From Anaeramoeba flamelloides (lineage: Eukaryota; Metamonada; Anaeramoebidae), in the NCBI GenBank assembly GCA_027625915.1, contig JANTQA010000021.1, positions 2,356,001 to 2,420,000 of the forward strand: 64,000 bases of DNA, given 5' to 3'. A program made the position numbers and the translations under genes. The notes under the pieces are model-generated. The model saw nothing but the letters and a program-made list of their open reading frames with translations, ran no database searches and had not been told where the DNA came from. The first letter of the stretch is position 1, and each line of letters opens with the position of its first letter. Positions 1 to 64,000 of this stretch are shown here, one piece after another.

Positions 1-3000
1 TACTAAAATTGGTTGCCATTGTGGCTGTTTGTCTGACAACGAATGGTAGAACTTGCTTCGTTACGATCATCCCGTCGATTAACAATCCAAATAGGGGTAC
101 ATCTGCCTTTGAATGTATTTGCAATCGAAATAAACCATTGGGCAATGGATATATTATGATATGGGCATAATTAAATTTGGTAACAATGGTTTTAGGATCG
201 TATTCTTGGTCATCTTCACACCAAATTATGTTCACAAAGTCGTTACCAAAATGCTTCTTTTTGTGTAATTGCATCTCATTTTGATCTAAATTGGGCATCC
301 AAGTTGATACGTGGAAAATGACTTCCAAATCAAAATTGGAATAATATGGAACAGTCCGGCCATTTTCAAAGGAATAAATATCTAATCCACCTCGATAACC
401 TAAATGGCTTTTCAATTGAACTTCCCAACCTAGCCCCGTAACAAACTCTTCAAAGGACGCGCTGCCTTTTTCATTTTTTAAGATTTCATTTTGCGATCTT
501 TGGTTTTTGCCAACATAGATCACACCAATTTTTTGTGTTTCCCGTGACAACCTTTTATCCAATTCATTTATGGATCTTTCCACTCGATTATTCCTTTTTA
601 AGGGGATCAAATTATTTAAATTTTTTAATGAGACCAAACCAAAGTGAGATAATAATAATCTGCAGTAATGGAAAAAGTGCAATGGTAATGGGCTTTCTTC
701 TGGTATTTCAAATTTTGGCTTGACCTTCAATTGTGAAGTTTGTGTTTCTTCTTGGAAGTCTTCGTCTGTTGAAATCTTTTTTTTCATTTCTTGATCCTGA
801 TCGATTATTTCTTTTTTCATTAAATCCCTTTTTAAAAAATGGGTTTGCTTATTCCTGCTTTGTTGGATAAGTTTTAACAAATTAACTTTATTTTCTTTAG
901 TAATCGTTTTTCTTTCAATTTGCTTTGTATTATTATTATTAGCAACCGTTGTCACTTTTTTTTTTTTTGTAGAAGCTCTTTTTAAAGTGAATTTATTTTT
1001 GTTTAATTTAATTAATGATGCTTTGTCATTTTCATTTTTTCTTTTTTCTTCTTCTTTTTCGCTCTCACCCTCACCCTCACCCTCGCCCTCGTCCTGACCT
1101 TCACCATTATCTTCTTTTTTTTTATTTTCATTTTTTTTATTTTCATTTTTTTTATTTTCATTTTTTTTATTTTCATTTTTAATTTCCTTTCCCTTCCCTT
1201 TGTTTATGTTTTTGTTTTTGTTTATATTTATGTTTATTTGAATTTCCCTTTTTTGACTTATTTGTTTATTTTCTTCTATATATTTTAATAATTCATTAAA
1301 AACATCAACATCGTTATCATTTTTATTCGAAATTTTTAAATTTTCATTTGAAGGTAATAAACCGAATTTCCTCTTAAATCCATTTCCTTTACTAATAATT
1401 TTTTTTTGTTGTGAATTAAATATTTTCTTGTAATCAAAAAAATCGTTTCGAATAAACTTATCTGTTACGATTGGTATTTTAAATTTTGAGATTTTATCTG
1501 TTTTTTGAAAATTAGGATCTTTACTTAAATCTTTTGCATCCCAAACGTATTTACCAGTTGGGTCACGTAATATTAATCGAACCCATCTTTCATTTTTAGT
1601 TTTGGGTAATTCATGTATTTGGATAATCGAATCCTCAAAGGCAAATAATTGAGAATAGTGCGAATAATCAATTGAATTAATTTCATCATCATGATCATTA
1701 TCACCACCCTTCTTGATTTTTGGATCTTCTTTTTGGATTTCTTTCTGATTATTAGTATTTTTGTTTGTATTGAGAGAATCCTTTCTACTAAGCATTTCTT
1801 TTTGTTTTTTAAGTTTAATTTTTTCTTTCTTTGCAAGGATCTTTTGTTTTATTAGTTTTTCAGGCAAATCATCAAAATCTGAAACTTGAGATGAGCTAAA
1901 TTCTGGGCCAGCACTAAAAGGATAATTATTCCACAAATTTAATAAAGCAATTAAGACAATTTCAGAAGTGACTATTTCAGTTCTAATGCTATTGTTATTG
2001 TTAATGCTAATGTTATTATTATCATTATCATTGATAGTGTATCTTTTCTTACCAGTAGTAACAGTTGATTGTTCAATGGAACCAGACCATCCTTGCTCCA
2101 TGGCCAAAGTATTTTTTCTTTCTTTTTTAGACTTTTTTTTTTTTAATGTAATCTTTTTTTTTATTTTTTTTTTAATTTCTTCATTTGACTCCTTTTTTGG
2201 AGATTGTAAGGGGGTTCTTGTTTCGTTAGTCTTTGCCAAATTAATTATTTGCTCTCTTTGAAAGGCAATTGCTTTAATTAAGGTTAAAAATAAGGTTGAA
2301 TTTATTTCTTTGATCATTAAAATCTTTTTGTCATTCATCAAAAATTCTAGAATGGTTCTCAAGATATGATTTATATATTTCGGAGCACGGATACTGTTTT
2401 GGTTATTAAGAGAGATGCTTTTTTTCTGCCTTTCTTTATCTTTTTCTTTCTCTCGTAGCTCCTTTTCTTTGATGGTACTTTTGATGGATTCAATTTTTTG
2501 GTTGAGTATTTTACATAAGGTAATGATTAAATTGATTATCAAATCTGGATTTAATTCATTTAAATATGATGACAACGAGGCGAGCTTTCTCAAAGAAGAA
2601 TTCGCAGCCTTTGATAACAATTCGTCTAAGGAACACAGGTGTGGTAGAATTGAAGATATTAAGGTATTAATGATTTCAATTCGAGGATTTATTGAGTATA
2701 ATTCAGCAATTATGGTGGAAACAGATGTAAATAAGGTTAAATTTATCACCTGTTCAGAACGAGAATCAATTTTTAAATTAATAAAACTTTTAGAATCTGT
2801 CATCGAACTAGTTATCGATGTGGAAGACGAAGTTTTGGTAATCGACTTTCTTGATGTTGAAGTGGATAATACCTTTTCTTCTCCTCCCTCTTGGCCATAA
2901 TCATTGACATTATTATTCTTATTCTCTTGTTGTTGCTGCTGCTGCTGCTGTTGCAATTGATTACGTAATAAACTAGTTTTTCTTTTATAATTTTCATTAA

Positions 3001-3879
3001 GTATCAGTTCTAAAATTATAGGATCGAAGTGTTTAGATTGGGAAAATAAAAAATTTGAAAAAATATTGGAAATTATTTCTCTTATCGTTTGTTTTTTGAT
3101 CATAAAGTCATTGATTTTTTGCAAAAGTGATTGTTTATTCCATTTTTCAATAACGGATATTTCTCTATCTAATTCCTTTCCCTTCAATTCTTCAAATTTG
3201 TCTTCATCATTTTCAAATTGAAATTTGAGTAATGTTTTCACACATTGCTCTCTTTGAGTTGTTTCTTCCTCTAAAACCTTTTGTATTTTGATAAATTCAT
3301 CTAATTCATTTGATTTTAAATTAACAATTTTTTCTCCTTCATAGATTGAAATACCTCCAAAATGGTCTTCTAAACAAATAATGGAAGATAACAAAGTAAT
3401 GGTATGAATAACCGTATCTGCATTTAAAAGACTTTGGAATTTTGGATTTAAATAATTTTCGATTGCCTTTAAATATGCCCCGATAAGAATTGTACTTCCT
3501 GGTAAACAATATCCAAAGATATGTGAAGTATATTTCAAAATGTTTGTAGTAACTAAAGCATTGTTTAATAATAACCCCTTGATAATTATTAAATAGAATT
3601 GTGCTAAATATTTTTGATTTATTGGTTCCTGTGGTGAGCAGAATAATGTACATATTATCCCATAAGAAATCGACTTGCCGTATTTACACACTTTCTTGGA
3701 TTCACTTCCTAAAATAAATATTGGTGTAAACAATTCAATTATTGGTAATTTTTTGTATTTGACATCATTTGGAATCATTTTTTCAATAGTTTTACATATA
3801 TTATATACTTCAGCATATCCAGAGATGCATAACGTGTTTACAAACGAAATAGTGAGTAAGCTTGGATTGTGATATAAAT
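1..3879 (-). CDS. RALGAPA: RalGAP alpha last recognised exon with Rap/Ran-GAP domain (partial)
   Basis: A single open frame runs from an acceptor at 3880 to the window edge. The first third is helical-repeat sequence continuing the alpha-subunit scaffold. The middle holds ILRDPTGKYVWDAKDL near 1560-1510 (the conserved strand before the linker) and a long K/N/E-rich linker with a GEG run at about 1055-1105. The GAP domain occupies about 1-530: KIGVIYVGKNQ, EEFVTGLGWEVQL, GYRGGLDIYSFENG, EVIFHVSTWMP, then KKHFGNDFVNIIW. The Asn of the GND motif (codon near 242-244) corresponds to the catalytic Asn thumb of RapGAP/tuberin-type domains, so activity is probably kept. The strand VPLFGLLINGMIV and the block following it are present. 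The last tens of residues and the stop lie beyond position 1. Confidence 0.93.
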
Positions 3880-4098
3880 CTATTTTATTTTAGATTTGGT
3901 TTGTTTATTTTGTTATTAAAAATGGATAATTAATTATATATAGTTTAAAAATAAAAAGAATAATAAATATTCATTTACGAAAAAATTCTCTCCAAAAAAA
4001 AATTGCAGAATAATTATTCCATTTAACAAATGATCCAGGTGGTCTATTAAAATGAGATAATTATTATAAAAAGCATCAAATTAAAAAATAAAATAAAC

Positions 4099-4156
<58 letters not shown>

Positions 4157-7100
4157 ACTTACTCATAATCCAGCTTTATTTCAAGTTCAGATTTTAATGG
4201 TAATAAATGCTGATTATTGTCTATTTTCTATTTAAATAATTATAAGAATAAGAAATAAATTTTTAAAATAATTATTTATAAATATATACATCTGAAATTT
4301 TTTTTATAAAATTTATTAAATAAATAATTGTGTTTCAAATTTGTTATTAAAACATTAAAAACTGATTTTTATCCAAATATTCAAACATTAAAAGGGATGT
4401 TTGTTTGATTTTTTACTTATATTTAACTATTTAATTGGAAAAATAAAATGATTTCATTTTTATTCTAATTAAAGTCAAAATTTTTAAAATTCTAACTTAA
4501 ACACAAATATAAAATATATTGTGAATTTTATTTAAAGTTGTTACTTAAAATTAAAATGAACTAAGCAAAATAGATAATATTTCTTTTAACCCTAATAAAA
4601 AAAAAAAAGATTTTATAACAATCATATATCATCTTAATAACATAACTCTTGTTAATATTATGATTTTTTTCATAAAAAATAATAATAAAGTTTTTATAAG
4701 AGAATATAATTTTGGGTTTATTAGTCATTTTTTAATTGAAAAAAATTAAATATTAAGTAAAATATCTTAACATTTTTCCAGATGATTTGATCTTGATAAT
4801 GGAAGGAACAAATATCAGAAATTGACAAAAAATTAATAATAATACATATAATTATCAAGAATTTGTAATGAATCCAATTATTGATCAATCTCTAAAATCA
4901 AAAAAAAATATCTGAAATTTAATATTTAGAAATTTGGCTTGAAAAAGAGAAATATTTACAAATAAAACTTTTAAAAAATAAAAGATAGTTTTAAAAAAAA
5001 ATTATTTTAAACAAAAAAAAATTTAGCTAAAGGTGCAAAATTACAAATGTTTAAATCGATAATCATTTCATCAAATATTCTCTGTCCTAGTAATTTTTTA
5101 ATCTAACTCAAAAATATTTCGACTAAATAGATGCTTGGATCAATAAAAAAAGTCACAAAATTTTTAAAAATTAATGCAAATTCTTCAAGAATAATTTATA
5201 ACTATCAAGCCAAAAAAGAACAAAGTTGAATTTCAATTTATAAAAGAAGATTTAAACTCAAAAAGAAATTAGAAATTCTTAGCATATATCAAAAAATTTA
5301 AAATTTTCAAAGAATAAATAATGAAAATATCAACTTGGAAGTAGAAAACTTATTATTATTAGATATAAATCTTAATCGATTTAGAAAATCTTTATTAATC
5401 CATATCTCTGGATGGAAAGGTCAGGAATATTTAAAAATTATTTGATATAATAATAATATTAATAAAAAATCATGTAGTCAAGTGATGTAGAGTGTCGTCA
5501 AGCACCTAGGTTTTTTTTTTAATTTGAGAAAAGAAAATTTCAGAAATTTTCTTTTTATTTCTTTATTTAAAAAAATCCTTTCGACACTTTTCCACAATTC
5601 AAAAAAATAGGGGAAAATCTTTGATTTTACTCGATTCTTTCAAATTAAAAAAAAAAAACAGAACATTAAGTGTCGCAGAGTGTCGTCAGGTACCGTAGAG
5701 TGACCAACTTTTCCAGGATCTAAAATAATTTCCGAAAAGATTTAATTTTTTACTCTATTATTTTAAATTATGGAAAATCTTATGCGTTTTATTTGCAATT
5801 CAAAAAATTCTACTATATTCTTTTAAATTTTGGAAAATCTAATGGCAATTTTCTCGAGGTTTTTTTTTTTTTTCTAAAAATCTAATGACTTTTGGAATAA
5901 AGACAAAACTCAAAAAAAATAATGATATTTTTTTTATAATTCAAGAAATTCAAAAAAAAAACTCAAGGTAAATATGATAAATGTAGTTTTCATTTCTTTA
6001 GTCAAAAAAAAGAAAAAAAAAAATTAAGTTATTTTATAAATATAATACAATTATAAAAAAAAAAAAAAAATCGAACCTTTGTATAAGAATTTCGTCTAAT
6101 TTTTTCAGATTCTAAAGTTAAAACTTTTTCTTTTAATTTTAAAATAGAAACTTCTTCTTCTTCTTTAATTACTTTAACATCTGTTTGAAATAAAAATGAG
6201 TGTAGATGAGTTGTTAAAAATAATATCGAACGTTTCCATTGAATACAAACGGATGGCCAATTTTTGATTTTTTTAATTGTTTTTTCTAATAAATCCCAAT
6301 GATATCTATTTGTTGTTTTTGAATGGATGTAAATGTTGAATAAACACTATTTATTTAAATTTATTCAATTGTATTGATTTTATTAATTATTATTTTATGA
6401 TTTTTTTGAAAAAAATAAAGATTAATTAGTAAAAAAAAAAAACAAAAAAAGAAAAAGAAAAAGAAAAATGAAAAGGGAAAAAAGTGGAATAAATACATTT
6501 GCCAAATTCCCAGATAGTTTGTATTGAAGAGAGTTTTGATTTTTCAAAAAAATATTTTGAAGAAATTGCTGGGTAATATTAATAATAATTTCTATAAGCA
6601 CATTCCAAGTTGACTTTGTGAAAGTAGAAACACTTTGATTTGTAATTAAATTAATCAAATTTAAAACTCTTTTATATCTTTCAACTAATATTTCAATTCC
6701 TTCTTGTTTATGTTCAAATAAAATTGATTGTAGTAAATATTTTACTATTGATTGTGCATAATATTGGATATTATTTCTAATTGTCGGGATTTTTTTTAAA
6801 TTCTAATTAAAATATTATTTTTTATTGTTTATTGTTTATTGTTTATTGTTTTTTGTTTTTATAAAAAAGAAGTTTTGTATTAAAAAATTTTTAATAAAAA
6901 GTAAAAGAGAGAGTAATATAATTATGAGAAGAGACTACAATTTAAATGATATTTTGTAAAATTGTGACTCACATGGTAAAAATAAATTGAAAAAAAAAAT
7001 AAATACTTTAGTATTCAAGAACAACAAATAATTAAATCTTATTTATAATTCACTTTTAATTATTATAAAATACAGAAGTCTGGTATTTTGAAAGTTAAAA

Positions 7101-10100
7101 AAAAATAAAACCAAGAACTGAAAAAAAGTGAGTCACAATTTTTGAAATGAGCATTACAGATTTTTTATTACTGAAATTTCACTAAAAAAAGATTAAGAAC
7201 AAGATTTTTTGCTAAAAATTTCATTGGTTTTTAAAATACATTACATAATCTCAATTTTCTAAATGATTATTGTTCTTTCCGAAGATCTTTTTTTTTTTCG
7301 CCTGATCTTTTGCAAAAAAAAACAATAAAAAAAAGAAAAAGAAAAAATCCAAAAAAAAATAAGAAAAAGAAAAAGAAAAAAAAAGTGCTACAAGAAAAAA
7401 AAAAGAAAAGAAAAACAAAAATTTGAAAAAAAAATTCTGATCCAAAAAGTTGGCAAAATTAAACAAAATTTGATTCCGATCTAAAAATTTGAAAATATTT
7501 TTTGTTGAGAAAACTGTTATAAAATCCAACAAAAGAACTTCCAATAGCATTATAAAGTAAGTAAACATTTTTGAAAAATAGTTTAGTTTATTTGATCTCA
7601 ATGCTAATTGTTTCTATTGAAAATTTAATCAATTGTTTTGAATATTCGAAAAATGGATGAATTCAGATACAATATTAATTATTAGCTGACATTAATTTAA
7701 ATTTATAACTTGATTGTTTATTATGATGCAATTTTTTATTTTTAATAAAAATTATTCAAATTTTATCAAAAAGTTTCCACCTGAAATGTTATAATGAAAA
7801 AAAAAAAAAAAACGAATGAATTAAATAATTATAAAGACCAGATACATAATTTTTTTCTAATCAATATATCAAAACTTAGAATTTCCAATTTTTTGAATTA
7901 ATTTAAATTTTCTTTTGTAAATTGTGATTCTTGCTGAATCAAATTTTGGCTTTTGTTTTATAAATAAGCCCGAGGTGATGTGGGTTGTTTAACAAGGATT
8001 TGGCAATTTTTTGGTATTGATTTAGCTATCTCTTTTTTTAAAGACAATTTCTCAAATATTCGTAATCCATATAATAATTGACTATGTAAAACAGCTTTCA
8101 AAAATTGAATTTTTTAATCCATTAGAAAAATATTGTTTTGTATAAGATATTGATTAATTTTTTAAAATAGTATCAAATTTATCAAGGTACAGCTTTAAAT
8201 GAGTTTTTTTTTAATCTAGTCAAATACTAAGAGATCAAATTTCTTTTGGTATTTGTAGTTTTTTTTGTTATTTTTATCATAATTCGAATTCGTTCCAAAA
8301 TCTCTAATAATTTTAAATATTTTTATGTAATTGATCAATTGGTGTTTTAGGGTTAGTTTAAGGTATGTTGGGGTGGGTTAAGGTTTGTTATGGTGTGTTT
8401 GGATGGTTTGGAGGTATATTTGGGGAATTTTAGCTAGGATTTTGTAAAAAAAATAATAATTAAGTGAGTAATTAGGCTTGTGTAACTTTTTTTAAGGGGT
8501 GAAAATTTTCCACTTATCTTTGTTGTTAAAATTGGGTTTTGAAAAAATTTCTCAAAATATTTTGTATTGATGATTTTATAATTTTGGATTTTCCAGAATT
8601 TAAGTAATAAAATACTACCAATCATAAAATAATCTTTTTTATTTTTCTTCTTACAATTATTAAAAAAACATAAAAAACTTTCATACCTCTAAAAAGTATC
8701 CGGAAACTCTTATAAAATACAAAAAAAATCAATTTTCCCAATTTTGAAAATTAATTATATATTCTTTTTTTCTATTATCAATGACCCTTTCAATATTAAT
8801 ATCATTGTTTCAGTTTTAAAAGAGTTAAATTATTATTTTCATAATAAAAACTCAAAAAAATTTGAACTTTGATTAAAACTTAATTTTTATTTTTTTTTTT
8901 ATTTTGAAGGGAGGAAATTAATTTCCTCTTACAGCCGTTAGGTTTTTTTTCATTTTCGAAATAAACCGAAAATTTTTCTATTTTTCTGTTCATTCCAAAA
9001 AGTAAAAACAACTGCCGTTAGCTTTTCCAAAATTTAAAAGAATTGAGTAAAATCGTAGATTTTGTTCAATTCTTTTGAATTCTGGAAAACATAGGCACTT
9101 TCCGTTGAGTTTTTTTTCATTTTCGAAATAAACCGAAAATTTATTTAATTTTCTTTACATTTCAAAAATTAAAAAAAACCGCCGTTAGGTTTTCCAGAAT
9201 TTCAAAAGATTGAGTTAAATCTTTTGATTTTTCTCTATTCTTTTGGATTTAGAAAAACCGCCGTTAGGTTTTCTTGGGTTTTCTGCTTTATTTGAAAAAT
9301 CAATAGATTTTCTAAATAAAATAGAAAACCTCAAAAAAACCTTGAACACTTGACAAATAAAATAGAAAATCTCAAGAAAACCTAGGCAATTGACGGCACG
9401 AGACGGCACTTATCCTAATTTCTAAATTTTTGTTTAGAAATTTTAATAAAGAATCATAATTTTCTTTATCATTAACCAATGATAGGATAAATAAAGAGTC
9501 TTTATTTTGAATAATATAAAAGATATTATTCTTAATATTTTTGTTTGTTTGAATTACTAGTTTAATTCAAAATTTTCTATTTTTTTCATAGAATGGGCAA
9601 TTCCATAAAAAATGATCGATATCTTCATCTATTTCTGAGTTATGGTATTTTTTTGCATAGATTGAAAGAATTTGTTTTTTATTTTATTCTTATTGTAAAC
9701 ATAAGAATATCTATTGATGTAATTTGTGAAGTTTCTTAGTTTTAGAATGGAAGTTGAACCTTTACATTTTAAATATTTTTTGTCGTCAGGTTTTTTTTAA
9801 TTTTAGATATTAAAAGAAAATTTCAAAAATTTTCTTTTTATTTCTGAAATTAAAAAAAACCTAGGCACTCTACGGTACTCTACGGCACTCTACGACATGA
9901 CTGTTTATTTATGTTATTGTTATACCTGATAATTTTTAAATATTCTTGACCTTTCTATCCAGAGCAATTTATTATCAAGCTTTCTCTAAATTGGTTTTAT
10001 ATTTAATTCTAATAATTTTAAGGTGACTATTTCCCAATTAATATTTTAAATTTTTTTTTGAAAATTTCAAAATCTTTGGTTTTGAATATATGTCCAAAAC

Positions 10101-13100
10101 TCAGAATTTCTAATTTCTTTTTGGGTTTATATCTTCTTTTATATATTGAAATTCTGATTTAGTCAATTTTTGCTTGAGTTTTATGTATTATCCTTGGGGA
10201 ATGTGTATTAATTTTTTAAGAATTTTGTTACTTTTTTATTTATCCAAACACCAATTGAGTTGAAGTCTTTTTGAGTTAGATTAAATATAACTAACCCATA
10301 AAATAACTGGCTAATATGTATTGATTTAAACATTTGTATTTTTACTCCATTAGCTAAATTTTGATGGCTAAAAATCATCTTTATTTTTTTGAAAGTTATT
10401 TTTAACTTTTTTGTAGTTTTCTCTATTTCAAATTCAAATTCCTAAATATTTTATTTCTGATAATTGGTTTGATTTTAAGGTTTTATCAATTTTTAGATAA
10501 AGAATTTGAATTTTGAGTGTTTTTTTGTAATTTCTGATTATAGCAATTTTAAAATGGGGTGAACAAAAATCTTCAAAATTCTTTATAAAACAGTTAATAA
10601 GCTCCAATGTAACCATTTTCAGGACTTTATTAAAAAAAGTTTTTTGTTTTTTTTTTTTTTTATTTTTTAACGGAGGAGTTGTTAATCCCTCTTGTTGGCC
10701 CGAATTCCTAAATTTTAATTTAGAAATTTTAATAAAGACTCGAAAATTAGTCTATTACCCACGAGTGATAATAAATATATTGAATCTTTTTTAATAATAA
10801 TATTAAAAATATTATTATTATTTAATATATTAGATATATTAATTTTTTTTAATTCAGATATCCAAATTCTACGATTATTTTCAAGACTGGGCAGTTCCAG
10901 AGAAAATGATCCAAATCTTCAATGATATCCAAATTTTTTGATTTTTTGCATAATTTACAAAATTTTGATTTATTTTTATTCATAACATAAGAGTATCTGT
11001 TTAGATAATTTGTAAAATTTCTGAGTTTTAAAATCGAAGTGGAACCCTTTCATTTTAAATATTTTTTGTCGTTAGGTTTTTTTAATTTAAGAAATGAAAA
11101 GAAAATTTATTTAATTTTCTTTTTATTTCTCAAATTAAAAAAAACCTAGACACTACTGTTTGTTAATATTATTTTGAATAGAAATTATTTTTAAATATTT
11201 ATGAACTTTCCAACTGGGACTATTTTCTAGTTGTTTGATTCTATATTTCTCAAGTTCAATTTCGAGTTCTTTTAAGGTGTTCGTTTGCGAGTTAATATTT
11301 TCCAATTTCTGCTCTCTAAATTTAAGATTATCAACTATTTGATTAAAATCCAAAATTTTTAATTTTTGAATTAGTTTAAATCTTCTTTTATATATCGTTA
11401 TTCTTGCTGTGTCGATTTTGGCTTCTGTTTTATAAATAAGTCTGGGAGAGTGTGGATTTATTAATAAAAATTTTGTTATTTTTTTATTTATCCATACATC
11501 GATTGCATTGAAGTCTTTTTGTGTTAGATCAAATATTTCTAATCCATATAATAATTGACTATATGTAAAACGCTTTAAAAAAATGAATCTTTAATCCATT
11601 GGTGAATTTTTTTTGTTGTAGGATATTAATTAATTTTTTAAAATTGGTTTTAACTTTGTCCAAGTTAAACTTTAAGTGGGTTTGTTTATCAAGCCAAATC
11701 CCAAGATATAGAATTTCTTTCGGATTTGTAGTTTTTTTAGTTTTATCCTTATTCGGATTCATTCCAAAATCTCTAATCATTTTAAATATTTTCTCTACAT
11801 GATAATTTATTTCTATTAGCGATCCCTTCATAATTAATATCAAGTCATCTGCAAACATTTGTACATGTATTGCTAATGGTTTGAGTTTATCTAAAAGAAC
11901 ATGAGTAATAAATCCAAATAATAAGGGAGACAGAGGATCACCCTGATAAACACCAATTCCTTCTTTTGAATAATAAGCTAATAAAAATTTTACAATAATT
12001 TCATTTTTTATAAATTTTTTAATTGAATGATAGATTAAAGAATGATGAATAGAGTCAAAACATTTTTGTATATCTATTGTAATAATATAAATATTTTCTT
12101 TTTTAAATTTATTTTTGATTTTGTTAAATTCATTAAATAAATTTAAAACTACTATTCTTGTATCTAGTTTTTTTTTGAAACCAAATTAAAAAAAGAAAAA
12201 AAAAAGTTTTTTTTGATCACACTTTTTTAAAACAACTTGATTATTTTTTAAAGTTTATCAAACTATAAAAAAAAAATTATTTCTTACTTTAAACCAAAGA
12301 GTAATTTGATCTAATATCATTGAAACACAATTTTTGGAAGTGATAGGCAAAAGTAGTGCTTGGCGAAAAATTTCTAAAATCAAATCCATATTTTGTGGAT
12401 CATCATAAAAAATATAACATAAATTATCATTATTCATCCAATTAATAATAAATTTCACGATATCTTCTTGTAATTCATAAGGGCAATGATTTCGGAATCC
12501 AGTTTCTTTTCAATGATTTTTTTGATTAAGAAAAATAATAAAATTTAAGAAAATAAAAATAATTATAACAATTGTTAAACTGGGAAGAAGAATAATAGAA
12601 TTGTATTTTTTTTTTATTTATTTTACTTTGTTTACTATCAAGTAATTCTAATTTTTCGGAAACGATTGGATATAATGTTGTTAAAAAACATTTTTTCATT
12701 ATTTTGAACCAAAATTCTTTGTTTTTGGACTTTTCGACAATAAAGGAAATGAACTTTTGGAAAATCATTCTTCTTTCTTCTTTTGAATCTGGTACTTTTT
12801 CTTTTCTACTGATTTCTTCAATTTCAACTATTATTAAGTAAAGTGATTTTCAAGAATGAAAATAGACATGAAGATTATTTTGTTAAAAAAAAAAAAAAAA
12901 AAACTGTAATAAAAATACATTTGAAAAAAAAAAAAAATGTAACATTTAAAGGGGGGGGGGTATTACGTTTATTAGGAGGCGTTTTAAGTGTTATTTTTTC
13001 ATTTGGGAAATCTTTAATGAATGAATCAAAACAAATTGAACTTTCTAAAGCTTCAAATTGCTTTGAATCACATTTCACATTTAAAGTGTCCATAAAAGTT

Positions 13101-16100
13101 AGCATAACATCAATTCCTGATTTTCTGCATTCCAATCTATTCTCCAAACTGCACAAAAAAACCATTAATTCAGCTTAATATTACGGAAAATAAATTATTA
13201 AATAAAAAAAATAGTATTTTTGAAGATGGATAGAAATAAAGATATTAAAAAAATAGACCAATTAATTAATTTCATTGTTTCTCAACTTGTTGAAGGTACT
13301 TTTTGAATCGTAATAATTCAAAAAATAACGATTCAAATTACAAGTTTTTGAATTTTTATATTTTATATTTTTTATTTTTTTAGGTAATTTTTTTGCAAAT
13401 TTTAATTTTATTACAAGATTTATGGTCACTGGATAAAAGCCTGTTATGCTAATTTTATTTAAACGGTTAGAATGATTTTTAGAAAAATCATATCAGATTT
13501 CTATTGGAATTTTATTTGACCTTCAATTAAAGATCAAAATGAACATTGTTGTTTTTTTTCAATAAGTACCTAAGAATTTTAATTTTTCTATTTTGAAGAG
13601 AATATACAAATTGATTACTTTTGCTTCATACATATGAATATCAATTATTCTTAGCTTTTTATTATAAAAACGAAATAGGAATGCATTGGAACCAAATCCC
13701 TCTTAATTTCTGGAGTGGATTTGATTTTTGAAAAAATTGGTAAGATTTGCTCTCTCACTCAATTCAATAATATAGTCAACTAAAAAATTAAAATATTCGT
13801 CGTGTGTCTTGGGATGTTGTAGGATGGATGTGTTATCAATTTTTCCAAAAAAAATAAATTTGTTTTCTTTATTTGTTCAAATTTCAGAGAAAAACAAGCA
13901 AATTCATCACCCACTTTTGACTGATCTTTAAATTATTTTGATTTTGAAATAACTCGAAAATAATAAAAACTTGAAAATATTTTTATTTTTTTTTCAATTT
14001 TTAGAAATATATTCTGAAAGGTTTATTGAACCAAAATAATGAACCGAGAGTTTGTTTTACAAATATTCTAATCAAATTTAGATTTTTATATCCATTAAAA
14101 CAAATTTTTTAAAAAAAACAAATTATCTCGATATATTAAGACATATTTAAAAAAAAAATTAAGAAATATTAGAAAATAACTTATTTAAATAATAAAATTT
14201 TGTTATTTATCCCATTAAGAGTTGGAAAAAATTATTTAATCTTTTAAATTTAAGAAATTATTGAAAATAAAATAAAAGATTAATTTTTTCTGAGCTTTGA
14301 TAATTAAATATTTGATTTATTTTACTTGTATTTTGAAATAATAATTAAATTTCTAAGTTTATTAGTTTATTTCAAACTATCATAAATTAATAAAAGTTAA
14401 ATTTCATAAAAATAAAAAGGATTTGAAAATTTTTCTTTTTGGTTTTCAATTGTAAATTAGTCATAAACCCTATCCCAAAAATTTTAACACACCCAAAATC
14501 AAAAATAGGCAAAAAAAAACCAATTTATTGTATTTTTCCAAACCTAATATAAAACCACATTTAAGTTAAAAGGTATTAATTTTTTAATAAGTAATATCCT
14601 TTTAATCCAAATAAAAGAAAAAAATATCAAACTAAAAAATCAAAAATTACTGTGTCCAAAATAATGAAACGAGCGAAAAAAAAATGTGTTGGTAGATTTG
14701 TTAAAATTTCACCAACAATTGTTGATCGATCAAAAGATAAGATACCATCAACCAATTGTATGTGATTTTTCTATTTAAAAAACTCAACACTAACCTTCTA
14801 CCAACCATCGAGAAAAAATTCCAGATCTAACCAAAAAGATTACATAACAGGAAAAAAGGAATTGAAAACAAAACAAAAAAGACAAAAAATGAAATAATTT
14901 GTAAAATCAAATTACTTTCTAAATTGAATTTAAAGTGGAGTAAGCCAAATTTCAAAATTAGGGCAAACTTTTTTTTTATTATTTTTTTCGTTTTTCATTT
15001 GCCTTTCAAAAAATATAATGATTATACAACATTTTTATTTATTAATCTATATTGGCTATTTTCTGTAAAAAAATTAGTAAAATACCTTATTATTCAAAAA
15101 AAAAAAAAAAAACAATTAAACTAATTTTTTTCTGATGAAAAATCTGCCCCTATTTTTGAAATTAAGCTTATGGCTATTCTTTCAACTATTTAAACTGTGT
15201 CCAAATTTTTGGAATATAGTTTATTTTGGCAAAAATGTTCATCAAAAAAACATACCCCATAATATAATAACATTGTATCTGATAATAAAAAAACTGTCTC
15301 TTTTTCATAACATTTTTTTTTTTTAACTAACAATTTTTTTGAAATATTACCAATCCCAAAAAATAAATAAAAGATCTCAAGTTACATTGATGTTGTTGTT
15401 GGAAATTTCAACCAAAAAGTTTAAGAAATCAAACTAAATAGAACACCTTCAACTTCAAGAAGACTTTTTCAATTCAAAAAAAATTTGTAATAATTGATTT
15501 TTACTTGTATACAAGAAAAGGTATATGTCCAAAATAATATATTTTTATGTTTGTTTTGTTAATTGATTTTTTATCATATTTTAACCAACTTTTTGTGAAA
15601 ATTTCGTCTTCAGATTCACGCAATTTTATTTTTTTTCTCTTGCTTTTAAATTTTTTTCTGTAATAATCCCTAAATTTCAGAATAAAAAAATGAAATTCCA
15701 ATTTTTAAATTATTAAAATTATACTTTTTGTTCGAATTTATTTTTGTCTTTTGTCAAATGTTTTTTTATTTTTTCGCTTTAAAGACGACAATTCGTGTTA
15801 AAACGTGAATTAAAACATTGTTTTTACAAGAGTAACATCGATTCAAATTGTAATCTTCTTGTGAAATTGTTCAATCCAAAAATTCAAACCAAAAAGGATC
15901 GGATCTTTTTGACTGAAAATTTAATTGGGAAAAATTAAATTCTTTTAAAAATGATAACTCATTTCTCTAAAGTTGATAAATACGTTTGTTTCTCAAGTTT
16001 AATCGTGTCCTTTGAATAAATAAGTACTCTATTACGTTTTTTTTTTTTTTTTTTTTTTTTGGGGGGGATAAATAATAGTTACTAGTCCCTTAATCACTTC

Positions 16101-17091
16101 AAAATTCTCTCTTTTACAGTTTGAATGTTTTTCTATAACACATAAACCTCAAAAATCCAAAAATCCAAAAATTGTACAAAAATATCAGAATCTTTTACGG
16201 AACAAAAAATGGTTAAAAAAATGAAATTCTTTTAAAAATGATAATTCATTTCTCTAAAGTTGATAAATACGTTTGTTTGTCAATTTTAATTGTGTAATTG
16301 AGCAAATAAGTGATATGTTACCTTTAGGGAATAAAAATAAAGAAGAGTCACTCATCCCTTAAAAGAAAAATAATTTCAAATTTTTTGTCTTTTTTTCAAT
16401 TGGTTGTGCTCATAGGGATTTTATTTGAAAACACAACCAAAGAACAATTGCTAAAATGGATCAAAAAATTGAATTTCTTTTCTAATTTCAATGAAACCTT
16501 AGTTGACAGTGCCTGGATCGAAGAAAACCAAAACTTAAAATTGAATTATTTAATAGATAACATACCTTAAATTTCGTTTTTGAATTAAAAAGGTGAGAAA
16601 GTAAACAAAAAGAAAACAAATATGAAAGAAAAAAAAAAGATTTACTAAAACTTCGATGTTGCCATTTCTTTTGAAAAAGTGAGTGGCAGTAATGTAATAA
16701 TTTGTGTACGTGAGTGAAAAGAAGGGCCAAATTTCCTGATTTTGGTAATTTTCTTTCTTTTATTATTATAAACAAATGATAAAGAAAAAAAAATTATTTT
16801 AAAATAAAAAGTGGTTAAAAGGGAGAAACATCAATTTTTCAGTCATTTTCGAAGAAAACAAAACAAACTTTTTGCTTTCACTCCGACTCCTTTTGTTTGG
16901 TATCCATAAAAGGAGTCGATGGTTGCAGAATATAATTTTGAAGAATTTTTCATGAAAAAGGACGCCTCCATTTGTTCATCTGCTTGAGACAAATTGACAT
17001 ACTCGATAAATGATTTTACTCGACTTAAGGCTTTTTTGTTTTCATCTAAAAAGTATTCTTTCTTTTTAACTGCATTTTTCGATTCTGACAT
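1..17091 (-). CDS. RALGAPA: RalGAP alpha-subunit homologue, multi-exon, C-terminus cut by window edge
   Basis: Predicted catalytic subunit of the Ral GTPase-activating complex, a heterodimer with RalGAP beta that switches off Ral-type GTPases at membranes (family knowledge). Exons read from sequence: 16869-17091, 16646-16756, 12967-13148, 12636-12827, 12288-12505, 6497-6802, 6077-6346, 4163-4227, 3979-4043 and 1-3879. All boundaries are GT-AG and phases agree except between exons 2 and 3. The start ATG at 17091 gives MSESKNAVKKKEYFLDENKK, like the animal RalGAP alpha N-terminus. Order follows the animal protein from memory: KKWQHRSF, EIFRQALLLPI, STWNVLIEIIINIT, YHWDLLEKTIKKIKNW, then the Rap/Ran-GAP domain. 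About 1840 residues are visible, against roughly 2040 in human. Between exons 2 and 3 about nine residues and one reading-frame step are missing, so an unlocated microexon is likely. Introns hold LINEs and MITEs. The identity is secure; small exons 4163-4227 and 16646-16756 are less so. Confidence 0.9.
4101..4154. repeat. (TG)27 microsatellite
   Basis: Pure TG dinucleotide run in a RalGAP intron, 8 nt inside the 5' splice site at 4162 (minus strand reads GTAAGTAG then CA repeats). Confidence 0.97.
4766..5480 (+). mobile_element. Degenerate LINE fragment, plus strand
   Basis: Contains a decayed motif C (DDLILIMEGT) followed by the downstream RT/thumb and C-terminal region seen in the other LINE copies, with many stops. 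It ends where a palindrome array begins at 5481. It is the only clear LINE copy in the plus orientation; it lies in a RalGAP intron, antisense to the gene. Confidence 0.65.
5481..5870. repeat. Palindrome array 1
   Basis: Starts with a GTAGAGTGTCGTCAAGCACC linker, then a ~70-bp palindrome (AATTTGAGAAA against its partner TTTATTTAAA) and further half-palindromes, with a second GTAGAGTG linker near 5690. Sits at the 3' side of the plus-strand LINE fragment. Confidence 0.65.
6955..7610 (+). repeat. Dispersed repeat A, copy 1
   Basis: About 650 bp matching 38510-39130 by a shared series of blocks (ATTGTGACTCAC, AGTGAGTCACAATTTTTG, AGATCTTTTTTTTTT, AATTTGAAAATATTTTTTG). The first 190 bp are bounded by inverted ATTGTGACTCAC / GTGAGTCACAAT. 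A 116-codon minus frame here is A/T low-complexity, not a gene. Confidence 0.65.
7905..8340 (-). mobile_element. LINE fragment (region downstream of reverse transcriptase motif C)
   Basis: Homologous by eye to 11360-11810 of the better LINE copy (shared blocks for TKTEAKI, the YNWQLLYG-like segment and the thumb region), with numerous stops. Both ends are truncated. Lies in the 5.5-kb RalGAP intron, sense to the gene. Confidence 0.6.
8936..9415. repeat. Palindrome array 2, in LINE 3' UTR
   Basis: At least five modules in a row separated by GCCGTTAG linkers: a TTTCGAAATAAACCGAAAA type (twice), a CCAAAATTTAAAAGAATTGAG/CTCAATTC type (twice) and a TTTTCTTGGGTTTTCTG type paired with its complement near 9370. 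Ends GGCACGAGACGGCACTT. The LINE resumes at 9416. Confidence 0.78.
9781..9897. repeat. Single palindrome unit with TGTCGT/ACGACA ends
   Basis: Begins TGTCGTCAGG and ends CTACGACA, an inverted hexamer pair. Between them is one ~70-bp palindrome of the AATTTTAGATATTAAAAG type and three tandem decamers of the GGCACTCTAC type. Interrupts the LINE at a point where the copy at 32510-32530 has only a short stretch. Confidence 0.75.
10645..12185 (-). mobile_element. Best-preserved LINE copy, reverse transcriptase motifs A-C intact
   Basis: On the minus strand, from about 12180 to 11559 an unbroken frame encodes the RT palm: motif A TIDIQKCFDSIHHSL, motif B GVYQGDPLSPLLFGFI, motif C FADDLILIMKG, then the thumb (NPKEILYLGIWLDKQ). 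Farther down, FCKLCKK and DLDHFLWNCP form a CxxC...H...C knuckle. It is truncated on the 5' side just before motif A, so no endonuclease domain is visible. The coding part decays after 11559. A palindrome unit sits at 11070-11152. It ends with GGGATTAACAACTCC-type tail sequence and poly(A) at 10650-10665. Family level: non-LTR retrotransposon with a C-terminal knuckle; clade not decided. Confidence 0.85.
11070..11152. repeat. Single palindrome unit in LINE
   Basis: TGTCGTTAGG, then a near-perfect ~70-bp palindrome centred near 11112 (AATTTAAGAAATGAAAAG against CTTTTTATTTCTCAAATT), ending CCTAGACACT. Same site in the LINE as the unit at 9781. Confidence 0.75.
13226..16570 (+). CDS. Possible nested antisense gene (only end exons visible)
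   Basis: Two plus-strand pieces look like exons inside RalGAP intron 2. At 13226 an ATG opens MDRNKDIKKIDQLINFIVSQ, followed by a GTACTT donor near 13297 and, after a pyrimidine-rich acceptor at 13383, an in-frame continuation to a TAA at 13435. At 16420, after another strong pyrimidine-tract acceptor, a frame of about 50 codons (start FENTTKEQLLKWIKK, end NYLIDNIP) runs to TAA at 16570. Codon use is richer and less homopolymeric than the surrounding intron. No join between the two pieces can be shown, and no family is recognised. They may be two unrelated small genes, or chance. Confidence 0.22.
14945..15170. repeat. MITE-like dispersed repeat B, copy 1
   Basis: Ends are inverted: CCAAATTTCAAAATTAGGG at the left, CCCCTATTTTTGAAATTAAG at the right. 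The interior matches 59483-59705 (TTATTTATTAATCTAT, GATGAAAAATCTGCCCC). In RalGAP intron 2. Two short frames here are not genes. Confidence 0.62.
15935..16366. repeat. Direct repeat pair
   Basis: The ~150-bp block starting at 15940 recurs at 16218 with few differences over the first 90 bp (AATGATAACTCATTTCTCTA against AATGATAATTCATTTCTCTA, then AGTTGATAAATACGTTTGTT in both). A poly(T)-poly(G) run lies in the first copy only. Confidence 0.6.
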
Positions 17092-18257
17092 TCCTTTTTT
17101 TTTAAAAATGCGAAATAAAACAAAAAAAAAATGATTTTTCTCCTTAATCAAAACCAGTTAAATTTTAAAAGATCTTTTGAGTTTGTTTTGGTATTTTAAT
17201 CAAATTAACTCACCTTTACAAACATTTTCTATTATGAAAAGAAATTTTAATCCCCTTTTTTCAAATTTTTAAGAAATAAAAATAGTTTCTCTTTTTCAGT
17301 TTGTTTATTTTGAAATGATTGGTTTTCACTCAAGAGAGAAATCCTGTGAATTTAAAAAAGACCAAAAAATCTTTTAATGTTGTATTTCATAAACCAATTA
17401 TTATTTTCTTGCTTTATTACCCTCATAAAACTTGATGTTTAGGCATGTTTTTTAAATAATAGAACATTTTCAAAATTGACAAACTGGGTTAAAAGTAGAG
17501 TACTAATCTTTATTTTTACACTATTGAGATAGCTTTTAAAACTCAACATTTCCCTTAAAGTGTTAATCTATTAGTTACAATTTTTTTCTTCTTTTTATAG
17601 TCCTTGAGAAACTTCAATATTGAACTTTTTAGAGGAAAAATTTCTTATGGAAAAACATTTGTAATGACAAAAAAATATTACTTTTTGGAAATTTTTTTAT
17701 CTTTTCAGTATTCTGAATTCGAACTATTTTTTCCTTTTTTTTAATTTTGAGATTCCTTTACTTAGATTTGCAGTACAAAGAGGAAGAATTGTTCACTTCA
17801 TATTCCTTCTTTTTCTTTTACAATAATTTATTTTTCAAGAAGCAGATAATTATTTGTGATCATTATTTGAAAAAGGAAAATATGGGAAAAAGAAGTGAAA
17901 TGTTTTTACCATTTATTCATTGACAAACGTACTAATAAATCTCAAAAAGGGAAACAAAAATTATGGGTATCTATCTTTTAGAGCAGATCTTTTCAGTTTG
18001 TTATTATTGAGAGATCTTTTGTTTTCATCAAACTATTTTTAAATGTAAAAAAGAATTTTGAATGGAAAAAAGATAAAGAGTAATAAATAGACTTCAATTG
18101 TTAAACCAAAGATATGATTTTTATTTTAATGATTTTTTTTACCTAAGTGTCTCAAACAAAAATTCATAACCCAATCTTGTATGAAGTTCTAAGAAATAAA
18201 AAAATTCTTACCGATTATTGAGGTTTTTGTAAATAGGTAGTGATTCCCCAAAATTAA

Positions 18258-18823
18258 AGTTCCTTAAGGTTTACAATCCCTGAAACTGGAAAAGTAATTA
18301 AAATTGTATTAGGTGTGGAGAGATGTTATTCTTGTTCTTCACTGATCGATTATGGTCTTTGTATAAATATTAATAATGGTTTAACAAAGGTAAAATTTTG
18401 GCAATTTATTTTATTTTTTTCCGAAAACAGAATTGAAGAGTGAAAAATTAATAGATTGGAAATGTAAATAAGAAAAAATATTTACTTTTTGGGTTTTTAA
18501 TTGACATTTTTATTTCCCTTTTACATATTATCTAAATAAAAAAATTTTAGAAAAGCTCCGAATATAACCAAAATTTAATTAAAATATCATTTGAAAAACT
18601 ACATATCACATTTTTTTGATCTCTACTAAGATATTAACCTTACATTCTTCAATTTAGATGGTGGAAAAAAAAAAATAAATGACAAAAAATTACCTATCAA
18701 AACAACTATTAAAATTTTAAAAAAGTTCAAGATCGATTAGTTAAGAACTAAAAGGACATGTCACCACAGTCTATACAATATAATCTTTTTTCCAGTTTTA
18801 GGGATTGTGAACCTTAAGGAACT
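18258..18823. mobile_element. Inverted-repeat element flanked by TTAA (piggyBac-like MITE)
   Basis: About 36-bp terminal inverted repeats: AGTTCCTTAAGGTTTACAAT... on the left, complement of ...TTGTGAACCTTAAGGAACT on the right. TTAA immediately outside on both sides (18254-18257, 18824-18827). The interior of ~490 bp has no reading frame. TTAA duplication is the piggyBac signature; without transposase the family is inference. Confidence 0.65.
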
Positions 18824-19235
18824 TTAAACTTTTATCTAATTTTTATCCCCAATTGTAATATGGTTATTATTTCCACAATGATCACAATTAAAATGAATAA
18901 AAAAACTCATTTATCAAATTTAGAGAGATGAGTTAGTTTTTTAAAAGAGGAATATTTTAAAAAGTTAATTTCCACTTAAAAGAAGCTTATATGTTTTTTA
19001 TTTTTGGATAATTAGAAGAAAAACCGAAAGAAAAATTTACCAAACATTTTAATTTTTAGGAAATTTCACTTTTTATAGTTTTAAGGGAGTTAGTATGAAC
19101 AAATTAATTTCCAATTTAATCATAATTTGAAAAATACAAGAAAATAATATCCAATATTGAAACCTTGAGGATCAGCAAAAATTAATTATTTATTTTATTA
19201 ACAAGATCTTTTTCAAGTTATTGGATTGTTTTATA

Positions 19236-19236
<1 letters not shown>

Positions 19237-19301
<65 letters not shown>
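19237..19301. repeat. (AC)n(AT)n microsatellite
   Basis: AC run followed by AT run, directly abutting the LINE 3' fragment at 19302. Confidence 0.95.
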
Positions 19302-19485
19302 AGAGAATGTAATTAATTTCCTCTTCTGTCCTATATTTCTTAATAAAAATTGCGAAATTTCCATAAAAAACTTAATTTTCATTACCCTTAACCAATAATA
19401 GAAATATAATATGTCATTATTTCATATAATATATAAGATATTAATATTACAATTTTTTTTAATTTGAAATAAATATTTACGGGGG
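19302..19485 (-). mobile_element. Short LINE 3'-end fragment
   Basis: Begins at the end of an (AC)n(AT)n tract and contains GTAATTAATTTCC plus the 'TTAACCAATAATAG' block found in the other LINE 3' regions (compare 9460-9490 and 32040-32060). No palindrome array is present at the 3'-UTR site, so it is an empty-site example. Confidence 0.6.
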
Positions 19486-19607
19486 TAAATAAACTAACTT
19501 TCATAATAAATGGCTTAATTGTTTTTTATTTTTTTTTTACTTTGTTTTATGTTTATTTACTTTTTTTTATTTTTTTTTAGATGAAAAATTGATATTTCAC
19601 AGATACA

Positions 19608-19997
19608 GAAAGTGATGTCTTAATATTTTAAATTTTTTTACTAAATTTTTCATTTTTCCCAAAACTATAAAACTTTTCTCGTACGCCACAAGAGGAAGGC
19701 GATTTTTTAACAAACCTGAGGTTTCTAATACCAAAAATTTAATTTAATTAACAAATAAAAATGCTTGGGTTGTTTTTGTGCTTTGATTTCTGAAAAAGTT
19801 ATTTTTGATTTTTGAATTTCTTTTTCTTCCCCAAACATTTGTATTCTATTATTAAATAGAATTTTTTACTATTAGAATCTTCAAGTTTTTTGACAAAAAA
19901 CCTCTCACGGTGTGTGGGCGAATAGGAAAAGTTTTATAGTTTTGGGAAAAAAGACAAATTAAGTAAAAAAACTTAAAATATTAAGACATCACTTTTT
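19608..19997. mobile_element. MITE-like inverted-repeat element
   Basis: Arms of about 80 bp: GTGATGTCTTAATATTTTAA and CCCAAAACTATAAAACTTTT on the left, both complemented on the right near 19925-19995. Interior noncoding. Target duplication not clear. Confidence 0.55.
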
Positions 19998-20821
19998 GCA
20001 CATGTGTTCTAGTGTATAGAACCGAATATTAAAATAGTAATTTTTTTTATTATAATAGATAACCCTAATTTATAATATTTATTTTTTTTCAAAATTTGAT
20101 TTTTAATGGAAAAAATGATTTTGAAATGGAGTTTATATTTTACTAAATATTGAATACTACTGCTGTTTTGAAATTGAATTCTGCAAATCACCTCTTTAAC
20201 AAAAAATTCCATACAATAAAATTAGAACATACATACCATATTAAAATAGATTTACATATGAATCAAAAAAATGGAAAATAAAAAAAAAAAAAAATAAATA
20301 AAAATCATTTTTTGAATCACCTATACCTCAATTATTTTCATTGGCAAAGTTTTGAATTGAAATATTAATCAAAGAAAAGTAAAACCAAAAAAAAATTTTT
20401 CTTTCCATATCAATGTTCTCGTACATAAAAGTAAAAATATGAAACTTAATTTTCAAGAATTGACTTAATTTTTATTAAAAAATAATACTTTACTTTTTTT
20501 CGTTTTATATTGGAAAATGTGAAATTTAGAATTTCAAAAAAGAAACTCAAATCAAGAAAAATGTTTAAATGAGTTGAATCATCTATTTCATCAGATAAAA
20601 CACAAATTACCAAAAAAAAAAAAAAAAAAAAAGCAGTATTGTTTAAGATTTTATTTTCTTTTCCAAAAATACATGTTCCTTCATAAGTATTTTTTAAATT
20701 TTTTTCCAATATTTCCTATACTAAATCTTCTTTATATTGGGAAGAAGAGTTATACGAAAAATGATCAAGTGGTTACTTGCTAATAGTGTGACACTGAAAC
20801 ATGAAAGTATGAGTAACTAGA

Positions 20822-21030
20822 AAAAAAAAAACGAAAAAGCTAATCCTAAAAATGACAAAGGTTTATGCAAATCAGATCAACAAAAAAAATTGAAATTACA
20901 ACAACTTAAAGAACGATCCGCAAGTGAACATTTATGATCGATTATCAAATTATTAAATCAACCAAAAGTATCCTGGCTGCAATTTTGGGAGTCCTTAATT
21001 AAATATAGCTTTGATTTTTTTTTTTTTTTT
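20822..21030 (+). pseudogene. Possible coding remnant
   Basis: One plus frame gives SDQQKKLKLQQLKERSASEH, then a TGA, then SIIKLLNQPKVSWLQFWESL before a poly(T) run. Composition is protein-like against the surrounding A/T noise. No ATG or flanking exons are evident, and the family is not recognised. Confidence 0.3.
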
Positions 21031-21049
21031 TGATAATTTTTTATCAATT

Positions 21050-21290
21050 GCTTCTTATAAACCTTTTTTAAATTTCTTTTTTTTTTCTTTTTCCTTTTTT
21101 CTTTTTTCCTATTCAATTTTTAAAAATAAAAAAAATTGGGTCTATCTTTCCCTTGAACAATCTTGAAATCTATGATTTTACTCTTCAATTACTTTTTGGG
21201 GAAATTTAAGTAAAAGGACATAGAGAGTGTAATTTACACTTCTTTCATCAATAAATAATTATTTTTTTTTTTTTAAATCAAAAAAAAAAA
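21050..21290. repeat. Repeat E, similar to 59230-59440
   Basis: Blocks TTGGGTCTATC.TTCCCTTGAA and AAATTTAAGTAAAAGGACA, then GTGTAATTTACACTTC, have parallels in the same order at 59300-59420. Just downstream of a possible coding remnant. Confidence 0.42.
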
Positions 21291-21808
21291 AAATTAAAAT
21301 TGAAAAATATTTAAATAATTTTATTAACTTTTTATACAGACCAAATGTATTTTATTTATTTGTTACAAAATTTCATTAATATATTATCTTAAAATATATT
21401 ACTCAAAATTGATTTGGTTTTTAGGTTCTAATGAGAAAAAAAAAAAAAAAATCAAAATAAATAAAAAATAAGAACATTATTTGCCTTTATCAACAATCAA
21501 TAAGAGTTATGTTAGAAAGCTTATTCAAATTCAAAAACAGCATAATTGGTATACAAAAAGATATGAAAAAAAAAAAAAAATTTACAATAGTGTTTGAATA
21601 AAAATATAATTAAACATAATATTTTTCTTTTATTAAACATTGTTTCTATATTACATCTGTTTCCATTTATTTCTGTTTTTTTCTAAAAAATTCTTTGTTA
21701 TTAAAAGATAAAAAAATAGATCCCAACTCAACAAAAAAATAAAAATAAAAAATACAATAATGAACTGAATCTAATTTAATGAACAAAGTTGAATGGAAAA
21801 CAAAATAT

Positions 21809-24800
21809 TTATTTTTTTTTGAGCCATTTTCTAAATTTTTTATTTTTAAAGGTATCTTTTAATTTATTACCAGCTGTCCAACGGCGTTTAGAATCGTTCA
21901 AATTTACAATTTTACCTTTCCCATAAATAGCAATTGAAGAAGAATTTGATTCTAAAGTATTTTTGTCAAAGATCATTGATTCAAAGGTATTGAAACCTTC
22001 TTTATATTGTTCCTTTTTTGAATTTGACTTCAAAATTTTGATGCAAAAGGATTTGTCTAAAAGGGCATAATAAACCTTTGACAATTTTACGAAAATAAAC
22101 CAGGTAATTTTTCGATTTGTATTCAAATCTGATTTTCCGTGCTTCATGAAGATCATATTCAATTTCACAAACATGGAATTATCTGTGAAAAAGTCTATAA
22201 ATAATTGATGAGTTTTCAATAATTGGAATTGCTTTTCATTTTTATCGATGGGAGAAATTTGATTAAGGAGATTCAGTTTTTTCAAATGGTTCTTTTCTGG
22301 CAACATAAACAGTTTATAAATGAAGTCCAACCCATATGAGACAATTGACACTGATGAAACGCTTGATATCATTCCAAGAAAATTTTGAAATTTTTTTAAT
22401 ATAATTAAATGTTGTAATGCATTTGGGTGACTAAAAATCAAAATATAAAGAAATCTCCAAATGCTCTTTGAAAGTCTATTACTGATTGAAATTTGTGTGA
22501 TTATATTAAATAACGAATAACACTTTTCTCTTTTGAATAAAAATTGGTATATATTTGGTATTTGCAAAAACTTTGTAAATGTTTTTACTAAATAGCATTT
22601 TACTAAATCTAATTCAGTTTTACTATTTTCAATGATTTTAAAAAAAGTATCAAATGAATTCAGATCAATAAAAATTTGCTTTTTAGTAAAGGATTTTAAA
22701 TAGATATTCTTCCCAGTTCCACTGTTACTACGATTGCTCTTATTATTACTAAATTTATTCCGGTTATGGTTTTGAATAATATCTATTTTACAACATAAAA
22801 CCATGGCAAAGGCTAGTTTGTAGATCAATTTGGTAAGAATAATTAACAATTCTGGGGAATATGTGTTGTCATTGATCAGTTTTAAAAGATGTGTCATTAA
22901 TTTTTTGAAAATGGCTGAATCGAGGTAAATCAAATCTTCTTTTTCAATGGTATTTACATTATCTTCATCATTTCTATTTGTTTTTTTCTTTATTAGATTT
23001 ATATTATTCATGCTTTTACTTTTTAGGTTTTCCGCCTTAATTTTTTTTGTAAACCTGTTACTGTTCCTGTTATTGTTCCGGTTCCGGTTCTTGTTAATAT
23101 CCTTATCCCTGCACCCATCACCATTCACATCCTTATTATTATTTTTAAAAATTTTAATTAAACTATCAAAGTGATTTATTAATAAATTTGAATATAAAAT
23201 TGTAAAATCTGTAATTTTTGCAAAATTATTATATTTATTTTTGACGACAATAAAATTTTTTGATAGTATAAAACTAATATTTTTTTCAAAATATGACATT
23301 ATAAAATTTTTAAAAAATTTTACTTTAAAAAGACTGTTAAAGATAATTTTTGCAGCATATCTTACGTGGCTAATTTTACTTTTTAATAAAGTATTTAAAT
23401 GATTAATAAGTTTATAATTATTCGTAAAATAATATTCCTTGAAGATATCAGAAAAATTGTTTTGAATGATCAGAAGAAATATTATTAGATAATATCCAGA
23501 AACCGCAACTGATCTACAATTTATCCCTTTCCAAATTTCTTGTTGAAAAAATAATTTATATTTTTTTGATATTTTTATAAACATATTTTGTACTTTAGTT
23601 AATTCTTTTTTAATATCTCTTGAAATCGATAAATATAAAAATTTTTTTTTTGGAACTAACATCGGCTCAAGAATATGATGAATATAATAATAAACAAATA
23701 ATTTAAGCTCTAATTCCCAATTCTTTTTTCCAAAAATTTTTAAAGAATATTGCTTTGTTTCTTCATTATAAGGATGAATATTAGATACATTGCCATCGAG
23801 GAAATTCATCGCATAAGAAATATAATATAAACTTTGGATATCATTATTTAAAGAATAATTAACAATGATTTTTGTTCCAATGTGTGATTCTAATAATCCC
23901 GTAATAAAAAATGATGTCTATAGGATATTTTTTTTTTTTTTTTGTTATTATTAAAAGTAGAATAGGAGAAAATGATAATAAATTAATAAATTAAAATAAT
24001 TTCAATTAAATAAAAATGTTGTTAAGAGTTTAAGTAATGAAAAAAAAAACTAAAGTTATATTATATTTCCCAAGAAGAAATGGAATATAAAAAGTGACAA
24101 AACAAAAATCTATCAAATATGATAGAGTACAGTTGGTCAATTTTTTTCACTAAAAAACAAAAACATGTTTGGATGAAAAATTCCTACTTAAGGGGAGTTT
24201 CGTTAAGTATCGTTAAGTAACGTAGAGTGCTGTAGAGTGCCGTAGATTTCTGTTTTTTTTTTTAATTTGTAAATGTCCTAGAGTGCTTATGTTTTCTTGA
24301 GGTTTTCTGTTTTATTTGTGAAGTGTTCTAGGTTTTTTTTACTTTCGAAATAAACAGAAAATTTATTAAAATTTTCGGTTTATTTCGAAAGTAAAAAAAA
24401 CCTAACGAAAATCTATTGATTTTTTAAATAAATAGAAACCTCAAAAAAACCTAAGCTATTTCCAATAATATAGGGCATTTTTTATTTCAATAATTATTTC
24501 TTAATATTAATTCAATTATACAAAATGTACAACAATAATATGTTTTTTAACATATCATACTTAATTTCTTGTATTTTGAAGTTTTATTAATGGATTCTAA
24601 ATTTTTTTTTTGAATTAAAATTATTTTGCAAAATTTTTAATTTTGAAAAAATAATAGAGTCAAATTTCTCATTTCATTATTTTTTCGAATTCTTCATTTT
24701 TTTCATTTTTACTTTGTTATTATTATTGTCCAAAATTTAACAAAGTTCAGAAGAGATGTGATAAGAAATCAACCAAAAATTCTTTTGATTCTAAACAATT

Positions 24801-24940
24801 GAGTTGACTTCGATGGACTTTGGTGGAAAAATTGCTCAGAACAGTTGTACACTTCAATTAAAGAGGTGAGATAAACAAAAAAAAAGAAAAAATAAAAGGT
24901 TTTTTTTTTTTTTTTTCTTCATTCAGTTTGCTTTTTTAAA

Positions 24941-24972
<32 letters not shown>

Positions 24973-27900
24973 ACAAAAAAAGTTAATGGGAAAAAAAAAA
25001 GTTAATGATCAAATGAAAAACAAAAAATCTAAAGATCAAATCAAAAATATATTGAAGTATGATTTTACACATTATAAAAAAAAAAAAATTGAAAAAAAGA
25101 TCGAACTAAAGATTGTTAAATAGACATTACTAATTTTGGATATTTTTCCAAAAATTAGGGGCAATTTTTTTTTTTTATTTTTATTTTTTATTCTTCGAAC
25201 TTTGATCAATAAACACAAATTTTAATCAAGAGTTTTATTATTATTAATGGCTTCGTTTTTTTTTGTCTAAAGTTTTGATTTTAATAACTGAATAAAGAAT
25301 TTATTCTTATATTAATGGATATTTTTTTGCCCCACATTTTTGGATGGAGCTTAGAACACTTGACAAATAAACAGAAAACTCAAGAAATCCTAAAGGCGCT
25401 TTTCGAGAATTCAAAAGAATAGAGAAAAATCAAAATTTTACTCAATTCTTTTAAATTCTGGAAAAGCTATTGCTATCTTTTTTAATTTCAGAAACAAACC
25501 AAAAATTTCTTAAATTTTCTTTTTATTTCTTATATTGAAAAAAACCTAACGGCAGTTTTTTTTTTACTTTTTATTTTTGTTTCTAAAATCTATTGATTTT
25601 CTAATCAAAAGAAAAATTAAAAAAAATCTAATGGCAAATATGAGGTAATTTTGCTGAATCGCCTCTCTTCATCAAAAATAAATAAAAATAAAATAAAAAA
25701 AATAAATAATAATTATAATAATAAAATGAAATTAATTTTTAATTTGGATTCATATATTTTTAAAAATATTTTAATAAAATAAAGAATATAATCTGCAAAT
25801 AATGAATATTAAAAATTTTTTCTCTTATTTTTTTTTTCTTCTTCTTCTTTATTCTCCTTTTCATGCATGAATAATTCAATTTTTTATTATCTTCATGGCT
25901 TAAAAATGATTGTAATTATATAAAACTCTTCTGTTAATGCAATTCTTTGAATTTATTTCCTTTATTGTTTCTATTTCTCTCTCTATCAAATTTTCAGACT
26001 CAAATAAACAATAATTTAAAGTAAGTCAATGTAAGGATTAAAAATAAACATGTTAATATTTCTACTATATCTAACAACAATAACTAAACTTTGTTTCAGT
26101 CAAAGGGACAAAACATTTTTTTCAAATATCAATTATTTTATATAATTGGCCTTTGAAGAACAAATAAGAAATAATCAGAATAATAAACCTCAAAGAATTG
26201 TTGATATACGTCTGATTGAAAACCAATTAATCAATAGATTTTCTTAAAAATTTGAAAAACTCAAATTCTTTTAGCCCCATTGAGAAAAACAAAAATGTTC
26301 GTTTTGACCTTCTACTGGTATTTGAATAATAAATATGAAACATTTTTCACTTCATTTTCCAAACTTTTCTTTGACAAATCAAGTCCCCAAACGAAGTGTG
26401 TTGGTATTTGTGGTCTCTATTTGAAAAAGGAAATGAAAATGAAGTGAAAATTTTTCACTTTTATTAAACAAATATCAAGATCAAAGATCGAATAGAATTG
26501 CAATAGAAATCAATATGATTTCTCAACAATCATTTCCATGGTTTCAATGACCTTAGAATAACACGTTTTTACCAAGTGACTATTGATCTTGTGATAAAAA
26601 AATTTTTTGCAACTGAATTAGGTTTGAAAAATAAATCGAAAAAAAAAAAAACAAAAATGTGCAAAAATGTGATTTCTATTTTGAAAATTTCTAAAAAAAA
26701 ATTTTTCTACTAATATCCATGCAAACCCATTAAACACATTTATTTCACTCATTACAACTGGGCCACTTTGACTGAAAAATAGTTTATAACTGAGAATTTT
26801 TCAAAATATTAATTTTTACTATAATAATAAAATTTCCTGATTATCATTATAACTATCAAAATAAATCAAAATAAATAAATAAATAAAAATAACAAATCAA
26901 AAAAATCAAAAATCAAAAATCAAAAAGAGAGTTACCTTTGAATGTGTGAGTAACGAAATGGAATGATGAAATAATTGCAAAATTTGTTTTAAATTTGTTG
27001 TATTTATTATTGAATATATTGCTTCTGAAAACATTTTTTGTGACAATTTTTCAAAAACTGTTTCATTCATCAATTGGATGAAGATATCTAACGGTAAATC
27101 TGATGTCAAAAGTGAAAGAATTAGCTCAATTTTGTCAAGATTTACATTATTTGAAAAATGGTCTTTTATTGATTGGATTTGGAGATTTAATTTGTTTTGT
27201 AAAAATTTTTGGGGATAATATGAAGAATTTAATTTGGTAAATTTATATTGGGATTTCAAATTATTTAAAGATCTTTTCATTTTTAATTGATAACTCTTAT
27301 TTTTAACTGAGTGCAAATCTATTGGTCCATCATTTTCATAGTTTGGAGCCCGATATATAACTTTGTTGCCATTAATTGTGTAGGGACAATCAACACTTTT
27401 TGATAATAGACTTCCAGAAATATCATTTCTCCGAAGATAAAAATTTGAAAAAGTTCGGGAATTAATTTGTTTCTTTCTTTGATAAAAATTTGTTGAATTT
27501 TTTAATTGTCCGTGAAGTATACCAATTACTCTAAAAGATTTATTTTCATCTTTTTTTTTAATATTTTCATTTAGTGATTCGAGAAGTTCTTTCATTAAAT
27601 AAATAGATTTGGAATTTGGCAAAATTTTATTTTGTTTGGTTGTGGAAGATATAATATTTCCATCAATTTGTGATTTTTTAAATTGAATTTGATTTTTTCC
27701 ATTTAATGAATATTTACCCTTTCGGTAATTATCTTGTTGTTTGCTATTTTTTAAATGAGCTGATTTGAATAGATTTAAAAGATACTGTTGGGTGATTTTA
27801 GTCTGGAAGCTAGTTAAGGCATTTAGCCCTTGCTTGGGTGAATATAATAAACATCTCTTATGAAAATTTATTATAAACGGTCTATAAGAATTTGGATATT

Positions 27901-28306
27901 TCCCACTTAAACGGGATCTTTTTTGATTGCTTTTGAAATTTTTTGTAAATGTTAAATTATGGTTGTTTTTTGATTTTCCAAAATTACTAAGTGTATTGCG
28001 TCTTTGAATTTTGAGTTGTTTTTTTCTTTCTTCGTCTCGTCTTTTTTCCTCTAAGCTTACCATCCCATGAATTTCCCTAAAATCTGATGCATGTGGTGGT
28101 ATTTTTTTGAATGATGACAATACAATTTTCGACCATCGCCAAAGTGCTTTTTCATATTCTTGAAAAGTTTTATAGTTATTCGGATTTGGTTCTTCTGGGA
28201 TGAGTTTGTTATTCCATGGTTCATTTTCAGATATGATTGACTCTGTGTCTTTCATAAAATCGGGTAAAACTCGTTCTTTTTCGATCTATAGCGTATATGC
28301 AGTGCG

Positions 28307-28391
<85 letters not shown>

Positions 28392-31300
28392 ATTTTAATT
28401 GTGATGATTTATAAATTTAATTAAGTACAAAATGTATTCTTATATATTCAATATATTGTTTATTTAGTATTTATTCTTTTAAAAATCTTGATTTAAATAT
28501 TTTTGAAAAAAAATGTTTCCAAATAATTACTATTATTTTTGTTATACTCACCAACAACAAAAAGAAAATGTTATTTAAAATAAAACAATTATTCTTCATT
28601 TTTTTAGATCAAAATTGTTTTATATCATTTAACTTACTGGAATCATTTTACAAAATAGATATTATGTCTATAGTATTGAAAAAAAAAACAGGACATTATT
28701 ATCAGTCGGTTGTGTTCCAAAATAAAATTTCAATTTCAATTTTTTTAATAAAATTAAAAGATAAATATTCATTTAAATCAAAAATAAAAGACAAGGAATC
28801 TATAGTTCAGATTAGAAAGCTCTGAAATAGATAACCGGATGAAAAAGATCATCTAGACAAATAAAATATCCTCGTGAAATCGGAGATAAGTTGGCAATTA
28901 TTATGATCGATTAAAAAATAAATACAAATATTTCTCTTATCTGTGCCAAATAAGTATTAGGCTTGATGATAAATTATTAAAAAAATGATGTTTTTAAATG
29001 AAATTAAAAATTCTTTTTAGAATTTTAATAATATTAATAAATACCAAAGAGTTCGATAATTTTTTTCCACTCCCATTACAAGGTTAAAATCTCTTCATTG
29101 AATAACTTAGTAATAATTACGGTAAACAACTAAGTATGTCGTGAGATTAATGATTCTAATGATTAAAAATCAAGTGAAAAGTTAATATTAATCATTCAGT
29201 ACATTTAAGAGAAAGTACAAGTTTTTTGTTTTCATCAAATGTTTTCTTAATGAAGGAGAGCATTTTCCCATTTTTGAAAACTTTAATTGTTAGAACCTTA
29301 CTGGTTAAAAGATTTTTTGATTTATACCACAGAATATTGAAACTTCAAAATCAAAATGTAATTCCTTATTCTATTTTTTAAAAGAAAGCGAACCCAAAGT
29401 AAACCCGAGCTTAATCTTTAATTTTTTGAACTTTTTTTTTTATTAAGGAGGTAAGTACATTTTAACAATTTTTGAGTGCCACCATTTATGTGAAACTGAA
29501 TTTTTGGTTTCGAAATCATTTCTTTAATCAAATATATTAATATTTTAAGAAATATGAGAGTTGGAATATAACCTAGTATAAGATATTTACATACGAATTA
29601 AAAAAATAGAAATCAAAAAAATAAAAAAATCGATTCAGAAAATAATAAATAAAAATCATTTATTTATTGATCATATCTGTAAAATTTGATATAAATACTT
29701 CTTCTTTACTTGGTTTTATTTTTCATTCGGGATTGAAAAAACTGTTTTAGTAAAATTTTTGAAAAAAAAATTACTTTCTATTTCCAAAGAATTTCCAAAA
29801 TGAATTTATAAATCTTATTTTCATTTAATTCATCTAATTCTAGTTTTGATTCAGAAAATTAGATATTTTTGAATTACTTTCCATAAATAAAGATTTGTTG
29901 GATGTGTTTGTTTGGTTTCATAATTTTAAATTTTCTTTCGAAAATTAAAATGAGATCCCAAAATAATTCTGAATTCTGATTGAAATTCTTTCTCAAAATC
30001 TCTTTTTCTTTAGTTCGAATCTTTTGTATCTGTTTTTTCGATTCGAAAATTTTAGCCCTTTACTTTAATCTTTGAAATAATATTCTTTGCTTTGGCTTTA
30101 TTTGATAAAAATATTTGAAATAGGAATCTTGAAAGCAAATTTATAAAAAAATGTTTTGTAAAAAAATAATAAATAAGAATGGGGTGAAAAATTCAAGGAA
30201 ATAAATTGTTTGGATTCATCCAAATTAAGAACACAAAGAAAACAAATCTTCGAAAATAGGCTTTTGTCAATTTTTTTTTTTTCATTCTTGATTTCAACAA
30301 ATTTATCTGGAAAGGTGATTTTTCGTGTTTGGTCTTCTAAAAGAAAACATTTGTTTCAAATACACACCTTTTCAGGTCTATTCTTTTTTGGTTTATTCTA
30401 GGATTAATTTCAAACACTTCCATAAGCACATTTCTAGATCCAAGTCCAAATTTAATTAAAACCATAAATTTAATAAAAAAAAATTATTCAAAAAAATGAA
30501 AAATTTTTTTTTTTTTTTTTTATTTTGAAGGCAGGAAACTAGTTTCCTCTTACAGCCCGAATTAAAAAATGAAAAATTTAAAGATTCAACTCTGATTTAC
30601 TTGAGGTTCGTTTTCCTTTCAAAAATAAAGCAGTGAACGATATTTTGGTTCCAAAGTTTCAATCTCCAATGGCACTCAAAAAATACATTGTTTCAGTAAG
30701 GTTCACACAATTAAAATTTTCAAAAATGGTAAAATGTACCTACTTCCTTAAAATTTTTGGTTTTATTTTTTAAAACTAAAATTCAAGTTTTTCCACACAG
30801 TTAAAGCAGACCAAAGAATCACAATAATACAATTTCATTCAAATTGGGGATAATTTTGATTCATGTAAAATATGAAAATCATTTTTTCATCTTTTCGTTT
30901 TTTTTTATTCATTTCATTTTTTGAATTACGTAACTTGTTTAGTTCGATCAAAATTTTTTTCGAATCATTGATATTATGTTAAAGTTGAGTTCTTCCAAAT
31001 AGAAGAACTCATTTAATTAATTGGTAATATCTGTCCATTTGATCGATCAATATTCCTAATAGAATTTCGACAAATTTATCAATGTATTTTTTTTATTTTG
31101 CTATCTCGAAAATTTTTAATACATAGATAATTTATTAGTATTGATAATTATTTATTTTTTGTTTTTTAAGTATTGTAATTTCTAAACAAGTGTTAATATT
31201 TCAATTAGTGAATGGTTCTCATTGGGTATTTCTTCTTGAAATGATTAAATAAGATTTTTTTTTCAAAAATTGAATTTTGGTGTGTTAAATATTTTGAATT

Positions 31301-33700
31301 GGGGTTTATTTTTTTATTTTGAAGAGGTGAAATTAATTTCCTATTACAGCCGTTAGATTTTCCAGGATCCAAAGGAATGGTGCAAAATCTTAGATTTTAC
31401 TCAATTCTTTTAAATTCTGGAAAACCGCCGTTAGGTTTTTTTTACTTTTTGAAATTAAACTGAAAATTTATTTAATTTTCGGTTTATTTCTTGATTTAAA
31501 AAAAAAAGCTGTTTTTCTTTTCCAGATTTTACTCTTTTTTTTGAAATTCAGGAAAACAGCCATTAGTTTTTCTTGAGTATTCTTTTTATTTGGAAAATCA
31601 ATGGATTTTCGTTAGGTTTTTTTGAGTTTTCTATTTATTTGTGAAATGTTCTAGGTTTTTTTGAAGTTTTCTATTTTATTTGGAAAATATATTGATTTTC
31701 GTTAGGTTTTTTTTGAGTTTTCTATTTATTTGGAAAATAGAAAACCTCAAAAAAAACCTAGAACACTTCACAAATAAAACAGTAAACCCCAAGAAAACCG
31801 CCGTTAGTTTTTTTTTGATTTGAGAAATTCAAAGAAAATTTCAAAAATTTTACTTAATTCTTTTGAATTAAAAAAAACTGCCGTTATCTTTTCCAGGGTT
31901 CAAAAGAATTGAGTAAAATCAAAGATTTTTCTCTATTCTTTTGAATTCTGGAAAATCTAGGCACCCTAAGGTACTTGAAGGCACTTTCCTAATTTCTAAA
32001 TTTTTGTTTCAAAATTTTAATAAAGAATCATAATTTTCTTTATCATTAACCAATGACAAGATAAATAATGAGTCTTAATTCCGAATAATATCAAGAGATT
32101 ATTCCTGTTGTTTTTGTTAATTTGAATTAATTCTTTAATCCAAATTATTCCATTTTCTTTATAGAATGGGCGTTGTTAGGTTTTTTTAATTTAAGAAACA
32201 GAAAATTAAATAAATTTTCTGTTTATTTCTTAAATTAAAAAAAACCGCCGTTAGCTTTTCCAGAATTTAAAAGAATTGAGTAAAATCTAAGATTTTACGC
32301 AATTCTTTTAAATTATGGAAAAACTAGGCACTTGACGACACGATCCCATAAAAAATGATCGATATCTTCATCTGTTTCAAGGTTGAAATATTTTTTGCAT
32401 AAATTGCAAGATTTTGTTTATATTCTGTTCTTATTATAAACATAAGAATATCTGTTTAGGTAATTTGTGAAATTTCTTAGCTTTGGTATGGAGGTTGAGC
32501 GTTTCCATTTTAAATATTTTTGATGTTAGGTTTATTTATATTGTTATTATACCAAATAATTTTTAAATATCCCTTGACCTTTCCATCCGTTACTATTTAA
32601 AAAAGTTCGAAAAACACTTATAAAGTATTGCTCAAACTATTTTTTTCACTCTTTTAAGCAGTTTGTAAATCTGATTGAACTTTATTTTTTACAATGGCTG
32701 TAGTAAATTAACTTTGTTTGAAAGTTTTTTGTAATTATTTTATACAGCAATTTCTAAATTAATTTTAGATGGTAACCTGTATTTTTGAAAAAACAAAATT
32801 CCTTTCTTGGGTTTTTGTAACTTAATGAGATCTCTTTTTCTGAAAAACATTAAATATTTAAAAAAGTTCTAATTTTGTTTTTTTATTTTGTCTTTTGTCT
32901 TGAGCAAAAAAATAAAAAAGAAATAAATTGGTTACAAGTAGAGAAAGACTTACCATTGACAATTCTTTTTTTGTGAATTTTTTATATTTTAATTGGCTGT
33001 TCCCTGTTTGAATTGGTTGAAAATCCTGAGTATTGTCGAAAGAATTTTCGTTCTCGAAATCTGAAATAATTTCTTTTTGGGGGAAATTAAAATTCTATTA
33101 CCAGAAGTAAAAAGTGTGTTGGTTTTTTGTGTTTCAGTATGCCGTAGTGAAAAAAACAAAAAAGATGAAAAAAAAGTTTCGGTCCTCTCAAAGAGCTTAT
33201 GAATAATAAAAAAAAAAAAAGAAAAAGAAAAAGTCGTTTACTTGGTTAAAGAGGTATGGTCTATAATAGTGGTTACTTAATGGTTTTGGAAGAACAAATT
33301 TGCTCAATTTTTCTTCCATTTGTTCTTTCCATTTTAAGCAAGCCTTTTCGAATTGCATAAAGTTTTCAAAGTTTTTAATCCGAGGGAACTCAAGCCCACC
33401 AACAATCAGATCGACTATTTTTGGTTTTGGATATTTTTTGGTCATATTTTGGATAATTTTTGATTGGATCAAATGTTCTTGTGTAATGACCTGATAATTC
33501 TGATCATAAACAATTCCTTTGTTATCTAGAAATAGTTTTTCATTTAAGCCCAAAGATCTTTGTCGTTGTCCTATTGTTTGATTTTGGATCCCCTGAAGAG
33601 GGTTGTATTGACCTTAATAAGAGAAAAAAAATAAAAAGATTTTTATTCTTTGGTTTGGTTGAAGAAAAAGGGACTTAAAAAGAAACGGATGGTTACTCAT
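21809..33700 (-). CDS. Five-exon gene for 1324-residue protein of unknown function (armadillo-like C-terminus)
   Basis: Exons inferred from continuous frames and matching phases: 33697-33700 (ATGA only), 33242-33612, 32954-33094, 26936-28285 and 21809-23917. Donors are GTAACC, GTAAAC, GTAAGT and GTAACT; acceptors end TAG or AAG. Coding sums to 3975 nt. Residues 82-98 (NFENFMQFEKACLKWKE) and 211-223 (KTFQEYEKALWRW) repeat a short motif, 'F..(Y/F)EKA...W', each followed by a Pro-containing stretch; this may be a small repeated adaptor motif. Residues 230-550 are basic and Ser/Asn-rich. From about 555 the chain becomes helix-rich with hydrophobic periodicity, including IHHILEPMLVPKK and HVRYAAKIIF, like armadillo or HEAT repeats, interrupted by an Asn/Arg-rich insert. 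It ends in a very basic tail, KKFRKWLKKK. I do not recognise the family. Introns of 4.7 and 3.0 kb carry LINE and palindrome arrays. Confidence 0.8.
24190..24462. repeat. Palindrome array in intron
   Basis: Tandem decamers (CGTTAAGTAACGTAGAGTG... near 24200-24245), then a nested structure whose core (24331-24402) is an almost perfect palindrome around AAATTTATTAAAATTTTC with arms ACTTTCGAAATAAAC and its complement. No LINE sequence touches it. Confidence 0.75.
25345..25640. repeat. Palindrome array in intron
   Basis: Contains GAACACTTGACAAATAAA, a GAATTCAAAAGAATAGAG palindrome (25405-25465), an AATTTCAGAAACAAACC palindrome (25480-25550) and a TCTATTGATTTTC arm. No adjacent LINE sequence. Confidence 0.7.
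26083..26795. mobile_element. Tc1/mariner-like element remnant (ends only)
   Basis: Right end CTGGGCCACTTTGACTGAAA...AGTTTATAA is the complement of a left end CTAAACTTTGTTTCAGTCAAAG at about 26086. The same terminal sequence bounds 39181-39763. No transposase frame remains. Confidence 0.4.
28308..28389. repeat. (TA)n(TG)n microsatellite
   Basis: TA run then more than 30 TG units, about 22 nt upstream (minus strand) of the acceptor of exon 26936-28285. Translating it gives a false Cys-Val polymer. Confidence 0.96.
28568..28825 (+). other. Unsupported 85-codon plus frame in intron
   Basis: A frame from ATG at 28568 to TGA with fairly protein-like composition (start MLFKIKQLFFIFLDQNCFIS). It lies in the 4.7-kb intron of the minus gene. 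No splice signals or family resemblance; listed only so that it can be checked. Confidence 0.15.
29262..29435. repeat. Repeat D, inverted partner of 30575-30740
   Basis: TTAATTGTTAGAACCTTACTG, GATTGAAACTT-like and GCGAACCCAAAGTAAACC blocks recur as complements at 30575-30740 (e.g. CAGTAAGGTTCACACAATTAA). About 170 bp each, moderately diverged. Confidence 0.42.
30498..30560 (-). mobile_element. Very short LINE 3' tail
   Basis: Poly(T) at 30505-30522, TATTTTGAAGG, then GGAAACTAGTTTCC and CTCTTACAGCCCGAATT: the LINE 3' terminus with nothing else of the LINE attached. Either an extreme 5' truncation or a short element using the same tail. Confidence 0.6.
30770..31304. repeat. Dispersed repeat C, copy 1
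   Basis: Shares the block order AGTTTTTCCACACAG, ATATGAAAATCATTTTTTCAT, AATAGAAGAACTC and TGTTAATATTT with 58500-59040, over more than 500 bp. Noncoding; a LINE tail starts immediately after it. Confidence 0.55.
31348..31981. repeat. Longest palindrome array, in LINE 3' UTR
   Basis: Six or more modules with GCCGTTAG linkers, including a nested block (31575-31800) in which TTTTTTTGAGTTTTCTATTT arms pair with AGAAAACCTCAAAAAAACC copies, followed by two more simple palindromes. Ends GGCACCCTAAGGTACTTG-type decamers; LINE sequence restarts at 31985. Confidence 0.78.
32170..32343. repeat. Two-module palindrome insert in LINE
   Basis: Two clean palindromes (about 32179-32251 and 32256-32330) joined by CCGCCGTTAG, bounded by GTTGTTAGG and CTTGACGACACG. 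Flanks AGAATGGGC and CCATAAAAAATGATCG are contiguous apart from a few bases in the sister copy at 9590-9620. Confidence 0.8.
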
Positions 33701-34058
33701 TTCTTCTGTCCGAATTAAGAACAGAAAAAATTAAAGAAAACTCGAAGTGAAAAAAGAATAATGAAAAATGATAATCTAAATTGTATTTCAATTACATTTA
33801 TTAAATTAAGGAAACAAGATTATTTTGAAGTTTGTATTGTAGTCTCATGTTGAAAAAACTTTGTGAATTCGTATAGTGTGACTAAAGAGGACTTTTATTG
33901 TCAAAAAAATTCATAATATTTGAAATCTGTTATTTTTACTGGTTTTGGAATAAAATAAGAGAAAAAAATTTTTGCTTCGACTATTATAATTTATTTTTTT
34001 ATGAACTCCCAAAGAATTAGTCATAAAATTGTATTTAACTTTATTTGGTCTTTTCTTA

Positions 34059-34254
34059 CAGTCAGTTTCACTTTTAAGGCACAAACTTCCAACGAAATTT
34101 AAGGCACAAAAAAAATCTCAAATTAAAGCACAAAATTCAAATTCTAGAAAAATAAATTGTAAAAAAAAAATTCCAAATTTTGTGCCTTAATTTGAGATTT
34201 TTTTTGTGCCTTAAATTTCGTTGAAAGTTTGTGCCTTAAAAGTGAAACTGACTG
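34059..34254. mobile_element. Near-perfect foldback MITE, TA-flanked
   Basis: 196 bp, beginning CAGTCAGTTTCACTTTTAAG and ending with its complement; TA on both sides (34057-34058, 34255-34256). Arms of about 85 bp, each with three copies of an AAGGCACAAA-type motif. Tc1/mariner-type by the TA target and CAGT ends (inference). Lies about 360 bp upstream of the start codon at 33700. Confidence 0.75.
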
Positions 34255-34324
34255 TATTTTTTGATTATTTTTTGAGAACTAAGAATCATAAAAGAATAAT
34301 TTCAATATCGGGGGCTGGTAGCTA

Positions 34325-34536
34325 AAATATAAACTGATTTTTGGTTAACTGATATATGTATAATAAATTCGAAAATTTACAACTTAATTTTCAATTTCTT
34401 TATTTCTCATAGACAAATAAATTTTAACCAACTTCTTTGAAAAACTCTATTTGTAAAAGAAAAATATTGATAATAAAGTGAAAATTTTTCTAATTGATGA
34501 TACTTATATCAGTAAAACAAAAATCAGTTTATATTT
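34325..34536. mobile_element. MITE-like inverted-repeat element
   Basis: Arms of about 58 bp: AAATATAAACTGATTTTTGG at the left and its near complement AAAATCAGTTTATATTT at the right; the inner part matches again around GATATATG/CTTATATC. Noncoding. Only 70 bp from the previous element. Confidence 0.58.
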
Positions 34537-34694
34537 CAATTATTACAATTTGAAATTGTGTAATCTAATATACAATTAAATATAGGGATTTTCTAGATTA
34601 AAAAATGTTTTAGATTTTTCAAAAGTCAATTCTAAAAATATCGGTAATTTTTTTATTTTATTTTTTCAACATCGAAATTCATTCCCTTTTAGAC

Positions 34695-34868
34695 TTTTTT
34701 TTTAATTTTAATTTGAGAAATTAAAAGAAATTTTCTTAGATTTTATTTTTATTTCTTAAATTAAAAAAATCAACCATTATTTTTTCCAGAATTTCAAAAG
34801 ATTGAGTAAAATCAAAGATTTTTCTCTAAACTTTTAAATTCTAGATAAGCTAGCCACTCAACTGCATG
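34695..34868. repeat. Two-module palindrome array
   Basis: An AATTTGAGAAATTAAAAG palindrome (34712-34768) and a CCAGAATTTCAAAAGATTGAG palindrome (34782-34850), followed by CTAGCCACTCAACTGCATGTG, a decayed linker, and then LINE 3' sequence. Confidence 0.68.
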
Positions 34869-35275
34869 TGACAGTAAATCCCAAATTTCTAATTTTTTGT
34901 TTCAAAATTTTAATAAAGAATCATAATTCTCTTTATCATTAACTAATGACAAAATAAATAATGAATCGTTTTTTGTTAAAATATTAGAAATATTATTATT
35001 TTTTAAAATATTAGATAAATTAATTTTTTTTAATTCAGATATCCAGATTTTTGATTTTTTTCATCAAATGGGCACTCAATAAAAATATTTTTCTTATATT
35101 CATCACTTTTACAATTGAATTATTCTTGCATAAATTACAAGATTTTATTTTTATTTTATTCTTATCATAAACATACGAATATCTATTTAGATAATTTGTG
35201 AAATTTCTTAGGTTTAAGACGGGAGTATAACTTATCCAATACAAATAATTTTTGTTCTTTATTATTTAAAAAATT
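34869..35275 (-). mobile_element. LINE 3'-region fragment
   Basis: Shares the run from TTTCTAAATTTT through TTAACTAATGACA and the zinc-knuckle region with the copies at 9416 and 31985. Flanked on both sides by palindrome arrays (34695-34868, 35335-35870). Confidence 0.62.
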
Positions 35276-35334
35276 CTATTTTGATACAGAAATTAATATA
35301 TTTTCTTTATTATTTATTAAATTAAAAAAAAAAT

Positions 35335-35870
35335 AATAATCACAGATTAAATGAATTTTATAAGAATATTTATTAAATATTCTTTTTATTCCTCAAATTA
35401 AAAAACAAAAATGTTGGGTTTTCTTGAGTTTTAAAAGAATTAAAAGAAATCATATTATTTTACTCAATTCTTTTGAATCTCCAAAAAAAATCTATTTAGT
35501 TTTTTATTTAATTTTAGACATAAAAGGAAACTTTTATCAATTCTCGGTTTCTTACAAAAATTAAAAAAAAACTTAATGGATATCAATAGATTTGAAAATT
35601 TAAAAAAAAAAAAAAAACTGGTACTCTAAGGTACTCGACAGTACTCTTCTGACACTTTTCCTTTAGTTTTTTTTTTTTTTTTGTTTGATTGAAAAACCAA
35701 TAGATTTTCAAAACAAAAACCTCAAGAAAACTTCTTTTAAATTTCCTAGAATTTTAAAAAAATTAGTACAATCTTTTATTTTTATCTATTCTTTAAAATT
35801 CTGGGAAAGATAGGCATTCTACGGAAATCTACTGCAATTGGTAGCAATCAATGGTACTCTACAACAAAAC
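35335..35870. repeat. Decayed palindrome array
   Basis: Several imperfect modules (35395-35500, 35505-35580, 35660-35820) with decamer linkers at 35615-35655 (GGTACTCTAAGGTACTCGAC) and 35815-35865. More diverged than the other arrays. Confidence 0.6.
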
Positions 35871-35984
35871 ATTTTTTTTTTTATTTTTACATAATTAAAA
35901 AAATTTTCACCTACTCATTTGAGACCAAACTCAGAGATATCTCAACATTTTAAGTTTTGAATAAATTAACCAATGTTAACAAAA

Positions 35985-36100
35985 CAAGATTAAGTTGGCA
36001 TAATCATCTTCTAAATAATAATTTTTACCAAATTGAATTATGTAATAGTTTAATTGGATCAATTCAACTTATTCAAAATGGAAAAAAAAAGTTATAAAAA
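35985..36100 (+). pseudogene. Possible coding remnant
   Basis: A short plus frame reads TRLSWHNHLLNNNFYQIELC and continues to a stop near 36098, ending IQLIQNGKKKL. It follows a palindrome array. It may be a fragment of a mobile element or a lost gene; unrecognised. Confidence 0.25.
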
Positions 36101-36154
36101 ATGATAAATTTTTGGAATTATTTTTTTTTTTTTTCTAATGTTTTAAATTATCTT

Positions 36155-36520
36155 TTTTTTTTGTTTTTTTAACTTTTTCATTTTCTTTTTTTTTTTTTTA
36201 GAAAAGATCATGTTGAAAAAAAAGATCATCGAAAAGACAAATAATCATAAAAAAATTGATACTCTGTAATGTATTTTAAAATAACATTAATTATGAGCAT
36301 AAAAATCTCCTTGTTAACCTTTTTTTCCCGAAAAAGTTCAAAAATAAAAAATAAATAATACTCTTTTCAAAAATTGTTACTCATTTTATTTTTTTTTGGT
36401 TTTATTTTTTGTTAATTTTTAAAATATCAGGCTTTGAAAGGTTTTGAATAATTTAAAAGTGAATTATTGAAGAGGACTAATTCTTTGTTGTACATGAATA
36501 CTAAAGAATATAGATATATA
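36155..36520 (-). repeat. Dispersed repeat A, copy 3 (inverted, partial)
   Basis: Reverse complement of about 38540-38880; shares GAGCATAAAAATCTCCTTG, CAAAAATTGTTACTCA and TACTAAAGAATATA. Lies just downstream of the HDAC stop, so the HDAC 3' flank and intron 2 carry inverted copies. Confidence 0.65.
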
Positions 36521-36541
36521 TATATATATATATATATATAT
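36516..36541. repeat. (TA)n tract
   Basis: TA dinucleotide run at the end of dispersed repeat A copy 3, downstream of the HDAC gene. Confidence 0.9.
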
Positions 36542-36919
36542 CCACATTGATTATTTTTGTTGATTCTCAATTTTTGAAATGGAGTTTAAATTTTAATAGT
36601 TTTCAAGAAATTTTCATACTTTTGTGAAAATTTTATGTTTGATAAATCAACAATTAGTCTATGATTTTATTTTTATATTTTTTCTGATCAATCCATGGCT
36701 CTTTTACAAGTTACTTGTCCTTTTTTTAATTTAATAACTATATTTATCAATTATTAGGAGATAATATTTTTTCTATTTTTAATCATTTAAAGTTGCATTC
36801 AAAAAGGTAAATATAACAGAAATCCCCAATGGAATTTTATTATGTGATGCCTAAAAAGAAAAAATTGTAAAAAAAAAAAATAATAAAAACAAAAGATTAA
36901 TCTTAATTTATTACAATTA

Positions 36920-39157
36920 TTAATTTTTAGTTGGAATTTTATTTTTTCGCATTTTTTTCAAATTCTGTTGTATATTTAAATCATTTCTATCTTGAATATG
37001 AATTTCTTCATAGGAATGTTTGCCGTCATGATTTAAAAAATTGAGTTTCATGAACGAGGTATGTTTTTTTTGTAAAATTTGTGATGTTGAAAAGTCATTT
37101 AAATTGCTATTTTTTTCAGATATTTCATTATTTATTGAAATAATTTTTTCAATTTTACAATTTTGTTGAATTCTTTTTTCTTTATAATTTGAGATGATTT
37201 GAAATGTTTTTTTTGTGTTATCATTAACAAGATCATCATTTGAATTTTTATTCTCATTTGCAATTTCAATATTATTATTATCCTCGTTCTTTTCATTATG
37301 AGTTACATTAATAATTTTCTCGTTATTCTCTCCATTATAATTTTTAAAATTGTTTTTTTTATCACAATCTTCTTCTTCACCATCATCATCATCATCATCA
37401 TTGATATTATGATTTAATTTGATAATAATTGTTGTATTGTCTATTGATTGGTTTTTATTTAATTGCTTTTCTTTTATTTTTTTATCATTTTTTTCATCAT
37501 CAATATTATTATTGATGTTTAAAGTGATTCCATTAAGAACATTATTTGTATTTAAATACTTTTTATCGTTTTCTAATTTAATTTCATTTTGAAAATTTCC
37601 AAATGATTTATTTTGATGCAATTTTGTTGTTAAAGGATCATGAGTATTATTATCTAAATTCTTATTCAAAAAAGAAAAAGTGGAAATTTCTGTGAACGTT
37701 TCATCCAGAAATTCCAAATTATAATCTATGCCAAAATCTCTTTCATCTTCATTCCATAAAGTTTCGAGATAATCCTCATCTTCAGAATCTTCAAAATAAT
37801 CTTCATTATCTTCATATTTTTCGTAACTATTATAATCAAGTGAAAAACCAAAACCGTCAGATGGTACCGTTCTTATACCAACTGAAGGGACAGATTCTAT
37901 TTTTTTTAAATTTTCGACAATTTGATGATATAACTTTTCTAAATTTTTATTTTCATTACTATTTTTCATGATTTTAGGTTCAATGTGTAAAAATTTTTCT
38001 AGTGGGAAATCCAAAGAATACTCAGTTTCAGGCAAAGTATTTGGTAGATCTGTTTCGTTTAATAATAAAGAGGTTTCGTAAGTCCAACATTTGGCAACAT
38101 TTTTCGGAGTATACCCTCCTCCTCCTAAAACCAGTAATGGCTTGCCGATTCCCTTAACATATTGTAAACACGCACCATGGCCCTTAAGTGTTAAATTAAA
38201 ACATCCTAATTCATCATGTGCAAGAGTATCTGCCCCACATTGTAAAACAATTGCTGTTGGTTGGTAATATTTCATGATTGCATCAATGGTTTTTTTAAAA
38301 ATATTGAGATATGATTCATCACCCATACCATTGTCTAATGGGAAATTAACAGCATAATTTTCGCCTTCACCAACTCCAATATCTTTGATATCTCCTATTT
38401 TTTTTTTTTTTTTATTGGTATTTTAAATTTTATTGAAATTAATGTTTTTCAATTTTGTTTAAATGTAAAGACTTTTGTAAAAAATTAATTAAATGAAATT
38501 ATATTTCAAAAATTGTGGCTCATTTGAAATAATAAATGTGAATATATATATATATATATATATATTCTTTAGTATCCAAAAACAACTAATTATTAAATCT
38601 GATTAATAATCCACCTTTTAAATTATTAAAACACATCAAAAACTGATATTTTAAAACTTTGAAAAAAATAAAAACAAAAACTAAAAAAAAGTGAGTAACA
38701 ATTTTTGAAAAGAGCTTATTATTTATTTTTTATTTCTGAACTTTTTACGAAAAACAGGTTAACAAGGAGATTTTTATGCTCATAAATCGATGTTATTTTA
38801 ATCTGAAATTACATATTTCTCAAAATTGCCTTGATGTTTATTGGAATTTTCTAAGATCTTTTTTTTTTTCCACATGATCTTTTATAAAAAAAAAGTAAAA
38901 AAAAACAAAATGAAAAAAAAAAAAAAGAAATAAATAAAAATAAAAATTTGAAGAAATAAGAAAAAAAAAAAATAACCTAAAAAATTTGAATAACTAGATA
39001 AAATGATTTTGTTCTCAAAATTTGAAAATATTTTTTTGATGAGAATATATTCAAAAACCTGGAAAACCATCTTCCCGAAAATATTATAAAGCGAGTCAAC
39101 ATTTTTGAATAGTTTACGATAAAATACAACATTAATGGTTTCGTTAAATAAAAACTG

Positions 39158-39188
<31 letters not shown>

Positions 39189-42100
39189 CTTTTTCAATCA
39201 AAGGGGCCCAGTTTTATTGAAGAAATGGAAGACATTCTATGAGTTTAATTCATTACTCTTATCAAACTAAAATTTTCAATTTTTCGATCAAAATCATTTT
39301 TTCTCATTTTGCAAAATTTTGTTTTTTTTGTTTTTTGCTTTTTGCATTTTTTTTTTTTTTTTTTTTTTTTTCTTCTTTTCTTTTTTATTTTTTTTTTTAA
39401 AAATTAACTTTGAAAAAAAAAATGTTTGAAAAACGAAATAAACATTAAGAAAAGTTAAGCTTTGTATGTTCTTTTAAAATTCATACATTTACAAGTAAAA
39501 AATCTTATTATCAACAATTTTAATTTCCTAAAGAAATTGAGAATTTTGCACGAGACGTTCAAATGATAGGGGCCCAAAAAATTTTTTAACATTTTTTTTT
39601 TTTTGAAATTTATGGTTTGTTCAGGTGTTTCTTTTATAATTATGGACTCTTATAAGAAGTTTATTATTTTTCGTATTTCTAAACAATCTAAGTTTGGTTG
39701 ATTCTTAAAAATAAAGTGACTTTTTCATTTTTGGCTGGGCTACTTTGAGTGAAATGGAGTTTATATATATATATATATTATTTTGAAGGGTGGAAACTAA
39801 TTTACTCTTATTGTCGTGGGTTTTTTTTAATTTTCTGTTTATTTGGAATATTAATGGATTTTCGTTAGGTTTTTTTGGGTTTTCTATTTATTTGGAAAAT
39901 CAATAGATTTTCGTTAGGTTTTTTTTACTTTAGAAATAAACCGAAAATTTTAAGAAATTTTCGGTTTATTTTCTAAAGAAAAAAAAACCTAGAACACTTC
40001 ACAAATAAAATAAAAAACCTCAAAAAAACCTATAACAATTAACAGATAAAAGAGAAAACCTCAAGAAAACCACCCTTATCTTTTCCAAAATTTAAAAGAA
40101 TTGCTAAAATCAAAGATTTTGTCTCTATTCTTTTGAATTCTGAAAAAGCTAACGGCGGTTTTTTTGAATTTTTGAAATAAATAATTCTATAATAGGAAAA
40201 ATTAATTGATTCCTATTAAAGATATTTATTAAATTTAAAATGTATTTAAAAAATAATGAAATAATCTCTTAACTGTGAAAAAAAAATATTCAATCTTTTG
40301 ACTATTAAATTTAAAAAAAAAAATCTTATTAGAACCTGGAAAATTGGATTTTTCAACTTAAATTGTAAAATATCTTGAAAAATAATTTTTGATCCAGATT
40401 CTTTTATTAACAAATAGTGTTATTTATAAGTGAGGTTATTGAAAAGTGAAAAATTAGCAAATATTTAATTTTTTTTTCACAAAATTTTTGCAGGATCGTG
40501 AACAATATTTAAAAAATCGATTTTTTTTTTGAAATCCTATTCATGGTTAAAACTTTTTGGTATAATGTATTGATTTATTCAATTAATCCAATTTGATGAA
40601 TTGCTTTTTCTTTTATTTTTACTTTTTGTTTACAAATTCTTTTTCTTTTCAAATTCTTTTTCATTTTTGAATTTTAGAATTTTTTTGAAAAATTTTTTGT
40701 TTTTTGTAAAACATTTTGCTTTAAAAAAGCTAAATCTGTAAACGATCTTTTGGATCCAAAATTTGTTTTTTTGTTTTACTTAGTTGAACATTGCTCGGTG
40801 GGATTTAACACAAAAATCTTATTATCAAATAAATTCAATGTTTTAAAAGTTAAAACAAATACTTAATTACTTTGAAGTTTTTTAATAAGATTAAAACGAT
40901 TAATTCAAAAGATAAGAAAAATGACTTTAAATAATATGTTTTTGATAAATATCTCCCTATTGGACTGAAATGTGGTATAATCTGGCGTATTTAACATAGT
41001 TTAATGTGCTAACCAATTTATGTAAAATTGTTTTGATAGTAAAAAAATAATAATAAAGAAGAAGAATTCTTTTACTAATTTCTAAAATTATTCTAAAAAA
41101 CATTTTAATATGTGTAACAATAAAATGTTTTTTAAAATAAAATTTCAATAAATAATTATTCTTCATAAACTTTTGTATAATTGCTAATCTTAATAAAACA
41201 AAATAATTTTTTTTTCAAAAAAAAAAAAAAAAAACCTGTTTATAATATTAAGAGATCTTGTAAATGATAATTTCAAAATGGAAAAAAGAATGAAAATGAA
41301 ATTGATATTAAAAAAAAAAAAAAAAAAAAAGCAACTAACCAGTTCCTGGGAAATACCCATATCCATATTTATGAAAACTACAAGTCATAACTCGGTTTGT
41401 TTTTTTAAAAGCTTCTTCAACACCATCTCCGTGATGAATATCAATATCGATATATAATACTCTAGGATGATATTTTAATAATTCCAAAATTCCTAAAACA
41501 ATATCATTCACATAGCAAAATCCCGATGCTTCTTTTTTTTTAGCATGATGAAGGCCGCCTAATCGTTATATATGTATATATATAATTTTTATAATGAAAT
41601 TATAAGGAAAAAAATCATATAAAAAATAAAAATAGGAATATTAAATGAAAAATAATTGCTAAAGAGTTAGCAGGATTTTTTTTTTCTAATTTTATTTTAA
41701 TTTCGTTTCGTTATTTATATTTACTGTTTCCAAACTTTTAATGAAAAATAGAAGATTTTTATCTTCAATTAGAAAATAATAGAAAGAAAAAAAAAAAAAA
41801 AAACATAATTTTATTTTTTACAGTCGTTTTAAAAATGTGAGGACTGTTTTTTTTTTAGAAGGATTTTTTAAAACTTTTTTTAGAAGTTTTGTTTTTTAAA
41901 AAAGTGAAAACTTTTTCAGAATGAAATATTTTTGAAAGTTTTCGATTTTAGTAAAGTGGGGGATCAACCTTTAAATACGATGTAGGGGTTGGAATCAGAA
42001 AGAAAGATACTTTTTTAAATAACAGATCACTTTTAAAAAGGTTTTAATTCTGTACTAGAGTATATATGAATGTTGTAAAAAATAGAGTTTTTGCAATTTT

Positions 42101-44908
42101 AGAGATAAATAACGAGTTCCATGCAATTACCCACAATTTAGTAATAGTAAATATAATATCTGATTATATTAATAGACTAATAATAAATATAATCAAAAAA
42201 TCGTTTGGTAAATACCAATCTTTCAAATCGAAAAAAAAAAAAAATCATTTTTCAAACAAAGTATTGGTATTTACCAAACAATTCTATATTGAAAATCCCT
42301 TTGAGCTCAAAAATAAAAACGGAGGTTTTATTTACTATTACTGAATTGTGGGTAATTAGATGTAACTCTTTATTTATGTCTAAAAGTGTAAAAACTCTAT
42401 TTTTTATAGCATTCATATTTACACTTTGTGTTCGTAAATTTGAATAACCCCTCCGAAAAAAAAAATGTCAATTGGAAAAAAATTGTCAAATGGTAGTAAA
42501 AGATCTCATTTTTCCAATATTATTTTACTTATTTTTTTTCCTTTATTTAAAAAACAAAAACCAAGTCACAAAAACTAGATTGATTATTTGAATCAAAATA
42601 GAATTCAAAACATACCATGAAACCAAAATTGAATCAAAAAAAATATCAAATTTGATTTTTAATTGTAAAAATTAGTAAAATTTGCTTTTTTCGATTTTTT
42701 GTTGCTCTATTTTTCTTATTATTGTGGAATCGACTTTAAGAGTATAGAAATAGGTATTATTTCGAGTTTGAGTAATTTCAATTTCAGAAATCATTAATGC
42801 CTATCTTTACTATTTGTACTGTGGAAACTGAAAATCTAACGTTGATAAGAGAAAAAAATGGTTTAAAAGTATTCCTATTCAAGGGAAAGACAAAATCTTA
42901 CAGGTTTTTTTCGGGATTTTAAAGGAAAACTCTTTATTGATCAAAAATTTATGGAATTTTAGAGCAAAACAAGGATAATTTAAATAGCAATTTATTACCT
43001 CTTGCCACTCTTACTTTTCACTTTATCTGAAAGTATATTGATATCACTTCCATAAACTCTATCGCTTTTTAAAATGAAGTGGAAAGGAAGAAACATAAGT
43101 GGGTTTTGATTTTCGAAATTGGTAGGTAAAAATATCGAATTTAGATTGTGAAAATGTTTTTTCCCAAATGACAAAATTTTTGAAAAAAAAAACCCTTAAA
43201 TTGGAAACAAGACAAAGATCTTCTTTGCTCAGCATTCTTTTAGTTTCGGCAAATGTGTTGTAGTCATTAACGGTAATAATAACCGACTATAAAATATAAA
43301 TATTCCTTAATTTGGTTTGTGCAATTTCAGATAGTCATTCATAATCAGTGAAAAATAAGTCGAAAATTTTTTGAAAAATTTTTCCTTTCACATAATGCCA
43401 TTTCACAATGAAAATTGATTTGAAACTTTTTTATTCATTTAACAATTTTTTTTAGAAAATGGTTATCTATTTTTTTAACATAAAAAAACTTTAATAAAAC
43501 TGAAACTTTTAGAATTAATTTTTTGGTTTGTTGAGTGTTTATGTTGATATTTAAATAACTGGAACCGATTATATTCTCTTATTCGATCACAAAGGATGCT
43601 GGTTGCAAAAATACAATAAAAAAAAATTTTCTTTGGCTCAATGCCGTAAACCTTCGAAAAGAAGAGAATTTCTTTCACTGTTCCTTCTTAGTTTAAGTTA
43701 AGATTAAAAACTGGAATTACCTAAATTCATTTAAAAAAGGTGAGTACTAAAAGTTTTAAAATGAGTTACTAGAACGGCTAAAAAGAGTGATTCAAACAGT
43801 TTGTACGACACTTTTTCAAACTTTTTGTTTTCATGATTTTGAAACAGCTGTGGTTCTATTTCTTTTTGTTTTTTTATTTTTTTTTCGGTAAAATACCTTG
43901 TTGCAGAGGACTGAGATTGTTTTTTTTAAAAAAACGATTTAGGAAGACAACCCAAAAGAAAATTCTAAAAGGAAAACCGATTTGAAAAGTAAGAATTATT
44001 TCTATCTTTTTCTTTTTGTTGTTCCCGAAATTGGCAAAAGTACAAATTATTTATCAAACACCAAAAATTCCAATTCATTTGTTGACACTAATCTTCACAA
44101 ATAAAAAATAATACGAGCAATTTCATTTAATTTAAGAATTGTTTGTTAAGGTGTAAGTCTTGGAGTCCTCGAAAGAAAAGGTTTTGTTTCTCTTTAAATT
44201 CTAACAAAATTCATGTGGCTTGTTCCCTGAATAGTGATGACTAAAAGTTTGAAAAGCGATCCGTTAGCTGTATTTTTTTAAAAAATTTTTTGTTTATCTT
44301 GATTTTCAATATTTTTAGTCAAATTATAAAAAATAATGGCACGACTATTTATTCTCTTTTATCAAATATACTTTTCCAAAACAGTTTTCAGATCTAAACA
44401 TATCTCCTGTGGTTGTGGTTAATATTCATACAAATTACTTTGTTGAAATAAAAACAAACAAACAAACAAAAAAAAAAAAAAAAAAAAGAAAAGTAATATA
44501 AACTTTACCTGCCCAGTTAATTGCGATATCTGTTTCTCCATTATTTAATTTTCTTGCTCCGTCTATTGATCCACCAGCAGAGATTTGACTAAATTTAAAC
44601 AAACCATCAAAAATTGGAGAGTCTTCACCAACATTATAGGTTTTTAGCATTCCATCAAAAATGTCTTCGTTGTCTGGTGTTATATACCGAAGAAATTCGA
44701 TATACTCTTTGGAGTGGTAATTTGTAAGATCTTCAGTTGTGGATTTGTTAATTGGGTAAACTTTCATTTTCTTATGAAGCCCATAGCCTGTTATTAAATC
44801 GTGGGCCAATTTTATTCTTCGAGGTTTCATTGGGTGATCACCTCCATAATTAAAACTCCCAATATCAGAATCATAAAAATAACTTACTCTTTTTTTGGAA
44901 AAATTCAT
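36920..44908 (-). CDS. HDAC1: Class I histone deacetylase (Rpd3/HDAC1 type), three exons, complete
   Basis: Zn-dependent lysine deacetylase removing acetyl groups from histone tails in nuclear corepressor complexes (family knowledge). Exons 44509-44908, 41340-41558 and 36920-38394 join in phase (both junctions phase 1) to 2094 nt, 697 residues. The first ATG in frame (44908) gives [17 protein letters not shown], the canonical class I start. Active-site parts are all present: His pair at 137-138 ([18 protein letters not shown]), metal ligands Asp173 and His175 ([11 protein letters not shown]), Asp262 ([13 protein letters not shown]) and catalytic Tyr301 in GGGGYTP. The core ends near residue 370. 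The remaining ~330 residues are an acidic, Asn-rich, probably disordered tail with Asp and Glu runs, longer than the ~110-residue tail of human HDAC1. Both introns are about 2.9 kb and hold repeats. Class I rather than II follows from the GLHHAKK and ASGFCYVND blocks. Confidence 0.96.
38510..39130 (+). repeat. Dispersed repeat A, copy 2
   Basis: Same orientation as copy 1, in HDAC intron 2; contains GAGTAACAATTTTTGAAAAG and TTAACAAGGAGATTTTTATG. Bounded inside by a (TA)n tract at about 38542-38566 and ending near another (TA)n. Confidence 0.65.
39181..39763. mobile_element. Tc1/mariner-like element remnant (ends only)
   Basis: Left TATAAACTCTTTTTCAATCA and right TTTGAGTGAAATGGAGTTTA are inverted copies, with GGGCCCAG/CTGGGC just inside. 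Both ends abut (TA)n tracts, so a TA target is plausible. Interior is poly(T)-rich and noncoding. Confidence 0.48.
39778..39822 (-). mobile_element. LINE 3' tail abutting palindrome array
   Basis: TATTTTGAAGGGTGGAAACT and the following TTACTCTTATTG correspond to the LINE terminus. It follows a (TA)n tract instead of poly(T) and leads straight into an array at 39818. Confidence 0.5.
39818..40172. repeat. Nested palindrome array in HDAC intron 2
   Basis: Symmetric build: outer TTTTCTGTTTATTTGG and TTTTCTATTTATTTGG arms, a core palindrome at about 39917-39990 (ACTTTAGAAATAAACCG against its complement), then the matching complements with GAACACTTCACAAATAAA, and finally an AATTTAAAAGAATTG module ending AACGGCGG. 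Confidence 0.75.
42064..42417. mobile_element. Long nested-hairpin MITE in HDAC intron 1
   Basis: Outer arms of about 95 bp (ATGAATGTTGTAAAAAATAG left; complement TATTTTTTATAGCATTCAT right) and inner arms CGTTTGGTAAATACCAAT / ATTGGTATTTACCAAAC. Short frames across it are not genes. Confidence 0.65.
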
Positions 44909-45904
44909 TTTGGAAATTGTCAAGGCAAAGAAATGTTTGGATTAAAAAAAAATACTGATATAATTTGCTTGAAAAATTTTGTGATCGAATTGGCGCTAAG
45001 TAATTGGAAGAATGTTAAGCGAGTAAATTAAACAAAGTAAAAAAAATTTTTATTAGGTTTATTATGATTTTGTTGAGCGAGGTTTTATAGAAAAAAAATT
45101 AAAAAAGAACAAACAAAATAAAAACAAGGAAAAAATAAAAAAATGAAAAAAATGAAAATAATTTTGGTTTTATTGGTTGAAAATTTAAAATCAGCAAAAA
45201 GTATTTTTTTCGAGGAATTTTTTTGAATTTGAGGATTTTTGTGGGAAATTGAGGATATATTTCACAAGTCCATAATTTTTTAGGACAATTCTAAAATAAC
45301 AAGAAAGATTCTTAAAGATGTTTAAGGTGGTTTAGTATATTACTAAAGTTTTAGATTGAGTTAAAGTATAGTAATAACTCTGTGATATTTTGTTTACTAT
45401 TATTTCTTTTGAAAAATATTCATTTGTCCACAATTTTTTAAATCGAGTATTTGTAAGTTTTTATGTACGTTTTGTGAAAAGATATTATTCAAAAGATATA
45501 TTTTTTTGTGAAAAATTTTGGGTATTTAATAATAGTATAAAGAAATTGGATGAAATTGGAGAGTTCAATTACTCCAAATTTTACTAATGTTTTTTTTTTT
45601 TCACATAATAAATATTAAATTCACTGACTTATAGTATATTTTAATTCGAATCAATTTTGGAAGTGAATTATTTGATATTTCGAATAAATTTTAAATTAGA
45701 AATTGAATTTGTATTATAGTTTTTCAGATATTTTCTCTATTTTTTATAAACAATTTTTTTATCTTTATTTAAAAATTTACTCAAAAATTATCTTTATTTT
45801 AAAAGTAAAATTTTCAAATTTATTCCTTTATTTTTAGAAATTTTTATAAAAAAATCGAACTTTAAGGGATCAATAAGAAATTTATTTATTCTTTTTATTA
45901 TTAT

Positions 45905-46330
45905 TATTGAAGAAGTGTGAATTATACTCGAGTTGTCCTTAAACTTAAATTAGCTTTCAGAAATGTAAGCATAAAATCATAGATTCCACGATTACTAATT
46001 AACGAAATTAATTTCAAATGGTCACAGTTTAAAATTATTTCATTAAGATTTATTTGTTTCAATTTATTGTGAAAAATTAATCTATCTTTATCATAGAAAG
46101 AGCACACCCATAAAAAATGATCAATATTTTCTATAATTTCTTATGTTTATACTTTTAAATATAAATAGCAAAATTTATTTGAATTTTAGTTAATTGCATG
46201 TAATATATCTATTTAGGAAGTTAGTAAATTTTCTGAATTTTATCTTTGTCTACTTGAGGGATAAATTGTTTATTTTTGAGTTTTAAATAAATAATTTGAG
46301 ATTTTATTATTGAAAAAATATTTTTGTGGT
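45905..46330 (-). mobile_element. LINE C-terminal remnant
   Basis: A minus frame of about 60 codons opens with CSFYDKDRLIFHNKLKQINL and ends with TFLKANLSLRTTRV, matching in position the ...CPFYEKNRKF...LLKFLNKNLEI region of the copy at 9440-9640. A TAAAAAATGATCAATAT block (46107-46125) marks an empty insertion site. Confidence 0.6.
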
Positions 46331-46339
46331 GTGTATTCA

Positions 46340-46920
46340 AGTGGTATAGAGTGCCTAGGTTTTTTTTTATTTCTTAAATTTAAAGAAAATCTGACGACGC
46401 TTTTCTTGATTTTTTCTGTTGTATCTGTTAATTGTTCTAGGTTTTTTTGATGTTTTCTATTTTATTTTGAAAATCTATTGATTGTTTTTAGGTTTTTTTA
46501 GATGTTTTGTATTTATTTGGAAAATCAATAGATTTTCGTTAGGTTTTGTTTTACTTTTGAAAATAAACCGAAAATTTTAATAAATTTTTGGTTTATTTCA
46601 AAAAGTAAAAAAAACCTAGAACACTTCACAAATAAAATTGAAAACCTCAAAAAACCTAGAACACTTCACTTATAAATAGAAACCTCAAGAAACCCTAACG
46701 AAAATCTTTCGATTTCCCAAATAAACAGAAAACTTAAGAAAGGATAACGGCGCTTTTCGAAAATGCAAAAGAATTTAATAAAATCAAAGGTTTTACTCTA
46801 TTCCTTAAAATTTTTGAAGCCCTAACAAAAAATGTCTTGTTTTTTTTTTAATTCAATGCTATAAACTGAAAATTTCTCAAATTTTCTTTTTATTTCATAA
46901 ATTAAATAAAAGCAAACGAA
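46340..46920. repeat. Large nested palindrome array
   Basis: Starts GGTATAGAGTGCCTAGG. It shows a nested core palindrome (46541-46615), paired TTTTTTTGATGTTTTCTATT and GAAAACCTCAAAAAACC arms with GAACACTTCAC spacers, then a GGATAACGGCGC linker and two further modules. Divides two parts of a LINE remnant. Confidence 0.73.
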
Positions 46921-46924
46921 ACTT

Positions 46925-47930
46925 CCAATATGTGAATTCTACAACTCATTGTATATGTATATATGTATATTTATTTTTTAGTACGATAATTTCTTTTGAA
47001 TTCCAATTGATTTTATTATTTATTATTTAGTTAAATTTTATTTGTTTCTCTAAATTAGGGAGATATAAATTTTCTAATTTATTTTTGAATTTAAATTTCT
47101 TTTTATTAACTAAAATTATAATGGTTTCGATTATAAATTCTTTTTTGTAAATAAGAACCCGTGTTTTTCTGTTCATTTTGTATATACCGTAAATTAAATG
47201 AATTAATCCAAGATTTTAAATAAAATAAAGTATATATTTCATAATTATATATTTATAACTGGTATGTTAATACATTATTATGAAATATTTAAACAATCCT
47301 AATTTAAAACAATTATTCCGTGAATTGTTATTGAATAATTGTTTGCAGTGGTTATATGTTTCGATTTTTTTTTTAAATTATAAACTATAGGTGAAATTTA
47401 ATCTAAATAAATAAACAAATATCAAATTTTTTTTTAAAATCCTTTGAATACAACTGTTTTTCACATTATTGGGTTTTAACAAATTCAATAATAATTTCAT
47501 ATGTTAAATATAATTTTACTTTTCTTGATTTTTATACCCTTTATGAAATAAAATTAAATAATCTGCAAACCTTTGGCAATGATTTGTGAATGGTGTAATT
47601 GTTAATAAAATAAAATTCGAAATAAGAGTAAATTAATTTGGTGATAATGGGTTTCCTTGTAATATTCAAAGTCGTTCCCCGTAATAATATTTTAATGAAA
47701 AAGTTTTAATAATTCCATTTAAGATAAATTTATTATTCTCTTTCTAATTATTTTAAAATTAATTGAATTAAATAATTTATTCCATATCAATCTTTATAAT
47801 ATATTTTTTATCATTTTAATTTTCATTTTTTGAATTTATCGTATTAGAGGTATTTAAGAAGTTTGATACTGTAATATGGGTATTATATTTTTTTCTAAAT
47901 ACAAATTGGGATGTATGAATAAATTCCCAG
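46925..47930 (-). mobile_element. Highly decayed LINE reverse transcriptase region
   Basis: The order of short blocks (around 47140-47180, 47560-47760) parallels 11390-12090 of the better copy, including an AATAATCTGCAAACCTTTGG block equivalent to the motif C region. No usable frame remains. Probably the continuation of the copy at 45905, split by the array at 46340-46920. Confidence 0.45.
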
Positions 47931-50000
47931 CAAGATAGATTTTTTTTATATTTTATTCTTTTCATACAAGTAAGAATATCTGTTTAGTTATTTTTTAAAT
48001 TTTCTTATTTTTAGTATTGAAATAGAACATTTCCATTTTAAATATTTTTTGCTTTTTTTTTTTTTTAATTTGAAAAATGAAAAGAATTTTGCCTTATTTT
48101 CTTTTCATTTCTAAAATTAAAAAAAAACCTGCTTTTAGCTTTTCCAGAATGAAAAATAATTGGGTAAAATTTTTATTTAGTTCTATTCTTTTGAATTCAA
48201 AGGGTGTCCTTTGGTTTTCTAGGGTATTCTGTTTATTTTTGAAAATCTCAAAAAAAATCAAAAAAAAAAAAAAAAAAAGGGTATTTGAGAGTACCTCCGG
48301 TACTAATGTGTACAACTGTTTATTTATATTATTATTATATCAAATAATTTTAAAACATTCTTGATCTTTCTAGAGCTATTGGTTAATAAAGATTTTCAAA
48401 ATCAATAAAGATTTCTCTCTCCTAATTTTAAGTTTTCTACTTCCGGTTTAAAGTTTCATTATCTTTTTAGAAAACTTTAAAATTTTTTGATATATAACTT
48501 TAAAGCCCAGAATTTGTAATTTCTTTTGGGTTTAAATATTTTTTTATAAATTAAAATATTAACTTGGTCGATGTTTGCTTTAATTTTATCAATTATTCTA
48601 GGGGGGGGATGTGTATTAATTTTTAACAATTTTCTAATTGTTTTTATTTATCAAAACAGATACCATGTCGAAATCTTTTTGAGTTGAATCAAAAATTACC
48701 TATCCATAAAATAACTGGCTAATGTATATTAATTTAAAAATTTGTAATTTTATCCCATTAGCGAGTTTTTGTTGGCTAAAAATTTTTTTAATTTTTTTAA
48801 TTTTTTTTTACTTTTTTGAGGTTATTTTATAAATTTTTCTTTTTTCGAACCAAATTTTACATAATTAATAGCATGATAATTTGTTTGATTTTAAGGTTTT
48901 ATCAGTATTTCGATTCATTCAAAATTCTTTGATAATGTTTATAATTATTATCAACTTTTTTTCAATTTCTTGAATAGGTCTTTAGATTATTAAAATTGAG
49001 TCATTTGTAAATTTTTTCTTTTTATAAACTATTTCTAAAAAAGTGTGGCAAATTTATTTTAAAATATATTTATTCAACTAAATCTTCAAAAAAGTATTTA
49101 AAGATACAAAATTATTTACTACTAAGGAATTGTTTCATGATAATTATACAATTTATTTCGTGGTATTGTATTACATTAAAAAAATAGTAAATTATATCAG
49201 ATCACGATTTTATCTGATATTTTTTAGGTGTTAAAATTGGTGTTTTATTATTTTATTTTTGATTGGAAAAATCGTTTCCATAACTTTTTTAATCTCAACA
49301 AATTTTCAAACAGAATCTAAAACAAATGAGTGTATTTGATTGTTTAAAAAATCATTTATAACCATTTCCATATTTTCATTTTTTATTGAAATTTATCGTA
49401 CATCGTTTTCTCCTAAAAAAGTACTTTTTTTTTTTTTCGTTTTTTCGAAATGTTTCAACAAACATATATTGAAACAAATACCTAAGTTATTGGTTCAATT
49501 TTTCTTAAAGTTAAACTTAATTTGATATTGTAAATTAACGAATACCTCCACTAAAAAATATGATTTTTGATGAAATGGGAAAAAAAAATACTCTACTTTT
49601 TTAGAAATACCTTATATATTTTTAAGTATCTCAAATTCAAGGCCATAAGTCGTTTTTCTATTTTTTTTTATACATAAAATGGTAATATTATTCTTAAATC
49701 CAAGAGTATTTGGTCCCTTGATAACTTGGTTCGAGGAATATTTCAAGTATGTTATTAATAGATAATCATCAATAATTTAAGGAAATTGGTTCATACCCAA
49801 CTTTGAGAAGAAATAAAATATTTATGCCATTAATAAATTTATTTTTTCTTGGGTTGGATTATTTATCCAAAGACATAAAGTCTGTTGAATGCGTTTAAAA
49901 AAAAGAGTAAAATAGTCTCTTCTGTATTTTTATTTTATTTTTTTTTTTTTTTTTTTTTGAGAATTTTATTGTATCAAAATCCTTAATTGGTTAATTTTTT
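47931..50000 (-). mobile_element. Decayed LINE copy including reverse transcriptase remnant
   Basis: The left part (47935-48042) and the part right of the array (48312-49030) match the 3' coding region of other copies. Near 49000-48960 the minus strand gives FTNDSILII, a decayed motif C. Upstream pieces at about 49660-49700 resemble an RT finger block. The right limit is uncertain. Confidence 0.5.
48043..48311. repeat. Palindrome array at the recurrent LINE site
   Basis: Lies between TTTTAAATATTTTTTGC and CAACTGTTTATTTATATT, the same LINE site as the units at 9781 and 11070 but longer, with three decayed modules. Decamer-like TACCTCCGGTACTAATG closes it. Confidence 0.68.
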
Positions 50001-50635
50001 GATTTATTATTAAATTATTAATATTTTCAGATGAACATATTTAAATTTATTAGATCAATTTTTATATAATAATGTTCATTTCTTGGTTTAATAATTGTTT
50101 TATTCTTTTTTTTAAAAAATCGTTTGCAATAATTAAAACCATTATTTCCAAAATTTATTCTTTTTACAAATAATTTTTATTAAAAACCTTCTTGAAATAT
50201 TTATTATATTCAATGATTTTAAATTATACTAGGGAAAAAAATACCCAACAAGAAAATAATACCGGAAAATCTTTTTAATTGTGAGTATTAGGAAAAATTT
50301 TTTATAATTTCTTTTGTTAACAATCAGATCCTTTTTATAAATGACTAAATTTTTTAGGAGCCTAGTAATAAACCCACCTAAAGTTCGTTTGAGTGGGATA
50401 CATATAAAATACCCAAGTATTAGTTTGATAGCCTGAGTAGATCTACTGATTTTATAAAAACAATTGAGTTTTATTGAGGTTTGCGGTGTATTTGGAAAAT
50501 GATAATTTTTATTCTTGTTTTTTGATTGACTGAATGGTGTTTTGAACAAGTATAGTTTAATTAATCATCATTCTAATAAGTGAGTTAGTTATTATTTTAA
50601 AATGTTTCTTTCTTAGAAAAAGGATTTGATTCTAA

Positions 50636-51035
50636 CTGTTGTGGAAAAAAAGTTCAACACAGTTTTTAATTGTTAAGGATACTGAAAATTTAAAGTAAGA
50701 TCAATGAAAAAAAGAATAAATTATTAAATAAAGACAAAATGAAGTATTCGCCACAATAACAGTTTTTTAAATACTATCTTTTAGTATGGGTTTTTCTTTG
50801 ATTGATCAATTATTAAAAATTTGTTCAAAAAAATGATTATTTTTTTGAGATCTTCAAAACCACATCAATAATTTTGATAAATCAAGTAGATTTAAATATA
50901 TTTGCTGGGTTGATTGAAAATAATATAATGGATTATTATTTGAAGTTAATTGGTTTCTTCTTTTTATTGATTTTACTTTTCATTTTCAGTAATGTTCCCA
51001 ATTAAAAACCTTGTTGAACTTTTTTTCCACAACAG
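50636..51035. mobile_element. MITE with TAA duplication (PIF/Harbinger-like ends)
   Basis: 400 bp; left CTGTTGTGGAAAAAAAGTTC, right GAACTTTTTTTCCACAACAG, arms similar over about 70 bp. TAA on both sides (50633-50635, 51036-51038). A 3-bp TAA duplication fits PIF/Harbinger, but a TA duplication cannot be excluded. About 840 bp upstream of the CH-domain gene. Confidence 0.62.
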
Positions 51036-51876
51036 TAAATAAAAGAAATTACTGCATCAGCAATTTACCAAATATACACAATCAAAAATCTTTTCCAGAA
51101 TTAATTTGATACCCATCTTTTTTTCACTACTTTAAATTAAGGTGAACAATTGATTTGTTTTATTAATTTATACCGTTTTTTATGATTTTCTTGTTTTTTT
51201 TTATTAAAAATTTCAAATTTTTAAACCTCAAGAGAATCTCATCAACAAAACACAATTGAAACACTTTTTTCAGCTTAAAAATCCATCAAAAGGGCTCTAA
51301 TTTAGATAGTCCTTAAAGTGGCATTATCAATTATTTCTGGATTTGTAACAAAAATCATTTTAAAATTGTTTCTATGATAAATATCAATGAGGTTATGTTT
51401 TTTTAAAGATCTAGAGGAAGAATCAATAATTTTTTTTTGCAGTAAAAGACTTTTTCTTATGAATAATTTTGTGTTTTCATATTTTCTTTAGTCGGCAAAA
51501 CAATCTATTTACAAAATCGAAATAAATCTTGAGTTTTTTCCTATTAAAAAATATTTTTGTTTTGGTTATTAACCATAAAAAAAATGAGAAATTGGTTTTT
51601 CATTTCGTTGAGTAACAAACACAAAAGATATTCAACAAAAATAAAAAAGATTTTTTTTAAATTTTTTTGAAAATTTGAAACAATTGATTTTCCTCTCAAA
51701 AAATTGCAAGATATTTTTTGAAGTGTTTTAATGTGTTTTCATATTTTCCAAGAGAAAATTCCAACCCAATCAATTCATGATGTTCAAATTCCAAAAAAAT
51801 TTGTTATTTTTTAATTTTTTTCCTTTTTTTACAAAAAGAAAGAAAAAAACAATCCAAATCAAACCACAAGATAACC

Positions 51877-54800
51877 ATGTCTGAAATTGTTCAAAATTGG
51901 TTACTTAGTGTTCTTGATGAAAACTCAATACCACAAAATTCTACTGATTTATCTTTTCTCTTGTGCCACACAATAAATGTACTCTTTCCTTTGATGATCC
52001 CTAAAATTGAAGTGTTTGTTCTTTTTCTTTTTTGATTTTAAATACGTTAATTCCAGTATTTTATTCACAGCATTTTATGCTTTCCCAAAAAAATTTATTT
52101 GTTAAAAATTCTTCCTCCAAAAAAAAAAAAATTTTCTCAAAGAAATAAGCCGGATAATAATTTGAAACAATTTTTAATTGCTTGTAATAAACTTGGAATT
52201 AAACAAGAATTATTCTTTCAATCGAACAATGAAATATCTTTTTCTCGAATCAAAAAGATCTCTACAATTATTGAAAAATTAATAAAAATCTTCTTAACTG
52301 ATCTTGAGGAATTTCGATTAATTATCGAATTGAATCCTTACCAAAGGTTAACGAACACACAGAACTATTCAACCCCACTAAATTGGAACACAAACGAAAA
52401 CCAACTGAACGAATTACAAAATGTATCCAAAAACAAGAACAAAGAACCCGATTTCCCCTTCGAAGACAAACATTTAAAATTTTGGAAAGATCTCCAAAAC
52501 CAATTGGGCAATAATTCTCATAATAATAAAGAACCCAACAACAATACACTTACCAACCAGTACGATAGAAATAACAATAACAATAATTTACAAAACCGGA
52601 ACAAAAACGAAAACACAATAACGAATCGAAAAGAACAAGAACAAGAACAAGAACAAAACAAAGGATTGAAAAATAATTTTATACAGCCAACAAAAAAAGA
52701 AACAACTTTCAGATCAAATTCTTTAATCAAGGAACAGGAAAAAAAAGTTATCTGTTATTATTCGACAGGCAACTCCAAATTTAATTTATTATTTCTTGAT
52801 CCAGAGGGCAATTCTCATCAATCGACAATTCTCTTAAATTTCAGTTGCATTCAAATGAAAGTAGTGAACCAATTTGAAAAACTGTTTTTATATGAAAATA
52901 GCAATATTTCCTTTTTGGAGCATAACAAACTAATTGTTAAATTAGAATTAAATATGGAAAACCTTAATGTTGGCATTAATAACAGCGAAGGATTCAAGGA
53001 TCAAAATCAAGAGGAACAAAACAAGAGATCACGAGAAACAACAAAGAACAATGAACAAAACAAACAACCATACACACACAAAAGAAAGCCACCACCAATC
53101 CCATCAAAGACTAATATTCGAAAGCAAAACAATAATTCTGTTTCAAATAATGAGAAGAAGAAGCAAAATAAAATTTATTTATTTTATTTTCCAGATCAAT
53201 TGACAGTCTCCTTGTTTATGAAAACTTTTAAAATGTTCAAATATTTTTCAGCACCCAATTTAATACACAACATCCAATTTGGAACCATTTTAAGTTCTTC
53301 AAATGAACAGGAAGCTTTAATTCAACGATACTTGGTTCAACATGAAGCAAAATTCCATTGTTTATTATTAATAAATAAAGGATTGCAAAAACTAATACCA
53401 GATTTAAATCAAAATGATCAAACTTTACAGTGTCAATTAAAAATAACTAATTTTGGAATAAAAATCAAACCAATGTTAAATAATGATAATAAGAATGAAA
53501 ATTATATGGAAGAAGAAAAAAAAAATGAATCATTAATTTTTTATTGGGGAAATGAAATCATTAATATTTTTAAAAAACAAAAAAGCATTATCTTAAAATT
53601 CGAAAGGCCTTTAAAGGTAATTCAAATAGAAGTGGAATTAGAAGATCACAATCAATCGAATTTGATTTATAAATGCATCCATCGATTCAATGAAATATAT
53701 TGGGAAAAGGCAAATCGCGATAACCCAATTTATGAATATATAACAAGTTGGTATAATTTAGAACAAGTGCCCACTAGCATTTTTTGGGACAAAAGATTAA
53801 TTTTCAAGAAAGTTGGGATTTCAAATTTTGCCTTTACAGGCGATCCAATTATTATTCAACAACAACCATTAAACCATTTTCATATATTCCATCCTTTGAT
53901 AAATAAAAAAAGCTCTAAAAAGAATTTCTTAATCCAAAATCAATTCAAAAAAAAAATTTATAATTATATATCTGAAAAAAAAAAAATGAGATTTAATTTA
54001 AAAATCTTAATTAGTGATAATAAAAACAACCAATCGATTCTATTCAAGCCAGCAAAAATTATATTAAATAAAGAATATTTTGAAATTTTTTTAAATAACC
54101 AATTAATTTTTAAATCCAAATACCAAAACAGACAATGGATGATTTCCCACCCATTAGTTTCTAACATTTTTATGTTAAGTATTGATGAAACACAGGGTAT
54201 TATTTTCCAATCTACCAATGGATTTTATTGCGATTTAATTTGTAATATTTTTTCAAATTTAACCAAATTTTATTTACATTCAATTCAAAATAACACCAAT
54301 TCTAACAGTGGCGTCAACGAAGGCCACGTGAACAATAAAACCGAAAAAGATACAGATCAAGAAGAAAAAGAATTATTGAATAAAATTAAAATCCAATTTA
54401 CTAGTTTAAATAATAAATTTAAAAAGGATAAAGAAAATCAATTAGAAATTAACAATAGCACAAACGATGATAATAATAAAAATGAAACAAAAAGAGGACA
54501 AGAAACTGAAAATGTTAATAAAAATCATAATTTATTTACAATTTTAAATTTTGTTTCGCAACAATATAATTTTATAACGAAAAGTAAATTTCAATATCAT
54601 GAGAATAAAAAAAAAGAAACCGAATTCGAAAAAGATCCAACAAAATATCTTATCATTATTTTTTCTTCATTTGGCGATCGAATTTCTTTTGGAAAAATCA
54701 AATTATTTTCAAAATATTTTTTTTTAAAATACAAAAAAATTAAAATAAAAAGAAATTATAATTTGTTTTCAAAATTATTTTTTCAAAATTCCAAAAGCTT

Positions 54801-54984
54801 GATAGCTAAATTTAATATTGATGAAAAAAATTCAATATTTATCGGATTTAAAAATAAAAATGAAAAAAAAACATTTTTATTTGACTTTAAAAAGAAAAGA
54901 AAATCTTATTTGCCTGAAGAATTGAAATTAACTTTTGAACAGGAATGTAAATTAATAATTTTTCAAAAAAATAAAGAAAATGAA

Positions 54985-55016
<32 letters not shown>

Positions 55017-57777
55017 AAATAATAATAATAATAAAAATAATAATACTAATACTAATAATAATAATAAAAATAAATATTCCAAAATTATTATAAATTCCAA
55101 AATTAAATTATATACTGATCATTTTATAATAATAACAAACAAGAATGAATATTTCTCCACTGAATATTCAAATAATCATTTACTTTACAAGGAAGAAGAT
55201 ATAAATAAGAAACAATTATATATCCAAATTTTCCATGACAATTGTTTATTGATTGAATTTGATACAATAAATATTTTGAACAATTTTTTAAAACATTTTC
55301 AAATAAATCAAAATAATTTTATGAATTTGAAATCAAATTTAATAAATATTGTCCAAAATAAAGAAAATAAGAACGATATGAAAAAAAATAATGATAACAA
55401 TGATGAATTAACTAATAATCAAAAAAAAATTTTCCAAGTGAAATTTTATGATATTGAAAACCCTAATAAATTAATCTCTGCAAACGGACAAATAATAATT
55501 TTAATTGACGGAATTAAATTGCTATTAAACAACGAAAATGATCAACAAATAAAAAAATATAGAACCCCATTCGAAATATCAATCAGACCAAGCCGACAAA
55601 ATCCCGATAAGATTGAATTTATTCCAGGCAGCAATCAAAAATATTTAATTTCATTTAACGATCGAACGATTTTTCAAAAGTTTTTATCAATAGCCGAGAA
55701 TTCTTTAAAATTTTGGGTTTCACATTTTTATTCAAATTCTTATAATTCAAGATATGAATTAGCATTAGAGGAATCTATTGAAAACATTTATTACGATTTG
55801 ATTAATTGGGTTGACAATAACACAACTTTCAAATGCTTTGCAAAATCAGATTCTTTTGAAAAACAAAATTTCATACCTGCAATAATTTCCTTAATGAATC
55901 GCGATCTGCTTATAGTGGTATCAGACGGCACTATTTTAAGAACTTCAATAAAAAAAATTAAAATTTTTATTAATGAAAAAATTGAAAAGGTGATCCAATT
56001 TAATTTTCTAAATGTGAACGAAATACTATATTTGTATTTTCATAATGAAGAACACCAAAATATGTTCTTTCTTCAATATTATCAAATTTTCCACCAAAGC
56101 CAAATCAATAAATCTAGACGATCCAATTCTCATTCTGAAATAACAATTAACTTTGATCAAAATAATAAAAAGCAACGAAAAAAAAAAGTAGAAGAAATAA
56201 AAAATAAAAATAACAATGACAGTAGTAAAAAAGACGACATTATTGGCTGTGATAATAGTAATAACGGCAAAAATATTATTAACAACAACAACAGCAGCAG
56301 CAGCAGCAATAATAATAACAATAACACTGATAATGAAAAGAGTATCAAGATTATAAATGATGATGTAAATGTGATTAACAAGGAGAGAGATAATAATAAT
56401 AATAAAAACAAAGGAAAGAAAATCAATTTATCCACACCGATTAAATTGTCTGCTTTACCTAAAGAAGAATACCAAATTAATTTATATAATAAAAATGGTA
56501 AATTTTACACCCAGGGGCTATTTAGATTTAATAATAAGGAAAAAAATTTCAAAATAATTAATAATAAAAATAATAAATTTCTAATCATTAATTCAATCTT
56601 TCAATTTTTCATTAATAAAAAAATTGGGAATGTAATAAAAATTATTTATAACAATCTCACAATTCTTTGTACTGTAATTAATTCAGATGAATATTCGGAT
56701 TTTGTTTCAATTCTAAAAATTTTCAAAACAAAATTTAAAATTAAATTAAAATCAAAGCAATTACCAAAATTACCAAAACCTAAATTAAAACCAAAGCCAA
56801 AACTAAAACCAAAACCACATACTCCACTTTCTGAAAATATACTATTCAATAAAAAAACACTTAATAATATTCAACGTAATAATAACAACTCACAGCCAAG
56901 CAACATGAATCAACTTAACAAACAACCCCAACCATCAATTGTAAATTTTAAAGATGAAAAACTTCATGATACCAATGATAATGATAATGAGAGTAATGAT
57001 ATCAATAATGACAACGACGACGACGATGATGATGATGATGTTAATAATGACAATGATAACAAAAATGATCATGATAATGATAATGAAAGCAATAAAAATA
57101 ATATTAATAATAAAAATCAAAATAAAAAAAAAACAAAAAAATTCATATACTCATTCAAAATTGACTATTTAAATAAAAACCATCTTAAAATTGATCAGGG
57201 TAAAATAACTTTAAATAAATCTAAAAATAAACTCATAATTAAAATGGAAAAGAAAAAATTAATTAAAAAAATATTTTTTTCTTCTGTGGTCTATCTAAAT
57301 TCCCAAAATAAAAAAATAATAAAAATGATTTTACAAACAAACAAAAAAAAATATTTTTTACTATTTAATACTGAAAAAGATTCAAAATTATTTAAAAAAA
57401 AATTTAATATAACCAGAAATTTGCATGCAAATAAGGTTCCTATTTTTTTAATCAAGAGCATTGATAAAAAAATTATATCATATTTTATCAAAATTGAAAG
57501 AGATGGCTTTAATTTAATATTTGTTAATTTAGATAGCGATAATGGTAATGGTAATGATAAAAGTAATACTAATGAAAAGACTCAAAATGATGAGAAAATA
57601 GATTTTTTTTTGCCATACGATGAAATAGACATTTTAATTTCAGATTTAAAACCTAGAATTCTTAAAATTATAAAAAATAATCAAGTTTTTTGGTTAAGAG
57701 TAAATTCTCAATTAGTACGAGATGATCTTATGAAAATTTGGAAAAATAAATTAAAAAAAATTCAAAAAAAAAATTAG
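51877..57777 (+). CDS. Calponin-homology domain protein with PH-like segments, 1951 residues
   Basis: Exon 1 (51877-52011) opens MSEIVQNWLLSVLDENSI and ends at a GTGTTT donor. A 45-nt intron ends in TTCCAG, and exon 2 starts at 52057 in phase 0. Residues 1-120 resemble a single CH domain: the DLSFLLCHTINVLFPLMIPK block, then NNLKQFLIACNKLGIKQELF, the hallmark third helix. Such domains bind actin or regulate small-GTPase signalling. A Gln/Asn-rich linker follows, then at least five roughly 100-residue beta-rich segments, each with alternating hydrophobics and a closing aromatic helix (around 53160-53700, 54640-54930, 55430-55730, 56460-56740, 57130-57420, with another at the C-terminus). These look like degenerate PH/GRAM-type folds; that is inference. 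Low-complexity Asn, Asp and Ser tracts and a KPKPKLKPKP stretch separate them. The TTG at 52099 is internal, not the start. Confidence 0.85.
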
Positions 57778-57869
57778 TTTATACAATTTAATCAATTGTA
57801 AATTGAAGAATGTTATTATACAACCATTTTATAAATTCTATTTTTAATAATTTATAATTATATAATAAT

Positions 57870-57873
<4 letters not shown>

Positions 57874-57925
<52 letters not shown>
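57874..57925. repeat. (TA)n tract
   Basis: About 26 TA units roughly 100 bp past the stop of the CH-domain gene; the 3' UTR probably ends near here. Confidence 0.93.
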
Positions 57926-57931
<6 letters not shown>

Positions 57932-58499
57932 ATAATAGAACAAAAGTTTATTCAAATAATAAACTTTTTAACACATTAATAATTAATTATTATTACTTTT
58001 TTTTTTTTTGAATCAAGATCTCGTAATGGAATTCATGTTTTTTCTTCTTTTTTTTATTTAATTTCTTGTTTAGTTATATTTTTGAACCCATTACACATTG
58101 TTTACTAGTTAAATAACGATTATACCATTTTTTTATTTAATACATAAATATTTTTAGATAATGTGATATTGTTAGATAATTATAATATAATATAATTATT
58201 ATTTTCATATAAAAATTAAATAAAAACAAAAAATTATTTTTAACAAACAATTTTTTTTTATTTTCTTCGACATATTAAAAATTTTTGATTACTTTTTAAA
58301 AATGGTTAGAAATAAGATTTGGGTTTGAAGTTAATTAAATAAGTTACTTTGAAATAAAATTCAGGAAAATATTACAAAGAAAGGAATTTGTTGTCATGTA
58401 CGAGTGAATTATTATTTTTTTAATTCATTTCTTTTTTGTAAATCAAACAAAAGCATGGATATATTCAACATTCTTTTTAGTGATTTTGATTTCAATTTG

Positions 58500-59040
58500 G
58501 GATTATAAAAATAAAATTTAAAATTTTCCACACAGCGAAAACATTTCAAATAATCACTCGAATCCAATTTCATTCAAATGGTAAATAATTTTGATTTTAT
58601 AAAAATATGAAAATCATTTTTCCATGTTTTAGTTTTTTATTTACATTTTCTTTTTTTGAATTATGGAACCTTTTTCATTCAATTAAAAGTTTTTTGAATG
58701 ATGGGTATTAGGTTACAGTTGTATTTTTTCAAAATAGAAGAACTCTAAGGAAATTAGTTGGGGGTATCTAACACTTTGATTGATCAACAATTGTTTGTAA
58801 ATTTCAAAAAATTAATGAATATATTTTTTGTGTTTGATTATAGAAAAAAATTTTTTAGACACACTTGATTTATTTGTATTGACAAATATTTATTTTTTTG
58901 TTTTGTGGGTATTGCATTTTATAAAAAAGTGTTAACATTTAAATTAGTAGTAGGTTTTAATTTTGTATTTCATCTAGGATTGAGTAAATAGGATTTTTTT
59001 TTAATTGAATTTTTTTGTGTTAAAATTTTGAATTATAATT
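58500..59040. repeat. Dispersed repeat C, copy 2
   Basis: Same blocks as copy 1 (TTTTCCACACAG, ATATGAAAATCATTTTTCCA, AATAGAAGAACTC), same orientation. Downstream of the CH-domain gene. Confidence 0.55.
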
Positions 59041-59482
59041 TACGTATACATATCCAAATACAAATACACATACAAAAACAAACCCATACATTGATGATAG
59101 ATAGGTAGATATGAATTATGAATATTATTAGAGTATTATTTATTAACTGTTGTTGTTATTTTTTGTTTATATTTACGAGGAAAAGATTGACTTTACTTTA
59201 TTCTTTTTGACTTTTTTCTCTATTTTCTTTTTCTTTTTTTTTATTTTTTGCACGCTTTTGTTTTTTTTTTTTGCTTTTGCTTTTTAACCATTAAAAAAAA
59301 ATTTTTGGGTATGCCCTTCTCATGAATAATCACGAAATCAATTATTTGTCACATAAACCCCCTCTTAGGAAATTAAAGTAAAAGTAGTTTTAGATGTGAT
59401 ATTTACACTTTTTCAATAATAATAATAAATAAGTATTTTTTTTTGAATAATTGCAAATAAAGTAATAGATCATTGATATATA

Positions 59483-59703
59483 AACCAAATTTCAAAATTA
59501 GGGGCAAACTTTTTTTTTAATATTTTTTTCTTTTTTCGTTTGTCTTTCAAAAAATAAAGTGATTACACTATATTTTTATTTATTAATCTATTTTGGTTAT
59601 TATCTCTAAACACTTAAGTAAAATACATTATTATTCAAATTAAAAAAACAATTAAACAAATTTTTTTTATGATGAAAAATCTGCCCCTATTTTTGAAATT
59701 TAG

Positions 59704-59705
<2 letters not shown>
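59483..59705. repeat. MITE-like dispersed repeat B, copy 2
   Basis: Second copy of the element at 14945, same order of blocks and same inverted ends, followed directly by a (TA)n tract at 59708. Between the two convergent genes. Confidence 0.62.

Positions 59706-59735
<30 letters not shown>
59706..59735. repeat. (TA)n tract
   Basis: TA run immediately after MITE-like repeat B copy 2, between the convergent genes. Confidence 0.9.
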
Positions 59736-59740
<5 letters not shown>

Positions 59741-59873
59741 AATAAAATTTTGTATGATTCAAAATCAAAGGTTATTATTTTAAGGAAAAATAGAAAAAAA
59801 AATAATTACAAATAAATGAATTAGCCAAAAAATTAATAAAAAAATAAAATGAAAAAGAAAAAATTAAATCTAA

Positions 59874-62800
59874 TTAAAAACAATAACTACCAAAATCGTT
59901 ATGTAAAGAAAAGCAATCGAAATCAAATTTTGTAATAAATTGAGCAAGATTTTTAGCAAGCTGATGAATTTTTTGTTTTTTCATTTTAGGATCTTTTTCA
60001 AAAGAAATTTGATCCAGCTGGTCAATTTGAATATCCCATTGCATGAAATTTTTGATAGTTTGCGAGTGTTCGTCAAACATGCCGTCTGGATAAACATTTA
60101 TAAAAGGAGCGATTGAATTAAAAAAAAACAATTGAATTTTTTTTGAAGGGAAAGAAAGAATTCTAAAGGTGTTGCTATTTTTTCTATTTTTCAATAATAA
60201 AATGACTCCGTATTTGTAACTTTTTTCATTTTTAATTACAAATTGAGAAAAGTAATTGTTTACCAATGAGACCGAAAATATTTTCGTTATATTTATTTCT
60301 CTATGAATAATTTCATTTTTCTTATTTTTCTTATTGCCCTTCCCCTTTTCCCTTTTGCTTAAGAATTGATAAAAATCCATTTTGCTGATTTTTTTCGTAT
60401 TTGGATTAAGAAAATACAGTTTGGTTGGTGTTAAAATGATTCGACTGAATTTCATTGAAGATCTCGTTTTAGTCGGAGTAATTTTGCCTTTCATGATTAA
60501 GTCTTGGAATAAAATGGTGTAGTCACAGTTTTTTGTAATTTTGGCAAGCCACATTAAAGAGTCTACTAGATTCTGATTTTGCCAACTCCTTTTCCCCAAA
60601 AGGAATCTTAAATATAAAATACCCGTTGAAAGCGTTCGAATTAAAAATTTTGAGGTGTTAATCTTTTTGGATGCCCAATATAAAATTGAAATCGTTTTTT
60701 CAAATATTTTATGGACATAATCCACATTTGGCTTTGTTTTTTGCAGGGTAATTAATAAACACTTTTTTAAATAATTTAAGGCGTCTTGGAGGAACTGATC
60801 AATTTCAAAAGTCTGTAAATTATTAAAAATCTTTAAATTCAGTTTACAACAATTCAAGGAGACCTTTGAAAATAAAAAATACAATTTATAAAATAATTTT
60901 GTATTAATTTCTGAAGAATCAAAAAACAATTTGAGACCATATCTCGAATTTAAATTAATACAAAAAATATAATTTAATTCTTTGGAAAATTGTTCTTCGT
61001 CTTTTATTTTGTTATTATTATTGTTACTATTACTATTATTATTATTATTATTATTATTATTACTACTACTACTACTACTATTATTAGTATTATTATTGTC
61101 GTTGTTATTATCGCTATTGTCTTTATTATTACCATTGTTGTTATTACCGTTATCATTACCATCATTATCATTGTCATTGTTGCTATCACTTTCACTATTT
61201 TCAATTAATTGGTGAAGATTTTTATTTTTATTTTGAGTATTATTATTCTCTATATAAATTTTAAACCCTTTAATCCCACATAACCCCAAAACAACACCCC
61301 TTAACCCATTTACAAATAATGAATCATTTTCATTTAAATTAATTTTATCCTTATCAATAAGATAATTATAAAAGATGTTTTTTAACATATATTCGAAAGA
61401 ACTTGTAAATTCTTGTAAAGTTTTGATATTTGAAAAGAAAATTAAAAATGATTTAAATTGCTGATAAAATTTGAATACAAAGCGGTTTCTTTCATCACCT
61501 TGGAGATTCAAGGAACACGAAATGGCAGTATAAACAAAACTAATTAATAAAGGCATTGTTGGGAATTTTCTTAAAAAAAAAATTTCGATATTAAATTTAC
61601 ATTTTAAAAGTTCAAGTTTTGAATTTATTAAATTTTGATTTTGAATTTCATTCAAGTTTATTTGGTAATTTAAATCTATTTTGATCATTTTTTGTTTATT
61701 TATTATATTTGTGATTTCATTCTCTTCATCCATATTCGTATCTTCGCCCCTCATCTTTTGTTTCCCATTTACCTTTTTATTGATTTTAATTTCATAAAAT
61801 CTGATTTCATTTTCACTTTTTGCTTCTTCCATTTGGCTCTCATTTAAACCCGTTTCTAAACTCACATGAGTCTTTTTTAATATCTCCATCTCCTTTGGCT
61901 GTGTATCAGTAGAAATAAAATCTTTTTTGTTTTCTTTTTTTTCAAAAGTCGTATTTTTATCCTTTTTATTTATATTTCTATTTATGTTTTCATTGATATT
62001 TATATTTTCTTTTTTATCTTTATTTTTTTGCATTTGCAATCCATTTTCTTTCTTTTGGTTTGTTTGATCATTACCTTTTTCATTTTCATGATCTACTTTT
62101 TTTACAGAATTTTCATTTTCATTTTTATTCTCATTTTCATTTATACTTTCATTTTCTTTGTTATCTTCACTTTTTTGCATTTGCAATCCATTTTCTTTCT
62201 TTTGATTTGTTTGATCATTCACTTTTTCATTTTCATTGACTTTTTCTTTTTCATTTTTATTTTCATCGAATTCATTTTCATTTTCATTTTTATTCTCATT
62301 TTTATTCTCATTTTCATTTATACTTTCATTTTCTTTGTTATCTTCACTTTTTTGCATTTGCAATCCATTTTCTTTTTTTTGATTTGTTTGATCATCAACT
62401 TTTTCATTTTCATTGACTTTTTCTTTTTCAGAATTTTCATTTTCATCGAATTCATTTTCTTTCTTTTCATTTGTTTGATCAACCTCATTTTCATTTTCAT
62501 TGACTACTATTTTTTGAGAGTTTTCATTTTCATTTTTATTCTCATTTTCATTTATACTTTCATTTTCTTTGTTATCTTCACTTTTTTGCATTTGCAATCC
62601 ATTTTCTTTCTTTTGATTTGTTTGATCAATCTCATTTTCATTTTCATTGACTTTTTCTTTTTCATTTTTATTTTCATCGAATTCATTTTCATTTTCATTT
62701 TTATTCTCATTTTCTTTTTTATTTTCATTTTCTTTTTCTTTGTTATCTTCACTTTTTTGCATTTGCAATACATTTTCTTTCTTTTGATTTATTTGATCAT

Positions 62801-63956
62801 TCCCTTTTTCATTTTGATTCTCTTTTTTTTTTTCAGAATTTTCCTCTCCATTGAATTCATAATTTTGATTCTTAATATTACTCTTAATTGATATTAGTAA
62901 TTTTTTTTCTTTCAATTTGCTATTATTACTTTTTTTTATGATTGTATTATCTAAATTATTTATTTTTGAATGCAAATTATTTAGAGTCAATAATAAAATC
63001 TCTCCTTTTTTAAAACCAATATTTTCATTATTGGTGTGTGTTGTAAAACTGCATGTCAGATATGCTAAATAACTTGAATAAAGCTTTATTGTATGTAAAT
63101 TATTCTGACTATTTTCAATTACCTTTTGAAAACCTTCTTTAAGATATACAAATAAATCTTTAACCAAATGACTATTTGATTTTTTACGATTGTTGTTATT
63201 GCTGTTATTATTACCGGAACTCTTGTTATTTGAAAGAATTTTAAAAAGAAAACAAAAAATCCATTTCATTAATAAATATAGTTTTTTTGGTTTCTTTTTA
63301 CCAGATTTTAAAAGTGCCTTTTCCAATAATAATTTGATTTCTTCCCAATTTTTGGTTTTTTGATTTGTTGTTTTTGTTTGATTATAAAATAAATTGTAAA
63401 GTGATATTTTGGCAAAGTTGAATAGTTTATCAGAACCCTCTTTCAATAAATTATTATTATTGTTATTGTTGTTATTGTTGCTGTTGTTGTTCTTTTTGTG
63501 GTTGTAGAGTGGTTTGGCAGATTTGGTGTTTGACAACCAAGACTTTACATTGTGTAAACCTTTTTTAATGTAAACGTTTTTTTGTTCACATAAATTTTTA
63601 TCAAGAAGACAAGAACAAACAATTTGAATATACAACTCACGGTATTTTAAATTCCCTTCTTGTGAATACTTTTCAAGTTTGTTTAAACACCAAACTGCTT
63701 GTTCTTCATTAATTTCATTTTTGCTTTGATCAAATAATAGCCACCATTGGATTAGCTGAATCGTTTTTAAAAGAAATTTTTCATGTAATTGACTTAGTAT
63801 TTCTTTTTTTTCGTTAAGAGATCTTTTGGGATCCTTTTCTTGGTTTGCATTTTTAAGATTGTTTTCTTGCTGTTGGTGCTCTTGGGATTCTTTTTTTGCT
63901 GAATTACCGTTTGGCTTTGATTTGAAGATTTGTTGCTGAGAATAGAGACTCATCAT
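59874..63956 (-). CDS. Low-complexity protein with internal repeats and PH-like C-terminus
   Basis: A single open frame of 1360 codons from ATG ATG at 63956. The frame stays open to the window edge upstream (no stop in 63957-64000), so the start is uncertain. Residues 1-75 are Gln/Lys/Glu-rich. Residues 60-330 are helical with Asn tracts (WWLLFDQSKNE, WCLNKLEKYSQEG). Residues about 385-690 are a Glu/Asn/Lys region with at least five copies of a unit containing QTNQKKENGLQMQKSEDNKE. Residues 760-1130 are helical again, broken by an acidic DND/Asn/Ser tract. The last ~230 residues (GKITPTKTRSSMKFSRIILT, then TKLYFLNP, VILLLKNR) look like a PH-type beta domain ending in helix (inference). I do not recognise the family; a membrane-associated signalling scaffold is only a guess. 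It converges on the CH-domain gene. Confidence 0.8.
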   Translation of the reverse strand: MMSLYSQQQIFKSKPNGNSAKKESQEHQQQENNLKNANQEKDPKRSLNEKKEILSQLHEKFLLKTIQLIQWWLLFDQSKNEINEEQAVWCLNKLEKYSQEGNLKYRELYIQIVCSCLLDKNLCEQKNVYIKKGLHNVKSWLSNTKSAKPLYNHKKNNNSNNNNNNNNNNLLKEGSDKLFNFAKISLYNLFYNQTKTTNQKTKNWEEIKLLLEKALLKSGKKKPKKLYLLMKWIFCFLFKILSNNKSSGNNNSNNNNRKKSNSHLVKDLFVYLKEGFQKVIENSQNNLHTIKLYSSYLAYLTCSFTTHTNNENIGFKKGEILLLTLNNLHSKINNLDNTIIKKSNNSKLKEKKLLISIKSNIKNQNYEFNGEENSEKKKENQNEKGNDQINQKKENVLQMQKSEDNKEKENENKKENENKNENENEFDENKNEKEKVNENENEIDQTNQKKENGLQMQKSEDNKENESINENENKNENENSQKIVVNENENEVDQTNEKKENEFDENENSEKEKVNENEKVDDQTNQKKENGLQMQKSEDNKENESINENENKNENKNENENEFDENKNEKEKVNENEKVNDQTNQKKENGLQMQKSEDNKENESINENENKNENENSVKKVDHENEKGNDQTNQKKENGLQMQKNKDKKENININENINRNINKKDKNTTFEKKENKKDFISTDTQPKEMEILKKTHVSLETGLNESQMEEAKSENEIRFYEIKINKKVNGKQKMRGEDTNMDEENEITNIINKQKMIKIDLNYQINLNEIQNQNLINSKLELLKCKFNIEIFFLRKFPTMPLLISFVYTAISCSLNLQGDERNRFVFKFYQQFKSFLIFFSNIKTLQEFTSSFEYMLKNIFYNYLIDKDKINLNENDSLFVNGLRGVVLGLCGIKGFKIYIENNNTQNKNKNLHQLIENSESDSNNDNDNDGNDNGNNNNGNNKDNSDNNNDNNNTNNSSSSSSNNNNNNNNNSNSNNNNNKIKDEEQFSKELNYIFCINLNSRYGLKLFFDSSEINTKLFYKLYFLFSKVSLNCCKLNLKIFNNLQTFEIDQFLQDALNYLKKCLLITLQKTKPNVDYVHKIFEKTISILYWASKKINTSKFLIRTLSTGILYLRFLLGKRSWQNQNLVDSLMWLAKITKNCDYTILFQDLIMKGKITPTKTRSSMKFSRIILTPTKLYFLNPNTKKISKMDFYQFLSKREKGKGNKKNKKNEIIHREINITKIFSVSLVNNYFSQFVIKNEKSYKYGVILLLKNRKNSNTFRILSFPSKKIQLFFFNSIAPFINVYPDGMFDEHSQTIKNFMQWDIQIDQLDQISFEKDPKMKKQKIHQLAKNLAQFITKFDFDCFSLHNDFGSYCF
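62030..62830 (-). repeat. In-frame tandem repeat of the 1360-residue protein gene
   Basis: The block TTTTTTGCATTTGCAAT (plus strand) recurs near 62031, 62178, 62354, 62588 and 62760, so units are about 147-234 bp, all multiples of the codon length. Within units, shorter CATTTT runs encode NENENK stretches. An apparent 287-codon plus frame over this region is a shadow. Confidence 0.8.
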
Positions 63957-64000
63957 GGTTCGATAACCGATTAAAGATATCTTTAAGAATTTAATACGGC

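Follow-up and report, generated by a model that had tools for sequence, protein, structure and literature searches.

Both organelles and bacteria harbor mobile hairpins; the GC clusters of yeast mitochondria spread via biased conversion, and the palindromic elements of Rickettsia are inserted within reading frames, in frame, and are translated. The mitochondrial repetitive hairpin elements treated in the part of PMC2800124 used here comprise the double-hairpin elements of Allomyces, the yeast GC clusters and the sponge RHEs. Like the arrays described below they are short, repeated, joined in tandem and sometimes located inside genes, and flanking duplications are absent from the Allomyces elements in that account, just as none are evident at the LINE sites studied here. 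Our arrays differ in being nuclear, in lying inside transposable elements, in carrying a tag per unit and in being nested in hairpin loops. Bacterial REPs, in the sections of PMC3733652 drawn on, share the palindromes, a short tag that stays unpaired on one side, close units in opposite orientation and a proposed movement in trans, but they measure 20-40 bp and are mostly extragenic, and RAYT transposases are linked to the GTAG REPs. The introner elements and non-canonical introns of Amoebophrya are likewise inverted-repeat hairpins that spread in protein-coding sequence of a protist; according to the passages of PMC7789003 used, however, they are bordered by direct repeats of 3-5 nt and constitute introns in genes of the host. 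Finally, the AT-rich genome of Dictyostelium contains 1770 AT-rich palindromes in nuclear DNA, most of them 19-80 bp long, for which the excerpt of PMC10111430 describes no mobile unit, linkers, tags or transposon host. The initial annotation of the present DNA knew of no element with this exact build, and our literature search, which was not exhaustive, found none either.

The window analysed here is a stretch of 64,000 nucleotides from Anaeramoeba flamelloides, whose genome comprises 254 Mb in 76 contigs; loci elsewhere in the genome are numbered with the prefix L. The arrays are built from near-palindromic modules of 67-70 bp. All four module types named at the outset are present, with types I and III grading into each other, and the two joining linkers, CCGCCGTTAGS and CTAGGCACT, match their description. 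The label near-perfect suits some modules and overstates the rest, the median Watson-Crick fraction being 0.94 in type I/III, taken over the 16 of 36 modules that have the modal length, and 0.87 in type II, taken over 27 of 33; an ungapped palindrome scan returned 11 modules, one unrelated palindrome and one (AT)n run. In keeping with the predicted hairpins, folding four window modules as single-strand DNA gave z = -8.3, -8.4, -2.9 and -11.8. To this picture we add end tags of 10 bp, an order of nesting, fixed sites in LINEs, a CACTA-like host and conserved mismatches in type II. The latter occur in both orientations: the first pair is C.A in 11 and T.G in 10 of 27 modules, and the second is A.A in 10 of 27, T.T in 5 of 27 and paired in 7 of 27. 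Arm covariation in type I/III amounts to 16 double-change cells, compared to a shuffled mean of 6.1 and a maximum of 11 (16 of 36 modules), but type II with 8 such cells against 13.6 in shuffles has none (27 of 33 modules), and covariation was dropped as a proof of selection on RNA. The window has no Rfam match at the gathering threshold. GTTAGGC/GCCTAAC may resemble integron attC, and GTTAGG might be read as telomere-like.

Within LINEs, arrays lie at three fixed ORF sites (A, B and C) and at the 3' end. Tags are steps of the form GTGYC, about 10 bp long, in tandem at one end of an array, and their number tends to be that of the modules minus one (the tag rule). Module profiles run with nhmmer at 14 bits or more form 12 clusters in the window, corresponding to the thirteen arrays first listed with those at 31348 and 32170 merged, so that every one of them is recovered by profile matches. 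The features are:

5481..5917, plus strand: array beside a decayed LINE (+; LINE match 4914-5433), site A by eye; profile matches; modules I at 5514-5575, II at 5588-5646 and 5709-5777, partial II at 5807-5837 and IV at 5850-5917
8936..9390, minus strand: array placed by eye at the 3'-end site of a LINE, order I, II, I, II, IV; LINE match 9411-9969 on the minus strand
9781..9910, minus strand: lone type I module carrying three 10-bp tags at LINE ORF site A, breaking the tag rule; fold z -8.4
10679..11843, minus strand: LINE fragment hosting site A; protein-level match to the LINE of L080
11063..11155, minus strand: lone type I module, no extra tag, in ORF site A of a LINE; fold z -8.3
24190..24470, unstranded: type III hairpin (24333-24400) within a split type IV hairpin, with tag-like repeats at ~24200-24250; fold z -11.8; no host match
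25345..25635, unstranded: partial IV, II and I adjoining a LINE-like 3' tail (tail by eye only); profile matches
31352..31985, minus strand: several type IV levels, some without partner half, in an array placed by eye at the 3'-end site of a LINE
32172..32345, minus strand: I+II array with one tag in ORF site C of a LINE; 9583-9603 is the empty counterpart
34695..34870, minus strand: array of I and II adjoining a LINE, 3'-end site by eye; profile matches
35335..35880, minus strand: decayed array adjoining the same LINE copy as the 34695 array, site A side by eye
39818..40160, unstranded: nested type IV levels around type III, plus II; profile matches
46340..46920, minus strand: type IV levels with III, II and I, adjoining LINE family 2, by eye at site B
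48043..48311, minus strand: decayed array (I, II and IV remnants), flanks site A-like by eye

At 20 bits or more, the window yields 35 modules by profile and 200 kb of genome samples (twenty 10-kb pieces from ten contigs, at hand-chosen places) yield 22, with none in 264 kb of first-order Markov shuffles, where the top score was 10.7. The profile seeds were taken in part from the window itself and otherwise from loci L001-L008 and L029-L068, so the matches in the seed-free samples serve as an independent check. If the samples are typical, the genome of 254 Mb would contain about 28,000 modules (95% range 17,500-42,300). The multi-Mb contigs and a histone deacetylase gene near the arrays place these in the nucleus and not in organelle DNA; this host gene, at 36920-38326 on the minus strand of the window, was recognized by its domain (Pfam E 8e-20).

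By alignment, 17 of 23 arrays lie inside transposable elements, 14 in LINEs and 3 in CACTA-like elements, where the 23 arrays are grouped profile matches of at least 14 bits, 12 from the window and 11 from the samples. As read from the alignment table, the 14 arrays with LINE matches outside the array divide into 9 from the window and 5 from the samples; CACTA-like flanks are found in L009, L010 and at window position 39876. Two further arrays, at window position 25400 and L023:9302, have a LINE-like 3' tail by eye only, the LINE matches of L023:9302 falling within the array, and four are without a placed host (window 24293, L012 and the weak ones at L023:1939 and L026). Note that the library for LINE family 2 retained array sequence, and matches within arrays were disregarded. 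The ORF of the LINE in L080 matches RVT_1 with an E-value of 2.2e-5 and 24.7 bits, under the cut-off of 29.6 bits, and the 91-aa piece of the window's LINE fragment at 11571-11843, taken alone, matches no Pfam family. Several LINE copies end by eye in a GAGG...CCTC mini-hairpin followed by an A-rich tail, as at window 8900-8935, and small palindromes are seen by eye directly 3' of target sites.

The CACTA-like element is non-autonomous and about 900 bp long with the ends CACGATCATGAAAAAAT and ATTTTTTCATACTAGTG (L010:7918-8819, L069-L079); several of its copies, but not all, have a 2-bp duplication. Modules I and II lie mid-element in all 12 aligned copies, 11 of which were chosen from 28 copies matched unbroken through the array, and the ends of the unit are those found at the LINE sites. 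A related element in L009 contains a different array. In L075 the linker between the modules has a longer form, CCTAGGACACTT..CCGTTAGG, with a near variant in L076, and in the other copies it is short and CCGCCGTTAGC-like. A palindromic MITE, about 200 bp long, with termini close to CAGTCAGTTTCACTTTTAAGG and apparently inserted at TA, occurs at window 34058-34256 and in L047 (three copies); one copy interrupts a type I module. A supposed fourth LINE ORF site (query 1063/1137) turned out to be a separate palindromic MITE. With two LINE families and a CACTA-like element as hosts, and with variation in both presence and length, the modules are not just fixed parts of a single LINE; their being only such parts is what the initial annotation had named as its refutation.

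Empty and filled copies of the LINE sites could be compared directly. Site A reads AACAAACA-ACAAAGATATTT when empty and AACAAACAGTCGTGTCTAGG-M-CCTAACGACAAAAGATATTT when filled, M being the module; among the 41 copies listed for a filled query, 18 are empty, 21 are filled (including the window and one B/A fusion) and 2 are rearranged, and the junctions of the filled copies are identical except for point changes. Exact-pattern counts give 84 filled and at least 200 empty copies. Site B changes from GGAAA-GTTCAAAAATA to GGAAATGTCGTTAGG-M-CCTAGGCACTTGACGGCACTCTACGACACTCCTCAAAAATA in reversed orientation, with both filled ends read in L048 and L047 being close, and site C from CTCTGGAACTGCCC to CTCTGTGATCG...CCTAACGACTGCCC. 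For the 3'-end site, L057 and L065 show the empty state and L024 and L096 the filled one, and in L047 and L048 sites A, B and C are all filled. In LINE family 2 an array sits at the position matching site B, with about 6 empty and about 5 single-module copies among 40 scored (from match coordinates only); a third query subfamily, again by coordinates only, has at least 11 empty copies at 93-95% identity against 5 filled ones at 91-100%. Comparison of empty and filled states reveals no evident target-site duplication at sites A, B, C and the 3' end, nor are direct repeats evident at the borders of these four sites. Empty and filled copies differ in GGAA against GTGA at site C and in GTT against TG...CACTCC at site B. 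Because the empty sites B and C thus hold bases that are missing from filled copies, simple excision cannot yield the empty state, which looks ancestral at both sites when judged from these bases. The difference at site A is one A in a run and has less weight for polarity.

The arrays further follow a grammar. Among the 72 parsed arrays that lack type IV, 55 obey the tag rule, 15 have excess tags and 2 too few, and 1 of 4 with type IV obeys it; since the rows include many related copies and a few that look spurious, this is a pattern and not a test. The excess tags could result from repeat slippage. In the recent LINE subfamily K, site C is occupied by one module without tag (L091, L092), two modules with one tag (L094, L095) or three with two (L093). 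Units adjoin other hairpins and also sit in the loops of type IV hairpins, where by eye GATTTTC-GTTAGG-M-CCTAGAACACTTCA-CAAATAA is found as opposed to the uninterrupted GATTTTCCAAATAA.

We consider it about an even chance that the modules are non-autonomous hairpin insertion units that live in transposable elements and are multiplied by their LINE and CACTA-like hosts. One unit would read GTMRAGTGYC-TAGS-(67-70 bp hairpin)-SCTAACGRC, and a new unit would enter at GTGYC^TAGS, directly upstream of the outermost hairpin, at its 5' foot. Each insertion would add one 10-bp tag, so that tags would count insertions. Copying into the same site of other LINE copies may proceed by homing-like gene conversion or template switching, LINE and CACTA-like hosts would multiply the units they carry, and recombination between copies of transposable elements could be the cause of part or all of the spreading. 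By analogy, yeast mitochondrial GC clusters would be the nearest working model. Counted against the hairpin units is that no insertion into unique host DNA was seen. A search that ignored introns found no match to the Y1 transposase (PF01797, Y1_Tnp) in this genome, and 5 of 14 control genomes had matches. A bolder version, which we put forward only tentatively and would sooner doubt than assert, has a gene-free hairpin replicon of about 90 bp as a hyperparasite of transposable elements, which would home to fixed LINE ORF sites and to its own hairpins and be multiplied by its hosts, with the ladder of tags as a tally of its insertions.

The first rival dispenses with a self-transposing unit altogether: the hairpins would be old parts of transposable element families, and recombination alone, through hairpin-induced breaks, gene conversion and template switching, would swap, add and drop modules. 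We regard this as possible but rather unlikely. It is favored by junctions that are identical per site across diverged subfamilies, and by the correlation between module and flank identity (Spearman 0.66; 171 pairs from 19 single-module site A copies, with 26 tried and 7 unparsed), which indicates that much of the inheritance is vertical. It also gains from the array in 12 of 12 aligned CACTA-like copies, though 11 of these were picked via matches spanning the array, and from the chimera at window 39780-40502, where an array links a LINE-like tail (~39780-39815, by eye) to a CACTA-like left end (40159-40502) in the manner of a recombination junction. As for the modules themselves, those of the window and L053 equal that of L056 at 100% over aligned ungapped columns with flanks at only 81% and 80%, the 81% pair coming from two LINE subfamilies, and L052 has a module of another type (II) at site A; these comparisons show that a module's sequence can differ from the ancestry of its flanks. 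Under recombination alone, however, four LINE sites, the CACTA-like element and the type IV loop would each need a first insertion of their own, every time with similar unit ends and without an evident target-site duplication, and the pattern of one tag per module is not predicted.

Subfamily K bears on how filled copies arise. With L065 as query, the best 40 copies comprise 20 filled and 20 empty ones, of which 19 and 10 were compared (L105 was left off the tree, its anchor missing); an empty query retrieves only empty copies among its best 40. Mean divergence is 0.14% for empty and 2.5% for filled copies, and the flanks of the filled L081 are identical to those of the empty L099-L101 over the 402 columns kept. 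The tree implies three state changes, but with 1 of 20 branches well supported and 17 open it decides neither for one origin nor for several. The 19 modules examined at site A are variants of one module, and a filled master therefore fits better than many insertions. Private changes in filled copies (27 silent, 71 replacing, 8 stops) are near neutral, the neutral split being 22% silent, and empty copies have 5 silent and 2 replacing changes; the silent/replacing ratio was dropped as a proof that filled copies are dead, since any dead copy has neutral private changes. The 13 copies filled at site A only have 0-6 coding changes and the 6 copies with more arrays have 5-19 (one-sided p 0.0015, with copies that share descent). 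This age trend, drawn from the best 40 scores, among which old empty copies could not surface, is ambiguous between growth in place and older masters with more modules.

Alternatively, the arrays might be unusual introns whose removal from LINE RNA keeps filled LINEs active, which we consider improbable. Stops in all frames were present in 23 of 24 parsed inserts (38 distinct copies tried); this led us to drop an in-frame translated insert, and together with the mixed insert lengths it sets the arrays apart from the translated palindromic elements of Rickettsia. The insert thus breaks the frame, yet the flanking reading frames are open in many filled copies. From our reading of the junctions, removal up to an ACGA end, starting from GTCG at site A and from TCGT at sites B and C, would keep the frame, and filled copies with one common module have seemingly been multiplied. 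However, insertion at site C alters a W codon (TGG to TGT), empty copies are not products of such a removal, and the private changes of filled K copies are as near neutral as in any dead copy. GT-AG introns in particular were dropped, as no AG fits a GT-AG pair at site A of subfamily K and site B is reversed.

That a cut-and-paste transposase moves the arrays, which would make them foldback elements or MITEs of the ordinary kind, is very improbable, for although they are palindromic with inverted repeats, high in copy number, nested and without visible coding capacity, target-site duplications are not evident at the four LINE sites with empty counterparts and the fixed sites are few. What remains of the proposed foldback family inserting into itself is the second half, as units do occur within type IV hairpins and next to one another; the foldback assignment itself is not borne out, there being no evident duplications and no transposase link, and most placed arrays sitting at a few fixed sites in transposable elements.

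By analogy, the arrays of A. flamelloides would work like the mobile hairpins of organelles and bacteria, and their location and the lack of evident target-site duplications would place them outside some of those families, though not necessarily outside the REPs. The empty and filled LINE copies that exist side by side make the mechanism of insertion testable. A nuclear family of hairpins that resides in transposons, invades their reading frames at fixed positions with no evident duplication and nests in its own members would add a new layer to genome parasitism.
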